From contig NZ_JALJWF010000001.1 in the NCBI RefSeq assembly GCF_024168645.1, positions 859,001-923,000 of the forward strand: a DNA stretch of 64,000 bases, read 5' to 3'. This stretch comes from Pseudomonas sp. GGS8. Lineage in GTDB: Bacteria > Pseudomonadota > Gammaproteobacteria > Pseudomonadales > Pseudomonadaceae. Positions 1 to 64,000 of the stretch are shown in pieces. Made by a program: the position numbers and the translations under genes. The notes beneath the pieces are model-generated. The model saw only the letters and a list, made by a program, of their open reading frames with translations, did not search any database and was not told the DNA's origin. Each line of letters opens with the position of its first letter. Positions within the stretch are counted from its first letter, which is position 1.

Positions 1-1
1 C

Positions 2-838
2 CTGACATTGCCCTCGCCCGCCAAACTCAACCTGATGCTGCACATCCTCGGTCGCCGTGAAGACGGTTACCACGAGTTGCAGACGATTTTTCAGTTTCTC
101 GATTACGGCGATGAAATCACTTTCGCCGTTCGCGACGATGGCGTGATTCGGTTGCACACCGAATTCGCCGACGTCCCTCACGACAGCAACCTGATTGTCA
201 AAGCCGCGAAAAAACTCCAGGAGCAATCCGGTTGTTCGCTGGGCATCGACATCTGGATCGAAAAAATCCTGCCCATGGGCGGCGGAATCGGTGGCGGCAG
301 TTCGAATGCGGCAACCACATTGCTGGGTCTCAATCATCTTTGGCGACTGGGTTGGGATGACGACAGGCTGGCCGCGCTGGGCCTGACGCTTGGTGCCGAC
401 GTCCCGGTTTTCGTGCGTGGCCACGCAGCTTTCGCCGAGGGCGTGGGGGAGAAACTCACGCCTGTAGAACCCGAGGAACCGTGGTATCTGGTGCTGGTGC
501 CGCAAGTATCTGTAAGTACAGCAGAAATTTTTTCAGATCCGCTGTTGACACGTAACTCTCCGCCCATTAAAGTGCGCCCCGTTCCCAAGGGAAACAGTCG
601 AAATGACTGCTTACCGGTGGTGGCAAGGCGTTATCCAGAGGTACGTAACGCATTGAATTTGTTAGGTAATTTTACCGAGGCAAAACTCACCGGAACTGGA
701 AGTTGTGTGTTTGGGGGCTTCCCAAGCAAAGCTGAAGCTGATAAAGTCTCGGCCCTTCTTACAGAGACCCTTACAGGGTTTGTGGCAAAAGGAAGCAACG
801 TTTCGATGTTGCATCGCAAGCTGCAAAGTCTGCTCTAA
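2..838 (+). CDS. ispE: 4-diphosphocytidyl-2-C-methyl-D-erythritol kinase, 5' end cut by window edge
   Basis: GHMP-family kinase of the non-mevalonate (MEP) isoprenoid pathway. It phosphorylates the 2-hydroxyl of CDP-methylerythritol in the cytoplasm. The frame is open to the first base ([10 protein letters not shown]), so the true start lies a few codons outside the window. [20 protein letters not shown] is the family N-terminus, and the glycine-rich ATP loop [20 protein letters not shown] lies near residue 90. The C-terminal [11 protein letters not shown] motif is present and the length is close to the usual 280 residues. tRNA-Gln and prs follow on the same strand, a common pseudomonad order. 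Confidence 0.97.
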
Positions 839-875
839 AAGGAATCGGGTACTGGGTACTCGTTGCAACAGATAC

Positions 876-950
876 AGGGGCGTCGCCAAGCGGTAAGGCA
901 GCAGGTTTTGATCCTGCCATGCGTTGGTTCGAATCCAGCCGCCCCTGCCA
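876..950 (+). tRNA. tRNA-Gln (anticodon TTG)
   Basis: A complete 75-nt cloverleaf. The acceptor stem AGGGGCG pairs with CGCCCCT, followed by discriminator G and an encoded CCA. The anticodon stem GCAGG/CCTGC carries the loop TTTTGAT (anticodon TTG). The T-arm holds GGTTCGAATCC. It sits 37 bp after ispE and 46 bp before prs, so it may be processed from a read-through transcript. Confidence 0.97.
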
Positions 951-996
951 TTTTCCTATACTCATCCAGGTTACCCTCAGCCTTCAGGTACTGCGC

Positions 997-1938
997 GTGT
1001 CCAAGATGATGGTCTTTACGGGGAACGCTAACCCCGATCTGGCTCGGCGTGTCGTACGTCAGCTGCATATCCCTCTCGGTGACATCTCTGTCGGTAAGTT
1101 CTCCGACGGCGAAATTACTGCAGAGATCAATGAAAACGTCCGCGGTAAAGATGTTTTCATTATTCAGCCGACTTGCGCTCCGACCAACGATAACCTGATG
1201 GAACTGGTAGTGATGGCTGATGCCTTCCGCCGCTCCTCGGCTACTCGTATCACTGCTGTTATTCCTTACTTTGGTTATGCCCGTCAGGATCGCCGTCCGC
1301 GTTCCGCACGTGTGGCTATCAGCGCGAAAGTCGTTGCTGACATGCTTACCGTAGTCGGCATCGACCGTGTTCTCACGGTTGATTTGCATGCTGACCAAAT
1401 CCAGGGTTTCTTCGATATTCCGGTAGATAACATCTACGGCTCCCCGGTACTGGTGGATGACATTGAAGATCAGCGCTTCGAAAACCTGATGATCGTGTCC
1501 CCGGACATTGGCGGCGTCGTGCGTGCACGGGCTGTTGCCAAATCCCTGGGCGTGGATCTCGGGATCATCGACAAACGCCGTGAGAAAGCCAATCACTCTG
1601 AAGTGATGCATATCATCGGTGATGTCGAAGGGCGTACCTGTATTCTGGTCGATGACATGGTCGATACCGCCGGCACTCTGTGCCACGCGGCCAAGGCCTT
1701 GAAAGAGCATGGCGCTGCCAAGGTTTTCGCCTACTGCACGCACCCTGTGCTGTCGGGTCGGGCGATCGAAAACATTGAAAATTCCGTGCTGGACGAGCTG
1801 GTGGTGACGAACACCATTCCGCTGTCCGCTGCAGCACAAGCCTGTGCGCGTATCCGCCAACTGGATATCGCACCGGTAGTTGCCGAGGCGGTCCGCCGCA
1901 TCAGCAATGAAGAATCGATCAGCGCGATGTTCCGTTAA
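997..1938 (+). CDS. prs: ribose-phosphate pyrophosphokinase (PRPP synthase)
   Basis: Transfers pyrophosphate from ATP to ribose-5-phosphate, giving PRPP for nucleotide, histidine, tryptophan and NAD synthesis. The 313-residue product has the class I signature: the flexible loop [14 protein letters not shown], the metal and ribose-5-P segment [12 protein letters not shown], and the PRPP-binding loop [14 protein letters not shown] place the start at GTG 997 (V-S-K-M-M-V-F-T-G), which gives the usual length. An upstream in-frame ATG at 919 lies inside the tRNA and cannot be the start. A strong terminator follows the stop. Confidence 0.97.
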
Positions 1939-1977
1939 GGGCCCTGCCCTTTTCATTACATCCTGTTGACGAAAAGC

Positions 1978-2015
1978 GCCCCGCCCCGGCATTCCTGTCG
2001 GGGCGGGGCTTTTTT
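1978..2015 (+). terminator. Rho-independent terminator of prs
   Basis: A perfect 11-bp stem GCCCCGCCCCG / CGGGGCGGGGC with a 10-nt loop is followed by six T residues, about 40 bp after the prs stop. Confidence 0.93.
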
Positions 2016-2080
2016 GCCCATATCGCCTTTAGCGCTGGTCGCAAACGCTGGGGCGAATGTGGTTATTTTGGAGATACAAC

Positions 2081-2680
2081 ATGAACGATTTTACTCTGAA
2101 TGCTGAAGTGCGTTCCGACCTGGGGAAAGGTGCGAGCCGCCGCCTGCGTCGTCTCGCAAGCCTGGTTCCAGCTGTAGTTTACGGTGGCGAAAAAGCCCCT
2201 GAATCCATCAGCATGCTGGCTAAAGAAGTTGCCAAACTGCTCGAAAACGAAGCGGCTTACAGCCACATCATCGAGCTGAACGTTGGTGGCACCAAGCAAA
2301 ACGTAATCATCAAGGCTCTGCAGCGTCACCCGGCCAAAGGCCACGTGATGCACGCTGACTTCGTACGCGTAGTTGCTGGCCAAAAGCTGACCGCTATCGT
2401 TCCTGTGCACTTCATCAACGAAGCTGCTCCGGTGAAGAAAGGCGGCGAGATTTCGCACGTTGTTGCTGAAATCGAAGTGTCCTGCCTGCCAAAAGACCTG
2501 CCTGAATTCATCGAAGTTGACCTGGCTAACGCCGAAGTCGGCTCGATCATTCACCTGTCCGACATCAGCGCTCCTAAAGGCGTTGAATTTGTTGCTCTGG
2601 CTCACGGTAACGACCTGGCTGTTGCCAACGTTCACGCTCCACGTGTTGCTCCAGAAGCTGCAGAAGGCGCTGCAGAGTAA
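2081..2680 (+). CDS. rplY: 50S ribosomal protein L25 / general stress protein Ctc
   Basis: Long (TL5/Ctc) form of ribosomal protein L25, which binds 5S rRNA in the central protuberance. The 199-residue product has the N-terminal L25 beta-barrel (about 1-95; [18 protein letters not shown]) and the C-terminal Ctc extension (about 100-190; [22 protein letters not shown]). ATG 2081 follows GGAG at 2070-2073 with good spacing. An in-frame start at 2057 would add unrelated residues. It lies between prs and pth, as in other pseudomonads. Confidence 0.96.
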
Positions 2681-2849
2681 TTTCACTCTGTACGCCGGAG
2701 TGAACGGAAACATCGCGGACTAGAGCGTAGCGAGAAAGCGGGCGAGAACGCGGAGTTTACATAATGGTAAATGAGCACTTGTCGTCCACTTTCGCCGCAC
2801 TCCCTGATGGCGGCGATGTTATCCACCACTTCAAGGAAGGGCCCCTATC

Positions 2850-3434
2850 GTGACTGCCATCAAACTGATCGTTGGCCTGGGAAATCCAGGCGCTGAATAC
2901 GAACAGACCCGGCATAACGCAGGGGCCCTTTTTGTTGAGCGCATCGCGCAAGCACAGGGTGTCAACCTTGTGGCCGATCGCAAATATTTCGGCCTGACCG
3001 GGCGCTTTTCGCATCAGGGTCAGGATGTTCGTCTACTGATTCCCACCACCTACATGAACCGCAGCGGCCAGGCCGTAGCGGCACTTGCCGGCTTCTTTCG
3101 CATAACGCCGGAAGAGATTCTGGTGGCGCATGACGAACTCGACCTGCCTCCGGGCGTTGCCAAGCTCAAACAGGGCGGCGGCCATGGCGGTCATAACGGG
3201 TTGCGCGACATCATTGCGCAACTGGGCAATCAGAATACCTTTCACCGCCTGCGGCTTGGCATCGGCCACCCGGGCGTTGCCAGTATGGTTTCAAACTTCG
3301 TCCTGGGTCGTGCGCCACGCGCCGAACAGGAAAAACTCGATGCCAGCATCGACTTTGCCCTCGGCGTGCTGCCGGATATCCTCGCCGGGGAATGGAACCG
3401 CGCGATGAAAAACCTGCACAGCCAGAAGGCCTGA
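2850..3434 (+). CDS. pth: peptidyl-tRNA hydrolase
   Basis: Cleaves the ester bond of peptidyl-tRNAs released by abortive translation, recycling tRNA. The 194-residue product is of normal bacterial Pth length. The motif [17 protein letters not shown] holds the conserved Asn and the catalytic His (residue about 24). [10 protein letters not shown] and the [12 protein letters not shown] loop follow. GTG 2850 is the start and has a strong AAGGAAGG Shine-Dalgarno at 2833-2840. The stop is 22 bp before ychF, suggesting co-transcription. Confidence 0.97.
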
Positions 3435-3456
3435 CTCTTACCCGAGGGGAAACACC

Positions 3457-4557
3457 ATGGGATTCAATTGCGGCATCGTCGGCCTGCCTAACGTCGGCAA
3501 GTCCACCCTGTTCAACGCCCTGACCAAGTCCGGGATCGCGGCCGAGAACTTCCCCTTCTGCACCATCGAGCCCAACAGCGGTATCGTGCCAATGCCGGAT
3601 CCGCGTCTGGAAGCCCTGGCGGCCATCGTCAAGCCCAAGCGTATCCTGCCGACCACCATGGAATTCGTCGACATCGCAGGCCTGGTGGCCGGCGCCTCGA
3701 AAGGTGAAGGCCTGGGCAACAAGTTCCTCGCCAACATCCGCGAGACTGATGCCATCGCCCACGTGGTCCGCTGCTTCGAAGACGAGAACGTGATTCACGT
3801 CTCCAACAGCGTCGACCCGAAACGCGACATCGAAATCATCGACCTGGAACTGATCTTCGCCGACCTCGACAGCTGCGAGAAGCAACTGCAGAAAGTCGCT
3901 CGTAACGCCAAAGGCGGTGACAAGGACGCAGTGGTCCAGAAAGGCCTGCTGGAGCAGTTGATCGCTCACTTCACCCTGGGCAAGCCTGCGCGTAGCCTGA
4001 TGAAAAACATGAGCACCGATGAGAAGCAGGTGATTCGCGGTTTCCACCTGCTGACCACCAAGCCAGTCATGTACATCGCCAACGTCGCTGAAGACGGTTT
4101 CGAGAACAACCCGCTGCTGGATGTGGTCAAGGCCATCGCCGAAGAAGAAGGCGCCATGGTGGTTCCGGTCTGCAACAAGATCGAAGCCGAAATCGCCGAA
4201 CTGGAAGACGGTGAAGAGAAAGACATGTTCCTCGAAGCCCTGGGCCTCGAAGAGCCCGGCCTGAACCGCGTAATCCGCGCCGGCTACGAAATGCTGCACC
4301 TGCAGACCTACTTCACCGCCGGTGTCGAAGAAGTCCGCGCCTGGACCGTCCGCGTCGGCGCTACCGCACCGCAAGCCGCCGGCGTGATCCACACCGACTT
4401 CGAAAAAGGCTTCATCCGCGCCGAAGTCATCGCCTATGACGACTTCATCCAGTACAAGGGCGAAGCCGGCACCAAAGAAGCCGGTAAATGGCGCCTGGAA
4501 GGCAAGGACTACATCGTTAAAGACGGCGACGTGATGCACTTCCGTTTCAACGTGTAG
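3457..4557 (+). CDS. ychF: redox-regulated ATPase/GTPase YchF
   Basis: OBG-family P-loop protein (OLA1 group) that hydrolyses ATP and binds the ribosome; it is implicated in stress and translation control. The 366 residues begin with the G1 loop [17 protein letters not shown]. The G3 motif [17 protein letters not shown] is at about 69-85. A coiled-coil insert (about 125-200) is followed by the C-terminal TGS domain ending [20 protein letters not shown] 3457 is preceded by GAGGGGAAA. Confidence 0.97.
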
Positions 4558-4574
4558 CGTTGTTGGCATCGAAG

Positions 4575-4602
4575 AAGCCGCGTTGATTCGCGGCTTTTTT
4601 TT
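4575..4602 (+). terminator. Rho-independent terminator of the pth-ychF unit
   Basis: Stem AAGCCGCG / CGCGGCTT with loop TTGATT, followed by a run of T residues, 18 bp after the ychF stop. Confidence 0.9.
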
Positions 4603-4630
4603 GGGCGTTATATCGACCTGCTATGCGCGA

Positions 4631-5218
4631 CTAGAACAGATAGCCCATGTAGATCGCGGCGCCTCCACCGGCCTGCACACCAGCGTTCATGCCGGCCATG
4701 ACCACCGCCCCCTTGGCCGACTGCAGCAACTGCCGGTTGACCGTGGAGGAGGCAATGAGCGAGGTCGCCGGGTTGGAGCTCAGAACCGCCGCCAACGCCA
4801 GCAGCTTGGGATCAAGCCCGAACAACAGGGCCGTGGCCGAACCGCCGACCACCAGCCCCGCCCCCACTTCGGTATACAGACAAGGCCCGGTGATGTCGTC
4901 ACTGGTCAGGTCACGACTGACCAGGGCGTCGCTGACAAACACCTTGCCAGTGCTGGGAAAAGCCTCCGCCGCACCGGCTGCCCCTACGCTCTTACCCTTG
5001 AGCTGGATATTGATCTTGCCGAAACGCGGCAGGCGCGCGCCAAATCCGACCCCCAACCCGACGCCGCCGTAGCGGTAGCTGACGTTCTCGCCCTGGGGCG
5101 AACGCAGAATGATTGAACCGCCACTGCCCGCCACCAGGGCTACGGTCAGACCGCCACCGCTGGCGGTCTGATACTGCCAGCGACTCTCATTGAGCGGGAT
5201 CGGGATGTTGTAGCTCAT
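4631..5218 (-). CDS. glycine/alanine-rich protein of unknown function
   Basis: I do not recognise this 195-residue protein. It opens MSYNIPIPLNESRWQYQTAS with no signal peptide. A Gly-rich beta-type middle follows (GGVGLGVGFGARLPRFGKIN, about 52-71). The C-terminal third is Ala/Gly-rich and moderately hydrophobic (about 118-190) and ends GGAAIYMGYLF, so it may insert in or lie on a membrane. It lies 3 bp after the DUF3592 gene on the same strand, so the two form one transcription unit and may act together. Codon use is normal for the host. A pore-like or cell-surface role is only a guess. Confidence 0.7.
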   Translation of the reverse strand: MSYNIPIPLNESRWQYQTASGGGLTVALVAGSGGSIILRSPQGENVSYRYGGVGLGVGFGARLPRFGKINIQLKGKSVGAAGAAEAFPSTGKVFVSDALVSRDLTSDDITGPCLYTEVGAGLVVGGSATALLFGLDPKLLALAAVLSSNPATSLIASSTVNRQLLQSAKGAVVMAGMNAGVQAGGGAAIYMGYLF

Positions 5219-5221
5219 CGT

Positions 5222-5665
5222 TCAAAGTCCTTTATGTGAATGAACTGCGCCGCGACCGCACTGGCGGATAACCCTTAACAGGCCGGCAAGGGTGAACAGC
5301 AGACCAATACAACCCAGAACCCCGGGAGTGGCCCACAGTGCGGCAGGGGTATCGACCACGGCGCTACTGGCCGGCTGCTCGGGCAGGTAATACACCCGCA
5401 CCGGCTGATCCTGCCGATAGCCAAAAATAAAGCCGCCCTGGGGGTATGAAATCTTTTCACCACTGCTGGTGGTGAAGGCGATCTCGGGATGCGAACCACC
5501 GGCATTCAAGTGGCTGACGATGCCATCGGCGGTCTGTGCGTGGGCGAGGAATTCGCGTCGTTCAAGCGTGAGATTGACGGCAATGCCCAACAAGCCGATA
5601 CCAATCAGGGCAAAGAGCAGCCCCTGAAGCATCTTCCCGAGGCGTGACGGGGTGAAGTTAGCCAT
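5222..5665 (-). CDS. DUF3592 membrane protein
   Basis: A 147-residue protein with the DUF3592 layout. TM helix 1 is at about 15-33 (LLFALIGIGLLGIAVNLTL). A central domain ends in the family motif VRVYYLPEQPASSAVVD. TM helix 2 is at about 115-133 (VLGCIGLLFTLAGLLRVI). The function of the family is unknown. I start at the ATG at 5665 (MANFTPSRLGK) because the 29 upstream in-frame residues look non-coding. It is the first gene of a pair with the glycine-rich gene downstream. Confidence 0.8.
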   Translation of the reverse strand: MANFTPSRLGKMLQGLLFALIGIGLLGIAVNLTLERREFLAHAQTADGIVSHLNAGGSHPEIAFTTSSGEKISYPQGGFIFGYRQDQPVRVYYLPEQPASSAVVDTPAALWATPGVLGCIGLLFTLAGLLRVIRQCGRGAVHSHKGL

Positions 5666-5826
5666 GGCTTGTCTCGGTATTCGTCCATGAAAGAAGGCGG
5701 TCAGGATAACAAGAAACCACCTATTTGAATGCCTTGAGGAAGCGCGGTTCACCGTTCCTGAAGAACCTCGATTTAGGTTGACTGACTTCCTCGGGGCGTG
5801 AATCTGCCGGTCGCGATGGTTCTGAA

Positions 5827-5975
5827 TCAGGTTCGCAAGTCACCCGCCCTGATGAATTCGATGAACGCTTTCAAGGCGGGTGGCACATGGTGCCGACTGG
5901 AGTAATAAAGAAAGAAAATTCGGCCGTTTCTGCCGTCGAGCATGGGAACAAATGTCCCTGGCGCCGCCTGACACC
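5827..5975 (-). pseudogene. C-terminal remnant of a LysR-type regulator
   Basis: The minus-strand frame reads VPMLDGRNGRIFFLYY, then SSRHHVPPALKAFIEFIR. This is the typical last segment of a LysR effector domain (compare YYPSRRHVPPALRAFIDFLR-type tails). Nothing of the helix-turn-helix or the first effector subdomain is present upstream, where an intact GST gene begins almost immediately. I infer a deletion that removed at least 80% of the gene. Confidence 0.7.
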
Positions 5976-5986
5976 CTGCTGAACTA

Positions 5987-6610
5987 TTACGGAGTCCCGT
6001 TTCTTCCATGCAGGAGGTAGCCAGGTCGACGACTCAACCGTTCGTAATAGGCACTTACAGCAGGAAAGTCTGGATGATCGAGCGGTGTTTCAAACCACCG
6101 GTTAACCGACAGGCCTATCGGTATGTCTGCGAGAGAAAACCCGTCTTCACTGACGTAGGCTCCTGTTGATTCGAGTTGTCGATTCAGGATCTCCATGTGC
6201 CTTGACCACAGGCTGCAAGCGGCTGCCAAGGCTCTGCTGTCCTGATGGTCAGGCGAATGCCTGACCAACGACATGAAGGCATACGTCCACGATTTGTTGA
6301 GGTCCGACGCTTGCCAGTCTATCCATTGGTCCACCCGCGCTCTTGCTCTCGGTTGGACCGGGTAAAAATGACCTCCGTTATAGCGAGACGCCAAATACCG
6401 AATGATCGAGTTTGACTCCCAGAGCACGAAGTCATCGTCCAGGATCACCGGCACCGTTGCGTTGGGGTTCAGCGAAATGAATTTGGGCGTGCGCGTCGAC
6501 TTGAAGCCAGACCCCCAATCCTCTCGCTCAAAGGGGATTTCGATCTCGGCGCATGCCCAAAGTACCTTTCGTACATTGATCGACGATGCCTTACCCAATA
6601 TGCGCAACAT
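5987..6610 (-). CDS. glutathione S-transferase family protein
   Basis: A 207-residue cytosolic GST. The N-terminal thioredoxin-like domain (1-78) starts [19 protein letters not shown]. It contains the cis-Pro segment [11 protein letters not shown] and the glutathione gamma-Glu site [14 protein letters not shown]. The C-terminal helical domain (about 85-200) holds the N-capping-box region [15 protein letters not shown]. The substrate cannot be told from sequence. It overlaps the edge of a LysR remnant and is followed upstream by a decayed LysE gene, so its original regulation may be lost. Confidence 0.9.
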
Positions 6611-6761
6611 TTCATGTCCTTATCGTTCAGGGTGGTTGGTCAGGGGCTTTCGATAACCCGCTCGGATCTTTTTCTAGTGCGCCTGGCGCGATGCACAGGG
6701 GCCGCTCTCAAATCCGGATGACGCAGGTTTACCGCGCCGCGCCAACCGCAAACAGCCCGGT

Positions 6762-7080
6762 TCAGCGCCGCCCTTCTACGGCCATGCGCACGGCCAGCCC
6801 GCGAGGACCGTCCCCATCAGCCAGCGTTGCACGATCTGCCACACGAGCCTGCTGGCGAGAAATGTCGCGATGGGGCCAGCCATGACGGCAATCAGCGCGT
6901 TGACGCTCACGCTAATGACGATCTGCGTAAAACCAAGCACGATGGATTGCGCCAGCATGCTGCCGTGGTCGGCGTGTTGGACTCGACCGCTTGCCAGGCA
7001 AGGTAGAGCAGATAGCGCGCGCAGCCGAGTCGCAGCGCGTCATACGCATAGGGAACCGCCAAGACCAAGGCTGCGATAGT
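6762..7080 (-). pseudogene. decayed LysE/RhtB-family amino-acid exporter
   Basis: Three minus-strand pieces in different frames resemble one RhtB/LysE transporter. The first is AYDALRLGCARYLLYLAWQA at about 7060-6975, like the family's LKLAGAAYLLYLGWQ. The second is a hydrophobic stretch starting MLAQSIVLGFTQIVISVSVN at 6958. The third is the tail GLAVRMAVEGRR then stop at 6762, reached only by a frame change near 6800. The segment between the first two pieces (about 40-60 residues, normally with the NPK motif) is missing. The gene therefore carries an internal deletion plus frameshifts. Confidence 0.6.
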
Positions 7081-7085
7081 AGGGT

Positions 7086-7670
7086 GGTCAAAGGGGGAAC
7101 GTTAGATACAGATTGACTGACAAAACGTCATACAGCGGTCGCAGCACTGGGTATCCGCTCCCTGGGAATACGTTCGACTTCAACGTGAGCAATGGCTTGC
7201 CCCAATAGCGCATCCAAACACTCTGACGCAGTCAGCCGCGTGCATTATGGATGAGGGCTTTCGGTCAGGAACCCCCTGTTGTGACAGGCCGGAATCGACC
7301 GACTCTGTTGAAAACAGTTGGTCATGGTTTCGCATCAAAAAAGTACGCGTCCGGGATTGAAATCTTTACTTTTGGCAGAGGCTTCTCCGGAGTCGGATTT
7401 TACGTAGCAGCGTGCAAAAAAGGCGTTTTCACCAGTCAATGATCGGGCAGTTTGGGCAGATCGACTTTTTCAACAGAATCGGCCAAAAGCAGACTCTCCA
7501 GCTCGAGGTATTAAGCAGGCTCGTTTATTGGTTAAGCCGAAATCTTTTTCTGGGATTGGGTTCAGCCTGGGTCAGCCAGAATCGGCCACCCGGGTCAAAA
7601 TTTAGTCGGCGTCTACAACCACGCCCAACAACACCCTGTCGCGGCAGCGGGGGGCTTGGGCCTTGTCGCG
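7086..7670. other. gene-free stretch with mobile-element-like debris
   Basis: I find no credible gene here. The stretch holds an 18-bp inverted repeat (7297-7314 and 7467-7484) and, at about 7570-7600, GGGTCAGCCAGAATCGGCC followed by GGGTCAAAATTTAGTCGGC. The latter resembles the repeated GGGTCAAAATT...GTCGGC ends of IS21-type elements in pseudomonads. No transposase is left. The assignment to mobile DNA is inference. Confidence 0.4.
7297..7484. repeat. inverted repeat, possible insertion-sequence ends
   Basis: GACCGACTCTGTTGAAAA at 7297-7314 and, inverted, TTTTCAACAGAATCGGCC at 7467-7484 match at 16 of 18 positions. They face each other with the CTGTTGAAAA core pointing inward. The 152 bp between them hold no gene. 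This could be a very small non-autonomous element or a solo pair of IS ends. Confidence 0.45.
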
Positions 7671-8558
7671 CTACAGTTCTGCTGCGAAGGTCTTGGCTTT
7701 CTTCGGCGTGACACCGTACCGTTGCTTGTAGACCTTGATGAAGTGGGAGGTATTTTCATATCCCACCTCCGCAGCCGCGTCGGTGACGGAATAATTTTTA
7801 GCCGTCAACAGCTGATGCGCGATGTCGACTTTTTTTTCGATGATCCAGCGGTTCGGGGTGGTGTTGTAGCTGCGCCTGAAGTCGCGGATAAAGGTCGACA
7901 CGCTGCGTCCCGTCAGCAGGGCATAATCTTCAATCTTCAGCTTGTGCGAATAGTACTGCTCCATGAAGTCGGTGATGAGGCGGCGTTTGCGGCTGCCGCC
8001 GCAGGACAGCTCGCGCAGGAAACGGAAGGACTTGTCCTGGATGGCGATCAGGTGCAGTAGTTCGAGCAGTTTCAATTCCAGCAGCGCGTCGGAGCCCTCC
8101 GCGCCCTTGTAGACATAATTCAGCGAATCGATATAGCGCTGAATCTGTTCATTGGCGTGCAGGGTATAAGTGCCGTGCATGTTTTTCTGCAGGCCGTCCG
8201 TATGCGAATTACCTGTGCCGGCCGCGCGCGACAGGTATTTGGCGATCAGCTTGTCGTCGAAAAACAGCAGCACCGCCTCGAAGATATCGCTGCCAGTGAC
8301 GTAGTCCGATACCGTGTAAACGCCTTTGGAGAGGAAAATCAAATGATTCTCGTCGACGACATTGGCCATGGCGTCATAGTCGCGAATAATCTGCTTGCCC
8401 TGCTTGATGTAGACGATCAACGGCGTGGCGATATAGATCGCCTTGTTTTCCAGGTTCGTTTCAAGCGTTTTATGGAGGATGGACGAGCTACCGTCAGCGA
8501 GGATAGGCTTTACGTTGCGCATCGAATAAAGCGCCGCCGGTACTACTTCGAGTGTCAT
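7671..8558 (-). CDS. AraC-family transcriptional regulator
   Basis: A 295-residue regulator. The N-terminal sensor part (about 1-170) has no recognised domain. It is followed by a C-terminal AraC/XylS DNA-binding domain (about 195-290): HKLKIEDYALLTGRSVSTFI is the first helix-turn-helix, and YSVTDAAAEVGYENTSHFIK with YKQRYGVTPKKAK is the second. It is oriented like the ABM monooxygenase gene 219 bp upstream and may control it. The N-terminal wording (IYIATPLIVYIKQGKQIIRD) and codon choice look less Pseudomonas-like than the neighbours, which fits acquisition. Confidence 0.92.
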   Translation of the reverse strand: MTLEVVPAALYSMRNVKPILADGSSSILHKTLETNLENKAIYIATPLIVYIKQGKQIIRDYDAMANVVDENHLIFLSKGVYTVSDYVTGSDIFEAVLLFFDDKLIAKYLSRAAGTGNSHTDGLQKNMHGTYTLHANEQIQRYIDSLNYVYKGAEGSDALLELKLLELLHLIAIQDKSFRFLRELSCGGSRKRRLITDFMEQYYSHKLKIEDYALLTGRSVSTFIRDFRRSYNTTPNRWIIEKKVDIAHQLLTAKNYSVTDAAAEVGYENTSHFIKVYKQRYGVTPKKAKTFAAEL

Positions 8559-8776
8559 TGCTATGGCTTCTCAACAAATTGGCCGCCCCATTTGGACAGG
8601 ACGGTATCCAGCAGCGCGACATGCTACTGCCCAAGCGTGTAGGACGTTCGGGACGGAAGAGGGTATCCAGGAAAATAGCAGAAAATACATAACAGCAAAT
8701 AGCGCGTGTATGCCCGAGATGGCGCCGGAGGCGCGGCCGGACTCGCCGCACGCGCCCTGCCGCTGACGTTACGGCA

Positions 8777-9064
8777 TCAAACTTCGCTGAAGTAGCCGCT
8801 GACCGGCGCACTGCTCAGATGCTCGACGATGACGCTCCACTGACCGCTCGAGATCATCTGGTCGACGTGGGTGCCGTGCATTTCACGCGAATTCCAGGCT
8901 TCCACTAGCGTGAACGCGAGAGGATCCTCCAAGTGGTTGAGGATCTTGACCGTTTGGCAACCGTCCACCTTCGGCAGATTGATCTTCACGTCGTTCATGA
9001 TGTCCTTGAACGATTGCAGCTTTTCTTCTTTTACATTAAAGCTGATGACGAGATTGACGGACAT
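8777..9064 (-). CDS. ABM-family (antibiotic biosynthesis monooxygenase-like) protein
   Basis: A 95-residue single-domain protein with a dimeric ferredoxin-like fold. It has the beta-strand MSVNLVISFNVKEEKLQSFK, the helix/strand segment PKVDGCQTVKIL and the family signature LVEAWNSREMHGTHVD. Relatives are cofactor-free quinol monooxygenases (YgiN type) or heme-degrading or polyketide-tailoring enzymes, so the substrate is unknown. The start is the ATG at 9064, with GGAGAAG seven bases upstream. The 26-residue in-frame extension is AT-rich and lacks a ribosome site. Confidence 0.85.
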   Translation of the reverse strand: MSVNLVISFNVKEEKLQSFKDIMNDVKINLPKVDGCQTVKILNHLEDPLAFTLVEAWNSREMHGTHVDQMISSGQWSVIVEHLSSAPVSGYFSEV

Positions 9065-9167
9065 ATTACTTCTCCAGTTGGATTTGACTACAAAAAACAT
9101 CGTCGATTGCAGGAACCGTAATTTGACGAGGCGGCCAAACAAAATGCGCAGAATACGAAAAGAATGT

Positions 9168-9332
9168 TCAGGCTTTCATTTGCTGTTCCGCTCCCGTATC
9201 TAACATGGCCAAGCCGAGCAGCGAAACCACTAAGTTCTTGATCCATTGTTTGACCTGGACTGCATCAATAAAATCTTTTCCTTTCACATGACGCGCAGCG
9301 CTAGCCCAAAACCCTCTTTCGTTAGAGATCAT
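9168..9332 (-). CDS. small ORF, 54 residues, unknown
   Basis: The minus-strand ORF starts ATG-ATC-TCT-AAC (MISNERGFWASAARHVKGKD) and ends GAEQQMKA. AAGGAA lies 8 bases before the ATG, and an AT-rich promoter-like stretch lies 60-100 bp upstream. A short hydrophobic segment (IKNLVVSLLGLAML, about 31-44) sits between polar ends. It runs in the same direction as the ABM gene, 103 bp ahead of it, and could be a leader peptide or a partner protein. I know no family for it. Confidence 0.5.
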   Translation of the reverse strand: MISNERGFWASAARHVKGKDFIDAVQVKQWIKNLVVSLLGLAMLDTGAEQQMKA

Positions 9333-9393
9333 TATGTAAATTCCTTTTTGGTGTAGATTCGATATGGCGCAAAGAATTCGCTATGGAAGCAAC

Positions 9394-9440
9394 TACTATA
9401 TATATAGTTAAAAAATGAAAATGATTAAAAATGATTAAAA
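9394..9440 (-). promoter_or_regulatory. AT-rich control region with palindrome and tandem repeat
   Basis: It contains the 12-bp palindrome CTATATATATAG (9396-9407), which could serve as a -10 region for the minus-strand small ORF. It also contains two exact tandem copies of ATGATTAAAA (9421-9440) followed by a partial third. The direct repeats resemble AraC-type operator half sites in arrangement. Both roles are inferred. Confidence 0.35.
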
Positions 9441-9691
9441 ATGCACGATTCCAGTCACTCTTGCGTTTTTCTTGCGCGACGGCCGATGGCATGCGCCGCC
9501 TGCGGGAACGGGTCCGTGATTCACTCTCTGGATGACTTATCTACAGGAAGCGGGACAAACTGCGCATCAAGACCTGAAAAAAGAGTAGCCAACATTAAAG
9601 TGTATACGGGGGTGACTATATTTCTGATTCCAGCGCAAACATCCCTTCAGCCACGGCCCCTGCAGCCTCGACTTCCGGTTTAACGTGTAAG
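9441..9691. other. gene-free stretch
   Basis: A plus-strand frame of 80 codons is open here, but its product is Cys/Ser-rich low-order text with no ribosome site and no family. I see no supported feature before the direct repeat at 9692. Confidence 0.5.
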
Positions 9692-9796
9692 TTGTAGCTG
9701 GCATGCAGGTGATTGCTTAGGGTTGCGAGACAGTCCTTTAAGCATCCCGAAAGCCCCCATACATGGGGGCTTTCGCGTTTCTATGGCATGCATGAG
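9692..9796 (+). repeat. 105-bp direct repeat, left copy
   Basis: It runs from TTGTAGCTGGCATGCAGG to TATGGCATGCATGAG and recurs at 14819-14923 in the same orientation with a handful of changes. It includes a hairpin AAAGCCCCCAT / ATGGGGGCTTT (9750-9773) that looks like a terminator. The two copies flank the tautomerase/regulator block, and the right copy is followed by an integrase fragment, so they may be duplicated attachment-site DNA. Confidence 0.85.
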
Positions 9797-9984
9797 TGAG
9801 GGTCAGCCTCTCGACACACTGCTCGGAGCCACGCATGAAAGCGGATAAAACCCCTAGTGACAGGGCCTTTATCCGCGGATGAATTCACCCGAATGTGTCC
9901 GCTTTGGTTCGTGGACTCAACCGATAGATGAAGGGGGTTCGAACAGAATATTAATAAGAACACGTGCCTTTCGCTCTTCTCGAT

Positions 9985-10464
9985 TTAATACAACCTTACG
10001 CTTTCAGGAATGCCGCTCTCATGCTGAGTGAGGTGTCCATATCCTGCCGCTCGGGTGAAGTCGGCCAAATGCCAAACATCACCATTCGCCCCCCACGTTC
10101 CATCAATAACATCCTGAATCTGTATTGAGCTCAACAACTGGCGCAGATCGTCCGTTGCAAGGCTCGATTTTATTGCAGCATGCAATTCACGTACGTAGCG
10201 CTGACGCATCGGTGCATCAAGTACACCGGCAGGCACCTTGACGATGACAATGCATGGGACAACCCGCGCATGGGGATCCTGGCCTCCGCACAACCATTCA
10301 GCGGCCTGAACTTCCTCGATGAGCACCCAGCACAAAGCACGCTGCTGAGGGGCATCGCCCAGATGTTCATTAGCCATCGCTACGTCGCTCACGCTTCGAA
10401 GTAGTTGTTGGCGCTGGGTCTGATTGAAAGCTCCGGTAGGCACCTTGATCAGGATATTAGGCAT
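9985..10464 (-). CDS. tautomerase-superfamily protein with two fused repeats
   Basis: The 159-residue product begins M-P-N-I-L-I-K-V-P-T-G, so Pro becomes residue 1 after Met removal, as needed for 4-oxalocrotonate tautomerase chemistry. A second unit starts at about residue 70 with VPCIVIVKVPAGVLDAPMRQ, which echoes the first beta-strand and helix. This is the fused layout seen in malonate-semialdehyde decarboxylase and cis-CaaD-like members. The role could be tautomerisation, decarboxylation or dehalogenation. The substrate is unknown. It is divergent from the GlxA-type regulator, which probably controls it. Confidence 0.82.
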   Translation of the reverse strand: MPNILIKVPTGAFNQTQRQQLLRSVSDVAMANEHLGDAPQQRALCWVLIEEVQAAEWLCGGQDPHARVVPCIVIVKVPAGVLDAPMRQRYVRELHAAIKSSLATDDLRQLLSSIQIQDVIDGTWGANGDVWHLADFTRAAGYGHLTQHESGIPESVRLY

Positions 10465-10559
10465 GACGAAACCTCGTTGTTAACTGGAGGTACCATTTGG
10501 CCAGTTATCACGCCCCTCGAAAAGCGACCGATCCACCCTCTTTCGGGCATAATCGGACA

Positions 10560-11522
10560 ATGCATGACTTCACTGTTCTAGTCGTTCCCGGAGCGTTCGC
10601 CTCAAGTGTCGCGGCCACTCTGGATATCCTCTCCACCGCTGCAACACTTGCGCAGCGGCGAGGCCTTGCCGTGCCACGCTGGCGAGTGTGTGGACCACAG
10701 TCAGGACTGATTGCGCTTGGGCAAGGCATGCTACTGCAGGTCGACGAACTGACGACAGACGCAGAGGACCACTCCTGCTGGGTGATTCCGGGACTTGGTA
10801 TCAGCGATGTCGAGTCGCTGCTCAATCGTCTTGAGGAAGACTGGGTACTTCAGACGCTGCCAGCGCTGACGGCACATGTGAGCCAAGGCAAGGACATTGC
10901 AGCCTCATGCTCGGCGGTCTTTCTTCTACATGCCGCTGGATTGCTGGATGGTCGACAGGTTACGACCTCCTGGTGGCTCGCACCTCAGTTGTCAAGCATT
11001 GCACCTAAATGCCTTGTCGATCCAAATGTCATGGTTCTCTGCGACCCACCCTTTACGACTGCTGGCGCAGCCTTCGCGCAAACCGACCTGATGCTTCATC
11101 TGCTGCGCAGGCGCCTATCACCTGAACTTGCCGATTATGTGGGCAAGGCCCTTCTACTCGATGGCCGACAGTTGCAGTCCCCGTTCATCAACCCCGCGAT
11201 CATGGCCCAAGGCAATACGCTGGTAGCCAACCTCACCGCATATATAGAAGCACGGCTGCCCCATCCACCCAGCGTCCCGAGTCTTGCGGCGTACGTCGGC
11301 ATGTCCGAGCGAACGTTGTCCCGACATGTTCGAAAAGCGACCGGCCTTCCAACCCGACATTTGATCCAACGCGTACAGTTGAACAGGGCCCGCGTCCTAC
11401 TGGAAACCAGCAGGTTCTCCGTCGAATCTATCGCCGAGCAGGTGGGATACCAGGACGCCACGGCCCTACGGCGACTTATGCGCCGCCTGATGAATACATC
11501 CCCAAAACAGCTGCGTCAGTAA
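10560..11522 (+). CDS. GlxA-type transcriptional regulator (DJ-1/PfpI domain plus AraC HTH)
   Basis: A 320-residue protein. The N-terminal DJ-1/PfpI-like domain (about 1-180: FTVLVVPGAFASSVAATLDI, ASCSAVFLLHAAGLLDGR with the nucleophile-elbow Cys, TTSWW) is typical of this regulator group. The C-terminal AraC helix-turn-helix pair (about 235-318) includes SLAAYVGMSERTLSRHVRKA and FSVESIAEQVGYQDATALRR. I prefer ATG 10560 (MHDFTVLVVPG) to the in-frame TTG at 10497. It faces the fused tautomerase gene across a shared 95-bp promoter region. Confidence 0.9.
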   Translation: MHDFTVLVVPGAFASSVAATLDILSTAATLAQRRGLAVPRWRVCGPQSGLIALGQGMLLQVDELTTDAEDHSCWVIPGLGISDVESLLNRLEEDWVLQTLPALTAHVSQGKDIAASCSAVFLLHAAGLLDGRQVTTSWWLAPQLSSIAPKCLVDPNVMVLCDPPFTTAGAAFAQTDLMLHLLRRRLSPELADYVGKALLLDGRQLQSPFINPAIMAQGNTLVANLTAYIEARLPHPPSVPSLAAYVGMSERTLSRHVRKATGLPTRHLIQRVQLNRARVLLETSRFSVESIAEQVGYQDATALRRLMRRLMNTSPKQLRQ

Positions 11523-11673
11523 GTTCTATTCCTGAAGATCTCGCCCGCAGACAGCTCGTAGTAGAAGGATCACCATCGCCAAGGCGCTGAACCCGTGCTT
11601 ATTCTCGTGTGCCTGTCGACGCCATGAACGATGGCGATTCATAGGCTTGTAGCCCCTACAGCTGGGCGCCTGT

Positions 11674-12447
11674 TCAGCCAAGCACACTGCATTGAAATCC
11701 CGTATCGGAGCGACTGTTCGACTCAATCAGGTCCCAAGGCGCGTTACGCCATCGCTCAACAAGAAAATCGCTGAATACCGTCAGTCGCCGAGGCACCGGG
11801 TCGCGGCGTGCCCGGATCATGCTGATCTTCAAGGGTTGCGCCTCCCAATCCGGCAAAACCCGCAGCAACCGCCCATCGCGTAGTTCCTCGTGAATATCCC
11901 AAGTCTCGCGCAGCGAAATACCTGACCCAGCTAAGCACCACTCATGCAGCGCATCGCCACTGTCGCTGCAAAGGGTGCCACTGACCACAGTTGCTGCTTC
12001 TTGCTGCCCGTTGCGCAGCGGCCAAGTATTTTGCAACAACCCCGGATAGGCGAACACCAGGCAGTTGTGTTGCTCAAGATCAGCCGGCTGGTGCAAGATC
12101 TATACAGCGGTGATCTGGATTTAGCGATCCGCATGGGCGAACTGGCCGATTCACGATTGGTAGCGCGGCGAGTGGCTGATAACCGACGTCAAGCGAATGG
12201 TGCCGCTGAGTTCCTGGCTGCCCCCGGTTGCCAGTTCCTGTATTTCTTCTAACACCGTCAGGGCGACCCGTGCCCGCTCAGCGATGGCACAGCCTTCGTC
12301 CGTAATCCGGAAATTGCGGGTGTTACGCTCGAACAAGGTGGTACCCAACGCGTGTTCAAGACGGGCGATCTGCTTGCTCACCGTCTTGGGCGCGAGGTGC
12401 AGATCACGTGCGGCGGCGGAGAAGCTCACACGGTCTACTACCTGCAT
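11674..12447 (-). pseudogene. LysR-type regulator broken by an internal inverted segment
   Basis: On the minus strand, 12447-12151 codes for the HTH domain (MQVVDRVSFSAAARDLHLAP, ERNTRNFRITDEG) and 12096-11674 for the effector-domain second half (LHQPADLEQHNCLVFAYPG to DFLVERWRN). The expected middle part is not on this strand. Instead the plus strand at about 12105-12189 reads GDLDLAIRMGELADSRLVAR then RVADN, the classic LysR subdomain text. So about 85 bp was inverted in place, with loss of flanking codons. The gene cannot give a working protein. The flanking NADPH-FMN reductase is divergent and was probably its target. Confidence 0.85.
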
Positions 12448-12565
12448 TCGTTCGTACCGGAAAAATGGGAAAAAATGTCCATTGCAGCATTGCTATGCAG
12501 CAATGGTGCGTGAAGTCCGGCTCGTGCGAAACTTCACCGACTTACGAATCACGTACGGTGTTGAA

Positions 12566-13099
12566 ATGGTGCGTTTGCTTGCTATCTCGGGAAGTCTGCG
12601 TCAGGCCTCCTCCAACTCAATTTTGCTACGAGCAACTGAGCGTCTATGCCCCGAAGGGATATCGGTCGCGCATTACGAGGGCATCGGTGAATTGCCTCAC
12701 TTCAACCCGGACCTACTCGAGGATCCCCCCGAGGCAGTCATAGAGTTATGCTCAATTATCGGGCAGGCGGATGGGCTGTTGTTTTCATGCCCCGAGTACG
12801 CTCGAGGTATTCCCGGCTCATTCAAAAACATGCTCGATTGGCTCGTGAGCAATGAAGAGTTCCCAGGCAAGCCTGTCGCGCTTTTCAACGCTTCCCCCAG
12901 AGCCAGTCACGCACAAGCCGCATTGCGGCTGGTCTTAGAGACGATGTCAGCTCGCATCATCGAGGAAGCGTCAATTACTGTTAACCTCCTGTCCAACCGA
13001 TCGAGCGCCGAGAGTATTGCCACCGACCCGGTGATGGGCCCACTGATTGGTACTGCGCTCGGCGCTTTTAAACGACGCCTCGAAAATCAAAGCCTTTGA
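12566..13099 (+). CDS. NADPH-dependent FMN reductase family protein
   Basis: A flavodoxin-like 177-residue protein. MVRLLAISGSLRQASSNSIL is the phosphate-binding loop of the family (GSLR-x-S-x-N). FSCPEYARGIPGSFKNMLDW is the conserved PEYN/PEYA isoalloxazine loop. FNASPRASHAQAALR completes the fold. It likely reduces FMN, quinones or chromate-like acceptors with NAD(P)H. An alternative in-frame ATG lies at 12503, and neither start has a strong ribosome site. I chose 12566 from the family's N-terminus. It is divergent from the broken LysR gene. Confidence 0.85.
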   Translation: MVRLLAISGSLRQASSNSILLRATERLCPEGISVAHYEGIGELPHFNPDLLEDPPEAVIELCSIIGQADGLLFSCPEYARGIPGSFKNMLDWLVSNEEFPGKPVALFNASPRASHAQAALRLVLETMSARIIEEASITVNLLSNRSSAESIATDPVMGPLIGTALGAFKRRLENQSL

Positions 13100-13364
13100 T
13101 GCTCCAACACGGGTTTAACCCGATGGGTTGACTGAGTAAAACGACGCGATAAGCACTTGCCGAGCTTACTGGCTTATACATAGTCACTACCCTTTCCATT
13201 TCATAAACTCCGACTAAGAGGTCCGAATCGTCAGTGCCAGACAAAGCAGAGCTTATGCATCGGTTTCTCGGTGCCAATCCCTAAAGCAGTGCATGCACTG
13301 ACGTGCTAGGCAGAGTCGCAACGGCCCAGTGGTTCCATAGCTGCGCTGCTGGATGCTCGGAAGA

Positions 13365-14234
13365 TTAACTAAACTGGCTCGCAAGCATTTCCCGTACGGC
13401 ACCGACCAAGTGAGACTCGCCAGGACGAGGGGGCAACAGACTGAACTCAACATCCGGCAATACCGGTAAATGTTGCGCCGACCGGCAGACCTCCGCCCCC
13501 ATCGGTACAGCGGATGCATTCAGACAAGCGACACCCAACCCTGCCAATAACGCTGATTGCAGCCCCGCGACTCCGGACGCCGAATGCGCAACCACATAAG
13601 GCACCTCATGGGCCTCCAAGGTCTCTCTGGCAAGGCGCTGTAGACTGCATCCCTGCGGCAGAACCAAAAGTGGCAACGGAGTATTTTCCTCTAGCTCAGC
13701 CTCGAACCCCTCGACCGACACCCAACGCAACGCCTCTCGTCGAACCGGCAAGCCCTCAGGAAGGCTGCGCCCGTCGAGAATTCGCATTGAAAGGCCGATA
13801 TCGAATTCACCCGAATCCGCCCCGCTCTCGATTTGCATGCTCTTGCGTACCGACACATGCAGGCGAAGGTGCGGATAGCGTACTCGCAGTTTCTTCAGTA
13901 GGTCGGCGATCGAGCTGGGCAGAAAGTAATCGGTGATGGCGAGCCGCAACTCGCCGACAAAAGTCACACCACGCACGCTTTCAAGGGCACGATCACTCAA
14001 GGCAAGCATGTCTCGTGTATGTACCAATAAACGTTCGCCAGCCGGTGTCGGCCTTACGCCTTTTTTACCCCGCTCCAGCAACGTAACCCCGGTGAAGGCC
14101 TCGAGCTTGCGCAATTGCTCGCTTAACGCCGATTGCGACCGACACAACTTAGGCGCGGCCTCCGAGAGGCTGCCTGACTCCATCGCAACCGCGAAGGCTC
14201 GCAAAAGTTCTAGGTCAAAGGGGCGCATGCTCAT
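13365..14234 (-). CDS. LysR-type transcriptional regulator
   Basis: An intact 289-residue LTTR. The winged HTH is at 1-65 (FDLELLRAFAVAMESGSLSE, RSQSALSEQLRKLEAFTG, LLERGKKGVRPTPAGERLL). The effector domain is at about 90-285 (LRLAITDYFLPSSIADLLKK, FDIGLSMRIL, GVAGLQSALLAGLGVACLN). It is divergent from the single-domain tautomerase gene at 14337 across about 100 bp, so that gene is the likely target. Confidence 0.92.
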   Translation of the reverse strand: MSMRPFDLELLRAFAVAMESGSLSEAAPKLCRSQSALSEQLRKLEAFTGVTLLERGKKGVRPTPAGERLLVHTRDMLALSDRALESVRGVTFVGELRLAITDYFLPSSIADLLKKLRVRYPHLRLHVSVRKSMQIESGADSGEFDIGLSMRILDGRSLPEGLPVRREALRWVSVEGFEAELEENTPLPLLVLPQGCSLQRLARETLEAHEVPYVVAHSASGVAGLQSALLAGLGVACLNASAVPMGAEVCRSAQHLPVLPDVEFSLLPPRPGESHLVGAVREMLASQFS

Positions 14235-14336
14235 CCTGCTGTTTTTCCGAAGGATATGATCATATCTTCCGGCTTTTCAGCACTCAACTCACTCCTTACT
14301 CTGAGCCAGACATTAGCTTCCTACGAGGACTCCAAC

Positions 14337-14729
14337 ATGCCCGGCATCACACTCAAAATCTCTGGCCAACCTGACCTTGCACTAGTCCAGGGGATCGTCT
14401 CCCAGCTCACCGCGCTAACCTGTGATGTGCTGGAGAAACGCCCGGAGCAGACACTTGTGATCGTGCATTTCGTGCCTCATGAGCAGTGGTTCATCAACAG
14501 TTGCTCGCTGGCCGAACTTGGATACAACTCATTCCGCCTGGAGGTCACTATCACGGATGAGACGAACACCAAAGCGCAGAAAGCGCGCTTTCAACATGAG
14601 GCTTACGCGCTATTGGCCGGGGAAATCGGCAACCTGCACCCACACTCCAATATCCATGTCATCGATTGCAGGGCCAGTGCGTATGGATATGGCGGCCTGA
14701 GCCAAGAATATAAGCATCACCACCCCTGA
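14337..14729 (+). CDS. tautomerase-like protein (4-oxalocrotonate tautomerase superfamily)
   Basis: A 130-residue protein starting M-P-G-I-T-L-K-I-S-G, with the Pro that would be exposed as the catalytic base. The middle VIVHFVPHEQWFINSCSLAE and the strand FRLEVTITDETNTKAQK fit the family's second repeat. GAGG precedes ATG 14337. It is distinct from the fused tautomerase at 9985, and the two lie inside the pair of 105-bp repeats. The reaction is unknown. A small-molecule detoxification or degradation role is the usual context. Confidence 0.75.
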   Translation: MPGITLKISGQPDLALVQGIVSQLTALTCDVLEKRPEQTLVIVHFVPHEQWFINSCSLAELGYNSFRLEVTITDETNTKAQKARFQHEAYALLAGEIGNLHPHSNIHVIDCRASAYGYGGLSQEYKHHHP

Positions 14730-14818
14730 TACCAAAGCCACCAACACAGGGAATGACGCGTGACCGAAGGGTAGCCGGCATCGTCGAGGGTCTTGAACAG
14801 CCAGCACAGCATCTAAAT

Positions 14819-14923
14819 TTGTAGCTGGCATTGCAGGTGATTGCTTAGGGTTGCGAGACAGTCCTTTAATCATCCCGAAAGCCCCATATATGGGTGCTTT
14901 CGCGTTTCTATGGCATGCATGAG
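14819..14923 (+). repeat. 105-bp direct repeat, right copy
   Basis: Second copy of the repeat at 9692-9796, same orientation and length, with a few substitutions and compensating single-base indels. The hairpin arm is weakened here (AAGCCCCATATATGGGTGCTTT). Confidence 0.85.
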
Positions 14924-15030
14924 ATTGCAGCAGCATGCAGAAAAAACGACTACACCGGTGTATACGGTTCTTGGACAGCCCTCGATTAGGTGGATACGAT
15001 GGCAATTTTCCGGAAGGAGACAGTGCCTGG

Positions 15031-15150
15031 ATGCTTACGGACGCTCACTGCCGGGCTGCCAAGCCCAAAGCCAAGCTGTACCGCATCAACAATGCTAGAG
15101 GGCTTTACCTAGAGGTAATAGGAACCGTGGATTTCCACGGACCTCGATAG
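15031..15150 (+). pseudogene. 5' stub of a P4-type tyrosine integrase
   Basis: ATG 15031 opens MLTDAHCRAAKPKAKLYRIN then NARGLYLEV, the highly typical first 29 residues of P4/CP4-57-type integrases. AAGGAGA lies 10 bases upstream. After LEV the frame continues with 12 unrelated residues and stops. The arm-binding domain remainder and the whole catalytic domain (R...HxxR...Y) are absent, so about 93% of the gene was lost. It implies that an integrative element once sat here. Confidence 0.8.
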
Positions 15151-15153
15151 ACA

Positions 15154-15191
15154 CAAAATCCCCGTAATCACTCGCTGATACGGGGATTTTG
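15154..15191. terminator. perfect 13-bp hairpin, possible bidirectional terminator
   Basis: CAAAATCCCCGTA / TACGGGGATTTTG with a 12-nt loop, just after the integrase stub. The T-rich end of the stem could act as a terminator in either direction. It also marks the boundary between the wrecked region and the 15.3-31 kb cluster. Confidence 0.6.
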
Positions 15192-15300
15192 CATATTGGG
15201 ACCACCCCCCTCCTCCCTCCGCAGCCTGTCCGGCAACGCGGGAACGCTGCCCAGTTATGCAAGAATAGTTTTATTGGCAATCACTACAGGGATGAAGAGC

Positions 15301-15462
15301 ATGCCATTTCCTTTCGAACGTCGTCTGGTTTTGCTTGATGTTATTGCCATCAGATCCCAGATCATCGCTGGACTTGAACACCTGGAAAAACATACCTCAG
15401 GCTTGCCGCTCCAGGTCGCCAGCGTTTTCGTGCAGTGGGCACACAGGAATTTCAGCAAGTGA
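15301..15462 (+). CDS. small ORF coupled to the MocR regulator gene
   Basis: A 53-residue product (MPFPFERRLVLLDVIAIRSQ to QWAHRNFSK). CAGGGA lies about 9 bases before ATG 15301, and an in-frame ATG at 15292 is possible. Its stop overlaps the GTG at 15459 as GTGA, the arrangement of translational coupling. It looks like an amphipathic helical protein. No family is recognised. A leader or co-regulatory peptide for the regulator is a guess. Confidence 0.5.
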   Translation: MPFPFERRLVLLDVIAIRSQIIAGLEHLEKHTSGLPLQVASVFVQWAHRNFSK

Positions 15463-16859
15463 GCCTGCTTACAATCAAAGACGCCTCTTTCGCCTATCAG
15501 GCGGTGTACCGCTATCTGGTCGAGCTGATCGAAACCGCCAATTCGGAACGTGAACAGAAATTGCCGTCCTTGCGGCAACTGGCCCGGCGCCTGAATGTGT
15601 CGGTGTCGACGACCAAGTACGCCTATTCGCTTCTCGAAGACGAGGGACGGATCTATGCCAAACCCAAGTTCGGTTATTTCACCAAGGCGATGCCGGCCCC
15701 CTTATTGAACGAGGGCTCGCCCAATCTGCTGGACAACGTATTCTCCAACGCGCGCCAGCCGGGGATGCTGGCCCTTAGCAGTGACGCGCCGGCGATGTTG
15801 TTGTCGCTGGAAAACCCGTTGTTGATGATGGAGCGCGAATTGGCCCGGCAATACCCGCGTTCCCATGCGCCACTCTATCAGCCGTTCGGCGAGCCTGAGT
15901 TACGCGGCGCCCTGGCCGACCGCTACACCCGTTCCACCCACAGCTACTGGCAGGCCGAGCACGTGTTTATCGGCTCGGACCTGCGCAGTGTGCTGGAGTT
16001 GTCCCTCAGTGCCTTGAATCTGGGTGGCACTGTGGCGCTGGTGGAGTCGCCTTGCTCATGGGCGATCCTGCGTCAGTTGCAGGCAGCCAAGATTCGCGTG
16101 ATCGAAGTCCCGCTCGGCGAGGATGGACGCTTCGATCTGTCCACGCTCAGTGAGTTGCTCAGGCGTGAGCCCATCCGGCTGGCGGTGCTGTCGTCGACCG
16201 TGAATATTCCCCAAGGCAAGCTGATGCCGGCGCAGGATAAACAGCAAATCTGTCGCTGGCTGGCGGAGCGGGATGTCTGGCTGTTCGAAAACGACAGCTA
16301 CGGCGAGTTCTATTTCTCTCCCAAACCCGCGCGCTATCGCGATTTTGCCGATCCGGAAAAGCTGCTGGTGTTCTCAACCTTCGACAAGATCATCGGCTCG
16401 GAAGCGCCCTATGGTTATGTACTGTGTCGCCGACACGGGCCTCAGTTGCATCGGCTATTTCTGGAACGGGCATTTCGTCTGTCGCCGATCCGTCAGAAAG
16501 CGATCGCCAAACTCTTCAGCTCCAAGCGCATCGACCAGCATCTAATGGTGCTGCGGGCCATGCTGCTGGACCGGATGAAACGGATGGAGGCCTTGCTGGA
16601 GGCGCACGGCGATGGCCAGCTACGGGTTGTCGCCCCGCAAGGCGGAGCGACCTTCTGGCTCGAGGCCAGGCACTCGGTGGACATGCGGCGGGTGTTCGAG
16701 CGCTTGCTGGCCCAGCGCATCGTTATCGCCCCCGGGGAAATATTCAGCCAGCAGGGGGCCTGGCGGCATCACGTGCGCCTGAGCTACACCCTCGACTGGA
16801 GCAAGGATATTCCCCAGGCCCTGAAGAAACTGGCCCAGGCTATCAGCGAAGAGTCATAG
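15459..16859 (+). CDS. MocR/PdxR-type regulator (GntR HTH fused to aminotransferase-fold domain)
   Basis: A 466-residue protein. The N-terminal GntR-type winged helix (about 8-75) has YRYLVELIETANSEREQKLP, SLRQLARRLNVSVSTTKYAY and LLEDEGRIYAKPKFGYF. A fold-type I PLP domain (about 110-465) contains YQPFGEPELRGALADRY and SSTVNIPQGKLM; the PLP-lysine region is near DKIIGSEAPYGY (about residue 310). MocR proteins sense amino acids or PLP through the aminotransferase fold. I start at GTG 15459, with AGGA upstream and overlap with the small ORF; GTG 15435 is also in frame. It converges on the mutase/ligase operon and likely governs it. Confidence 0.88.
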   Translation: MSLLTIKDASFAYQAVYRYLVELIETANSEREQKLPSLRQLARRLNVSVSTTKYAYSLLEDEGRIYAKPKFGYFTKAMPAPLLNEGSPNLLDNVFSNARQPGMLALSSDAPAMLLSLENPLLMMERELARQYPRSHAPLYQPFGEPELRGALADRYTRSTHSYWQAEHVFIGSDLRSVLELSLSALNLGGTVALVESPCSWAILRQLQAAKIRVIEVPLGEDGRFDLSTLSELLRREPIRLAVLSSTVNIPQGKLMPAQDKQQICRWLAERDVWLFENDSYGEFYFSPKPARYRDFADPEKLLVFSTFDKIIGSEAPYGYVLCRRHGPQLHRLFLERAFRLSPIRQKAIAKLFSSKRIDQHLMVLRAMLLDRMKRMEALLEAHGDGQLRVVAPQGGATFWLEARHSVDMRRVFERLLAQRIVIAPGEIFSQQGAWRHHVRLSYTLDWSKDIPQALKKLAQAISEES

Positions 16860-16865
16860 CCATGC

Positions 16866-17681
16866 CTAGAGCCCATAGCAATGCCGCGATTCAGGGAAGC
16901 GGCCATCGCGCACCTCTTCGGCAAAACGCTCACAAGCGCCGCGAATCACCGCGCCGACATCAGCGTACTGCTTGACGAAGCGCGGCACCTGTTCACCGCC
17001 CAGACCCAGCACGTCCTCGGTCACCAGCACCTGGCCGTCGCAGGCCGGTGAGGCGCCAATGCCGATGGTGGGCATTTTCGAATCCAGGGTAATTTGCCGG
17101 GCCACGCCTTCAGCCACCCCCTCGAGCAGCAGACTGAAGGCCCCGGCTTCGAGGTTGGCCCGAGCGTCCTCGGCAATCATCGCACCGGCTTCGGCGGTCA
17201 GGCCCTGGGCCTTGAACCCTCCCATGACATTGACGAACTGCGGCATCAGCCCGACGTGGGCCATGACCGGAATGCCGCGTGCCACCAGAAACTCGACGGT
17301 ACCCGCCAGGGCCTTGTTGGCTTCCAGTTTGACGGCATCGCAACCGGTGCGCGCCAGGACCTGCGCGCAATTGCGAAAGGCCTGTTCGTTAGATTCCTGA
17401 TAGCTGCCGAAAGGCATGTCGGCGATGACGCAAGACAGGCGCGTGCTGTCGACCACGGCCCGGGTGTGTCCGATGATTTCTTCGAGCTGCATACTCAGCG
17501 TCGAGGCCCGACCGTAGCCGACCATAGCAGTAGAGTCACCGACCAGAATGAAATCGACGATTGGGTCTATCAACCTGGCAATAGAGCTGGAGTACGCCGT
17601 CAGGGATACGATTTTCTGTTGGCCCTTCATCGCGACCAGTTGCGGAACCGTCAATCGTTTAGTACGGGTATGAGCGCTCAT
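16866..17681 (-). CDS. PanB-like ketopantoate hydroxymethyltransferase homologue
   Basis: A 271-residue TIM barrel with PanB landmarks: [20 protein letters not shown] (metal-binding D near 49), [10 protein letters not shown] (D about 88), CDAVKLE (K118, E120), [11 protein letters not shown] and [17 protein letters not shown]. The canonical KLEGG is KLEAN here, and the first metal loop differs, so the oxo-acid substrate may not be 3-methyl-2-oxobutanoate. No panC or panD is nearby. It is the last gene of the mutase/ligase operon and probably a pathway-specific one-carbon transferase using methylene-tetrahydrofolate. The ATG at 17681 has AGGAAG upstream. Confidence 0.82.
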
Positions 17682-17730
17682 AAGTGTCTTCCTGTGATGA
17701 TTGAAAACCCCGGGGAGGGGGCGTCTGTCA

Positions 17731-18984
17731 CTACAACCAGTCTTTCTCCCATTCACGCCAGGTTTCATGGTCCTGGCGGATTCTGTCGGCGCTCGGGTGC
17801 ACCAGAAATACGGCACCCGGCGAGCTGTTGAGGTCGATGGTCGGCGTTTTTGGGCGACCGTCGGTGAAACGAAAGCGCGCGTTATAAAAGCTCGGCAGAG
17901 CCTCCAGGCGCTTGCGTACATCGAGTTGGGCGAAGACGCCGCTATGGCGGGCGATCAGGTTTAGTCCGCGGGCGTGCTGCTGCAAGCGATAGCGCTTGGG
18001 AAACGATGCCAGTCGGGCCGGCTCCAGATAGCTGGTGCAAGTCAGCGCGACCTGGTCGTTGCCGGTAGCCGCTTGCAGCGCCGGTGGGTTGGCCAGCCCG
18101 GAAAGACGGGCACCGGTTTCCAGCAGGCGCGGGCCGCAAGCCGTGAGGATCACTTCGGTATGGGCCGGACCGTGGGTGATGGCCAAGGCATCGAGCACGC
18201 CTTCGACGTAATCGATCAGCCCATCAAGCTCCGGCGCATCGGCGGGCAGCAGGTCTTCACGGTCATAGATCTTGCGACCGTCGACGCTCAGCGTCTTGGT
18301 GCATTTCCAGACATCAGTGATCCAGTGCTCACCCTGATGGCTGACACTGTTGATAACGTACTCGTCGCCTTCCAGGTATTCCTGCAACAACAGCGCCCGG
18401 TTGCTGCGCATCATCAGGTTAGTAGCGCCGAGAATGCAGTCGATGGCCGCGTGCAGTTGCCCGGCATCGTGGCAGATGAACACATTATCGGAGCCCGCAC
18501 TGTCCAGTGGCTTGACCACCACCGTCGATTCGCCACGAGCCTGGAACCAGGCCAAAGCCTCTGCGCTGGAGGCGGTGCGCAGTTGCGCAGCCACCGGTAA
18601 TCCGGCAGCAGCGACCTGTTCGGCCATCAGCGATTTGTCACGACGGGCGGCAGAGTATTCGGGATCATTACCGGGCAGGCCGAGACGGGCGGCCAGCAAA
18701 TCCGCCAATTCGACACCGAATTCGCTGCCGGTCAACACCGCTGCTGGCGCCTGGGCCGCGAGCTTTTCCAGCAACGGTTCAAGGCCTTCCTCATGCACGC
18801 CGTAGTGCGCGCGGAACAGGGTCTGCGGGCAACTCGCGGCAAAGGCCGGTGGCATGTCGTTGCGTGAACGCACATGCAGCAGTGGGCGATGCTCCGCCAA
18901 AGCCTGGGCCAGCAGAGCGCCGGTGGAATAGGCGTCGACCAGAATCAGCGGCGCCAAAGTGTAGTCAGTGCAAGGGTTGGTCAT
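17731..18984 (-). CDS. ATP-grasp domain ligase (first of two)
   Basis: A 417-residue protein. The N-terminal Rossmann-like part is at about 10-110 ([18 protein letters not shown]). The ATP-grasp fold (about 115-320) has [20 protein letters not shown], the ATP-binding strand [20 protein letters not shown], the hinge [19 protein letters not shown], and the metal-binding [20 protein letters not shown]. Such enzymes activate a carboxylate as acyl-phosphate and join it to an amine, giving dipeptides or amides. It overlaps the end of the mutase epsilon gene by 20 bp, which indicates coupled translation. Substrates are unknown. Confidence 0.85.
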
Positions 18985-20221
18985 AACGGTTCACCGTGTA
19001 ATGCAACATCTGGAACAATTCGGACGAGGTAATACCCGGTCCGATCGAAGAAAGACCGCAACTCTGGGGCAGCGGCAGGCCACCGACATTGCCCCAACGC
19101 AAGGCACCGTGGTCGTCAATGCGGGTCGTGGCGCAGCCAGGGTTATCGGGGTGCAGGCAGTAGGGAATGTCGAGCCGCCCACGGGCGAAAGCCTGGAGTA
19201 ACGCGACGCCAATATCGGTGTGCAGGTCCAGCGTGCTTTCCACCAGTTGCCGCGCCTCGAACAACACTTCCTGGCGATAGCCTTCACTGACCGGATCGAT
19301 CTCCAGTGCGTCGCCCGCGGCGGCTTCGGCCGCCATCGCCAGGGCTTCGAGGTTGTCCGCAACCGATGGAATCTGCCGGGATTCGGCAACGGTCTTGACG
19401 ATCAATCGCTCGCAGCCGGCAGCCTGGGTCAGGCGCGCACTGTCATAGATCAGGCGGCGAGCACCATGACCGGTGGTGGGAAAGACCCCCATGTAGGAAT
19501 ACACCACGACATGCCAATGGACGCCGTCCAGATAGTCGGCGGCCAGTTCGCGCAGGGCCTGCAAAGCTCCGAAATCCTGGGCCATGGACGTGCCCTGGGC
19601 GTAGCTTAACGAGACGCTGCGAATGCCTTGCTGGCGAAAGAACAAAGCCTCAAGCAAGGTCATCGCGATCAGCATTGACGGCGGGCACAGCTGACCCAGC
19701 AAACAACCGCCGAAGCTCTCTATATGACCATGCGCAGTGGCATCGGCCAGCAACTGACAACTTTGCGCCCAAGCCTCGATTGCCCGCGCCAGAGGCAAAC
19801 GGCTGTAAGGCATGCAGTAGGACACCGGGCCGCCTTCGGTGGCGTCGAGCCCGAGGGCCGCCAATCGCTTGAAAACATTCTGCGGTTGGGCGGTGCCATG
19901 GCGGACCTGGATCGGGAACGACGGGCCGTAGAGCCCATCGAGCATGCCACGCACCGCTTCCAGCGGATGGCTGATGATCGGGAAACCGTTCAGCGGGCTG
20001 TCGCTGTTCAGGCACTGCAGCGCGCTCTGGTAGTCACCGACCCGGGTGTAGCTGTCCAGGGTGATGGTTCCGATGGTGGCGCAGGGTAACCCGGCCACCG
20101 CGGCCAACCCGGCGCGCATCGGCGCCAATCCGCCGAAGCCCATGCGCGGTTGCACCACCAGTTCGCGCCGTTCCCGAGCCTGCTCGATGAAACGCTGGAA
20201 ATGACCTCCTGTCATGTCCAT
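18965..20221 (-). CDS. glutamate mutase epsilon-subunit homologue
   Basis: A 418-residue TIM barrel homologous to the epsilon subunit of adenosylcobalamin-dependent glutamate mutase, which interconverts L-glutamate and 3-methylaspartate. The residues that bind glutamate are kept: R26 (VVQPRMG), R60 (LDSYTR) and R107 (VRHGT) match the arginine claw, and E129, Y135 and Y139 match the active-site Glu/Tyr set (TEGGPVSYCMPYSR). The rest is divergent and shorter than the usual 480 residues. I start at the ATG at 20221; a GTG at 20224 touches the upstream stop. The B12-binding partner is encoded at 22991, two genes upstream in the operon. Confidence 0.85.
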   Translation of the reverse strand: MDMTGGHFQRFIEQARERRELVVQPRMGFGGLAPMRAGLAAVAGLPCATIGTITLDSYTRVGDYQSALQCLNSDSPLNGFPIISHPLEAVRGMLDGLYGPSFPIQVRHGTAQPQNVFKRLAALGLDATEGGPVSYCMPYSRLPLARAIEAWAQSCQLLADATAHGHIESFGGCLLGQLCPPSMLIAMTLLEALFFRQQGIRSVSLSYAQGTSMAQDFGALQALRELAADYLDGVHWHVVVYSYMGVFPTTGHGARRLIYDSARLTQAAGCERLIVKTVAESRQIPSVADNLEALAMAAEAAAGDALEIDPVSEGYRQEVLFEARQLVESTLDLHTDIGVALLQAFARGRLDIPYCLHPDNPGCATTRIDDHGALRWGNVGGLPLPQSCGLSSIGPGITSSELFQMLHYTVNRYDQPLH

Positions 20222-20224
20222 CAC

Positions 20225-21721
20225 TCAGCGCCCCGACACCAGTTCAACCACGTTTTCACCCGTGGCCGGGTCGAAACGGGTTATCCGGCCCTTATGCGGA
20301 TCACCGGCGCGAACCCGGGCAATCAGGCTGCTGTCGCTATCAAAATCGATCTGCTGATGGGCGTACAGACTGCGTAGCGCTGGCAACGGCAAGCCGCTGA
20401 CCTGGTTCAGCCACAGGCTCAGAGCGCTGTCCTGGCGACTACCGGCCAGGACACCGTGAAGGTCCTCCAGATCTGCCAGACGCTCAGGGTGACAGGTCGT
20501 GATGAAGCTCGACAGCTCGCGGCCACGCTCGACGAAGGGCGCGAACTGCAGACAAGTCAGTTGTATCTCGTCGAGCCCGAACGCCTCGTTGGCGAAACGA
20601 TTCGCCAGCGCCCGACGAGCGTCCTTGCCTTCGGCCCCGGCGTAGGCCGACAGTGCCAGGTCGATCAGGCGCTGGGGCATTTCCTTTTTGCGCATCAAGC
20701 CCTGGGCCAGCTCCAGGTATTCGCTGATACCGTCATGGTAGTGACGACCCTGTACGTACTGCGCCTTGAGCCCGCGAAAGTGCGCCATCAGCATTGGGTT
20801 GGCGCAGTCTGATTCGGTGAAACTGAACGCCAGTTCTTCGAAGCGGAAATCGAGAAACTCGGTAATCAACTCCCAGTGGTCTTCCACCCGGTAGCTCACC
20901 AGGTCGTAGATGCTGATGAAGTCCGGGTCGGCGCTTTCGCTGCCGCTGGCCACCCTACGTTCAGCCCGCTGTTCGTCGAAGCCCTCACCGAACAGTTCGA
21001 CGAAATACACCTGGGCCACCCCATCAAGGGCCTGGAGCAGGCCGCGAAATCCCTGGCGCCGACACTCGTCGACGTTCAGCCCCAAACGTTGGGCCAGGCG
21101 CATGATCCAAGTGAAGTAATGCTTCTGTTCCTTGCGCGAATCACCAGTGACCACCGCGTCGACACCGCCTTGCCACCAGGCCGCACGCCCGTAGAAGTCG
21201 GCGACCGCCAGGTTGCAACTGTTACAGAACGTCGGGCGGCCGTCGCCAGCGGTACGATGGCCGTTCATCAGCACATCGAAGCGGTTCATCGCGCGCACCT
21301 GCCCGGGGAATGGCAAGTGACGTTCGAACGGGCGAATCTGCTGGTGATCGACCACCAGCATCTCGACCCGAGGATCGTCATACAAGTGCAGGGCCCGATA
21401 GACCCGGTCGATGTTCGCCATGACCGCATCCGGGACCCCGGCGTGACGCATGTTGGCAATGCGCAGGAAGAAGGTACGGCCATGCAGTACGTTCAGGTGC
21501 AGTTGCACGGCGCGGATCAGCGACACGGTGTAGGAACTGTCCTTGCCGCCGCCATAGGCCACCATCAGCTTGTAGTCCGCGAGCCCGTCAACACCGCCGG
21601 CGGCATCGATCAACCGTTCCCCCAAGGTGGCGACGGCACGTCGGTCCACCGCACTGAGGTAGCGATTCAACTCGCCGAGCAAGGGGGCGTCGGCCATTTC
21701 AGAGGTAATGGCAATGTTCAT
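20225..21721 (-). CDS. PP-loop (N-type ATP pyrophosphatase) superfamily enzyme
   Basis: A 498-residue protein with the PP-loop YGGGKDSSYTVSL at 56-68, used to bind ATP and form an adenylate with release of pyrophosphate. A CxxC pair (TFCNSCN, C166/C169) and the following GDSRKEQKHYF are typical of TtcA/TilS- and amidotransferase-like members and could bind zinc or take part in thiolation. The C-terminal 250 residues are unlike families I know. It likely adenylates a carboxylate or carbonyl of a pathway intermediate for amidation or sulfur insertion. It overlaps the upstream ATP-grasp gene as ATGA. Confidence 0.75.
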   Translation of the reverse strand: MNIAITSEMADAPLLGELNRYLSAVDRRAVATLGERLIDAAGGVDGLADYKLMVAYGGGKDSSYTVSLIRAVQLHLNVLHGRTFFLRIANMRHAGVPDAVMANIDRVYRALHLYDDPRVEMLVVDHQQIRPFERHLPFPGQVRAMNRFDVLMNGHRTAGDGRPTFCNSCNLAVADFYGRAAWWQGGVDAVVTGDSRKEQKHYFTWIMRLAQRLGLNVDECRRQGFRGLLQALDGVAQVYFVELFGEGFDEQRAERRVASGSESADPDFISIYDLVSYRVEDHWELITEFLDFRFEELAFSFTESDCANPMLMAHFRGLKAQYVQGRHYHDGISEYLELAQGLMRKKEMPQRLIDLALSAYAGAEGKDARRALANRFANEAFGLDEIQLTCLQFAPFVERGRELSSFITTCHPERLADLEDLHGVLAGSRQDSALSLWLNQVSGLPLPALRSLYAHQQIDFDSDSSLIARVRAGDPHKGRITRFDPATGENVVELVSGR

Positions 21722-22956
21722 ATCGGTTCGGCCTGGAAGTGAAAGTTCTTGATCGCGTGGTGGATGTCGCTCTCGATATCCATTTCGCTCGCGTCGGTGA
21801 AAATGAAGCGACCGCTGTGCAGGGCGTCGTAGCTGCCGCCGGCTTCAAGTATCTGTCCGGGCCGGGGCAGCAGTTCTCGCCAGAGCGAGTTCAGGTGCGG
21901 GCGCAGCGTTTGCGCCTCGATTACCCGGCATGGCAGTTGTGCCGGTTTGGGGACGACCAGCCAGCCACCGCTGGGATCCGCCTGGATCGTCGGCAAGGGC
22001 ACGCGCTCACCGGCCAGGCCTTTGAGCCAATGCTCATAGAGGTTCACACCGAAGACTTTGTTGATCAGATGTGGCACTTCGCTGCCGCCCACCCGGGCTC
22101 CCACTTCAAGGAACACAAGCGATTCATCCGCCTCGACGAATATCTCCAGGTGAAAGGCGCTGTTGCGCAGGTCCAATGCCCGCAGGCAGGACTCGCTGAA
22201 GACTTCGATCCGGGTGCGCAACTCCGAAGACTGGAGGATCACTGAACCCAGCGGTTTGGCGTTGGTGAAATCCAGGCAGCTGTTGATGTAGCGCGACACC
22301 ACCTGGAAAGGCACCCCGGCGCTGTCATCGGTGAAACCGTCGATGTGATAAGTCTGGCCCTGGATGAAGGCCTCGACCTCATAGCGCCTCAGGTCCACTT
22401 CGCTGAGTATCACGCGCAGGGCCTGGGCGTCCTCGACCTTGGCGACGCCGATGCTGGCGGCGCCATCCACCGGTTTGACGATCACCGGATAGCCGACGGC
22501 ATCGGCGAACTCCAGCGCCTGTTCCACGTCACTGCAGCGAATGAACGGTGGCACCGCCAGGCCGTGTTCCCGGAGGACTTCTTTCATTCGTGCCTTGTCG
22601 CGGTAAACCGCCACCTGCTCCAGGCCGTGACCAGGAATGTTCAGGGTCTGTCGTACCCACGCCGCGATCTCCAGAGTGAACTCCGACAGCGCGATCAATT
22701 GGTCCACGGGACCGACGCGATCGATGATTTCCTGAACGCCTGCCAACAACTGAGGGTACTGATTGACGTCATCGACCTGTACCAGATGGGCGATGTGCTC
22801 CCGGGGGGCCAGTACGCCCTCGGCGCCAAGGCCGTCGACCACATAGCTGATCCGATGTCGCTGATGATCGAAGAACTCTTCGTAGCGGGTCAGTTCATTG
22901 TCCCAGCGACTTGAGTCCTGGAAACGCGGCCAGCGATTGACGATAACGATATGCAT
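21718..22956 (-). CDS. ATP-grasp domain ligase (second of two)
   Basis: A 412-residue protein of the carboxylate-amine ligase type. The pre-ATP-grasp domain spans about 1-105. The ATP-grasp core has YRDKARMKEVLREHGLAVPP, YPVIVKPVDGAASIGVAKVE, YEVEAFIQGQTYHIDGFTDD, and the metal site HLEIFVEADESLVFLEVGAR followed by VGGSEVPHLI. It shares little direct identity with the other ligase at 17731, so the two probably act on different couplings. The ATG at 22956 (MHIVIVNRWP) gives the family N-terminus. The stop overlaps the next start. Confidence 0.87.
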   Translation of the reverse strand: MHIVIVNRWPRFQDSSRWDNELTRYEEFFDHQRHRISYVVDGLGAEGVLAPREHIAHLVQVDDVNQYPQLLAGVQEIIDRVGPVDQLIALSEFTLEIAAWVRQTLNIPGHGLEQVAVYRDKARMKEVLREHGLAVPPFIRCSDVEQALEFADAVGYPVIVKPVDGAASIGVAKVEDAQALRVILSEVDLRRYEVEAFIQGQTYHIDGFTDDSAGVPFQVVSRYINSCLDFTNAKPLGSVILQSSELRTRIEVFSESCLRALDLRNSAFHLEIFVEADESLVFLEVGARVGGSEVPHLINKVFGVNLYEHWLKGLAGERVPLPTIQADPSGGWLVVPKPAQLPCRVIEAQTLRPHLNSLWRELLPRPGQILEAGGSYDALHSGRFIFTDASEMDIESDIHHAIKNFHFQAEPI

Positions 22957-22990
22957 CGATTCGATCCTGTGAAAAAAAAGAAGGCTGGAC

Positions 22991-23446
22991 TCAGGTCCAG
23001 CACGGCGCCGTGCCGGTACCCAGGACGAGTGCAGGTTTCGAGCGCTCAAGGGTGTTCAGGTAGTTTTCGAAGTCCTCGATGGCGTCGGGACCGATGAACA
23101 CCTCGTTGAAACCGGCGGCCAGCAGCTCCTGGCGAACCGCCCGCGTCTGGTCTTCCGAGGTGGTCAACTTGCCACCGATGACACAATGCAGATCCGGGTG
23201 GTGTTGACGCACCTGACGAATCAGCTCCAGCCCCTGGAAATGTCCATGCCCGTTGACGCTGCTGACCACCAACAATTGCGTGCGCCGCAGCTCAAGGGTG
23301 GCGAGAACCACCTCCACCGGGGTGCAACTGCCGAGGTTCTTGACGTTGAAACCGTGCTCCGCCAACCACAGCTGCAGATAAACCAGATTCCACATGTGCG
23401 AATCCGATTCGACGGTTGCAATCAGGCAGTCTTGCGATCCTTTCAT
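22991..23446 (-). CDS. B12-binding protein, glutamate mutase sigma-subunit homologue
   Basis: A 151-residue cobalamin-binding domain. The base-off/His-on motif D-x-H-x-x-G appears as D15-S-H17-M-W-N20: the cobalt-ligating His is present, but the Gly is Asn. LLVVSSVNGHGHFQGLELIR and CVIGGKL supply the nucleotide-tail loops (SxL and GG). Usual length for this subunit is about 137. With the epsilon homologue at 18965 it should form a heteromeric carbon-skeleton mutase. No MutL-type chaperone gene is nearby. The stop of this gene is 34 bp before ATP-grasp ligase 2, and its start overlaps the MFS stop (ATGA). Confidence 0.85.
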   Translation of the reverse strand: MKGSQDCLIATVESDSHMWNLVYLQLWLAEHGFNVKNLGSCTPVEVVLATLELRRTQLLVVSSVNGHGHFQGLELIRQVRQHHPDLHCVIGGKLTTSEDQTRAVRQELLAAGFNEVFIGPDAIEDFENYLNTLERSKPALVLGTGTAPCWT

Positions 23447-24666
23447 TGCGTTGCCTCCATGGCTGAGGGGGAAAAGTCCAGGGCGGTGCGAAAGCGCCGG
23501 GTGGTCAGGTTGAACAGCAAGGCGCCGGGGATGATGAGCAGCAGCGCGAGGGCCAGGATCAATGTCTGGACCCCGTACTCATGGCCGATACTGGCGGTCA
23601 GCAGGCCGCCCAATGGGTAGGACAGCAGGTTGACCAGGTAGAACGGGCCCATCACCTTGCCCAAGTGGTCGGCGGCAATCGCCTTGATACGCTGAGTCCG
23701 ATTGAACACGTTGAACAAGGCACAGCCGGCCATCGCCAGGAGAAAACTGATGGCATAGAGCGCTACACCGCTGGCCGCTCCCATACAGATCAGGCCCAGG
23801 CAGAGCAAGGCAAAACCCAATGTACCGAGGCGGTAGATCGACATCCGCGCCAGCAGCCGCGGCACCAGAATGAAATTGAGCAAGCCCAGTGCACCGGCAC
23901 CGGCGTTCATCAGGCCGAACACCCCGTCGGCGGCACCGAACACGCCACTGATGACAAAGGCATTGGCACTCAGAACGCAGGCAAAGGCCAGGTTGATGGT
24001 GAAATTGAGCAGCGCCAGGGATAAGACCGGCGGATTGTTCGATAACAGACTCCAGCCCAGGACCAGGTCCTTGCGGATGCTCTTCGGCGGGCTGGCCGAC
24101 TGGGTATTGGGCAGGCCTTTCCAACACACACCCGCCACGGCGAATGCCAGCGCCGCCAGCCCCAGAAGCAGGCGCTTGTCGGCGTACATCGCCAGCAGTG
24201 CCGCCAGCGCCGGGCCCAGCGCCATGGCCAGCAGCTCCATGTTCTGCACCAGGGATTGGCAGTGGGCCAGGCGTTCGGGACCGGCGATCAGCGGTACGCT
24301 CTTTTCCACCGCCATACGCACCGGCGCCATCAGCAGCGAGAGCACGATGCCGTTGCCGATCAGGGCCCAGACCGTAAGCATTGGCGCATACCAGCAGACC
24401 CCGGCAGTCAACCCCAGGCTCACCGCTCGCGCGGTATTGGCGTGGCGAAACAGCAGACGCCCGCCGAAGCGGTCCGCCAGCAGTCCGGCAAACGGATAGG
24501 CCAGCAGTGCCGGTAGCCACTCCAGAGCGAACGCCACTCCGGAGTAACGGACATTGCCGGTGAGCTGGAAGATCATCAACGGCACTGCGAACAGCACCGT
24601 TTGTTCCGCCAACAGAGCGAACAGCAGGCCGGCACCGAAACGCCGCAGCCGGGCTGTGTCATGCAT
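23443..24666 (-). CDS. MFS transporter, probable product exporter
   Basis: A 407-residue protein with about 12 hydrophobic helices of the MFS enterobactin/macrolide exporter type. FALEWLPALLAYPFAGLLAD then RFGGR is the loop 2-3 motif, and a second half starts around NPPVLSLALLNFTINL. The position inside the biosynthetic operon, with an 8-base overlap with the monooxygenase stop (ATGCATGA), suggests export of, and self-protection from, the pathway product. Confidence 0.88.
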   Translation of the reverse strand: MHDTARLRRFGAGLLFALLAEQTVLFAVPLMIFQLTGNVRYSGVAFALEWLPALLAYPFAGLLADRFGGRLLFRHANTARAVSLGLTAGVCWYAPMLTVWALIGNGIVLSLLMAPVRMAVEKSVPLIAGPERLAHCQSLVQNMELLAMALGPALAALLAMYADKRLLLGLAALAFAVAGVCWKGLPNTQSASPPKSIRKDLVLGWSLLSNNPPVLSLALLNFTINLAFACVLSANAFVISGVFGAADGVFGLMNAGAGALGLLNFILVPRLLARMSIYRLGTLGFALLCLGLICMGAASGVALYAISFLLAMAGCALFNVFNRTQRIKAIAADHLGKVMGPFYLVNLLSYPLGGLLTASIGHEYGVQTLILALALLLIIPGALLFNLTTRRFRTALDFSPSAMEATQ

Positions 24667-25729
24667 GCTGGCTTTCCAGTTCGGCCTCGAGCTTGCGCAG
24701 GCGTGGCAACACATGGCGACAGAAACCGCGCATTTCGTCACGGGTCGGCCAGCCGGAAAAGATGAACTCGCTGACCCCTACTTTCTTGTATTCCAGCAGA
24801 TATTCAGCCACTTCCTGATAGCTGCCGACCACGCACAGCGCCGGGCCGCCACGGTAGGCCACGGCTCCGGACCAGAGCATTGGCGACAGCCAGTCATGCT
24901 CAGCCTTGTCGGCCAGACGGAACGAAGTCTTGACGGCCTCGGAGTCGCAACGCCCGACGAACTGACGTACCCATTCGCGATGCTGCTCATCCGGGTTTTC
25001 CATCATGCTTTCAACGGCCGACAGGGCTTGCGCACGGGTTTCCCGAGCCAGCACATGCATGCGAATCCCCACCGAACAACCCGCCTCGAGCACTGCCCGG
25101 CTGGCCTCGGCGATACCCTGCGGCGTGTCGCCGTAGCGTAACCAGCAATCGCTGTGTTTCACGGCGATCTGCTGGGCGATTTCCGAAGCGCCGCTCAGAT
25201 AGATGTGTGGACGTTCGTTGTCCTTGAAAGGCAGTCCCAATTGCGCTTGCTCGATACGGTAATGAGCGCCGTGATGGGTCAGGGGCGTTTCGCCTTTCCA
25301 GAAACGATGCAAGATCTCGAGGAATTCGCTGGTGCGTTCATAACGTCCGTCGTGGGCCACGAAGTCGCCATAAAAGGCTTGTTCATCGGGGGAAATACCG
25401 GCGACCAGGTTCAATGCAATACGCTTGTCGGACATCCACGACACGGTATTGACGATCTGCGTGAACAGCGTCGGCGGCAGCAGGCCGGGGCGATACGCCA
25501 GGATGAATTTGACTCGGCTGGTCTCTCGGACCAGGGCGCCGATCATTGGCAGCGGGTCAGGCATGTGGTAGCTGATACCCATCAGCAACGAGTCGATCCC
25601 CAACTCATCGGCTTCCTGAGCGAAGTCGACAATACCGGCAAAGTCCAGGGCACCAGTGTTGTATTTCTCGGAAGCCTTTTGTTGACCGCTGTCGAGCGGT
25701 GAGCACCAGTGGATACGCAACGCGGGCAT
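24659..25729 (-). CDS. luciferase-like (LLM) flavin-dependent monooxygenase
   Basis: A 356-residue bacterial-luciferase fold enzyme close to the alkanesulfonate monooxygenase SsuD group: IDSLLMGISYHMPDPLPMIG, VKFILAYRPGLLPPTLFTQI, WMSDKRIALNLVAGISPDEQ, RPHIYLSGASEIAQQIA and VVGSYQEVAEYLLEY. It uses FMNH2 and O2; the reductase partner is not in the operon. Likely an oxidation or C-S/C-N cleavage step on the product. The ATG at 25729 follows GGAG. An in-frame extension to 25840 looks non-coding. Confidence 0.9.
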   Translation of the reverse strand: MPALRIHWCSPLDSGQQKASEKYNTGALDFAGIVDFAQEADELGIDSLLMGISYHMPDPLPMIGALVRETSRVKFILAYRPGLLPPTLFTQIVNTVSWMSDKRIALNLVAGISPDEQAFYGDFVAHDGRYERTSEFLEILHRFWKGETPLTHHGAHYRIEQAQLGLPFKDNERPHIYLSGASEIAQQIAVKHSDCWLRYGDTPQGIAEASRAVLEAGCSVGIRMHVLARETRAQALSAVESMMENPDEQHREWVRQFVGRCDSEAVKTSFRLADKAEHDWLSPMLWSGAVAYRGGPALCVVGSYQEVAEYLLEYKKVGVSEFIFSGWPTRDEMRGFCRHVLPRLRKLEAELESQHA

Positions 25730-25793
25730 GGTTTTTCTCCAGAGCAGCGCCTGCCGCCGCCTGAAAGCGGGGCAGCGCAAAAGTGACGGTGGG

Positions 25794-26723
25794 TCAGAAC
25801 AGGAAGCTGGTACCGACGGTGCGGTCGAACAGCGCAACATCGCGGATGCGACGTTTGCCGCAGATAAACTTCAGCAGTCGCTCGATCCCCAGCCCGCCGC
25901 CGGCGCTCGGATGAAGCAGGCCGCGCTTGGCGACTTGGAGATAATTGGCGAAGGGCGCAAGGTCCATCGACAACTCTTCCATGCGGTAGATGATCTGTTC
26001 GTACTCGAACTCTCGTTCGGCACCCGACAGGGCTTCGCCATAGCTGTCGGGATAGATCAGGTCGTAGTTGTTGTACTGGCCGCGCTTGCCGGGTGTTTCG
26101 CGATCATAGAATTCCCGGCGGTAGTTGGTGACGAAGAACGGCGTGTGGGCCTTGGCCGACATGATCTTCTCGAAGTCGTCGCCATACTCGGCGCGCAACT
26201 CGTCCGAGCTGTACATCGGAAAGTGCGTCTCGTAGTGCGGCAGCTGGCGATTGAGGTGGGCCAGCTGGGCCGAGCAGTGTTGCCTGACCTCGGCGAAGGT
26301 GTGCTTGATCAAGCCTTCGATCAGCGCCATGACCTGGTGCATGTTGCCGCCACGTATTTCGAAGTCGAACTGGGAGAATTCCAGCAAGTGGTTTTCCGAA
26401 TCCTTGATCTCGGCTTTTTCCAGACGAATGTTCGGCGCCACGATAAAGATCTTGTCATGACCTCGGGCAGTCAATGCCAGCTGTTTATGGAAGATCATGC
26501 TGGCGGTCAGTTTCAGGCGCCGCGTTTCATACTGGAGTTCAGCGGGGTAGACCGCATGGTTCAAGGGGTCAGTGATGGGCGACATGAGAATGGGCATCAG
26601 CTGCTTGAAGTCGCGCTCCAGCAAATATTGTTGCAATGCCTGCAGCACGCGACCGCGGATAATCGCGATCGCTTCAACGTCCGGGTGATTAAAATCGTCG
26701 AAATTACGCTGAATTTCTTCCAT
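25794..26723 (-). CDS. AsnRS-like amide synthetase lacking the anticodon domain (archaeal-type asparagine synthetase relative)
   Basis: A 309-residue class II aminoacyl-tRNA-synthetase catalytic core with no anticodon-binding OB domain. Motif 2 region: APNIRLEKAEIKDSENHLLE followed by FSQFDFEI. Motif 3: GGGLGIERLLKFICG. This layout is that of the stand-alone AspRS/AsnRS paralogues in archaea that make asparagine from aspartate. In an operon with a methylaspartate-type mutase, amidation of a (methyl)aspartate-like acid is an attractive inference. First gene of the minus-strand operon. Confidence 0.8.
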   Translation of the reverse strand: MEEIQRNFDDFNHPDVEAIAIIRGRVLQALQQYLLERDFKQLMPILMSPITDPLNHAVYPAELQYETRRLKLTASMIFHKQLALTARGHDKIFIVAPNIRLEKAEIKDSENHLLEFSQFDFEIRGGNMHQVMALIEGLIKHTFAEVRQHCSAQLAHLNRQLPHYETHFPMYSSDELRAEYGDDFEKIMSAKAHTPFFVTNYRREFYDRETPGKRGQYNNYDLIYPDSYGEALSGAEREFEYEQIIYRMEELSMDLAPFANYLQVAKRGLLHPSAGGGLGIERLLKFICGKRRIRDVALFDRTVGTSFLF

Positions 26724-26969
26724 GTTGCGCTCAATATCCAGGGTTAGGAAGTGCCCGATTATTGGTTAAACACGCAAAAACTCAATGTACAGATTTGCCC
26801 TAAAAAGCAACCCAGATGCATTGTCTGGTTGTCCCGCCCGGTAATTGGATGGACCATTACCGGCTATGTACCTGATGGCTTCATTCGAACGGCACTGCCT
26901 GTTCAAGGGCGTGGTTTCGAATGCTGTTTCAGTCGCGAGTTTTCATGAGTTCCTGTTTAGAGTCCCTTT
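26724..26969. promoter_or_regulatory. divergent promoter region with inverted repeat
   Basis: A 246-bp gene-free region between the biosynthetic operon (-) and the transporter/amidase unit (+). It holds the perfect inverted repeat CGGTAAT-N10-ATTACCG at 26839-26862 (arms with TGGATGGACC between), a good candidate operator. The MocR regulator encoded at the far end of the operon is the obvious candidate ligand-responsive binder. That link is inferred. Confidence 0.5.
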
Positions 26970-28283
26970 ATGACGGCCCACATTGATCCACAACCCGGTC
27001 GCTTTTCCCGGTCTGACTACAAGACCCTGGGCCTGGCGGCGCTGGGTGGTGCGCTGGAAATCTACGACTTCATCATCTTTGTGTTCTTCGCCCTGACCCT
27101 CAGCCAGTTGTTCTTTCCGCCAGAGATGCCTGAGTGGCTGCGCTTGCTGCAAAGTTTCGGAATTTTCGTCACCGGCTATCTGGCACGTCCGCTGGGCGGC
27201 ATCCTGATGGCGCATTTCGCAGACCGGGTGGGGCGCAAGCGGGTGTTCAGCCTGAGCATCCTGATGATGGCTTTGCCCTGCCTGTTGATCGGAATCATGC
27301 CGACCTACGAACAGATCGGTTACTGGGCACCCTTGACGCTGCTGCTGTTGCGGGTGCTGCAAGGTGCCGCGGTGGGCGGCGAAGTGCCTAGCGCCTGGGT
27401 GTTCGTGGCCGAGCATGCCCCGGTCGGGCATCGTGGCTATGCCCTGGGTGTGCTGCAGGCCGGATTAACGTTTGGCTATCTGCTGGGGGCACTGACCGCA
27501 ACCCTCCTGGCGCGGCTCTATAGCCCCGCCGAGATCCTCGACTTCGCCTGGCGCCTCCCCTTCCTGCTGGGTGGTGTATTCGGGGTGATCGGGGTCTGGC
27601 TGCGGCGCTGGCTGAGTGAAACCCCGGTGTTCATGGCCTTGCAGGCGCGACGTAAATTGGATGCGGAGTTGCCATTACGGACAGTATTGCGCGATCACCG
27701 CAAATCCATCCTGCCGGCGATGCTTTTGACCTGTGTGCTGACATCGGCGGTGGTGGTGCTGGTGGTGATCACCCCGACTGTCATGCAGAAAAGCTTCGGC
27801 ATGAGTGCCAGCCATACGTTCGCGCTGAGCAGCCTGGGCATTGTGTTCCTGAATATCGGCTGTGTACTGGCTGGATTACTGGTGGACCGGATCGGCGCCT
27901 GGCGCGCGGTACTGGTTTATAGCCTGCTGCTGCCGGTGGGGACCGCGGTGCTTTACGCCAGCCTGATCAGTGGTGGCTACTTGATCAGCGTGGCCTATGC
28001 GCTGGCCGGCCTGACCTGCGGCGTAGTGGGTGCGGTGCCCTCGGTAATGGTGGGGTTGTTTCCGACCCGGATCCGGGTGTCCGGTATCTCCTTTACCTAC
28101 AATATTGCCTACGCACTCTGGGCCAGTACCACGCCGCTTCTGCTGATCGGACTGATGCCGTGGAGCCCTTGGGTCTGCGTAGGCTATTGCGTGGTCATGG
28201 GGGCCGTCGGGGCACTCATGGCGTTGTTCTTCGGCTTTCGCTCCTCGTCGGTGGCTGACGTTTCGGTGGTTCCAGGCGCCTGA
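26970..28283 (+). CDS. MFS transporter, metabolite:H+ symporter (MHS) type
   Basis: 437 residues and 12 predicted helices. ALGGALEIYDFIIFVFFAL is the TM1 text of the MHS group (ProP/KgtP/ShiA-like). The signature HFADRVGRKRVFSLSI lies in loop 2-3, and LRVLQGAAVGGEVPSAWVFV in TM4. MHS members usually import organic acids, betaines or amino-acid-like solutes, so this is likely an importer. It heads a plus-strand unit with an amidase gene 64 bp downstream. Confidence 0.88.
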   Translation: MTAHIDPQPGRFSRSDYKTLGLAALGGALEIYDFIIFVFFALTLSQLFFPPEMPEWLRLLQSFGIFVTGYLARPLGGILMAHFADRVGRKRVFSLSILMMALPCLLIGIMPTYEQIGYWAPLTLLLLRVLQGAAVGGEVPSAWVFVAEHAPVGHRGYALGVLQAGLTFGYLLGALTATLLARLYSPAEILDFAWRLPFLLGGVFGVIGVWLRRWLSETPVFMALQARRKLDAELPLRTVLRDHRKSILPAMLLTCVLTSAVVVLVVITPTVMQKSFGMSASHTFALSSLGIVFLNIGCVLAGLLVDRIGAWRAVLVYSLLLPVGTAVLYASLISGGYLISVAYALAGLTCGVVGAVPSVMVGLFPTRIRVSGISFTYNIAYALWASTTPLLLIGLMPWSPWVCVGYCVVMGAVGALMALFFGFRSSSVADVSVVPGA

Positions 28284-28347
28284 GCCTGACCTTTTCGCGC
28301 CGCCGGTCGCGGCGCTTGCCCCTGAATACCAAAGGACGGCAATCGGC

Positions 28348-29763
28348 ATGAGCTGCGTCAACGATTTGCATGATCTATCGGCGGTGCAACTGTTGGTGTT
28401 GTTCGCCAGCAAGGAGCTGTCACCGCTGGAGTACTACGACCATTTGCTGGCCCACATCGAGCACTGGGAACCCCATCTTAATGCCTTGTACGCCTTTGAC
28501 CCGCAACGGGTCCGGGAACAGGCGGCCGCCGCCAGCGAGCGCTGGAGCCGGGGCCAACCCCGTGGTCTGCTCGATGGTTTACCCGTGACGCTCAAGGAGT
28601 TGATAGCGACGCAAGGCGACTGCATTCCCCTGGGCTGCGCCGCGACCGAGTTGATCCCGGCCACAGCCGACGCACCACCGGCGGCGCGGATGCGTGAGGC
28701 CGGAGCGATAGTCCTGGGCAAGACAACGGTTCCGGACTACGGGATGTTGTCGTCGGGGCTGTCGAGTTTCCACGGCGTGACACGCAATCCCTGGAACCTG
28801 GCGAACAATCCCGGTGGTTCCAGTGCCGGCGCGGCGGCGGCAGCAGCGGCCGGCTATGGGCCGCTGCATGTCGGCACCGACATCGGCGGGTCGGTCCGTT
28901 TGCCCGCAGCCTGGTGCGCCCTGGTGGGGTTCAAGCCGACACTCGGGCGCATCCCCATCGACCCGTATTACACCGGCCGTTGTGCCGGCCCCATGACCCG
29001 CAGCATGGATGACTGTGCACTGATGATGCGCTACCTGTCCCGCCCCGATGCGCGGGATGCCACCAGCCTGCTACCGGAACAAGGCGATTGGGCCCTGGAA
29101 CAGTTGTCGATCCAAGGGCTGAAAATCGGTCTGATGCTCGATCCCGGCTGTGGCATTCAACCAGACGAACAGGTGTGCTCGGCGGTTCGGGAAGCGGCTC
29201 GCCTATTCGAAAGCCAGGGCGCCCAGGTACGTCAGATCAAGCCACTGATGGACCGAGCCGTGCTCCAGGGCCTGGATCAATTCTGGCAGGCGCGACAGTG
29301 GAGTCAGTTGCAGGCCCTGAGCCCCGAGCGGTTCGATCAGGTCTTGCCCTACATTCGCGACTGGGCGGCAGCGGCCGAGAACCTGAGCGCCGTGCAGGCG
29401 GTTGAGGGGTTCAACCAGACGTTCGAAATCCGGCGCCGGGCAGCCGAGGTCTTTCATGATGTCGACCTGGTGTTGTCGCCGACCAACCAGGTCAGTGCCT
29501 TTGCGGCTGAATGGGCCTCGCCCACCAATGACCCGCGCCTGCCGTTCGAGCACATCGTCTTCACTGTGCCGTGGAACATGGGCGAGCAGCCAGCCCTGTC
29601 AATCAACTGCGGCTTTACCGACCAAGGCATGCCAATCGGCCTGCAGATGATCGCTCCGCGCTTCGCAGACCAGTGGTTGCTTCGGCTCGGCAAGGCCTAT
29701 GAAAACTGGCGCGGCACGATTCGGCACTGGCCCAGCCCGCCGTCTCGCCAAAGCATTTTATAG
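28348..29763 (+). CDS. amidase-signature family hydrolase
   Basis: A 471-residue amidase. The Ser-cisSer-Lys triad is visible at K83 (VTLKE), S158 (NNPGGSSAGAAAA) and S182 (GTDIGGSVRLPA), with the exact 75- and 24-residue spacings of the family. It hydrolyses a carboxamide or amide to acid plus amine or ammonia; the substrate cannot be deduced. Placed between an MHS importer and an OprD porin it may break down an imported amide, or deamidate/activate the product of the divergent operon. Confidence 0.92.
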   Translation: MSCVNDLHDLSAVQLLVLFASKELSPLEYYDHLLAHIEHWEPHLNALYAFDPQRVREQAAAASERWSRGQPRGLLDGLPVTLKELIATQGDCIPLGCAATELIPATADAPPAARMREAGAIVLGKTTVPDYGMLSSGLSSFHGVTRNPWNLANNPGGSSAGAAAAAAAGYGPLHVGTDIGGSVRLPAAWCALVGFKPTLGRIPIDPYYTGRCAGPMTRSMDDCALMMRYLSRPDARDATSLLPEQGDWALEQLSIQGLKIGLMLDPGCGIQPDEQVCSAVREAARLFESQGAQVRQIKPLMDRAVLQGLDQFWQARQWSQLQALSPERFDQVLPYIRDWAAAAENLSAVQAVEGFNQTFEIRRRAAEVFHDVDLVLSPTNQVSAFAAEWASPTNDPRLPFEHIVFTVPWNMGEQPALSINCGFTDQGMPIGLQMIAPRFADQWLLRLGKAYENWRGTIRHWPSPPSRQSIL

Positions 29764-29764
29764 C

Positions 29765-29798
29765 CCTGTGGGATCGCCGCACCGCACGCTCCCACAGG
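29765..29798. repeat. REP-type hairpin
   Basis: CCTGTGGGA ... TCCCACAGG inverted repeat just after the amidase stop; the core is the pseudomonad REP sequence. It may also limit read-through into oprD. Confidence 0.65.
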
Positions 29799-29874
29799 AT
29801 TTTCGTTGCTCAAATTTCTTAACTGACAGGCATTAGCAGCGTGTGCCTGTTTTTTTGTCTAGAGACTTATCGAA

Positions 29875-31233
29875 ATGGATTTTCGTGTACTTCTGATGGC
29901 CGGTATTGCCGTCGGCAGCCCTTTGATTGTGACTGCGGATGAAACGCCGACCACTCAAGCCCAGGCCCCGGGTTTTGTCGACGGCAGCCATTTGGGGCTG
30001 AACTTGCGCCATTACTATGCCAACCAACACACCCGACATTCTACCTACCTGGGGATCAAGAAAGAAGATGGCCTGGAGCGGACCCGCATCCGTGAAACCT
30101 GGGTGCAAACCGCGATGCTCAACTACAGCTCCGGATATACCCAAGGGGCGGTCGGCTTCGGGCTGGACGCTTCATTGTTCAGCGCCATCAACCTGGAGCG
30201 TGGACATGGGCGTGTCGCCAATGGTGGCGATCGGGTGCTGGTGGACAGCGATGGCGATGCGCTACCGACCTGGAGCCGTTTGGGTGTCGGTGATCTGCGG
30301 CTGCGTTTTTCCAGCACAGAAATCAAGGCCGGTCGCTTGCTCACCGACAACCCGATTCTGCGTTACAAGGACAATCGCGCCCTGCCCTCGAGCTTTCAGG
30401 GCGTAGGCCTGTTCAGCAACGAACTCGATTGGCTGTCATTGCAGGCCGGCAGCTTCGAACGGGCGATTCCACGTACCGGTACCGGCAGCGAAAAACTCAC
30501 CACCACCTTCGGTAACCGGGCGTATTCGGGGTCGCGTATTTCCTACCTCGGAGGAATGGCCAAAACCCCTTACGGTCTGGACGTCAGCCTCTACGCCTCA
30601 CGCTTCGAGGACATGTGGCAGCAGACCTATCTGGGATTGACCCAGTTGATCGGGGATCGACGCGAGATTGCGCTCAAGACTGCACTGAATTACTACCACA
30701 CCGAGGATCAGGGCGAGCAGCGCCTGGGCTACATCGACAATGACGCCTTCAGCCTGGCGTTCACCGCATCGCACCGGGCCCACAGCCTGACTCTGGCCTG
30801 GCAGCAGGTGTTTGGCGACGAGTATTTTGATTACGTCTGGGAGTCCACGGGCAATTACATGGCCAACTCGTTGTACTCGGACTACAACGGCCCGAACGAG
30901 AAGTCCTGGCAACTGCGCTACGACCTGGATCTGGCGTCTTTAGGGGTACCGGGCCTGACGACCAGTCTGTGGCACGCAAAGGGTTGGGACATCGATGGCA
31001 CCCATTACAGCGGCGACCGTAACGGGCGCAATACCGGTTACAACGTGCGGGGGCTGGACAATGCCAAACACGATGAAAACGGTTTAATGGTGGCGTACGT
31101 GGTGCAATCCGGCACACTGAAAAACGCGGTGTTTCGCACCATCGTCTACAACCATCGGGCCACGGGCGGGCAGATCGACGGAAGCTACGACGAGGTCCGC
31201 CTGGTGGCGAATCTGCCGATGTGGATTTTTTGA
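29875..31233 (+). CDS. OprD-family outer-membrane porin
   Basis: 452 residues with signal peptide MDFRVLLMAGIAVGSPLIVTA, then the OprD pattern: GLNLRHYYAN, RIRETWVQTAMLNYSSGYTQ, GVGDLRLRFSSTEIKAGRL, SSFQGVGLFS, and beta-strands to a C-terminal Phe (LVANLPMWIF), the outer-membrane assembly signal. OprD porins form narrow channels for amino acids, peptides or organic acids. It probably gives outer-membrane passage for the substrate of the MHS transporter and amidase upstream. Confidence 0.93.
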   Translation: MDFRVLLMAGIAVGSPLIVTADETPTTQAQAPGFVDGSHLGLNLRHYYANQHTRHSTYLGIKKEDGLERTRIRETWVQTAMLNYSSGYTQGAVGFGLDASLFSAINLERGHGRVANGGDRVLVDSDGDALPTWSRLGVGDLRLRFSSTEIKAGRLLTDNPILRYKDNRALPSSFQGVGLFSNELDWLSLQAGSFERAIPRTGTGSEKLTTTFGNRAYSGSRISYLGGMAKTPYGLDVSLYASRFEDMWQQTYLGLTQLIGDRREIALKTALNYYHTEDQGEQRLGYIDNDAFSLAFTASHRAHSLTLAWQQVFGDEYFDYVWESTGNYMANSLYSDYNGPNEKSWQLRYDLDLASLGVPGLTTSLWHAKGWDIDGTHYSGDRNGRNTGYNVRGLDNAKHDENGLMVAYVVQSGTLKNAVFRTIVYNHRATGGQIDGSYDEVRLVANLPMWIF

Positions 31234-31281
31234 GGCGGACTTTTTGGGCCGAACAGAATCAGCGGCCCCACTTGCGTAACA

Positions 31282-31316
31282 CTGTGGGAGCTTAGCGAGC
31301 TCGCCGGCTCCCACAG
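31282..31316. repeat. REP-type hairpin between convergent genes
   Basis: CTGTGGGAGC ... GGCTCCCACAG, located between the oprD stop and the convergent fsr stop; it probably also serves as a terminator on both sides. Confidence 0.65.
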
Positions 31317-31331
31317 TCGAGGGGTGTTGGT

Positions 31332-32549
31332 TCAGACTTTTTTGGTTCTTGGCAGAAAGATCGCCAACACCCCAAACAGCGGTAAGAACGAACACAGGAA
31401 GTACACATACTCGATGCCGCGAATATCCGCCAAATGCCCGAGCAACGCCGCGCCAATTCCGCCGAAACCGAACATCAGGCCGAAGAACACCCCGGCAATC
31501 ATCCCGACATTTCCCGGCACCAGTTCTTGCGCATACACCACGATGGCGGAGAACGCCGAGGCCAGAATGAAACCGATCACCACGCTCAACACACTGGTCC
31601 AGAACAGGTCCACATGGGGCAGCAGCAGCGTGAACGGCGCCACGCCGAGGATCGAGAACCAGATCACCGCCTTGCGCCCGATCCTGTCGCCGATCGGCCC
31701 GCCGAAGAAGGTCCCCGCCGCTACCGCACCGAGAAACAGGAACAGATGCAGCTGAGAGCTGGCCACCGACAGGTCAAATTTCTCGATCAGGTAGAACGTG
31801 AAGTAACTGGTGAGACTGGCCATGTAGAAATACTTGGAGAACACCAGCAACCCCAGTACCACCAATGCACTGATCACCCGGCCTTTTGATAAGCCATGCG
31901 TCGCTGCCTGACCTTGTTTGAGTTTGAACAGGTTCAAGTGATTGGCGTACCAGCGGCTGATCCGGTACAGCACGAACAACGCAAACAGTGCGAACACGCC
32001 GAACCAGGCCACATTGCCCTGACCGTACGGAATGATGATTGCCGCCGCCAGCAACGGCCCGAAGGCCGAGCCCGCATTACCACCGACCTGAAACGTCGAC
32101 TGTGCCAACCCGAAGCGCCCACCCGAGGCCAGTCGTGCGACGCGAGAAGCTTCCGGGTGAAAGGTCGACGAGCCGATACCGATCAACCCCGCCGCCAGCA
32201 GAATCATCGGAAAACTGCCGACCACCGACATCATCAGAATGCCGATCAATGTGCAGACAGTGCCGGCCGGCAACAGCCAGGGCTTGGGATGGCGATCCGT
32301 GTGGTAACCCACCCACGGCTGCAACAACGAGGCCGTCAATTGAAAGGTCAGGGTAATCAGGCCGACTTGGGTGAAGGTCAGGCCATAGTTGGCCTTGAGC
32401 ATCGGATAGATCGACGGCAGCACCGCCTGAATCAGGTCGTTGATCAAGTGCGCCAGCGCCACCGCGCCGAGGATGCGCATGACCAGCGGACTGCTTTGTG
32501 AAGGAGCGGGCGTCGATGTCGCGGCGGACTGAGCGTTGCTGATGGCCAT
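31332..32549 (-). CDS. fsr: MFS efflux protein similar to fosmidomycin resistance protein Fsr
   Basis: A 405-residue MFS protein with 12 helices. AHLINDLIQAVLPSIYPMLK and GYHTDRHPKPWLLPAGTVCT, followed by LIGIGSSTFHPEASRVARLA, are characteristic of the Fsr/YnfM-like drug-efflux branch. It exports fosmidomycin-type or other drugs in known cases; here the substrate is unproven. It stands alone, convergent with oprD. It may or may not relate to self-resistance of the nearby cluster. Confidence 0.87.
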   Translation of the reverse strand: MAISNAQSAATSTPAPSQSSPLVMRILGAVALAHLINDLIQAVLPSIYPMLKANYGLTFTQVGLITLTFQLTASLLQPWVGYHTDRHPKPWLLPAGTVCTLIGILMMSVVGSFPMILLAAGLIGIGSSTFHPEASRVARLASGGRFGLAQSTFQVGGNAGSAFGPLLAAAIIIPYGQGNVAWFGVFALFALFVLYRISRWYANHLNLFKLKQGQAATHGLSKGRVISALVVLGLLVFSKYFYMASLTSYFTFYLIEKFDLSVASSQLHLFLFLGAVAAGTFFGGPIGDRIGRKAVIWFSILGVAPFTLLLPHVDLFWTSVLSVVIGFILASAFSAIVVYAQELVPGNVGMIAGVFFGLMFGFGGIGAALLGHLADIRGIEYVYFLCSFLPLFGVLAIFLPRTKKV

Positions 32550-32868
32550 GAGAGTTTCCGTACTGCGGATGGGTGCGCACAGGCAGGTCGGTCAATGTGC
32601 CATTTTTCGCTGCAGTCACGCCATCCCCTTAGCCTGCTAACGACCTCAAAAAGCTGATAGCGCAAAGCCATGGTCTGAATCTTGCCTTGCTTATCTGCTT
32701 CAACGCGGCCCCTTACAAAGGGGACCGAGAATGGGAAGTTTCGCTACAGAGTCGGCCTACAGAGCGGACCAAGGTGAACTTTCGAGGCCTTTTAGAAGGA
32801 CATCAGTCGCGGTCGCAACGGCCTCGACGCACGCCGATGGTGCGTGATGTCCAGAGGAGTCATGGGGC
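32550..32868. other. intergenic region between divergent fsr and chemoreceptor genes
   Basis: A 319-bp region with no credible ORF. It must hold the promoters of the two divergent genes. AGAGGAG at about 32850 is the ribosome site of the receptor gene. No clear -35/-10 pair stands out. Confidence 0.5.
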
Positions 32869-34926
32869 ATGCAGGCTTTTTTATCACCGGGGATCGGGCT
32901 GCTGGGGCGTTTCGGCTTCGCGCGCAAATTTCAGCTGCTGTTTCTGTTGTTTATCCTGCCGCTGGCGGGCAGCTTGTGGATGATCGGCCAGGACTATCGT
33001 GACAAGTTGAACCTGATCTCCGGCGAACGCGCCGGGGTCCGGCAATTGATTGCCCTGGATGCGCTCGACAACTTGCTCGCCGCCCAGCGTGACCGCGCCG
33101 CTCGCTGGCGCGCCACCGAAACCAATCGCCAGCCGACACCCGCAACCATCGCGGCGATGGCAGCGTTCGACACGGTTCAGCCGGCCGTGGCCCAAGCCAC
33201 CACGGATTTGGGCAATGCCCTGAAAACCGAAGGTGCCGAGGGCGAGACCCTCGCCCGCTATCAAGCCCTGCAAAGCGCCCTCAGCGGCCTGGATTCGAAA
33301 AGCCTGAGCAGCGTCGGTTGGTGGCCGGACGGCTACGATCGCTTCACCAATGCCTTGAGCGCCCTGCAAGCCTTGCGCGAACAAATCGCCATGGACAATC
33401 GCCTGACCCTCGCGTCATGGCTGGAAACTTATCTGCTGACGCAGATCTCCACTCAACACGCACCGGACCTGATCGAACGGGTTGGTCGCCTCGCCGCGGT
33501 TGGTCAGGCGTCGGTGGTGTCCGGGCAGTTCACCCTGCAAAGCCGCCTGCAATTGCGGGACTTGCGCAGCCGCATCGGTGACGCTCGGGAACAGCTGGTG
33601 AAAACTGGCAGCCTGCTGGAAGCGCGCCTGCCCAGCGCCTTGGAAACCTGGGCAGGGCAATACCACGACAGCCTCAAGCAGCTGGATGCCGTTTTGAAAG
33701 TGCTGGACGACGGCGTCTTCGGTGGCAGCATCAACCTAAAACCCGAAGACTTCGAACGCAGTCTCGACGCCCTCCTCGGTAACCTTGCCTCGCTGCGCCA
33801 GCAATCGTTGGTTTCGCTGGATCAACGGCTGGATTATTACCACGGCTCAGCCATCCGCCAGTTCATCCTGGTGGCGACAGTTTTTGGCGGCCTGCTGCTG
33901 GCCGCGCTGTACCTGTTCATCTGTCTACAGGCCTCGATCCGTCGCAGCACCAGCGGTATCACTCTGTTGGCCGAAGCACTGCGTGACGGCAATCTGAGCC
34001 TGCAAGTCCCGGTGCAGGGCCGCGACGAACTGGCGGCGATCAGCACCTCGCTTAACGTCGCGGTGGTACAACTGCGCAACAGTTTGCTGGGGGTCGATCA
34101 CGAAACCCTGCAGTTGAGCAACGCGGTGCGCACGCTCAACGATCACTCCAGCGGTGCCCTTGGCGAAGTCGAAGCCCAGCAGTTGCAGATCAGCCAGATT
34201 GCCGCAGCCGCCACGCAATTGGCCGCCACCTCCCAAGGGGTCGCTCAGAGTTGCGAACAGGCGTCTGGCAGCGCTCAGCACACCCAGCGCATCGCCGCCG
34301 ACAGCAGCCGCGACAGCCAACGCACGACAGCAAGTATTCAGCAGCTCAATCAACGGTTGAACGACACCGCGGCGGCACTGGGTCGGGTCAGCGAGCAAGG
34401 GCAGCAGATTCAATTGGTGGTCGATACCATTCGCGGCGTGGCCGAGCAGACCAACCTGCTGGCCCTCAACGCCGCCATCGAGGCCGCACGGGCCGGCGAG
34501 CAAGGTCGCGGCTTTGCGGTGGTGGCCGATGAAGTGCGCAGCCTGTCGCAACGCACCCAGTCCTCCACCGCGCAGATCGCCGGCACCGTCGACAGCCTGC
34601 GCAGCACCGTGAACGAAGCGGTCAGCCTGATGGAAGCCGCCTGCGACCAGGCGCAATCGGATGCGCAAGCCGTCACCGGTCTCGGCGAACGCCTGGGGGA
34701 AATCGCCAGCGCGGTGCAAAGCGTCACCGACACCCTGGCGCAAATCGCCACCGCCGTCGAAGAGCAAGCGAGCACCGCCGATGAAGTCAGCGGCAACATC
34801 CAGCAAGTCGATCAGGCGGCGGTACGCTTGCTCGAAGGCGCGCGGGCGGTGAACCTCGCCGCAGACACCTTGAGCCAGGGCAGCATGGCCTTGAGTGCGA
34901 ATACCGGGAGATTTCAGCTCAGTTGA
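32869..34926 (+). CDS. methyl-accepting chemotaxis protein
   Basis: A 685-residue transmembrane chemoreceptor. TM1 is at about 22-40 (FQLLFLLFILPLAGSLWMIG), a large periplasmic helical sensor domain at about 42-325, and TM2 at about 330-351. HAMP follows (about 352-405), then the cytoplasmic signalling domain whose hairpin tip [20 protein letters not shown] lies near 523. The ligand is unknown. Q/E-rich methylation helices flank the tip. It is transcribed alone and ends about 115 bp before tRNA-Met. Confidence 0.94.
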   Translation: MQAFLSPGIGLLGRFGFARKFQLLFLLFILPLAGSLWMIGQDYRDKLNLISGERAGVRQLIALDALDNLLAAQRDRAARWRATETNRQPTPATIAAMAAFDTVQPAVAQATTDLGNALKTEGAEGETLARYQALQSALSGLDSKSLSSVGWWPDGYDRFTNALSALQALREQIAMDNRLTLASWLETYLLTQISTQHAPDLIERVGRLAAVGQASVVSGQFTLQSRLQLRDLRSRIGDAREQLVKTGSLLEARLPSALETWAGQYHDSLKQLDAVLKVLDDGVFGGSINLKPEDFERSLDALLGNLASLRQQSLVSLDQRLDYYHGSAIRQFILVATVFGGLLLAALYLFICLQASIRRSTSGITLLAEALRDGNLSLQVPVQGRDELAAISTSLNVAVVQLRNSLLGVDHETLQLSNAVRTLNDHSSGALGEVEAQQLQISQIAAAATQLAATSQGVAQSCEQASGSAQHTQRIAADSSRDSQRTTASIQQLNQRLNDTAAALGRVSEQGQQIQLVVDTIRGVAEQTNLLALNAAIEAARAGEQGRGFAVVADEVRSLSQRTQSSTAQIAGTVDSLRSTVNEAVSLMEAACDQAQSDAQAVTGLGERLGEIASAVQSVTDTLAQIATAVEEQASTADEVSGNIQQVDQAAVRLLEGARAVNLAADTLSQGSMALSANTGRFQLS

Positions 34927-35002
34927 TGCCCTCCGCTGAGCCGATTTTTCGGGTCAGCGGGATAAGCGGTTGAAAGTGTGGAGAAATATTTTAGATTTAC
35001 GC

Positions 35003-35031
35003 TTGACGCATCGTCGTTCCAGGTGAATAAT
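35003..35031 (+). promoter_or_regulatory. sigma-70 promoter of tRNA-Met
   Basis: TTGACG (35003-35008), a 17-bp spacer and AATAAT (35026-35031), followed 12 bp later by the tRNA. Near-consensus elements and ideal spacing. Confidence 0.8.
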
Positions 35032-35042
35032 GCGCGCCACTT

Positions 35043-35119
35043 GGCTACATAGCTCAGTTGGTTAGAGCATAGCATTCATAATGCTGGGGTCCGGGGTTCA
35101 AGTCCCTGTGTAGCCACCA
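35043..35119 (+). tRNA. tRNA-Met (anticodon CAT), elongator type
   Basis: A 77-nt cloverleaf. The acceptor stem GGCTACA pairs with TGTAGCC, followed by an A discriminator and CCA. The D-arm is AGCTCAGTTGGTTAGAGC, the anticodon loop TTCATAA, and the T-arm holds GGTTCAAGTCC. A paired first acceptor base pair (G-C) marks an elongator rather than an initiator tRNA. The sequence resembles elongator Met rather than Ile2. Confidence 0.95.
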
Positions 35120-35163
35120 AGTACCTGTTTACAGATGTCTCCATGAGTCTATAAACAACCTCA

Positions 35164-35191
35164 AGAAGCCCGCCTAGTGCGGGCTTTCTTG
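35164..35191 (+). terminator. terminator of tRNA-Met
   Basis: AAGCCCGC-CTAGT-GCGGGCTT followed by TCTT, about 45 bp after the tRNA. Confidence 0.8.
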
Positions 35192-35472
35192 TGTCTGGGG
35201 CATTCGTTTCATTTCTCCGAATGCCCTGACAGTCTTCTCCACCCTGTATGCCAGAAAAAATTGAATCTGGCATACAGAATAAAATGCAGCGCACACTGGA
35301 TTCGAGCAGTCTCACAGGAGGCTGAAGACCATGAGCGCAAGAGATTGATCTTAGTACAATCGATAGCGAACAGATTCCAAGGAGGGTGAGACGATCTGCC
35401 TTGCACAGAACGCTTCAGAAATATCGTTTGCTGCCGAACACAAATGATCATTACAACAGGACGTAATTAGGA
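35192..35472. other. intergenic region downstream of tRNA-Met
   Basis: No gene is visible. A hairpin GGGCATTCG / CGAATGCCC (35198-35226) lies right after the tRNA terminator. The rest is AT-richer than the surroundings and leads into an AT-rich gene. No integrase or attachment repeat of the tRNA 3' end was seen. Confidence 0.5.
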
Positions 35473-36276
35473 ATGAGTGCCAAAATTAATATTCGTGACT
35501 TGGACGAGTGTCGCAATATTCATAAAGGTGCTGTCTTTATCGTCGCCTCGGGAGGGTCTGCCAAAGACTTTCATCCTGAGGAGTTCGCTGACGTCCCTAT
35601 GATTACAATGAATGGGGCAATCTCAAAGTTTATCGGGACCGGCGTGAAGCCTTTTTTCTATGCCTGTACCGATAAAGATTTTCCCGAGCAGCAACCTGAA
35701 TTGTTCTCCCAAGCCATGCGTCTTAGTGAGCGAGTCGCCTTATGGGAGGACCATGTTCAGAATCTATCGATTGCGCCCAAGGGGAAGGTGTTTTTGCTGA
35801 ACAAGGCGCCAAAGCTTTCCTGGGGCGCGCTTGTTGGTGCAGATAAAGAGCTGATAAGAAATCGTAATTTTCTCAAGCGTCGCAATCGGCGCATCGGTTT
35901 CAGTAAAAACCTGAAACGAGGCTTCTTCGATGCGCGCACTGTTGCCTATTTAGCTCTGCAAATCGCCTATCATGCGGGCTTCAACAAAGTGGTGATGGTG
36001 GGGGTTGATCTTAATCAAGCTGCCAGCCGATTTTATGAAGAGAAAAGCACCGTAGTTTCTCCTTGTGGGCTGGATCAGCATTTTCACACCAGGATTTTGC
36101 CGTCGTTCGAGATAGTAGCGAGGAAAATAATCAGTGATCGATTCCACGTCTACAATCTTTCCAATTCCTCAAGAATTCCCGCCGACATTATCCCCCGGAT
36201 ACATCCGGATGAGCTTGATGCCTGTGTGCATGGCTTGGGATTCTTCGATTCCATGAAACATCTTGTAAATTATTAG
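35473..36276 (+). CDS. putative surface-glycan/LPS-type protein with DUF115/sialyltransferase-like motif
   Basis: A 267-residue protein. The opening GAVFIVASGGSAKDFHPEEF, then MITMNGAI and GVKPFFYACTD, follow the pattern of DUF115/MptE-like and GT42-like nucleotide-sugar proteins (GSGPS...NGAI...PDY). A second conserved-looking stretch is YLALQIAYHAGFNKVVMVGV then DLNQ. I assign only a tentative role in LPS or capsule modification. The gene is visibly richer in A+T and in rare codons than its neighbours and sits alone behind a tRNA gene, both signs of acquisition. Confidence 0.55.
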   Translation: MSAKINIRDLDECRNIHKGAVFIVASGGSAKDFHPEEFADVPMITMNGAISKFIGTGVKPFFYACTDKDFPEQQPELFSQAMRLSERVALWEDHVQNLSIAPKGKVFLLNKAPKLSWGALVGADKELIRNRNFLKRRNRRIGFSKNLKRGFFDARTVAYLALQIAYHAGFNKVVMVGVDLNQAASRFYEEKSTVVSPCGLDQHFHTRILPSFEIVARKIISDRFHVYNLSNSSRIPADIIPRIHPDELDACVHGLGFFDSMKHLVNY

Positions 36277-36317
36277 ATTAACCGTCGATCTAAAATGACT
36301 ACGTACCACCAAGTACT

Positions 36318-36351
36318 AAAAACGGCTTACCGAAAGGTAGGCCGCTTTTTT
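36318..36351 (+). terminator. Rho-independent terminator
   Basis: AAAACGGCTTACC-GAAA-GGTAGGCCGCTTTTTT: a stable 9-bp stem with a GAAA tetraloop and a T run, after the DUF115-like gene. A close relative of this sequence also ends the ggt gene. Confidence 0.88.
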
Positions 36352-36449
36352 ATGCCTCAAGAAAAGTGACGGGCGAACCCTGATTTGCGTACCACTCCTT
36401 CGGCCGATAAAGTCCCCAGACCTTTTATCCCATGGACGGAGTGCCCCAC

Positions 36450-38294
36450 GTGTTCTCAGCCTTCCACTTGAGTCGCTATCGCCTGTCAGCCCTTTCGCTG
36501 ATCGCCACCGCTTTAACCCTCGCCGCGTGTAACGCCCCACCCTCTTCGCCTTCGGTCTCGACTTTACCGGTCGCGCCGGAAATCGCCTCTGCTTATCGCA
36601 CCGACCTGCAGACGCGGCACGCCTCCAGACACATGGCCGCAGCCGCCAATCCGCTGGCAGCCGACGCCGGGCGGGAGATGCTGCGCGAGGGCGGCTCGGC
36701 GATTGATGCAGCCATTGCCATGCAAGCGGTGTTGACGCTGGTCGAGCCGCAATCGTCGGGTATCGGCGGTGGCGCGTTGATTGTGCTGTGGGATGGCAAG
36801 GCTGCGCGCACCTACGACGGTCGCGAAACCGCCCCGGCCGGTGCCACCGAGAAACTGTTCCTGCAAGCCGATGGCAAACCGATGCCGTTCACCCAGGCGC
36901 AGATCGGCGGGCGGTCGGTGGGTACGCCAGGTGTGTTGCGGGCGCTGGAGCTGGCCCATCAAAAGCACGGTCGCCTGCCGTGGGCGAGGCTGTTCGAACC
37001 CGCCATCAAACTTGCCGAGCAAGGTTTCGCCATCTCGCCACGACTGCATCAGTTGATCGCGGCAGACGCGTTTATCCAGCGCTCACCAGACATGGCCGCC
37101 TACTTTCTGAATGCCGATGGCAGCCCGAAAGCCGTCGGTACGCAACTGAAAAACCCGGCACTCGCCGCAGTATTCAAGCGCATCGCCAAGGAAGGTCCGG
37201 ACGCACTGTACAAAGGCCCGATCGCAAAAGAGATCGTCGCCAAGGTTCAGAGCCATACCAACCCCGGCAGCCTGTCGCTGAACGATCTCCAGGGTTACAA
37301 GGCCAAGGAACGCGCGCCACTGTGCACCGACTACAAACGCTGGCAGGTCTGCGGCATGCCGCCACCGTCGTCGGGCGGGATCGCCGTGGCGCAAATCCTC
37401 GGCACCTTGCAGGCCCTGGAAACCCGCGATCCGCGTTTTGCCCTGGCACCACTCAAACCGGTCAAGACCAGCACACCGGCGGGCATTGAGCCAGCCCCTG
37501 AAGCCGTGCACCTGATCGCCGAAGCCGAGCGTCTGGCTTATGCCGATCGCGCGCAATATGTCGCTGACACCGACTTCGTACCCGTGCCGGTCAAAGGGTT
37601 GGTCGACCCGACTTATCTGGCGACCCGCGCGACCTTGATTGGCGACCGCAGCATGGGCCAGGCCAAACCCGGCACCCCGCCGGGCATTCAGGTCGCCTAC
37701 GCGCCGGACCGCTCGCCGCTGCGCATCTCTACCTCGCAGGTGGTGGCGGTCGATGACGAGGGCGGCGCCGTGTCCATGACCACCACCGTGGAAGCAGCAT
37801 TCGGCTCGCACTTGATGGTCCAGGGTTTTGTGCTCAATAACCAGATGACCGACTTCTCATTCATCCCCGAAGAGCACGGGCAAAAGGTCGCCAACCGCGT
37901 CGAACCCGGCAAACGCCCCCGCTCGTCCATGGCGCCGACGCTGATCTTCGACCGTCGGAGCGGCGAATTCCTGGCCACTGTCGGCTCTCCCGGTGGCTCG
38001 CAGATCATCGAGTACGTGGCCAAATCCACCATCGGCCTGCTCGACTGGAACCTCGACCCGCAAGCCGCCATCAACCTGCCCAACTTTGGCAGCCGCAACG
38101 GCCCGACCGAACTGGAACAGGGTCAGTTCAGCCCGGCACTGATTCAGGCGCTGAAGGACAAAGGGCACAGCGTGAGCGAGATCGACATGACCAGCGGGAC
38201 TCAGGCGATTGTTCGAATTAAGGATGCGCAAGGGAAAGCGACGTTGGCTGGCGGGGCTGATCCACGGCGTGAGGGGGAAGCGCTGGGGGATTGA
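36450..38294 (+). CDS. ggt: gamma-glutamyltranspeptidase
   Basis: A periplasmic Ntn hydrolase that cleaves or transfers the gamma-glutamyl group of glutathione. The signal sequence ends in the lipobox LTLAAC, so it may be a lipoprotein. The large subunit includes GGSAIDAAIAMQAVLTLVEP and SSGIGGGAL. The autocatalytic Thr that starts the small subunit is in GGAVSMTTTVEAAFGSHL, followed by GFVLNNQMTDF and the GSPGGSQI oxyanion loop. GTG 36450 has GGAG 8 bases upstream; an in-frame ATG at 36432 lacks a ribosome site. The length (614) is typical. Confidence 0.94.
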   Translation: MFSAFHLSRYRLSALSLIATALTLAACNAPPSSPSVSTLPVAPEIASAYRTDLQTRHASRHMAAAANPLAADAGREMLREGGSAIDAAIAMQAVLTLVEPQSSGIGGGALIVLWDGKAARTYDGRETAPAGATEKLFLQADGKPMPFTQAQIGGRSVGTPGVLRALELAHQKHGRLPWARLFEPAIKLAEQGFAISPRLHQLIAADAFIQRSPDMAAYFLNADGSPKAVGTQLKNPALAAVFKRIAKEGPDALYKGPIAKEIVAKVQSHTNPGSLSLNDLQGYKAKERAPLCTDYKRWQVCGMPPPSSGGIAVAQILGTLQALETRDPRFALAPLKPVKTSTPAGIEPAPEAVHLIAEAERLAYADRAQYVADTDFVPVPVKGLVDPTYLATRATLIGDRSMGQAKPGTPPGIQVAYAPDRSPLRISTSQVVAVDDEGGAVSMTTTVEAAFGSHLMVQGFVLNNQMTDFSFIPEEHGQKVANRVEPGKRPRSSMAPTLIFDRRSGEFLATVGSPGGSQIIEYVAKSTIGLLDWNLDPQAAINLPNFGSRNGPTELEQGQFSPALIQALKDKGHSVSEIDMTSGTQAIVRIKDAQGKATLAGGADPRREGEALGD

Positions 38295-38312
38295 GTCGTA
38301 CGCAGGAACGAG

Positions 38313-38343
38313 AAAAGGCTTACCGGGCAGGGTAGGCCTTTTT
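38313..38343 (+). terminator. terminator of ggt
   Basis: AAAAGGCTTACC-GGGCAG-GGTAGGCCTTTTT; same stem core as the terminator at 36318, so the ggt gene is bracketed by two related terminators. Confidence 0.85.
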
Positions 38344-38371
38344 GAGGACTACCCGTGCGGAATAGATAGCA

Positions 38372-39688
38372 TCAAGTCGATAGTTGATTGGCAAACTGCC
38401 CGACCGCGTTCACCACTTTCTGCGCACCGTCCTGGATCTCGACGATCACCGTGCCCGCCTCCGCCGCCAGCGCCAGACCTTGTTCAGCCTGCAGTTTGCC
38501 GTCGGTCATCAGGGCCACGGCGTTGCGCGCCATGTCCTGGTTCTGACGCACGACGCCGACAATTTCATCGGTCGCCTGGCTGGTGCGTGAGGCCAATTGC
38601 CGGACTTCGTCCGCCACCACGGCAAACCCGCGACCCTGTTCACCGGCGCGAGCCGCTTCGATGGCCGCATTGAGCGCCAGCAGGTTGGTCTGTTCGGCGA
38701 TGCCGCTGATGGTTTTGACGATGGTGCCGATCACCAACGATTGCTCGTTCAGTGCTTCGATGCCTTCGCCGGCGGTTTGCATGTGTTTGGCCAGGTCACG
38801 CATCACGTCCACAGCTTGGGTCACCACGGCAGTACCGCGCTGTGCACTCTGGTCGGTTTGCTGAGAAGTGCTGTAGGCAATGTTGGCCGCCTCGGCGACA
38901 GCCTGCTCCTGATGCACCTGATCGGTAACCACCGTGGCGAACTTCACCACTTTGTAGAGCTTGTTGTTGGCGTCGACCACCGGGTTGTAGGAAGCCTCCA
39001 GCCAGACCACGCGACCGTGGCTGTCGATGCGTTTGAAACGCTCGGCCACGAACTCGCCGGCGTTCAGGCGACGCCAGAAGTTCTGATACTCGGCACTGTT
39101 GTATTCCTCTGGCTCGCAGAAGGTACGGTGATGTTTACCCTGGATCTGCGCCAGGCTGTAACCCATGCCGCTGAGGAAGCGGTCGTTGGCCGTCAGCACG
39201 TTACCATTGAGGTCGAACTCGATGACCGCCGTCGAGCGCACCAGCGCGCCGATCAGGTTCTCATGCTCACGGGACGCCTCGATGGTACGGGTCAGGTCGC
39301 TGGAGTAAATCGAGAAGTTCTTGATCCGGCCGTCCGAGGACCGCACCGGCTGCATGATTGAACGCAACCAGGCTTCGACACCGTTGCCGCGCAGCAAACG
39401 GACCGCGCCGGCAAAGTGTTCGCCACGGGTCAGGGCGGCCTTGAAGCGGTGATGGAATTCATCCGACCTCACGTGGACCGGGAAAAGGTCTTCGACGTGC
39501 CGGCCGATCAGGTCGTTGCTTTTGTAGAGCATCTCGCCGATGAAGTTTTGGTTGACCGATTGAATCCGCCCATCGGGGTCGAGGGTCAGAACCAGCATCT
39601 CGCTTTCCAGACTCTCCTTGACTTGCAGAAGGCTGGAGAGTTCTTCGCGAAGAGCCGACAGCTCCTGCTTCAAGCGTTTATTGAACAT
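38372..39688 (-). CDS. soluble PAS-PAS chemotaxis transducer (BdlA/Aer-2-like)
   Basis: 438 residues and no membrane segment. An N-terminal coiled coil (1-32) is followed by two PAS domains (about 33-140: [20 protein letters not shown]; about 150-265: [20 protein letters not shown] and GKHHRTFC). A short MCP signalling domain has its tip [20 protein letters not shown] at about 329. The layout matches BdlA, which controls biofilm dispersal in P. aeruginosa (417 residues there). PAS motifs with HHRTFC suggest heme- or flavin-based redox sensing. Confidence 0.9.
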
Positions 39689-40040
39689 GGGAAAGCACCG
39701 ATGGACAGAGATAAAAAGCGGCTTACAGCCTAACCATCGGCTTTGCGGGTATTTTCTGAAGAGTTTTTCAGGGTTGTCCTACAAAAATAGTGGCCGCACA
39801 AACCGCCTCATGCCGCACCCGCCACCGCACAGCGTCCGACTTGCGGCATTCGCACGCCGAAATACGCCGCGCTACTGATGGCAGGTAAACAATCGCGCTA
39901 GTGGACACCCCGCTAGACCATAATCCCAATCGCCCAAAACAGCGCCCCCGCAATAGACCGATTGATTTACTGTTGGCACCGACTGGAGGGGCCGCCTTGC
40001 GCCCTGTACACCACAATAAACATAAAAACGAGGTACTCCC
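39689..40040. other. intergenic region between divergent genes
   Basis: 352 bp without a credible ORF; it must hold the promoters of the PAS transducer (-) and atoE (+). GAGG at about 40030 is the atoE ribosome site. No operator-like palindrome caught my eye. Confidence 0.5.
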
Positions 40041-41459
40041 GTGGCCGCTGATATCGAAGATAGCCGCTATGCGCGCTTTGCCCTGCATTGTTCAAACTTT
40101 GCCGAACGCTGGTTTCCCGACTCCTGGGTATTCGCCGCGCTGGCAGTGATCATCGTCGCTGTGGCGACCATGGTCATGGGCGCTAAACCCACCGACGCCG
40201 CCATGGCCTTCGGTGACGGTTTCTGGAGCCTGATTCCGTTCACCATGCAGATGGCATTCGTGGTGATCGGCGGTTACGTGGTCGCCAGTTCGCCACCGGC
40301 GGTGAAGCTGATCGATCGCCTGGCACGGGTCCCGAAAAACGGCCGTTCCGCCGTGGCCTGGGTGGCGCTGATTTCCATGGTCGCGTCGTTGCTGAACTGG
40401 GGGCTGTCACTGGTATTCGGCGGGCTGCTGGTACGCGCCCTCGCCCGCCGTACCGATCTGAAAATGGATTACCGTGCCGCCGGTGCCGCCGCCTATCTTG
40501 GTCTGGGCGCGGTCTGGGCCTTGGGTCTGTCGTCGTCTGCGGCACAATTGCAGGCCAACCCCGCCAGCCTGCCGCCGTCGATTCTGTCGATCACGGGCGT
40601 CATTCCCTTTACCCAAACGATCTTTCTCTGGCAGTCGGGCGTGTTGTTGCTGGCGCTCACCGTGGTCTCGCTGATCGTTGCCTACGCCACCGCACCCGGC
40701 CCCGCGACAGCTCGCGACGCCAAAGCCTGCGGTATCGATCCGGGTTTCAGTCTGCCGGCGCCAGCACCACGTACCCGCCCTGGTGAATGGCTGGAATACA
40801 GCCCGCTGCTGACGATTATGCTGGCATTGCTGGCGGCTGGATGGCTGTTCCATGAGTTTGCGACCAAACCGGCGATCAGCGCGATTTCCGGACTGAACAC
40901 CTACAACTTCCTGTTCCTGATGCTCGGCGCGCTGCTGCACTGGCGCCCGCGCAGTTTCCTTGATGCGGTGGCCCGTGCGGTGCCGACCACCACCGGCGTG
41001 CTGATCCAGTTCCCGCTGTACGGCTCGATCGCCGCCCTGATGACGGTGGTCAAGGGCACTGACGGACAATCATTGGCCCACCACATTTCGACCTTTTTCG
41101 TACAAGTTGCGTCCCACGACACCTACGCCCTGCTGATGGGCGTGTACTCGGCTATCCTCGGTTTCTTCATCCCGTCCGGTGGCGGCAAATGGATCATCGA
41201 AGCGCCGTATGTCATGCAAGTGGCCAACGACCTGAACTACCACCTGGGCTGGGCCGTGCAGATCTACAACGCCGCCGAAGCCCTGCCGAACCTGATCAAC
41301 CCGTTCTACATGCTGCCACTACTGGGCGTGCTCGGGTTGAAGGCCCGGGATCTGATCGGGTTTTCGTTCGTGCAATTGCTGGTGCACGCGCCGCTGGTGC
41401 TATTTCTGCTGTGGGCGCTAGGGACAACGCTTGCGTATATGGCGCCGGTGATGCCTTGA
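40041..41459 (+). CDS. atoE: short-chain fatty acid transporter, AtoE family
   Basis: A 472-residue inner-membrane protein with about 11-12 helices of the AtoE/TIGR00366 family: FAERWFPDSWVFAALAVIIV, LLNWGLSLVFGGLLVRALAR, GAAAYLGLGAVWALGLSSSA, IPSGGGKWIIEAPYVMQ and ALPNLINPFYMLPLLGVLGL. It takes up butyrate or acetoacetate-like acids. GTG 40041 has GAGG upstream. No atoDAB genes are next to it, so it works with enzymes elsewhere. Confidence 0.92.
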   Translation: MAADIEDSRYARFALHCSNFAERWFPDSWVFAALAVIIVAVATMVMGAKPTDAAMAFGDGFWSLIPFTMQMAFVVIGGYVVASSPPAVKLIDRLARVPKNGRSAVAWVALISMVASLLNWGLSLVFGGLLVRALARRTDLKMDYRAAGAAAYLGLGAVWALGLSSSAAQLQANPASLPPSILSITGVIPFTQTIFLWQSGVLLLALTVVSLIVAYATAPGPATARDAKACGIDPGFSLPAPAPRTRPGEWLEYSPLLTIMLALLAAGWLFHEFATKPAISAISGLNTYNFLFLMLGALLHWRPRSFLDAVARAVPTTTGVLIQFPLYGSIAALMTVVKGTDGQSLAHHISTFFVQVASHDTYALLMGVYSAILGFFIPSGGGKWIIEAPYVMQVANDLNYHLGWAVQIYNAAEALPNLINPFYMLPLLGVLGLKARDLIGFSFVQLLVHAPLVLFLLWALGTTLAYMAPVMP

Positions 41460-41485
41460 CGCCCGATCGTCAATCCACCATTGAT

Positions 41486-41516
41486 CCAGTGTGGGAGCGG
41501 GCTGCTCCTACACTGG
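41486..41516 (+). terminator. hairpin after atoE (REP-like)
   Basis: CCAGTGTGGGAGC-GGGCT-GCTCCTACACTGG, with one mismatch, about 25 bp after the atoE stop. No T run, so termination is possible but it is equally a REP-type element. Confidence 0.55.
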
Positions 41517-41613
41517 CGACTCATTGTTTTTACAATCGTAACCCCTCTGTCACACCTCGCTGCTAGCGTCCCGCCGAAACATATTGAAACAACTAAGCAA
41601 GACGGAACTCGCC

Positions 41614-43314
41614 ATGAACGACGAAAAAGACCGCAACGACGCCCCCTCCCCGCAAACAGATACGCCCACTGACACCAGTCGCCGCCGCTTCTTGGGTGGC
41701 GTGGCGGTACTCGGTGTCGGCGCGACCCTCAGCGCTTGTGGCAGTCATGGCGATGAGTCGGGTAAACCGGTCGAACGCCCCCTTTCACCTGTCGAACTGG
41801 ACAAAGCCCTACGCGACCAAGTGAAAACCGTGGTGGTGATCTACGCCGAGAACCGTAGTTTCAATAACCTGTTCGGCGACTTCCCTGGCGTCGAGAAACC
41901 GCTCTCGGGCCTCAAGCCCGTCGAATATCAGCAGCGCGATCGCGATGGCAGCCTGTTGCAGACCCTGCCGCCAGTCTGGGGCGGCGTGCTGCAGATCGGC
42001 CCGCAAACCCTCGATGGCGTGACTTACCCCAGCGCAACCCAGTTTCAGGAACATCTGCCTAACGCGCCTTTTGCCCTCAAAGGTCCGAACGCAGAAGACT
42101 TGCCGTTCGGCCTGGTGACGCGCGACCTGTGGCATGCGTTCTATCAGAACCAAATGCAGATCAATGGCGGCAAAAATGACGGCTTTGTCGCCTGGGGCGA
42201 CTCCGGTGGCCTGCCCATGGGGCATTACGCCCAGAGTCGATATTCCCTGCGGTTGTGGGACGTTGCCCAAGAGTTTGTGCTCTGCGATAACTTTTTCCAG
42301 GGGGCTTTCGGCGGCTCGTTTCTCAACCACCAATACTTGATCAGCGCCACCGCGCCGTTCTATCCGGACGCCGTGAACTCGGTGGCCAAGACACAGATCG
42401 CCACGCTGCAAAGCGATGATCCGGCCGACCCACGCCTCAAGCCTCTGGAACAATCCCCGGCCAGTGCCATGACCGGCCCGCCCCAATTCGGCCCCAGTGC
42501 GCTGACGCCGGACGGCTATGGGGTCAACACGCTGGCTCCTCCGTACTGGCCGACCTGGATTCGCGACCCCGAGCGCCCGGCGTACGCCAAACCAGACCTG
42601 CCGAACGTCATTGTTCCCCAGACTCACGAGCACATAGGCGACAAGCTCTCGAAGAAAAACATCGACTGGGCCTGGTACGCCGGAGGTTGGCAGGCGACGC
42701 TGGATCAGTACAAGGACTCCGGCGGCATTCCGAAAATCCCGAACTTCCAGTATCACCACCAGCCGTTCAACTACTTCAAGCAGCAGGGGCCGGAAAACTC
42801 GCTGGAACGCGGTAAACGTCTACGGGATGCGGGGTTGGGCGATGAGTCGTATACCAACAAGTTCTTTGCCGATGCCGAGGCGGGCAGGCTGCCGGCGGTG
42901 AGCTTCTACAAACCCCAGGGCAACCTGAACATGCACGCAGGTTACGCCGATGTAGCGTCCGGCGACCGGCACATCGTCCGCGCCCTGAAAGTGCTGCGGG
43001 AAAGCCCGCAGTGGAAAAACATGGTGGTCGTGGTCACGGTCGATGAGAACGGCGGTTGGTGGGATCACGTCGCACCGCCCAAGGGCGACCGCTGGGGGCC
43101 GGGCTCGCGGGTACCGACGCTGGTGGTTTCGCCGTTTGCGCGCAAGGGCATGGTGGATCACACGGTCTATGACACTGGCTCGATTCTGCGGTTGATCACC
43201 CGGGTATTTCAGCTTGAAAAGCTCGATGGGCTCAGGCAGCGCGACGATGCGATGATTGCCCGTGGCCAGAAACCCATGGGCGACTTGAGCAATGCATTGC
43301 ACTTTACCGGATGA
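41614..43314 (+). CDS. Tat-exported phosphoesterase (acid phosphatase AcpA / phospholipase C family)
   Basis: A 566-residue member of the phosphoesterase family that groups acid phosphatases and bacterial phospholipases C. The N-terminus has a twin-arginine motif SRRRFLGG followed by a lipobox (LSAC), so it is exported folded and probably lipid-anchored. Metal-binding motifs: VVVIYAENRSFNNLFGDFPG (E and N ligands), DENGGWWDHVAPPKGD and SRVPTLVVSPFARKG. It hydrolyses phosphate esters outside the cytoplasm. ATG 41614 (MNDEKDRN) is preferred; the in-frame start 30 bp upstream adds unrelated residues. Confidence 0.88.
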   Translation: MNDEKDRNDAPSPQTDTPTDTSRRRFLGGVAVLGVGATLSACGSHGDESGKPVERPLSPVELDKALRDQVKTVVVIYAENRSFNNLFGDFPGVEKPLSGLKPVEYQQRDRDGSLLQTLPPVWGGVLQIGPQTLDGVTYPSATQFQEHLPNAPFALKGPNAEDLPFGLVTRDLWHAFYQNQMQINGGKNDGFVAWGDSGGLPMGHYAQSRYSLRLWDVAQEFVLCDNFFQGAFGGSFLNHQYLISATAPFYPDAVNSVAKTQIATLQSDDPADPRLKPLEQSPASAMTGPPQFGPSALTPDGYGVNTLAPPYWPTWIRDPERPAYAKPDLPNVIVPQTHEHIGDKLSKKNIDWAWYAGGWQATLDQYKDSGGIPKIPNFQYHHQPFNYFKQQGPENSLERGKRLRDAGLGDESYTNKFFADAEAGRLPAVSFYKPQGNLNMHAGYADVASGDRHIVRALKVLRESPQWKNMVVVVTVDENGGWWDHVAPPKGDRWGPGSRVPTLVVSPFARKGMVDHTVYDTGSILRLITRVFQLEKLDGLRQRDDAMIARGQKPMGDLSNALHFTG

Positions 43315-43427
43315 AGGAGGTGCTCTGACTGGCGATCTTTTCACTTGGGTACTAGACCGTTCGACACAACTAGTTTCAGTATGTACCCGCCCCACCTCCG
43401 AGGGCTCACGCTGAAAAGGATCTGAGC

Positions 43428-44600
43428 ATGTTCAAACTCGCAGGATTCACCCTCGCCGCACTCACCCTGAGTGCCGCCGCCCACGCCGATGTCGATCTGA
43501 ATCTGGGCAGTACCGAACGCGTCACCCGGCTGTTCGCCTACCCCAACAACTGTAATGTCATCTGCTTCCGCAACTGGACACTGGAGCAGACCGTCGAGCA
43601 TTACCTGACCCAAAGCGTACAGCGCGATGGCTACAAGACCGCAAAAGTGCTGGTTAAAACCGACAACAACCAGCTCCACGCCCATATCAGCGGTGTGCCC
43701 AAAGGCTATGACAAGCCACTGACCGCGCTGCTCAATGCTGGGGATTTGGCCTACAACGGCGCCAACAAGCTGAGTGCCGATGGCAAATGGACCTATAACT
43801 GGTACCTGTTCCTGCCGCTGGGCATGGCGCTGGAAAACCGCAAAAGCGTCGAACTGCTGCACTTCCCGCCAGATTATTCCCTGACCCAGGCCCAGGACTA
43901 TCTGGAGTCCAAGACCACCGACCGCTGGGCCGCGCTGCTGACCGCCAACAACATTCCCGCCGACCAGACACCGGCCTATCAGACGATCATCGACATCGCG
44001 CCGATTGCCGCGCCGTCCACCGCTGGCAAGGACCTGGAAGGCGTCTACAACTACTTCACGGACTACCAGACCACCATGGTCAAGGAAGTCAGCCAGAACG
44101 CCAAAGGCGCTGCATTGCCCATGGTCGCCTTTGGTTCACCGGTGCGTAACTGGATCAAGCAACAATACGGGCAGACCGTGGACGTGCTGGGCCTGGCAAC
44201 CATCATCCCGAGCAAGGGTGTGGCGGTCCCCGTACTGGGTTCCAACCACCCGAGCTACATCTGGTACGCCGCCGACCCCGAAGCCTATAGCGGCGACGAT
44301 GCACAGGCCAAGGCCGACGCCGCGGGGCTGAAAGTCATGGGGCAGGATTTGAGTGCCGCGTGCTGGCAAGCCGGGATGGGCAGTAAACCGGACAGCGACC
44401 CTGCCGATCAGCTGAAACGTTGCACTAAAACCTGGCAAGTGACCCAGAAAGAAAAAACCTGCGAACTGTTCTACACCTCGATTCGCAACCTGACACCTGA
44501 GCAGGCGGTGGCCAAGTGCGCGACAGCGCCGGTCATATCTGAGCTGAAACAGCTCCAGGCCCCGGCCCTTGTGACCTCCGCATCTGCCCCACACTTGTAA
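43428..44600 (+). CDS. secreted/periplasmic protein of unknown function
   Basis: A 390-residue protein with a clear Sec signal peptide (MFKLAGFTLAALTLSAAAHA, cleavage after AHA). The mature part has several Cys (NNCNVICFRNW; CWQAGMG; LKRCTKTW; CELF; KCAT), which may form disulfides. It has no family I recognise. It lies 113 bp after the Tat phosphoesterase gene on the same strand and may share its regulation, for example phosphate limitation. A good terminator follows. Confidence 0.75.
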   Translation: MFKLAGFTLAALTLSAAAHADVDLNLGSTERVTRLFAYPNNCNVICFRNWTLEQTVEHYLTQSVQRDGYKTAKVLVKTDNNQLHAHISGVPKGYDKPLTALLNAGDLAYNGANKLSADGKWTYNWYLFLPLGMALENRKSVELLHFPPDYSLTQAQDYLESKTTDRWAALLTANNIPADQTPAYQTIIDIAPIAAPSTAGKDLEGVYNYFTDYQTTMVKEVSQNAKGAALPMVAFGSPVRNWIKQQYGQTVDVLGLATIIPSKGVAVPVLGSNHPSYIWYAADPEAYSGDDAQAKADAAGLKVMGQDLSAACWQAGMGSKPDSDPADQLKRCTKTWQVTQKEKTCELFYTSIRNLTPEQAVAKCATAPVISELKQLQAPALVTSASAPHL

Positions 44601-44611
44601 AACGATGAAAG

Positions 44612-44655
44612 TCTTTCCCGCGTGAGCCATGGCTGACGCGGGAAAGAGCTTTTTA
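44612..44655 (+). terminator. Rho-independent terminator
   Basis: TCTTTCCCGCGT ... ACGCGGGAAAGA (perfect 12-bp stem, 12-nt loop) followed by GCTTTTT, 12 bp after the unknown secreted-protein gene. Confidence 0.93.
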
Positions 44656-44782
44656 CGCCTGTCATATCTGACAGTAGACCAGTTGTGTCATTTGCGAGAG
44701 GCTTGGGGGCGTACCCATGTGCTGCAGAGCTGACAGGAGGTCAGCTGAAGGACGTCGTAGCACCCAGCCGACAAGGATTGTT

Positions 44783-45307
44783 ATGAGAGCCCGTGCCGAA
44801 CAAGAAATAACCCCACCGCCATCCAATGGCATCTATCCCTTTGTAGAGCTGCCCCTTCGCCTTGGATTCCCCTCCAAAGACGACTTTGAAATCATCCATA
44901 ACGCTCAGGGCTCGGCAATGGCGGTCGCGGCACTGCGCGAGTTCCCCCGCATCAGCCGAATCTGCCGGGTTTCCGGACATCTATTGCCCTATCGCTGCCG
45001 ACACACCCGGCAGTTGGCGCCCGGAATCCATGTCTACGATCCGTGCTTCAGTGGTCTGCTGAGTCACTCCTGCGACCCCAACGTCTTTCTCGATATGAGC
45101 GAGCTGTGGTTATGGGCGCTCAAAGACATCAAAAAGGGTGACCGACTGACGATGGATTTCGCCGCGACAGAAGACAAGCTGCTGCGGCAGTTCGCCTGCC
45201 GCTGCGGTTGTCCCTGCTGCCGTGGCTGGATCATCGGCTACGATGAGTCACCGAATGCCAATGGTGAACAGTTCTTTCAACACTGGCGTCGGCGAAGTCT
45301 CGGCTGA
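44783..45307 (+). CDS. SET-domain protein (putative lysine methyltransferase)
   Basis: A 174-residue protein. The SET core motif LLSHSCDPNVFLDMSELWLW (NHSC-type, with S for N) is followed by ALKDIKKGDRLTMDFAATED (GEELTxDY-type) and a post-SET cysteine cluster FACRCGCPCCRGWI that would hold zinc. Bacterial SET proteins of this small size occur in Pseudomonas and Legionella relatives; their targets are mostly unknown. ATG 44783 follows AAGGA. It converges on the carbonic anhydrase gene. Confidence 0.8.
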   Translation: MRARAEQEITPPPSNGIYPFVELPLRLGFPSKDDFEIIHNAQGSAMAVAALREFPRISRICRVSGHLLPYRCRHTRQLAPGIHVYDPCFSGLLSHSCDPNVFLDMSELWLWALKDIKKGDRLTMDFAATEDKLLRQFACRCGCPCCRGWIIGYDESPNANGEQFFQHWRRRSLG

Positions 45308-45314
45308 AAGGCTT

Positions 45315-45959
45315 TTACAACGCCTCGACCGGGCGCAAACGGTACTGCGGCGGCAACTGCTCAAAACCACTGATGGTGGCGTTCAGGCTCTTCCAGCGAC
45401 CGTCCTTGATGCCATAGATGCAGCCGTGGATCGACAGGCTCTGCCCGCGGTGCCAGGCGTTTTGCACAATGCTGGTGTGACCGACGTTGGCCACCTGCTG
45501 GATCACATTGAGCTCACAGAGGCGGTCGACCCGCTCTTCTTCGGTGGGCAACTTGGCCAGTTCGTCGCGTTTTTCATAGTAGAGATCACGAATCGAGCGC
45601 AGCCAGCCGTCGATCAGGCCCAACTGACGATCCTGCATCGAGGCGCGTACACCGCCGCAGCCATAGTGGCCGGTCACCAGGATGTGTTTGACCTTGAGTA
45701 CATCCACCGCGTACTGAATCACCGACAGACAGTTGAGGTCGGTGTGCAGTACCACGTTGGCCACGTTGCGGTGCACGAACAGATCACCCGGCAGCATGCC
45801 GACGATCTCGTTGGCTGGCACGCGCGCATCGGAACAGCCGATCCACAGGTATTCCGGGGTTTGCTGACGGGCTAGCTTGGCAAAAAAGTCAGGATCTTCG
45901 CGGGTGATCGCATCAGCCCAGCGCTCGTTGTTATCAATCAGATCTTGTAAGTCGTTCAT
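45315..45959 (-). CDS. can: beta-class carbonic anhydrase
   Basis: Interconverts CO2 and bicarbonate. The 214-residue product has zinc ligands C42, H98 and C101 (GCSDARVP; TGHYGCGGV), with the D44/R46 catalytic dyad. FVHRNVANVV and the C-terminal SIHGCIYGIKDGRW complete the family pattern, as in E. coli Can. A single gene with its own promoter; its stop is only 7 bp from the convergent SET gene. Confidence 0.96.
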   Translation of the reverse strand: MNDLQDLIDNNERWADAITREDPDFFAKLARQQTPEYLWIGCSDARVPANEIVGMLPGDLFVHRNVANVVLHTDLNCLSVIQYAVDVLKVKHILVTGHYGCGGVRASMQDRQLGLIDGWLRSIRDLYYEKRDELAKLPTEEERVDRLCELNVIQQVANVGHTSIVQNAWHRGQSLSIHGCIYGIKDGRWKSLNATISGFEQLPPQYRLRPVEAL

Positions 45960-46142
45960 GCAATGAAGCCTCGAGAATGATGCACTGCTTTGACAGACAA
46001 CCGCCCGTCGGGGTCACGCACGAGATGCAGATCCCCCTGATGCCCTGATGTATGTAACGGCTAGCTGGCGCTCCATGCCCGCGGGAATTCTCGGCAGTCC
46101 AGTGGGTCAATTGTAGTAGGGCCTACAGTATGAGGAATAGCC

Positions 46143-46547
46143 ATGACTGATTCACGACGTCCGTTCGATAAGGAGCAACCCGAGCCCATCGACGACGATG
46201 AAGACCGCATGGGCTCGGTGCATGAGCTGGATTTCGACGAGGAAGAACCCGGCACCAGAATCGGCGACCTGACACCTGAACACGAGCATGCACAGCAGAT
46301 GCCCGACGCGCGCGTCCGTAAACCCCGCATGACTGGGGGCTCGACCAATGACAATGACGCCACCGACGATGACTTGACCCCGGAAACCCTGATCCGTGAA
46401 GACGGCGCACGGGATGCCCACGAAGCGGGTGAAGGTGGCCAGGCGGATTGGGATCTGAGCATTGTCGATGAAGACGACATCGGCGGCGGCGACGGGCTGG
46501 ATGAGGCGGAATTGGCCCAGCGCGATCCGTTGGACGGCAAGCCTTGA
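46143..46547 (+). CDS. small acidic, probably disordered protein of unknown function
   Basis: 134 residues, very rich in Asp/Glu (PIDDDEDRMGSVHELDFDEE; SIVDEDDIGGGDGLDEAELA), without hydrophobic core or Cys. Similar acidic proteins are found in pseudomonads and are often labelled serine kinase/phosphatase, but I see no kinase or phosphatase motif. The codon usage is normal and the start is preceded by GAGGAAT, so it is likely real. Role unknown. Confidence 0.7.
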   Translation: MTDSRRPFDKEQPEPIDDDEDRMGSVHELDFDEEEPGTRIGDLTPEHEHAQQMPDARVRKPRMTGGSTNDNDATDDDLTPETLIREDGARDAHEAGEGGQADWDLSIVDEDDIGGGDGLDEAELAQRDPLDGKP

Positions 46548-46567
46548 TTGTTGGCGTCAGTGAAGAC

Positions 46568-46598
46568 GCCTTCGCGGGCAAGCCTCGCCCGCGAAGGC
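46568..46598. terminator. perfect hairpin between convergent genes (REP-type, likely bidirectional terminator)
   Basis: GCCTTCGCGGGC-AAGCCTC-GCCCGCGAAGGC: a 12-bp perfect stem between the acidic-protein stop and the convergent rimI stop. Confidence 0.75.
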
Positions 46599-46609
46599 TT
46601 TAGAAACGA

Positions 46610-47062
46610 TCAATCAACCAAGGTGCAGGCCATCACCACTGCATCTTCTCGCCCGCCAACCGCCGGGTAGTAATCCCGCCGACGCCCGATCTCGTTAAAA
46701 CCATACCGTTCATACAACCGAAACGCCGCCCGGTTGCTGTCGCGCACTTCCAGAAAACATTCCCGCGCCTCAGCCTTGTAGGCAATCGACATCAAATGCT
46801 CCAACAGCGTCAAACCCAGGCCGCGACCCTGATTTTCCGGTTTGACGGTGATGTTCAGCAGATGCGCCTCATCAAGGATGATCTGCACTACGCCATGACC
46901 GACCTGCTGCTGCCCTTCGAACATCAGCCAGATCTGGTACTTGCCCAGGCCATCGAGAAAAATCCCGCGGGTCCAGGGATGGCTGTAGGCCGCGTATTCG
47001 ATTTTCAGTACAGCTTCCAGGTCCGCCTCGGTCATCGGGCGGAACGATACAGCGTCACTCAT
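46610..47062 (-). CDS. rimI: ribosomal-protein-alanine N-acetyltransferase
   Basis: GNAT-family enzyme that acetylates the N-terminal Ala of ribosomal protein S18. The 150-residue product has the acetyl-CoA loop ENQGRGLGLTLLEHLMSIAY and the conserved AFRLYERYGFNEIGRRRDYY. It overlaps the upstream holD-like gene by 8 bases, matching the enteric holD-rimI pairing. Confidence 0.94.
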   Translation of the reverse strand: MSDAVSFRPMTEADLEAVLKIEYAAYSHPWTRGIFLDGLGKYQIWLMFEGQQQVGHGVVQIILDEAHLLNITVKPENQGRGLGLTLLEHLMSIAYKAEARECFLEVRDSNRAAFRLYERYGFNEIGRRRDYYPAVGGREDAVVMACTLVD

Positions 47063-47834
47063 TCGATTCTTTCCAACGCGCCATCAGCCGACGCATGGCT
47101 TGCCAGACATCAGCCTTACGCTGTGGCTCTTCCATTAATAACTCCAGGCCTGGCAAGGCCCAGACCGAACCCAGGCCTTCGACCTGAAGTTCACGGTTGA
47201 AGGATTCGGCGTTGGCCTCACCGGCAAAACGCACCGCCGGCAGGCCGATCAGCCACAGGCAGACGCACGGTGCGTCTTCCAGGCGGGCCGACAGAAAACC
47301 TTGTACGAAATCCCGAGCCGCTTCCGGCCCTTGGTCCATTGTGCCGCGCGCCAGCAGCGGCCAGCGCACCGGCTCGCCGACGATCTGCGGGCTGTCCGGC
47401 AGACCGGCGGCGCGCAGCATGTCTTTGAGCAACAGATAAGCGGGATCGCGGGTCTGGAAGGTTTCACCTGTGGGTAACTCCACCAGCAGCAGGCAACGAC
47501 CGGCGCGCAGCAATTGCAGGGCGAAGCGCGGTGGAGGCACAACCGGCGCCTTGACCGCGACCGGGGCCTCCTCTTCTTCGACCTTGGCGTTCGTACGCGT
47601 GCTGGCCAACGACGGACGTGGCACCTCGATTTTCACCCGCTCGGCCGGTTTGGCCGCAGGCTCCGCAGGCGCCTGCGCCACCGGAACAGGCGTAACCGGG
47701 GTGACGACCAACGGCTCAGGCGTCTCCAGCAGCTCGGGCCGCGATGGCGCGGCAAAGGGCAATTCGGTGCGCGGCAGCCAGTTGACCACCTGCATGGCGG
47801 TCAAATAAGCGCGGCGACGGGACTCGATAAGCAA
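47055..47834 (-). CDS. holD: DNA polymerase III psi-subunit-type protein (HolD-like), proline-rich N-terminus
   Basis: A 259-residue protein directly upstream of rimI, the position of holD in enteric bacteria. A cryptic psi subunit with little identity to E. coli HolD has been described in pseudomonads, and this gene fits it by place. The first 100 residues are Pro/Ala/Val-rich (PLVVTPVTPVPVAQAPAEPA) and probably disordered. The C-terminal half (about 105-259: FALQLLRAGRCLLLVELPTG, SVWALPGLELLMEEPQRKAD) is globular. TTG 47834 is the longest start; ATG 47795 is possible. Databases often mislabel such proteins as TonB because of the Pro-rich part. Confidence 0.7.
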   Translation of the reverse strand: MLIESRRRAYLTAMQVVNWLPRTELPFAAPSRPELLETPEPLVVTPVTPVPVAQAPAEPAAKPAERVKIEVPRPSLASTRTNAKVEEEEAPVAVKAPVVPPPRFALQLLRAGRCLLLVELPTGETFQTRDPAYLLLKDMLRAAGLPDSPQIVGEPVRWPLLARGTMDQGPEAARDFVQGFLSARLEDAPCVCLWLIGLPAVRFAGEANAESFNRELQVEGLGSVWALPGLELLMEEPQRKADVWQAMRRLMARWKESNE

Positions 47835-48001
47835 AGGTCGGCCACTTGTGGATAACTAAAGTGCGGTGATTCTACCGCCCTTCGCTCAAGATCGCCCACG
47901 CTTGATCGATAGAAAACCGACAGCCCATCCCCAGAGTGAATCGACACGGCTGTGATGAAGTACAATCGCGGCTTTTAATCGCCAACCAGCCGGCCATTCC
48001 G

Positions 48002-49279
48002 ATGATCGAACCCAAGCGCGTCTTGCGCGCCCTCGCTGAACACTGGGCACTTCTGGAGCCACTGTGCGAGCACTTCGACCAAGGCACCCTGAGCCTCAAC
48101 GAACTGCGTTCACAGTTGGCCGCCCAGCAACTGGACAGCACACCGCAGGACATCACCAGCCTGCTGGACGTGTGGATCCGCCTCGACATTCTGGTTCCCG
48201 TGGCGAAAAGCCCGAACCGTTTCGAGCTCAACGCGCAGATTCACGATTTCCTCGCTTACCTGCGCCGTGAGCACCGTCTGGGCCTGTGCCTGGAAATCGA
48301 AGCCTATCTGCGCCACCTCGAGCGCCTGGCCGGTTACATCCAGGACGCCTTCGACATTCGCGACGGCAACGATCTGGCGCGCCAGTTGCGCCTGCTCGAC
48401 ATGCGTGTGCGGGACGTGCTGAAGAAACTCGCCAACGACGAACAGGCCCTGGTGGCCGTCGCCGAACGGGCCAAGACCAGCGACCGGCAGATTCCGCTGC
48501 GTCAGCGTTATGCTGAAGTGCTGGCGACCTGGGACGAATACGTCGAACCGATGATCCAGCTGGTGAATGCCGACGGCGCCTTCGAACAAGGCGTGCGCAA
48601 GGTCGAGAACGTGCTGTTGCGCATGCTCACCGAACAGCAGCGCCTCGGCCATCTGGTCGATGACGACATGCTGCTGCGCACCCACGCGCGCATCCTCGAA
48701 ATGCAGACCAGCGCCCAGCTGACCTTGCGTCACGCCCGCGAACTGCTGCTGCCGCTGCGCGAAGAAGCCCGCCGGCACAACGCCGTGACCCGTGGCGCAG
48801 CCCTGGCGCTGTCGGCCATTCGTCGTAAAGGTATCGATGCGGTGCCGCAAGCCGCGATGCCGCTGTTCACCCGCCCGCAAAGCACCTTCCTCGGCAGTGC
48901 CAGCCAGGTCGAAGCCTATGTCTACGCCCTGGCCCGTTTCGAGCCGAAACCGGCGCGTTTCCCCAAGGCCCACAAGACCCAGAAAGGCGAAGCCCCGCGT
49001 GCGCCACGCACGGTTCGGGAAATGCTCGAACGCTGCGAAGACGCCCTGCCGATGCCAGACCTGATGAGCTGGCTGCTGGAGCAGGAGCCGGACGGCGCCA
49101 CCGACGAATTGCTCTATTGGTTCTCGCGCCTGTCGCGGGAAAAACGCTTCAAGCGCGAGCGTCTGGAACGCCGCGATTACCACACTCATGAGCACCAGGT
49201 CAGCCTGCGCTCCTTCGCCCTGCTCTCGGCCCGCGATGACGCGCCCGAGAATTCCGCGAGCACTCCTCATGCATCTTGA
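48002..49279 (+). CDS. mksF: condensin subunit MksF (kleisin)
   Basis: A 425-residue kleisin of the MukBEF-like condensin MksBEF that helps compact and segregate the chromosome. The winged-helix N-terminus starts MIEPKRVLRALAEHWALLEP; the middle is helical, and the C-terminal winged helix is near LLYWFSRLSREKRFKRERL. I start at ATG 48002, since upstream in-frame codons are not family-like. It overlaps mksE by 11 bases; the three genes form one operon. Confidence 0.92.
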   Translation: MIEPKRVLRALAEHWALLEPLCEHFDQGTLSLNELRSQLAAQQLDSTPQDITSLLDVWIRLDILVPVAKSPNRFELNAQIHDFLAYLRREHRLGLCLEIEAYLRHLERLAGYIQDAFDIRDGNDLARQLRLLDMRVRDVLKKLANDEQALVAVAERAKTSDRQIPLRQRYAEVLATWDEYVEPMIQLVNADGAFEQGVRKVENVLLRMLTEQQRLGHLVDDDMLLRTHARILEMQTSAQLTLRHARELLLPLREEARRHNAVTRGAALALSAIRRKGIDAVPQAAMPLFTRPQSTFLGSASQVEAYVYALARFEPKPARFPKAHKTQKGEAPRAPRTVREMLERCEDALPMPDLMSWLLEQEPDGATDELLYWFSRLSREKRFKRERLERRDYHTHEHQVSLRSFALLSARDDAPENSASTPHAS

Positions 49280-49970
49280 TCTATCCGAACTGTCTCAGCT
49301 GGCGCCGATCTTTCGCGAGCTGTTCAAGGGCTACCACGTCAGCCGCCGCGACCCCGAGCTGTACGCCCAACTGTCGAACTTCCAGGACCAGTACCGCACC
49401 CTGTTCAAGGCGCTGGGTTTTGAACTGGTGTGCGACACCCGTGGTTTCTATTACTTCGTCCCAGACCTGGCCGCCGCCGCCGTGAACAAGACTGCCCAGC
49501 GTCTGGCGCTGTTCACCTTCATCCTCGTCGAACACCTGGCCGACCAGGGCCGCGACCCGATCGCCGTGCTCGACGGTGGCAGCCTCGGTCGCGATGAATT
49601 GCCATCGTTGCTGGAGAAGTACCGCGACCTGTTCATCCAGGCCGAAGTGCAGACCGTCGAAGAACTCGAAGAAAAGATCATGCGCCGCATGACCCAACTC
49701 GGTTTCGCCGGCGAAGAAAACGGTGTCTACCGTTTCCTGCCGCCGATGCACCGTTTCCTCGACGTGTGCCTGTCGGTCCAGCAAGACCGTGACCTGGCCG
49801 CCAGCCTGCACAGCGTGCTGCCGTTGCCGGCGCCGGTGCTGATCGACGAAGACAGCGACGAAAAACTGCTGCAGACCGACGACCCGCTGGACCTCAGTGA
49901 ATTCGAAGGTGAAAGCGAAGAAGACGCCCTGGCCCGCGCCATTGCCGAAGAACAGGAGACCGACGCATGA
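49269..49970 (+). CDS. mksE: condensin subunit MksE
   Basis: A 233-residue MksE/MukE-type winged-helix protein that binds the kleisin MksF. MHLDLSELSQLAPIFRELFK and GFELVCDTRGFYYFVPDL are the family text, and the tail is highly acidic. ATG 49269 lies inside the end of mksF. The stop overlaps the mksB start (ATGA), so translation of all three is coupled. Confidence 0.92.
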   Translation: MHLDLSELSQLAPIFRELFKGYHVSRRDPELYAQLSNFQDQYRTLFKALGFELVCDTRGFYYFVPDLAAAAVNKTAQRLALFTFILVEHLADQGRDPIAVLDGGSLGRDELPSLLEKYRDLFIQAEVQTVEELEEKIMRRMTQLGFAGEENGVYRFLPPMHRFLDVCLSVQQDRDLAASLHSVLPLPAPVLIDEDSDEKLLQTDDPLDLSEFEGESEEDALARAIAEEQETDA

Positions 49971-52807
49971 GCAAGGAACGCTACGGCATTCGCCGCTTTG
50001 CCCTTTTGAACACCGCCGGCTACAGCCTCGGCCTGTTCCCGCTGGAAGAACCGCTGTCGGTCTACGGCGCGAACAACCTTGGTAAGTCCGCCTCGATCAA
50101 CGCCTTGCAGTTCCCGATTCTGGCGCGCATGTCGGACATGAGTTTCGGCAAGTACAGCCTGGAGCAGTCGCGGCGGTTCTACTTCGCCTCGGACACCAGT
50201 TACATCCTGGTCGAAGTCTCCCTGCCCCACGGCCCACATGTGATCGGCGTGGTCGGTCGCGGCCCGGGCGGCGGTTTCGGCCATCAGTTCTTTGCCTACG
50301 CCGGCAAACTCGACCTGGCCCATTACCAGAAAGACGACACCTGCCTGCGGCAGAAAGAGCTGTTCACCAATCTTGAGCGCGAAGGCCTGAAAGCCTACGA
50401 ACTCAAGCCGGATGAACTGCGTCGTTTGCTGGTGGGCGGCCACACCTCGATTCCGCTCGACCTGACGCTGATCCCGCTGCGCTCCACCAGCGAGCAGAGC
50501 CTGAAGACCTTCCGTGCCCTGTTCATCAATTTGCTGCACATGCGCGAAATCACTGCAGCCAAGCTCAAGCAGTTGTTCCTCGATGCCTTCGAACACAGCC
50601 TGCGCTCCGGCAGTGTCGATTACATCGCCGCGTGCGAAGAAGCGTTCCGCGATGTACGCCGCATGGAGCAGGACTACAACTCGCTGGTCGCGGCCGGTCC
50701 CTTGGTTGAAGCCTTGGCCAACGGCGTGAAACAGCGCGATATCCTGCGTGGCAAACTGCATCGCCTGTCGCCCCTGCTCGACTCCCTGCTCGGCACTTGG
50801 TCGGATTACGCCAGCGCGCGCAAGGAAGAACTGACGATTCAGGCCGAGCATTACCGCAACGAGCAGGACGCCCTGCAAAACGATCAACGCGGCGGCACTC
50901 AGGAGCTGATGCGCCTGGAGCGGGAAATCACCGGCATCCAGCGCTGGCTCGGCGAGTTGTCGGTGCTCAAGCATCGCTTCGCCCTGGTCGATGACGTCAA
51001 AGTCCTTGAGCAACAACTGCTCGCGGCCAAGGATGCGCATGACGAACTGGCCGGTGCGCTGGCCCAGTCGCGGCAGTTCTCGGCCGAAGACCTGGAAGAG
51101 CGTCTGCGGGATCTGGAAAAACGCCTCAAATCGGTGAAGCAACAACTCGATCACGCCGACAACAACAGCTACGCTCGTCTGCGCGAAGAGTTCTCGCAGC
51201 AGGACGTCGAACGCCTGATGCGGCTGTTCAACAGCGCGCTGTTCAGCCTGCCGCTGGGCGAACACGGCATTACGCTGGACGAGGAAGGTCAGTGGGTCAA
51301 ATCCATGGAACTGATCCTGGATGGCTTCAAAGGTGAGCGTTTCGAAGTGCCGGGCCTGTCCATCGACATCTCGCACATCGAGCCCCCAGCCCTGCAAGCC
51401 TTGGCCGACCGCGCCGCGCTACGCGATCAGAAAGAGCGTCTGGACAAAGAACTCAAGCAACTGAAAACCCAACAAGCCGTGGCGGCCGACCGCGCGGCCA
51501 GCAAGACCCAGACCGAAGCCCTGTATCAGCAAGTGCTGGATGCGCAGAAAGCCCTGGAAGATTTCCGTCGCGCGCAAACCCTGAGCGCCGAAGAAGGCGA
51601 CAAGCTTGAGCAATTGGCGCAGATGGAAGCCGCTCAAGACGAGTTGAAACGCTCCAGCGATGCCTTCACCGAACGCGTCCAGCAACTGTCGGCCAAGCTG
51701 CAACTGGTCGGCCGGCAGATCGGCGACATGGAAGCCAAACAACGCACCCTCGACGACGCCCTGCGCCGCCGTCAGCTGTTGCCGGCCGACCTGCCGTTCG
51801 GCACGCCGTTCATGGACCCGGTCGACGATTCCATGGACAACCTGCTGCCATTGCTAAATGACTATCAGGACAGCTGGCAAGGCCTGCTGCGCGCCGACGG
51901 GCAGATCGACGCGCTCTACGCGCAGGTTCGCCTGAAGGGCGTGGCCAAGTTCGACAGCGAAGACGATATGGAACGTCGCCTGCAACTGCTGATCAACGCG
52001 TACGCACACCGCACCGATGAAGCCCTGACCCTCGGCAAGGCGCGCCGCGCGGCAGTCACCGATATCGCTCGGACCCTGCGCAACATCCGTAGCGACTACG
52101 ACAGCCTCGAGCATCAACTGGCGCTGTTCAACCGCGAGATCAACAAACGTCAGGTCTCCAACCTGCAGAGCTTCCGTATCGTGCTCGCACCGAACAAGGA
52201 AGCGCTCAAGCACATTGACCAGATCATCCACAGCGCCGGTCAGTACGAAGAAGGCGAAACCCTCTCCGTCTTCGACCTGAGCCAAAGCGCCGAGCAGGAC
52301 AACAAGAACGAAGAAGCCAAGGAATACCTGGCGCGGCTGGTGGCAGCCAACCACAACCAGCTCGGTCTCAAGGATCTGTTCGAGCTGGCGTTCGAGATCA
52401 CCAAGGTCAATGGCCAACCGGTGATCCACACCGACATCGACGGCGCGGCCTCCAACGGCACCACCATGACCATCAAGGCGCTGACCAACATGTACTTGTT
52501 GCTGCACTTGATGGACCGCGACCAGGCCGGTCGCGTGCGCCTGCCGTACTACCTCGACGAGGCAGCGGACATCGACGAGAAGAACCAGGCAGCGCTGTTG
52601 GAAACCAGCCTGCAACTGGGCTTCGTGCCGATCCTGGCGAGTGTGAAGCCGCAAGTCTGCGCCAGTGTCGCCATCGACCTGGAAGGCGGCAGCGGCCCGA
52701 ACGGCATCTACATCGACGAAGCGGACTGGAAGTACATCCGTCGCCACGATGAAGTGCGGGCAACCGTCAACGTGCAAGCGGACGAGCCGGAGCTGGATGC
52801 GGTCTGA
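49967..52807 (+). CDS. mksB: condensin ATPase subunit MksB (SMC-like)
   Basis: A 946-residue SMC-like ATPase, shorter than MukB (about 1490) as usual for Mks. Walker A is G34-ANNL-GKS41. Long coiled coils cover about 270-400 and 470-620 with a hinge-like part between, and the C-terminal head has LPYYLDEAADIDEKNQAALL (Walker B, about 858-872). It moves or loops DNA with MksE and MksF. No mksG (jetD-type nuclease) gene follows, so this is the housekeeping type rather than a Wadjet plasmid-defence operon. Confidence 0.93.
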   Translation: MSKERYGIRRFALLNTAGYSLGLFPLEEPLSVYGANNLGKSASINALQFPILARMSDMSFGKYSLEQSRRFYFASDTSYILVEVSLPHGPHVIGVVGRGPGGGFGHQFFAYAGKLDLAHYQKDDTCLRQKELFTNLEREGLKAYELKPDELRRLLVGGHTSIPLDLTLIPLRSTSEQSLKTFRALFINLLHMREITAAKLKQLFLDAFEHSLRSGSVDYIAACEEAFRDVRRMEQDYNSLVAAGPLVEALANGVKQRDILRGKLHRLSPLLDSLLGTWSDYASARKEELTIQAEHYRNEQDALQNDQRGGTQELMRLEREITGIQRWLGELSVLKHRFALVDDVKVLEQQLLAAKDAHDELAGALAQSRQFSAEDLEERLRDLEKRLKSVKQQLDHADNNSYARLREEFSQQDVERLMRLFNSALFSLPLGEHGITLDEEGQWVKSMELILDGFKGERFEVPGLSIDISHIEPPALQALADRAALRDQKERLDKELKQLKTQQAVAADRAASKTQTEALYQQVLDAQKALEDFRRAQTLSAEEGDKLEQLAQMEAAQDELKRSSDAFTERVQQLSAKLQLVGRQIGDMEAKQRTLDDALRRRQLLPADLPFGTPFMDPVDDSMDNLLPLLNDYQDSWQGLLRADGQIDALYAQVRLKGVAKFDSEDDMERRLQLLINAYAHRTDEALTLGKARRAAVTDIARTLRNIRSDYDSLEHQLALFNREINKRQVSNLQSFRIVLAPNKEALKHIDQIIHSAGQYEEGETLSVFDLSQSAEQDNKNEEAKEYLARLVAANHNQLGLKDLFELAFEITKVNGQPVIHTDIDGAASNGTTMTIKALTNMYLLLHLMDRDQAGRVRLPYYLDEAADIDEKNQAALLETSLQLGFVPILASVKPQVCASVAIDLEGGSGPNGIYIDEADWKYIRRHDEVRATVNVQADEPELDAV

Positions 52808-52828
52808 TTCGCGTTAGTCGATGCCAAT

Positions 52829-52865
52829 AAAAAGGCCGCGATCCAACCTGGATCGCGGCCTTTTT
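52829..52865 (+). terminator. terminator of the mksFEB operon
   Basis: AAAAAGGCCGCGATCC-AACCT-GGATCGCGGCCTTTTT: a perfect 16-bp stem ending in a T run, 22 bp after the mksB stop. Confidence 0.96.
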
Positions 52866-53029
52866 ATTTATGGGTACATTCTTGAAACCTTCGGTGAGTT
52901 CCATCGCCCCTTCGCGGGCAAGTCGAATCGTCGCACCGCCGCTCCCACAGTGATCTTCGGTGTTCGCACCATTTGGGCAACAACGAAGATCCCCTGTGGG
53001 GCTTGCCCCCGATGAACGATAACGCGGTC

Positions 53030-54583
53030 TTACGTGATCGGTGCCGGGTTGAACAAGGTGATGTCGTTATGCAGCTTGTGCTGCTCCGCCCACGTCTGTT
53101 TCTTGCCGCTGGCCACGTCCAGGTAGTAATGGAACAACTCCCAGCCGAGGTCTTCGATCGACGCCCGCCCGGTGGCAATCCGCCCGGCATCGATGTCGAT
53201 CAGGTCCGGCCAGCGCTGCGCCAGTTCTGTGCGAGTCGACACCTTCACCACTGGCGCCATCGCCAACCCATAAGGCGTACCACGCCCGGTGGTAAACACA
53301 TGCAGGTTCATCCCCGCCGCCAACTGCAACGTCCCGCAAACAAAATCACTGGCCGGGGTCGCACAGAAAATCAGCCCTTTGCGCTTGAACCGCTCGCCAG
53401 GGCCAAGCACGCCGTTGATCGCGCTGCTGCCGGATTTGACGATCGAGCCCAAGGACTTCTCGACAATGTTCGACAACCCGCCCTTCTTGTTCCCCGGCGT
53501 GGTGTTGGCGCTGCGATCCGCTTCGCCCTTGGCCAGGTAACGGTCGTACCAGTCCATTTCGCGCACCAGTTCCTCGGCGACTTCCTGGGTTTCGGCGCGG
53601 GACGTCAGCAGGTAAATCGCATCGCGCACTTCGGTGACTTCGGAAAACATCACCGTCGCACCGGCCCGCAGCAACAGGTCCGAGGCATAGCCCAGCGCCG
53701 GGTTGGCGGTGATTCCGGAGAACGCATCGCTGCCGCCGCACTGCATGCCGAGGATCAGCTCGGACGCCGGCACAGTTTCCCGGCGGCGTTGATCGAGCTT
53801 CTTCAAACGGGTTTCGGCCAGCGCCATGATCTGCTCGATCATCTCGGTAAAACCGTGACTCGAATCCTGCAAGCGGTACAACCACGGCTCGCTCAAATCC
53901 ACCGAGCTGTCGTTCTCGTGCATCACCTGCCCGGCCTGCAATTTCTCGCAGCCCAGGCTGATCACCAGTGCCTCGCCCCCCAGGTTTGGGTTACGTGCCA
54001 GATTACGCACAGTGCGGATCGGGATGTACGCGTCGGTGGCGGTGATCGCCACGCCACAGCCGTAACTGTGGGTCAGCGCCACCACGTCATCGACGTTCGG
54101 GTACTTGGGCAGTAACTCGTCCTTGATGCGTTTTACTGCGTGATCCAGCACGCCAGTGACGCACTGCACGGTGGTGGTGATGCCGAGAATGTTGCGCGTA
54201 CCCACGGTGCCGTCGACGTTGCGATACCCCTCGAAGGTGAAGCCTTCCAACGGTGCCTGCGCGGCCGGCACTTCGGTGGACAGCGGCAAGCTGTCCAGCG
54301 GTGGCGCGGTGGGCATGCGCAGTTGATCTTCCTTGACCCAGCTGCCGCGCGGGATCGGCTGCAACGCGTAGCCGATCGTCTGGCCGTAACGAATCACCTG
54401 ACCGCCCTCGGGAATGTCCTCGAGGGTGACCTTGTGGCTCTGCGGCACGAAATCCACGGTGACCAGGCCATCGGGGAACTCGGTGCCGGCCGGCACGCCC
54501 TGATCGTTGACCACGATCACCACATTGTCCCGCTCGTGCAGGCGGATGTAGCGCGGCGAGTCGGAATGTTCAATCAACTGCAT
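53030..54583 (-). CDS. garD: galactarate dehydratase
   Basis: Dehydrates meso-galactarate to 5-dehydro-4-deoxyglucarate. The 517-residue product follows E. coli GarD end to end: an N-terminal SAF domain (about 15-90), [70 protein letters not shown] and [10 protein letters not shown], ending NPAPIT. It is the last gene of the kdgD-ALDH-gudP-garD operon and begins 11 bp after gudP. Confidence 0.95.
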
Positions 54584-54594
54584 GACGCCGCTCC

Positions 54595-55962
54595 TCAGGA
54601 ATGCGCTTCCGATAACTTATTGTTCGTTTCAGGACCGCTGACCGGCGGCTCTTTGAGTACCACACGTTTGATCGGGCCAACGATCACCAGGTAGCTGAAT
54701 ACCGCGACCAGCGCGTTGCAACCGACGAACACCAGCGCCCACTTGAACGAGCCGGTGGAGCTGATGATGTAACCAATGACAATCGGCGTGGTGATCGACG
54801 CGATGTTGCCGAACATGTTGAACAGGCCACCACTCAAACCGGCGATCTGTTTCGGCGAGGTATCGGACACCACCGCCCAGCCCAATGCGCCCACGCCTTT
54901 GCCGAAGAAGGCCAGGGCCATGAAGCCGACTACCATCCATTCAATATCGACATAGTTGCAAGCCACGATGCTGCTGGAAACCAGCAGACCGGCGATGATC
55001 GGCGCTTTGCGAGCGAAGGTCAGCGAGTGGCCCTTGCGCAGCAGATAGTCAGAAATGACCCCGCCGAGCACCCCACCGATAAACCCGCAGATCGCCGGCA
55101 ACGAGGCAATGAAACCGGCCTTGAGAATGGTCATGCCGCGCTCCTGCACCAGGTACACCGGGAACCAGGTCAGGAAGAAGTAGGTGATGCCGTTGATGCA
55201 GTACTGGCCCAGGTACACGCCGAGCATCATGCGGTTGGTCAGCAGCTGGCGGATGTAGTCCCACTTCGGGCCGTCGACCTTTTTACCTTTGCCCTTGTCC
55301 TGGTCCATGTCGACCATGCCGCCGTTGTCGGCGATGTGCTTGAACTCGGCGTCATTGATCATCGGGTGTTGGCGCGGGCTGTGGATAACCTTGAGCCAGA
55401 TCCCCGAGAAGATGATGCCGATCACGCCCATGACGATGAACACGTGCTGCCAGCCGAAGGAGTAAACAATCCAGCCCATCAGCGGAGCGAACAATACGGT
55501 GGCGAAGTATTGCGCCGAGTTGAAGATCGCCGAGGCAGTGCCGCGTTCAGCGGTCGGAAACCACGCTGCCACAATGCGTGCGTTACCGGGGAAGGATGGC
55601 GCTTCGGCCAGGCCTACCAGAAAGCGCAGCATGAACAGCGCGACAACGGCGGTGGAAAGCCCGAACTCACCGACATAGCCTTGCAACACGGTGAACAGCG
55701 ACCAGGTGAAGATGCTCAGGGCATAGACTTTTTTCGAACCGAACCGGTCCAGCAGCCAGCCACCGGGAATTTGCCCGGCCACGTAGGCCCAACCGAATGC
55801 GGAGAAGATGTAACCGAGGGTGACCGCGTCGATGCCGAGGTCTTTTTGCAGGCTGGAACCGGCGATTGCAATGGTCGCCCGGTCGGCGTAGTTGATCGTG
55901 GTCACCAGAAACAGCATGAGCAGGATCAAATAGCGGACGTGAGTCGGCTTGGTCGATTGCAT
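54595..55962 (-). CDS. gudP: glucarate/galactarate MFS transporter (GudP-like)
   Basis: A 455-residue anion:cation symporter-family MFS protein with 12 helices: [60 protein letters not shown] and ISDTSPKQ-type loops are those of GudP/GarP. It imports hexarates for the enzymes encoded around it. There is an extended cytoplasmic loop between TM6 and TM7 with a charged DQDKGKGKK stretch. Confidence 0.93.
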
Positions 55963-56012
55963 TGTAGATGTACTCCCACTGATTATTTTTATGCGGGTAA
56001 TAACGATTTTTT

Positions 56013-56048
56013 TGTAGGCGCCGGCTTTTGTGGGAGCCGGCGCCTACA
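56013..56048. repeat. REP-like perfect hairpin
   Basis: TGTAGGCGCCGGC ... GCCGGCGCCTACA (13-bp perfect stem) between the aldehyde dehydrogenase and gudP. No T run on the transcribed (minus) strand, so it more likely acts as an mRNA-stabilising or attenuating hairpin than as a terminator. Confidence 0.65.
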
Positions 56049-56062
56049 GGTATTGCGGTGTA

Positions 56063-57508
56063 TCAGGAACCGACGTAGGCCGTTTTTACGACCGTGTAAA
56101 ACTCTTGCGCATAGCGACCTTGCTCACGTGAGCCATAGGATGAACCTTTACGCCCACCGAACGGAACGTGGTAATCCACACCGGCGGTCGGCAGGTTGAC
56201 CATCACCATCCCGGCCTGGGAGTGGCGCTTGAAGTGGTTGGCGTACTTCAGCGACGTGGTGGCGATGCCCGCCGACAGGCCGAACTCGGTGTCATTGGCC
56301 ATGGCCAGCGCTGCCTCGTAATCCGCTACGCGAACGATGTTGGCCACCGGGCCGAAGATCTCTTCACGGCTGATGCGCATCGCAGCTGTGCTGTCGGCAA
56401 ACAGCGTCGGGGCGAGGTAATAGCCCTCGGTGTCGCACGTCACCAGACCACCGCCGCTGACCAGACGAGCCCCTTCGGACTGGCCGATGTCGATGTACTT
56501 CAAGTCCTGTTCAAGCTGCGCTTGCGACACTACCGGGCCGATATCGGTGTCGGACCTTAAGGCGTGGCCGACCTTGATCGACTTCATGCGCTCGGCCATG
56601 GCTTCGACGAATTTGTCGTGAATCCCGGCGGTGACGATGAGACGGCTCGACGCGGTACAACGCTGACCGGTGGAGTAGAACGCGCTCTGTACCGACAGTT
56701 CGACCGCTTGCTTGAGGTCGGCGTCATCGAGAATGATCTGCGGGTTCTTGCCGCCCATTTCCAGCTGCACCTTGGCCTGACGCGATACACAGCTGACAGC
56801 GATCTGCCGGCCCACGCCCACGGAGCCAGTGAAGCTGATGCCGTCGACTTTCGGGCTCTGCACCAGCGCATCGCCAACCACGCGACCGCTGCCCATCACC
56901 AGGTTGAACACCCCGGCCGGGAAACCCGCGCGGGAGATTATTTCTGCCAGCGCCCATGCACAACCCGGCACCAGATCGGCAGGCTTCAGAACCACGCAGT
57001 TGCCATAGGCCAGCGCCGGAGCGATTTTCCATGCTGGGATCGCGATCGGGAAGTTCCATGGAGTGATCAGACCGACCACGCCCAGCGCTTCGCGAGTGAC
57101 TTCGACATTGACTCCCGGACGCACCGACGGCACGTAGTCACCGGACAGGCGCAGACATTCACCGGCGAAGAACTTGAAGATGTTGCCGGCGCGGGTCACT
57201 TCGCCGATGGCTTCGGGCAGGGTCTTGCCCTCTTCTCGGGCCAGCAACGTGCCGAGCTCTTCGCGACGGGCGAGGATTTCAGTGCCGACTTTATCCAGGG
57301 AATCGTGACGTGCCTGAATGCCGGAAGTGGACCAGGCCGGGAACGCGGCGCGAGCGGCGTCGATGGCGGCATGGACCTGCGCCAGGTCAGCCTTGGCATA
57401 GTCGCCGAGGGTATCGCTCAGTTCGGACGGGTTGATGTTGGCGCAGTAATCACTGCCCGTCACCCATTCACCATTGATGTAGTTATCAAAACGCTTTGCA
57501 TCTGCCAC
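56063..57508 (-). CDS. 2,5-dioxovalerate (alpha-ketoglutarate semialdehyde) dehydrogenase
   Basis: Oxidises 2,5-dioxopentanoate, the product of KdgD, to 2-oxoglutarate with NAD(P)+. The 481-residue ALDH has the coenzyme region ITPWNFPIAIPAWKIAPALA, the catalytic Glu in QLEMGGKNPQ (about 250) and the catalytic Cys in STGQRCTASSR (about 285). The C-terminal PTAGVDYHVPFGGRKGSSYG is typical of this ALDH group. GTG 57508 with AGGAG upstream is chosen over the longer frame. Confidence 0.92.
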   Translation of the reverse strand: MADAKRFDNYINGEWVTGSDYCANINPSELSDTLGDYAKADLAQVHAAIDAARAAFPAWSTSGIQARHDSLDKVGTEILARREELGTLLAREEGKTLPEAIGEVTRAGNIFKFFAGECLRLSGDYVPSVRPGVNVEVTREALGVVGLITPWNFPIAIPAWKIAPALAYGNCVVLKPADLVPGCAWALAEIISRAGFPAGVFNLVMGSGRVVGDALVQSPKVDGISFTGSVGVGRQIAVSCVSRQAKVQLEMGGKNPQIILDDADLKQAVELSVQSAFYSTGQRCTASSRLIVTAGIHDKFVEAMAERMKSIKVGHALRSDTDIGPVVSQAQLEQDLKYIDIGQSEGARLVSGGGLVTCDTEGYYLAPTLFADSTAAMRISREEIFGPVANIVRVADYEAALAMANDTEFGLSAGIATTSLKYANHFKRHSQAGMVMVNLPTAGVDYHVPFGGRKGSSYGSREQGRYAQEFYTVVKTAYVGS

Positions 57509-57567
57509 AACAAATCTCCTCACGCAAAAAGCCGCTGATCGCTCAGCGGCCCTGGTTTTATCGAGTG

Positions 57568-58479
57568 TTACTGCGCGCCCTGCTTGTCGATCAGCGCGGC
57601 GAGCATTTCGTACTCTTCGCCCGTCAGATCGGTCAGCGGTGCACGCACCGGGCCTGCGTCATAGCCGGCAATTTTTGCCCCGGCCTTGACGATGCTTACC
57701 GCGTAACCGGCCTTGCGGTTGCGGATGTCCAGGTACGGCAGGAAGAAGTCATCAATGATCTTGCCGACGGTGGCGTGATCTTCGCGAGCAATGGCGTGGT
57801 AGAAATCCATCGCGGTTTTCGGGATGAAGTTGAACACCGCCGAGGAGTAAACCGGTACGCCCAAAGCCTTGTAGGCCGCGGCGTAGACTTCAGCGGTCGG
57901 CAAGCCGCCCAGATAGCTGAAACGATCGCCGAGGCGACGACGGATCGACACCATCAACTCGATATCGCCCAGGCCATCCTTGTAGCCAATCAAGTTCGGG
58001 CAGCGTTCGGCCAGACGTTCCAGCAGCGGCGCGGTCAGGCGGCAGACATTGCGGTTGTAGACCACCACGCCGATTTTTACCGATTTGCACACGGCTTCAA
58101 CGTGGGCGGCAACGCCGTCCTGGCTGGCTTCCGTCAGGTAGTGCGGCAGCAGCAACAGGCCTTTGGCGCCCAGGCGCTCGGCTTCCTGAGCGTACTCGAT
58201 AGCCTGGCGGGTCGAACCGCCGACGCCGGCGAGGATTGGCACGCTGCTGGCGCAGGTGTCGACCGCTGTCTTGATGATTTCCGAATATTCGCTGGCCGCC
58301 AGAGAGAAGAACTCACCGGTGCCGCCCGCGGCGAACAATGCCGAGGCGCCGTATGGGGCCAGCCATTCGAGACGCTTGATGTAGCCCGCGCGATGGAAGT
58401 CGCCCTGAGCATTGAAGTCGGTGACCGGGAACGACAGCAAGCCGGAAGAGAGGATGGACTTCAGTTCTTGTGGATTCAT
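57568..58479 (-). CDS. kdgD: 5-dehydro-4-deoxyglucarate dehydratase
   Basis: DHDPS/NAL-superfamily TIM barrel that dehydrates and decarboxylates 5-dehydro-4-deoxyglucarate to 2,5-dioxopentanoate. The 303-residue product has [12 protein letters not shown] (substrate carboxylate loop), VVVYNRN with Y141 and the Schiff-base lysine K167 in [10 protein letters not shown]. It is the first gene of the hexarate operon, preceded by a strong palindrome. Confidence 0.96.
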
Positions 58480-58534
58480 TATTCGAACACCCTGGGTAGC
58501 AACGTTGTGTGAGAAAACCGTTCAGCCTTCGCCG

Positions 58535-58558
58535 AAGTTGTAGGTCATCGTACAACTT
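58535..58558 (-). promoter_or_regulatory. putative operator upstream of kdgD
   Basis: AAGTTGTA-N8-TACAACTT, a perfect 8-bp inverted repeat 56 bp upstream of the kdgD start. Its minus-strand half GTTGTACGATGACC recurs with one change before the GntR/FCD regulator gene, so it is a likely binding site of that regulator. Confidence 0.65.
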
Positions 58559-58639
58559 AAAATACAACCGTCAACTGCATTTCATCGCTGCCCTCGAAAT
58601 TTGAACGAAGGCGCTACCCCCGCAGATCGAATCCAGCGC

Positions 58640-59056
58640 TTCAACAACGCCTTCAACTCCCTGGCAGTACTGCCCCCTCAAACGCCGAGGCGAAGCTGAT
58701 TCTTGGGGTGATGCAAAAGGAAATCGCTGCGGTCAATCAGGTGATCGAGGACGGTCAACAGCCTCACGAGGTTTATGAGGCCCTCGGACATACGTTGTCG
58801 GAAGAGTGGAAATGAAAAGTGGTTGGATCTGGCCTACGCGATGGCCGTTTCATGCACGACGAAGACAGTAAGTTCGGCCTCAATGTGCGCAATGGCAATG
58901 ACGATCAGTGGCGAGGGTGGCGAGGGTGGCGAGGGTGGCGAGGGTGGCAAGGTGCTGCGGCGCAAGGACGTCAACAACTTGAACGATACCGCCACCGTGG
59001 ATGATTGGTGGGGTGGAGCGCTTATCTGGCATTTTGAAGACAATCTGAAAGATTAA
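58640..59056 (+). pseudogene. degraded coding remnants of unknown origin
   Basis: Short plus-strand stretches look once-coding but lie in different frames. One is EAKLILGVMQKEIAAVNQVI continuing to TLSEEWK and a stop at 58815. Another is GLRDGRFMHDEDSKFGLNVR then NGNDDQW (about 58830-58910). A third is KVLRRKDVNNLNDTATVDDW then WGGALIWHFEDNLKD (58950-59056). The last two are separated by a 9-bp tandem repeat and need a frame change. I recognise no family. An alternative is unrelated short ORFs. Confidence 0.35.
58908..58948 (+). repeat. 9-bp tandem repeat (about 4.6 copies)
   Basis: GTGGCGAGG repeated four times exactly, then a partial copy. The unit keeps the reading frame, so copy-number change would alter a GEG/GWR-type tripeptide run without frameshift. 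Likely prone to slippage. Confidence 0.85.
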
Positions 59057-59071
59057 TTGAAGGCTACTGCC

Positions 59072-59164
59072 CCATCGCGGGCAAGCCCGGCTCCCACAGG
59101 TTGTGTGTGTTCACACTGTTGTAATCGACATAAAACCTGTGGGAGCCGGGCTTGCCCGCGATGG
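59072..59164. repeat. REPIN: two inverted REP sequences
   Basis: A perfect 31-bp inverted repeat (CCATCGCGGGCAAGCCCGGC ... ending CACAGGTT, and its complement at 59134-59164) with a 31-bp spacer. Two REPs facing each other form a REPIN, the unit mobilised by RAYT transposases in P. fluorescens. Confidence 0.9.
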
Positions 59165-59182
59165 CGTCCTTTCTGGCGACGC

Positions 59183-59932
59183 TCAGCCCCTCTGCGCCTG
59201 CGCCTCTTCATGCGCCTGGCGCAGCCGCTCACGGCTATTGGTCAGATGCAACCGCATAGCCGCCCGCGCCGCATCGGAATCCTGTCGCGCGATCGCGTCG
59301 TAAATCTCTTCGTGTTCACGGCTCAGGCGATTCATGTAGTGCTGCTGATCGTCGTGGGCCAGGCGCGCAGAGTTGAGGCGTGTGCGCGGAATGATGCTGG
59401 TGCCTAGGTGAGTCATGATGTCAGTGAAGTAGCGGTTGCCGGTGGCCAGGGCGATTTGAAGGTGGAACTGGAAGTCCGAAGCCACCGCGTCGCTGGCGTG
59501 GGAGACACTTTCATTCAACGCGTCCAGCGCCGCTCGCATCAACGCCAACTGCTCAGGGCTGCGACGTTGTGCGGCAAGGCCCGCGGATTCCACTTCCAGG
59601 CTGATGCGCAGTTCCAGAATCGCCAATACGTCGCGCAAGGTCACCACGGTCGCCGGGTCGATACGAAAGCCGCTCGGGCTCGGGGTGTCGAGCACGAAGG
59701 TGCCGATACCATGACGGGTTTCCACTTGCCCTGCGGCCTGCAAACGGGAGATCGCTTCGCGCACCACGGTACGGCTGACGCCATGGGCATCCATGATCGC
59801 CGACTCGGTGGGCAACTTGTCGCCACGCTTGAGCTGACCGTCGCGGATCTGCTCGGACAGCACCGTAACCAGTTCCTGTGCGAGGCTGCGGCGCTTGCGA
59901 GGGAGGCGAGGTACGTCGATCGGGTTTTCCAT
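59183..59932 (-). CDS. GntR-family regulator with FCD domain (hexarate operon regulator)
   Basis: A 249-residue FadR-type regulator. The winged HTH is at about 10-80 (LVTVLSEQIRDGQLKRGDKL, PTESAIMDAHGVSRTVVREA, HGIGTFV). The all-helical FCD ligand domain is at about 95-240 with metal/ligand His (FQFHLQIALATGNRYF, REHEEIYDAI, RLHLTNSRERL). It lies upstream of the kdgD-garD operon on the same strand, and both promoters share GTTGTACGATSACC. I infer control of that operon and of itself. The ATG at 59932 is chosen; a longer in-frame start exists at 59998. Confidence 0.9.
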   Translation of the reverse strand: MENPIDVPRLPRKRRSLAQELVTVLSEQIRDGQLKRGDKLPTESAIMDAHGVSRTVVREAISRLQAAGQVETRHGIGTFVLDTPSPSGFRIDPATVVTLRDVLAILELRISLEVESAGLAAQRRSPEQLALMRAALDALNESVSHASDAVASDFQFHLQIALATGNRYFTDIMTHLGTSIIPRTRLNSARLAHDDQQHYMNRLSREHEEIYDAIARQDSDAARAAMRLHLTNSRERLRQAHEEAQAQRG

Positions 59933-59985
59933 GGTGAACGTCTGTCTCGAAAAAAGCGGCTGAACCCGCATCATAGCGCATGCGG

Positions 59986-59999
59986 GTTGTACGATCACC
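59986..59999 (+). promoter_or_regulatory. putative operator upstream of the GntR/FCD gene
   Basis: GTTGTACGATCACC matches 13 of 14 bases of the half-site found (on the minus strand) before kdgD. It sits 54 bp before the regulator's start codon, suggesting autoregulation. Confidence 0.5.
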
Positions 60000-60004
60000 G
60001 TTGA

Positions 60005-60096
60005 CCTGTGGGAGCGTGGCTTGCCCGCGATGAACGATAACGCGGTTGGTCAAAAAACGCGTCAAGGCCATCGCGGGCAAGCCACGCTCCCACAGG
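60005..60096. repeat. REPIN: two inverted REP sequences
   Basis: CCTGTGGGAGCGTGGCTTGC...GATG (60005-60032) and its exact complement (60069-60096). Similar REP core to the pair at 59072, so the GntR gene is framed by two REPINs. Confidence 0.9.
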
Positions 60097-60097
60097 T

Positions 60098-61825
60098 TCA
60101 GGCGGTGACGGCCTGGTCCACCAGATGGCCATTCTCGATGCGCACATGCCGTGGATGGAAACGTTTCAGGCTGCTGCGATGGCCGACGCTGACAATGCTC
60201 AAGCCCGGCAACTCATCGATCAACGCCTGATACAGCGACGCTTCATCTTCTTCGTCCATCGCCGAAGTGGCTTCGTCCATGTACAGCCATTGCGGCGCAT
60301 ACAGCAGCGCACGGGCGAAGGCCAGACGTTGCTGCTCACCCGGCGAAAGCATGCGCTGCCAGTGATTGGCTTCATCCAGACGCGAAACCAGGTGCGGCAA
60401 GCGGCTGGTTTCCAGCACGTGAACATAGCGCTCGTGCGGGTAGGTGTCGCCCGGTTGTGGATAACTCAACGCCTCACGCAGGCTGCCAATCGGCAGATAG
60501 GGCTTTTGCGGCAGGAACAGATAACGCGCCGTCGGCAGGCGAATGCTGCCGTGGCCGGCTGGCCAAAGGTGCCCCATCGCTCGCAGCAAGGTCGACTTGC
60601 CGCTGCCGGAACGACCGCTGAGCATGACGCGCTCGCCCTCCTCCACGGTCATGTCGGCGTTGGTCAGCAGGTGACGACCATCCGCCAGGTCGAGGCCAAG
60701 GTTATGCACCCGTAGCGCCGAGCCCTGATTCTGCACGTCGATAGCCGGCGCGCGCTCTTCGTTGTCGGTCATGGCCTGACGGAAACTCAGCAGACGATCA
60801 CAGGTGGCGCGCCACTCGGCGAGGTCCTGGTACGCGCTGATGAACCAGCTGAAGTTCTCCTGCACATTGCCGAACGCGGAGTTGATTTGCATCAGCTCAC
60901 CGAGCTCGATCTTGCCGGCGAAGTAACGCGGCGCAGCGACCATGAATGGAAAGATGATTGCAATCTGGGCATAGCCGGAGGTGAAGAAGGTCAGGCGCTT
61001 GGACACTTTCATGATGTCCCAGAAGTTGTGCCAGACCAGGCCGAAGCGACTGCTCAAACGACGGTTCTCGTTGGGTTCGCCGTTGTACAGCGCAATGCTC
61101 TCGGCATTCTCGCGAACCCGCACCATGGAGAAACGCAAGTCGGCTTCGAAACGTTGCTGGTTGTTGTTGAGGCCGATCAAGCGACGACCGATCACATGCG
61201 TCAGCCAGCTGCCGACGGCGGCGTAAACCAGTGCGCACCAGAACATGTAGCCAGGGATCGTGAAGCCCAACACTTCGATGCTGCCCGACACGCCCCACAA
61301 AATGATCGAAAACGACACCAGGCTGACGATGTTCCGTATCAGCCCAAGGCCCAGGCCCAAGGTGTTGGTGGTGAACTTATTGAGGTCTTCGGAAATCCGC
61401 TGGTCCGGGTTATCGGTGTAACCGCCCTGCTCCAGCTGATAGTAATTCTTGCTGCCTAGCCAGCGGGCGAAGTGCTTTTCGGTGAGCCAGGCTCGCCAGC
61501 GAATGGTCAGCATCTGGGTCAGATAAAGCCGGTAAACCGCGCCAAGAATCGCCACGGCGGCGATGCCGCAGAAATACAGAATCAGCTGCCAGAACGCTGC
61601 TTCGTCCTTCTTTTGCAGGGCGTTATAGAAGTCTTTGTACCAACTGTTGATCCACACCGAAATCGCCACGCTGAACAGCGACAGCGCAATCACGGCGATC
61701 AGCAACGTCCAGGCCTTGCCCTTCTCTTCGCTGCGCCAGTAAGGCGTGGTCATCGCCCACACTTTGCGAAAAAACTGCCCGCGCACAGCATCGTTGACCG
61801 CGGAATATTCAGCGTTCTGATTCAT
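60098..61825 (-). CDS. ABC transporter, fused permease/ATPase of the SbmA-BacA/YddA type
   Basis: A 575-residue half-transporter. The N-terminal membrane domain (about 35-330, six helices) carries the SbmA/BacA-like text RWRAWLTEKHFARWLGSKNY and NPDQRISEDLNKFTTN. The C-terminal nucleotide-binding domain has Walker A GRSGSGKSTLL (about 401), signature LSPGEQQRLAFARALLYAPQ (about 491) and Walker B WLYMDEATSAMDEE (about 511). Family members (YddA, Rv1819c, ABCD4) move peptides, cobalamin or fatty acyl compounds. Substrate unknown. The ATG at 61825 is preceded by a T-rich leader after the roxR terminator. Confidence 0.9.
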   Translation of the reverse strand: MNQNAEYSAVNDAVRGQFFRKVWAMTTPYWRSEEKGKAWTLLIAVIALSLFSVAISVWINSWYKDFYNALQKKDEAAFWQLILYFCGIAAVAILGAVYRLYLTQMLTIRWRAWLTEKHFARWLGSKNYYQLEQGGYTDNPDQRISEDLNKFTTNTLGLGLGLIRNIVSLVSFSIILWGVSGSIEVLGFTIPGYMFWCALVYAAVGSWLTHVIGRRLIGLNNNQQRFEADLRFSMVRVRENAESIALYNGEPNENRRLSSRFGLVWHNFWDIMKVSKRLTFFTSGYAQIAIIFPFMVAAPRYFAGKIELGELMQINSAFGNVQENFSWFISAYQDLAEWRATCDRLLSFRQAMTDNEERAPAIDVQNQGSALRVHNLGLDLADGRHLLTNADMTVEEGERVMLSGRSGSGKSTLLRAMGHLWPAGHGSIRLPTARYLFLPQKPYLPIGSLREALSYPQPGDTYPHERYVHVLETSRLPHLVSRLDEANHWQRMLSPGEQQRLAFARALLYAPQWLYMDEATSAMDEEDEASLYQALIDELPGLSIVSVGHRSSLKRFHPRHVRIENGHLVDQAVTA

Positions 61826-61851
61826 GGAAAAGGCTCAATAAAGAAAAGAAC

Positions 61852-61887
61852 ACACACGAACCGATCATAGATGATCGGCTCGTGTGT
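61852..61887 (-). terminator. terminator of roxSR
   Basis: ACACACGA-A-CCGATCAT / ATGATCGG-C-TCGTGTGT is a 16-bp stem with one bulge pair and an AG loop. Read on the minus strand it is followed by a T-rich tract (TTCTTTTCTTTATT). Confidence 0.85.
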
Positions 61888-61921
61888 TCGCGAGGGCTGG
61901 CGATAACCGTTCAGCCCTCGT

Positions 61922-62482
61922 TCAGCGACGGACCGGGCGCTTCTGCAGTTTGCGCTGCAGCGTGCGGCGGTGCATGCCCAGGGCGCGGGCGGTGGCGGAG
62001 ATGTTGCCTTCGTGCTCGGTCAGGACGCGCTGGATGTGCTCCCACTGGAGGCGGTCCACGGACATCGGGTTTTCCGGCACCAGGCTGTCGAGGTCGGCGT
62101 GCTCGGAAAGCAACGCGGCCAGCACGTCATCGGCGTCCGCCGGTTTGCACAGGTAATTGCAGGCGCCGCGCTTGATTGCCTCGACGGCGGTGGCAATGCT
62201 CGAGTAACCGGTGAGGATCACCACGCGCATGTCCGGGTCGAGTTCGAGCAGCTTGGGCAGCAACACCAGGCCCGAATCGCCGTCCATTTTCAGGTCCAGC
62301 GCGGCGTAATCAGGGATATCGGCCTGAGCGATGGTCAGGCCCTCTTCGGCGGAACCTGCGGTGCTGACGCGAAAACCACGGCGGGCCATGGCACGGGCCA
62401 TCACGCGGGTGAAGGTTGCATCGTCGTCTACCAGCAGCAAATGCGGCAGTTCTTCGCCTTCGACTTGGATCTCGTCACTCAT
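61922..62482 (-). CDS. roxR: redox response regulator RoxR (RegA/PrrA/ActR family)
   Basis: A 186-residue response regulator. The receiver domain (14-125) has the acidic pair D20/D21, phospho-acceptor D63 (ALDLKMDGDSG) and the switch lysine in NYLCKPADADD. A Fis-type HTH closes the protein (HEGNISATARALGMHRRTLQ). It controls respiratory oxidases and redox metabolism in the family. It overlaps the roxS end by 8 bases. Confidence 0.94.
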   Translation of the reverse strand: MSDEIQVEGEELPHLLLVDDDATFTRVMARAMARRGFRVSTAGSAEEGLTIAQADIPDYAALDLKMDGDSGLVLLPKLLELDPDMRVVILTGYSSIATAVEAIKRGACNYLCKPADADDVLAALLSEHADLDSLVPENPMSVDRLQWEHIQRVLTEHEGNISATARALGMHRRTLQRKLQKRPVRR

Positions 62483-63737
62483 GTTCGTCTCCTCGGGCGA
62501 CACGGGGCAGGCGCAGCTCGGTGAGCGTGCCGCCTTCCTCATGACTATAGAGTTTCACTGAGCCGCCGGCGCGTGTCACGCTGGCCTTGCTCAAAAACAG
62601 GCCCAGGCCGAAACCTTTGCCCTTGGTGGTAAAAAACGGTTTGCCGATCTGCTCGGCGATGGCCAGTGGCACACCGGCGCCATGGTCGCGAATGCTGATG
62701 GTCAAGTCTTCGACGGTCCAGTCCAGGGTCACCTGAAGGTTTTCCGGGCAGGCATCGGCGGCGTTGTTCAGCAGGTTCAACAGCGCCTGGGTCAAATCCG
62801 GTGGTGGCGCCATGCGCGGCACCGTGCCCTGGCCCAGACGCTGGAAGCGATAACTGGCCTCAGGACGCATCAGGTGCCAGCGGTTGAGCGCTTCGTCGAG
62901 CCAGTCAGTGACATCTTGCATATCCACCGCCATACGACGATTGGCCTCGGCGGCGCGCACCAGTTGCTGCAAGGTTTCCTTGCACAACTTGACCTGATCC
63001 TGCAGAACCTTCAAATCATCCTGCAACATCGGGTCGGGGTGATCCTGCTGCATCTCTTTGAGCAACACGCTCATGGTCGCCAGCGGCGTGCCCAGTTCAT
63101 GGGCGGCACCGGCAGCCTGAGTCGCGACGGCCAGCAATTGCTGATCGCGCAGGCCCTCTTCGCGGCGGATCGCACGCAACTCTTCCTGACGACGCAGCTC
63201 TTCCGCCATGCGTGCAGCAAAGAAGGTGATGACGGCGGCGGCCAAGGCAAAACTCAACCACATGCCGTAGATCTGCAGGTTTTCCCGGGCGATGGGGAAG
63301 GTTTCCAGCGGATAGAACCGCGCCAGCAGCAACGTATACAGTGCCAGGGCAATACCCGACAGAATCACCGAATAGCGCCACGGCAGCGTCACCGCCGCGA
63401 TGGTCAGCGGCACCAGGTAATAAGAGACGAACGGGTTGGTCGAACCACCCGAGAAATATAACAAGGCGCTGTGGATAAACAGGTCGCAGGCCAGTTGCAG
63501 GGCGTATTCAAGCTCGGTGACCGGCCACGAAGTGCGCAGGCGCACGGCGGTGAACACACACAACAGCGTCGAACAGCCCAGGGTCATCGCCAGTGGCACC
63601 CACGGCAACGGCAGCAGTTGGAGCCAGTAGGCCAGGCCTACGGAGCCGGCCTGGGCGGCGAGCACCAGAATCCGGATGAAAGTCAGCCGCCAGAGGTTCT
63701 GGCGAGTGGCGGAAGTCAGTTGTACGGGGGCGAGCAT
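62475..63737 (-). CDS. roxS: redox sensor histidine kinase RoxS (RegB/PrrB family)
   Basis: A 420-residue membrane kinase with about six N-terminal helices (15-190). The quinone-binding heptapeptide region GGSTNPFVSYYLVP is at about 98-111. The H-box GAAHELGTPLATM has its phospho-His near 213, followed by N-box LLNLLNNAADACPE and G-boxes DHGAGVP and GKGFGLGLFL. It senses the ubiquinone redox state. The ATG at 63737 follows AGGAGAG. First gene of roxSR. Confidence 0.94.
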   Translation of the reverse strand: MLAPVQLTSATRQNLWRLTFIRILVLAAQAGSVGLAYWLQLLPLPWVPLAMTLGCSTLLCVFTAVRLRTSWPVTELEYALQLACDLFIHSALLYFSGGSTNPFVSYYLVPLTIAAVTLPWRYSVILSGIALALYTLLLARFYPLETFPIARENLQIYGMWLSFALAAAVITFFAARMAEELRRQEELRAIRREEGLRDQQLLAVATQAAGAAHELGTPLATMSVLLKEMQQDHPDPMLQDDLKVLQDQVKLCKETLQQLVRAAEANRRMAVDMQDVTDWLDEALNRWHLMRPEASYRFQRLGQGTVPRMAPPPDLTQALLNLLNNAADACPENLQVTLDWTVEDLTISIRDHGAGVPLAIAEQIGKPFFTTKGKGFGLGLFLSKASVTRAGGSVKLYSHEEGGTLTELRLPRVARGDEHE

Positions 63738-63846
63738 GAGCTCTCCTGATGAGCGCTCCAGGCGGATCGCACGGAGTATAACCAAGCCGCGGGCCTGAGA
63801 GGCGAAAGTGCGGCAAACGACCACAGGCTCTTTTGTGACGAATTAC

Positions 63847-63982
63847 CCTGTGGCGAGGGGGCTTCCCCCCGTTGGACTGCGAAGCAGTCCCAAAACCTGC
63901 CACCGTGTTTTATCAGACAAACCGCGTCAGCCGATCTGCGACTGCTGCGCAGCCGAACGGGGGCAAGCTCCCTCGCCACAGG
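63847..63982. repeat. REP-type inverted pair at window end
   Basis: CCTGTGGCGAGGGGGCTTCC ... and, inverted, GGGGGCAAGCTCCCTCGCCA then CAGG at the end, with inner arms ACTGCGAAGCAGTC and CGACTGCTGCGCAG. Two diverged REPs of another class (CTGTGGCGAGGG core) than those near 59-60 kb. The stretch 63738-64000 has no gene. Confidence 0.75.
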
Positions 63983-64000
63983 TCAGCAGCATTCCATCTG

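Follow-up and report, generated by a model that had tools for sequence, protein, structure and literature searches.

A conserved, NRPS-independent gene cluster around a glutamate mutase-like enzyme in Pseudomonas carries a divergent second panB that is also found as an orphan cassette

What does an operon make that joins a B12-dependent mutase to a set of ATP-dependent ligases, and why does it end in a second copy of a gene for vitamin B5 synthesis? We addressed these questions at one locus of the soil bacterium Pseudomonas sp. GGS8, within a 64,000-nucleotide stretch of DNA hereafter called the window. The nine minus-strand open reading frames, the adjoining mocR gene and the divergent transporter-amidase-porin unit all lie where the original prediction had placed them, and profile searches agree with its family names for AsnA, the flavin monooxygenase (LLM), MFS, the B12-binding subunit, MutE, both ATP-grasps, PanB, MocR, the amidase and OprD. 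The minus-strand genes had also been described as overlapping or separated by short gaps. The genes themselves are real, but four of the predicted starts are too long: the conserved starts of LLM, MFS, ATP-grasp 1 and PanB lie further in, so the large overlaps mostly reflect over-long reading frames. The features are as follows, with the starts of these four genes corrected by conservation among relatives.

15435-16859, plus strand: mocR, MocR-type regulator of the cluster with GntR and aminotransferase-fold domains (Pfam GntR and Aminotran_1_2)
16866-17681, minus strand: panB2, last gene of the operon (TIGR00222); called frame starts at 17921, conserved start near 17681
17731-18984, minus strand: ATP-grasp 2, L-amino-acid-ligase/DdaF-like peptide ligase (PRK07206 and PDB 30vh)
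18965-20224, minus strand: mutE, glutamate mutase epsilon-like subunit, short form (PF06368, E = 2.3e-83)
20225-21721, minus strand: putative PP-loop ATP pyrophosphatase, family unnamed; GGGKDS loop and CNSCN motif
21718-22956, minus strand: ATP-grasp 1 (Pfam ATP-grasp_4); called frame starts at 23049, conserved ATG near 22956
22991-23446, minus strand: mutS, B12-binding subunit (PF02310) with DxHxxN instead of DxHxxG
23443-24666, minus strand: MFS exporter (family search)
24659-25729, minus strand: LLM, SsuD-like FMNH2-dependent LLM monooxygenase (family search)
25794-26723, minus strand: asnA, opening the operon; asparagine synthetase A of the class-II aaRS-like kind, an amide synthetase (PRK06462.1-4, PDB 3p8t)
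26756-26793, minus strand: predicted promoter/operator element with -35 TTGAGT, -10 AATAAT and conserved TCTGTRCATTGA; also 5' of orphan panB2 genes
26970-28283, plus strand: mfs2, MHS-type metabolite:H+ symporter (TIGR00883, below cut-off)
28348-29763, plus strand: amidase-signature hydrolase (PRK07042, 783 bits against a cut-off of 458)
29875-31233, plus strand: oprD, OprD-family porin (PF03573)

The gene set is conserved well beyond this genome. PP-loop orthologues (at least 72% identity) occur in 12 of 398 Pseudomonas genomes, and a collinear cluster is present in 11 further Pseudomonas genomes, one of them broken at a contig end, two lacking the MFS and one (L030) lacking the amidase; the MFS exporter gene is unmatched in loci L029, L030 and L048. 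A scan of named genomes for mutE retained 80 loci, among which 30 contain the full core of six genes (LLM-mutS-ATP-grasp-PP-loop-mutE-ATP-grasp), in Pseudomonas, Burkholderiales, Nocardia, Streptomyces and Cellulomonas. All 30 also encode one of two asparagine-synthetase-A types (AsnA or a second type), and a Methylobacter plasmid carries a compact asnA-mutS-PP-mutE form. Finding the same order of genes in 11 other Pseudomonas genomes and in other phyla puts the arrangement far beyond chance. The co-occurrence proposed as a check on the original prediction is thus found, and its central claim, that a glutamate mutase and ATP-dependent ligases form the basis of a cluster without an NRPS, is supported. 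PP-loop homologues on their own were rejected as proof of a widespread cluster: 276 of the 398 genomes give a match, but most among the matches listed are only 34-39% identical, and one aligned homologue at 34% (L038) has lost the GGGKDS loop and the FCN motif. Neither the mutase nor the ligases were seen at any of seven loci read around distant homologues (37-54% identity), all seven of which are orphans paired with a MocR gene.

Several further candidates for membership were set aside. The flanking genes at 4563-15123 are missing from the stretches of three relatives (L022, L041 and L042), mfs3 is distant from the cluster in genome G011, and the protein encoded at 14256-14729 was found in only one of 19 genomes searched, namely the window's own. 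No cobalamin riboswitch reached the Rfam gathering score in the window, where only two tRNAs matched. A terminator-like hairpin (23001-22984) spanning the mutS stop is clear in the window, L021 and L022; GC hairpins at this stop look similar by eye in several other loci and are absent in L030.

The mutase and AsnA suggest how the pathway would begin. In alignment with 6h9e/1cb7, MutE is identical at all eight glutamate-contact positions, which we take to be R66, R100, R149, E171, Y177, Y181, K326 and E330, and all eight fall in invariant columns of the MutE alignment (A1). Since these residues are kept, 3-methylaspartate and then its amide are the likely start of the pathway. Scores against the NCBIfam glutamate-mutase equivalogs are below cut-off for both subunits (MutE, 163.3 against 390.1 bits; MutS, 55.1 against 110 bits). 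The base-off B12 motif expected in MutS is DxHxxG; the window and all 11 listed loci have DxHxxN, with Asp and His retained. AsnA reaches the equivalog score of PRK06462.1-4 (319.7 bits against 309), as does the actinobacterial type for PRK06462.1-1 (429 against 368, one protein scored).

The remaining enzymes are consistent with NRPS-free peptide chemistry. ATP-grasp domains were found in both ligases, and the closest solved relative of each is an L-amino acid ligase (ATP-grasp 1, PDB 4wd3, E = 3.2e-20; ATP-grasp 2, PDB 30vh, E = 1.9e-72, with PRK07206 at 373.8 bits against 302). LLM scores 195.2 bits against the NCBIfam SsuD cut-off of 518.2; of the SsuD residues we assume to be R226, H228, R297 and Y331, it keeps the first three and replaces the Tyr with Trp. 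The 498-residue PP-loop protein, whose GGGKDS loop is evident in alignment A3, has no Pfam, NCBIfam or PDB sequence match at E <= 0.001; its AlphaFold model (pLDDT 85.7) weakly resembles the ATP-pyrophosphatase cores of AsnB, NcsA, LarE and NadE, with a best E of 9e-3 and none at or below 1e-3.

The original prediction could not match the set to a described pathway, and searches of the open-access literature found no cluster with this gene set. Partial parallels exist. The dapdiamide and bacilysin clusters use ATP-grasp peptide ligases (DdaF and BacD) without an NRPS; ATP-grasp 2 is DdaF-like and ATP-grasp 1 distantly resembles BacD and 4wd3, but scores lie far below the equivalog cut-offs (199.4 bits for ATP-grasp 2 against 840 for the dapdiamide A synthase DdaF; BacD, 850). 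Presumably the mutase, AsnA, PP-loop and LLM enzymes are not part of those clusters, and we likewise take the phaseolotoxin cluster to have no mutase. MutS/MutE supply 3-methylaspartate to secondary metabolism in nikkomycin and macrolactam clusters, which share this pair with the present cluster. Among the 80 scan loci, 44 hold a MutE but, at the thresholds used, no LLM, PP-loop or ATP-grasp of this kind. The nitrile synthetase PesC, which is asparagine-synthetase-like, illustrates that the AsnB/PP-loop fold can go past amidation to a nitrile, although PesC belongs to a RiPP pathway and is AsnB-like rather than a member of the cluster's PP-loop family (PMC13060819).

The new point here is the divergent second panB. 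PanB2 exceeds the equivalog cut-off of TIGR00222 (271.2 bits against 207.55), is 37-41% identical to housekeeping PanB across 16 genomes, and keeps the catalytic residues, which we number D45, S46, D84, K112, E114, H136 and E181, in 41 of 41 tree rows. PanB2-type genes (E <= 1e-75 to the PanB of locus L151) are present in 79 of the 398 Pseudomonas genomes, of which 12 have the cluster and 67 do not. Among 18 non-cluster loci fetched from these 67 genomes, 15 have a MocR gene (51-83% identical) adjoining panB2, and five of these 15 orphan cassettes also carry mfs2 (82-85% identical; L154, L155, L156, L159 and L168). No core gene lies within the stretch at any of the 15, and MutE (E <= 1e-10) is absent from 14 of the 15 genomes. 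In the phylogeny, cluster and orphan PanB2 proteins are interleaved, with at least 5-6 switches between the two states.

Cluster and cassette also share a predicted promoter element. A perfect copy of TCAATGYACAGA precedes asnA in 16 of 17 clusters and panB2 in 12 of 15 orphans; none of 41 control upstream regions (42 loci listed, 41 with sequence) has it at fewer than two mismatches. It is not found in L052 and L076, both of which also lack PanB2. The -10 half CGATTATTGG is unspecific: two or more of its positions differ in 9 of the 17 clusters and in 4 of the 15 orphans, and the controls look the same. With one mismatch allowed, the 12-mer of the element has two matches in the window, a number reached by 9 of 100 shuffles.

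PanB had been taken for a further step of biosynthesis, whereas our results set MocR-PanB(-MFS) apart from the core as a mobile cassette. Being separable, mobile and marked by a shared promoter element, it fits self-protection better than biosynthesis, and PanB2 may be an immunity isozyme. For a resistant isozyme of the target within an antimetabolite cluster, ArgK of the phaseolotoxin cluster of Pseudomonas syringae offers a precedent: there a small peptide antimetabolite goes with a divergent but functional isozyme of a primary enzyme, next to a housekeeping copy (PMC4530439). The same layout, an extra copy in the biosynthetic operon and a housekeeping-type copy elsewhere, is present in 12 of 12 cluster genomes. 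The enzymes are different ones, and phaseolotoxin differs in being a sulfodiaminophosphinyl tripeptide directed at ornithine transcarbamylase, whereas the target here is putative.

A biosynthetic role for PanB2 is one alternative. It, or PanE in actinobacteria, could supply or tailor a precursor, placing pantoate or a hydroxymethylated 2-oxo acid in the product, for example an N-pantoyl 3-methylasparagine mimicking pantothenate or pantothenamide; a natural pantothenate-type antimetabolite, CJ-15,801, exists (PMC7770189). PanB2 retains its catalytic residues, and its gene closes the operon, following that of an ATP-grasp ligase. Weighing against the immunity reading, it is not present in the proteobacterial full loci L052 and L076, the compact clusters or the 17 actinobacterial full loci. 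Of those 17, 15 encode PanE, and in Cellulomonas L071 its gene lies ahead of LLM in the same orientation; at the same threshold PanE appears in none of 50 loci without the full core, some of whose stretches are short. A pantoate-pathway gene occurs in 26 of 30 full loci, the step differing by lineage. PanE speaks for the link to pantothenate that we favour below, but its presence in place of PanB2 is as readily explained by precursor supply as by immunity. Against precursor supply stand the cassettes without core genes and mostly without MutE, the housekeeping-type PanB that accompanies PanB2 in every cluster genome and in 15 of 15 cassette genomes, and the four full loci with neither PanB2 nor PanE in the stretch read. 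We consider this reading unlikely.

The cassette might also be an ordinary accessory metabolic unit that provides a second, regulated source of pantothenate and CoA and was captured by the cluster for its promoter, the cluster's product being unrelated to pantothenate. The 67 genomes that hold PanB2 without the cluster suit such a view, as does another PanB paralogue (59%) in an unrelated adenylation/acyl-CoA-dehydrogenase cluster; moreover, MocR-enzyme pairs need not be immunity units, because PP-loop homologues are MocR-paired orphans too. The repeated switches and the presence of PanB2 in every Pseudomonas cluster whose stretch extends to that end, however, suggest a lasting functional tie, and PanE in actinobacteria points independently to the same pathway. 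We judge an accessory role unlikely as well.

A third alternative concerns the divergent unit. The product could be a nutrient, signal or metal ligand, not an antimetabolite, that is re-imported through OprD, mfs2 (281 bits for TIGR00883 against 443) and the amidase, and most Pseudomonas clusters read do keep this porin, MHS symporter and amidase. The unit is present as originally described but is not core: L030 lacks the amidase, and 25 of the 398 genomes hold a close amidase but no cluster. In loci of other genera, porin and amidase have no match and mfs2 is matched only in Burkholderia L053; in the orphan cassettes mfs2 accompanies panB2, again with porin and amidase unmatched. The family search also found no TonB receptor or siderophore gene in the operon. 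Re-import therefore seems very improbable.

Our preferred reading, which as a whole we hold at about even chances, is a horizontally spread, NRPS-independent cluster making an antimetabolite in the form of a modified small amino acid or short peptide, with PanB2 as an insensitive immunity isozyme. From glutamate, the cluster probably builds a toxic small molecule, either an uncommon amino acid or a peptide, and we read the putative product as one that touches pantothenate (vitamin B5) synthesis. The conservation, gene order, orphan cassettes, common promoter element and interleaved tree are observed; the chemistry, target and immunity role we infer as follows. The AdoCbl mutase MutS/MutE would convert glutamate to 3-methylaspartate, as its residues suggest, and AsnA, by its family, would amidate this to 3-methylasparagine or a close relative. 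The PP-loop enzyme would bring about a further ATP-dependent C-N or C-S change, and oxidation of the intermediate would fall to the FMNH2-dependent LLM enzyme. The two ATP-grasp ligases would couple the intermediate to one or two partner molecules, and export would be the task of the MFS. MocR would drive the operon from the promoter at 26756-26793, probably using its aminotransferase-like domain to sense a product or precursor that resembles an amino acid. PanB2 would serve as an insensitive ketopantoate hydroxymethyltransferase rather than a builder, so that pantothenate would still be made under a block at housekeeping PanB or at the alpha-ketoisovalerate/pantoate step; in genomes without the pathway, MocR-PanB2(-MFS) alone would protect.

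A more specific version is offered tentatively, as a possibility: the cluster may make a natural PanB inhibitor, a branched, 3-methylaspartate-derived mimic of valine or alpha-ketoisovalerate, and many Pseudomonas may carry the product-sensing MocR-PanB2(-MFS) cassette for immunity without making the compound. The PanB/pantoate step is essential and is not known from animals. According to a 2020 review, the only PanB inhibitors known at that time were weak substrate analogues (PMC7770189). If correct, our proposal would open a testable route to the first natural antimetabolite of the PanB/pantoate step and would bring an unnamed PP-loop enzyme family into NRPS-free peptide chemistry. It would also offer a plain example, readable from a single promoter element, of immunity genes that spread independently of their toxin pathway.

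The window (859001-923000) lies within a one-contig genome of 6.72 Mb, and its relatives were searched among Pseudomonas. The nine-gene minus-strand operon, mocR and the divergent mfs2-amidase-oprD unit all match the original prediction, although the starts of LLM (an SsuD-like FMNH2-dependent monooxygenase), MFS, ATP-grasp 1 and PanB, judged from other loci, are shorter than the longest ORF. With the PP-loop protein, a putative ATP pyrophosphatase, as query, orthologues of 72-100% identity were found in 12 of 398 Pseudomonas genomes, its own included; as elsewhere here, genomes are counted as species representatives, not strains, and related genomes are not independent in the counts. The PP-loop gene of genome G216 is in two overlapping pieces. 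Gene order is identical in the stretches fetched from the 11 other cluster genomes, except that MFS is absent from two, one of which also lacks the amidase, and that one stretch ends at a contig edge. In the closest cluster relatives, G355, G114, Pseudomonas sp. PICF141 and P. mandelii, the cluster occupies the window's own site. At the other cluster loci compared, the window's flanking DNA was not matched inside the fetched stretch, and in genome G011 a homologue of the window's right-hand neighbour gene lies approximately 1.3 Mb from the cluster. These differing flanks and the distant neighbour gene indicate that the cluster is an accessory, moving unit.

Pseudomonas sp. PICF141 and P. mandelii also lack approximately 10.5 kb left of the cluster (window 4563-15123, with an FMN reductase gene at 12197-13099 and a LysR gene), their DNA passing directly from window 4562 to 15124. 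Within the operon, a hairpin with a T-run after it lies across the mutS stop codon (window 22984-23001); comparable GC hairpins are seen by eye at the mutS junction in several, not all, other clusters.

A MutE profile scan of one genome per species confirmed 315 loci, of which 80 named loci were kept and compared at presence thresholds of our choosing. All six core genes (LLM, mutS, ATP-grasp 1, PP-loop, mutE and ATP-grasp 2) occur in 30 of the 80, spread over Pseudomonas, Ramlibacter, Burkholderia, another member of the Burkholderiales, Nocardia, Streptomyces and Cellulomonas. Every full locus encodes an asparagine synthetase A, 13 of the proteobacterial type and 17 of a second type, approximately 35% identical, that adjoins a glutamate-synthase-like FMN domain. 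Flavin reductases, which FMNH2-dependent enzymes require, accompany some full loci at the thresholds used (one type in 7/30, another in 2/30). The mutase stands without LLM, PP-loop and both ATP-grasps in 44 of the 80 loci. A compact asnA-mutS-PP-mutE set occurs in Pseudogulbenkiania and Methylobacter, one copy sharing its plasmid with genes for an EamA exporter and MocR; the Methylobacter cluster (L172, NZ_CP091425.1) lies on a 349-kb plasmid, where its neighbours are a group II intron and an ISAs1 transposase.

Three Streptomyces loci (L063, L065 and L067) keep LLM, ATP-grasp 1, MFS and the mutase and lack PP-loop and ATP-grasp 2. L063 and L065 additionally encode an amino-acid kinase, a semialdehyde dehydrogenase and a class-III aminotransferase, a trio of which only the dehydrogenase was matched in L067; the variant in L063 and L065 suggests a 3-methyl-2,4-diaminobutyrate branch. 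Both also encode an extra protein without a Pfam match, in which desaturase-like histidine motifs are seen by eye. In loci L084, L097, L100, L103, L115, L116, L119 and L120 the mutase is accompanied by an asparagine synthetase A of the second type and a glutamate-synthase-like FMN domain, and at the 80-locus thresholds PP-loop, LLM and both ATP-grasps were not found in them. We regard this set as a further uncharacterised module.

MutE residues 22-387 align with glutamate mutase, and all eight positions that we take to be its glutamate contacts are kept; the MutS motif DxHxxN is present in the window and 11 listed loci. Both proteins score below the equivalog cut-offs, so that identity as glutamate mutase is unproved, and it is fair to infer that they work like it. 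That different lineages carry two distinct types of asparagine synthetase A argues for amidation of 3-methylaspartate. LLM keeps three of the four anion-site residues of SsuD, and ATP-grasp 2 is a relative of L-amino-acid ligases. The PP-loop family is unnamed; its motif and a weak fold match point to adenylation chemistry, and the outcome may be an amide, a nitrile, an amidine or thio-chemistry, all of which stand because an AsnB-like enzyme reaches a nitrile (PMC13060819).

Of 398 Pseudomonas genomes, 276 have a match to the PP-loop protein. A phylum-wide sample (349 genomes) gave six matches at E ≤ 1e-60, all in Pseudomonas and five of them to the 37% paralogue only, which indicates that the family is rare elsewhere. 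Homologues of approximately 35-54% identity adjoin MocR in all seven loci read (L032-L038; one MocR is in two pieces), and no mutase or ligases were found beside the homologue in these seven; the GGGKDS loop is lost in the aligned L038 sequence. A homologue of this kind is also located at G000:C1:5360393-5361727.

All 12 cluster genomes encode a housekeeping-type PanB besides the cluster copy (PanB2), and two have a third full-length PanB; in four control genomes lacking the cluster, PanB is single-copy. Compared with the housekeeping PanB of 16 genomes, cluster PanB shows 37-41% identity; it is closer to the Burkholderia cluster copy (63%) and to the third copy of G011 and G216 (59%). In G011 this 59% paralogue ends a gene row (L151:8865-15904) that also encodes an adenylation enzyme, two acyl-CoA-dehydrogenase-like enzymes, an MFS and an alpha/beta hydrolase, perhaps another antimetabolite cluster carrying PanB; close copies of this PanB (89-100%) occur in G216, G220 and G237.

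The PanB2-type subfamily (E ≤ 1e-75 to the third-copy PanB) is found in 79 of 398 Pseudomonas genomes, a count that takes in close kin of the third copy plus more distant members. Among 18 such loci fetched from genomes without the cluster, chosen non-randomly across the ranking, 15 carry a MocR that shares 51-83% identity with that of the window and converges with panB2 as it does there, and mfs2 (82-85%) accompanies five of these 15; the three without MocR have the most distant PanBs (53-55%). Each of the 15 cassette genomes has a higher-scoring additional PanB, taken as the housekeeping copy. MutE was not found at E ≤ 1e-10 in 14 of them, and the other, G100, has a different MutE (45%) elsewhere in the genome. 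Cluster and orphan copies are interspersed in a tree of 35 PanB2-type proteins, with 6-7 state changes, 5-6 of them forced by well-supported branches, in a topology with five weakly supported forks and two long-branched rows and in which cluster loss would mimic the pattern of gain.

Upstream of orphan panB2, the DNA resembles the region preceding asnA, the first operon gene, and not that preceding cluster panB: the L168 upstream region reaches a local score of 99 against the asnA region (maximum 15 in 200 single-base shuffles), and the 48-base stretch preceding panB in the window scores 7, against 10 in shuffles. Of 17 asnA upstream regions, 16 contain the 12-mer TCAATGYACAGA exactly, and the Burkholderia one contains it with one mismatch. 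Upstream of orphan panB it is exact in 12 of 15 cases; the remaining three differ at 1, 1 and 2 positions, and the match with two differences is on the opposite strand. The listed controls number 42: cluster panB (16 regions with sequence, one lacking it), housekeeping panB (10), PP-loop orphans (7), asnA from other genera (4) and distant panB (4). All 41 with sequence show at least two mismatches. The -10 half, CGATTATTGG, is less conserved (0-1 mismatch in 8/17 clusters and 11/15 orphans; controls get down to 2), and the spacing is 26 bases wherever both occur. Although TCAATGYACAGA alone with one mismatch allowed is not rare in the window, both halves jointly match once (26756-26793; 0 in 100 shuffles). 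On the operon strand they form a predicted -35/-10 pair also picked up by a promoter scan, which overall gave no excess (4 sites against 4.3 in shuffles). Five orphans are laid out mocR-panB2-promoter-mfs2, and clusters mocR-panB2-[biosynthesis]-promoter-mfs2; the biosynthetic operon thus sits between panB2 and its promoter, and the change between layouts may be insertion or loss, in either direction.

PanB2 was not found in the 17 actinobacterial full loci, 15 of which have a homologue of ketopantoate reductase (PanE; S. xanthochromogenes protein as query, 50% identity threshold); the two tested against TIGR00745 score 197.5 and 188.3 bits, above its cut-off of 141.35. This enzyme catalyses the step after PanB in the same pathway, and with PanB2 in proteobacterial and PanE in actinobacterial loci the pantoate link is therefore seen twice. 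PanB2 could supply a precursor or confer immunity, and sequence alone cannot separate the two; orphan panB2 cassettes without the pathway count against supply and tip the balance towards immunity. According to a 2020 review, weak substrate analogues were then the only known inhibitors of PanB (PMC7770189), and the closest precedent for the immunity logic is ArgK of phaseolotoxin producers (PMC4530439). Since a regulator, a spare enzyme and a transporter are kept without the pathway and with the same promoter element, the MocR-PanB2(-mfs2) cassettes are what one would expect of immunity to a product made by others.
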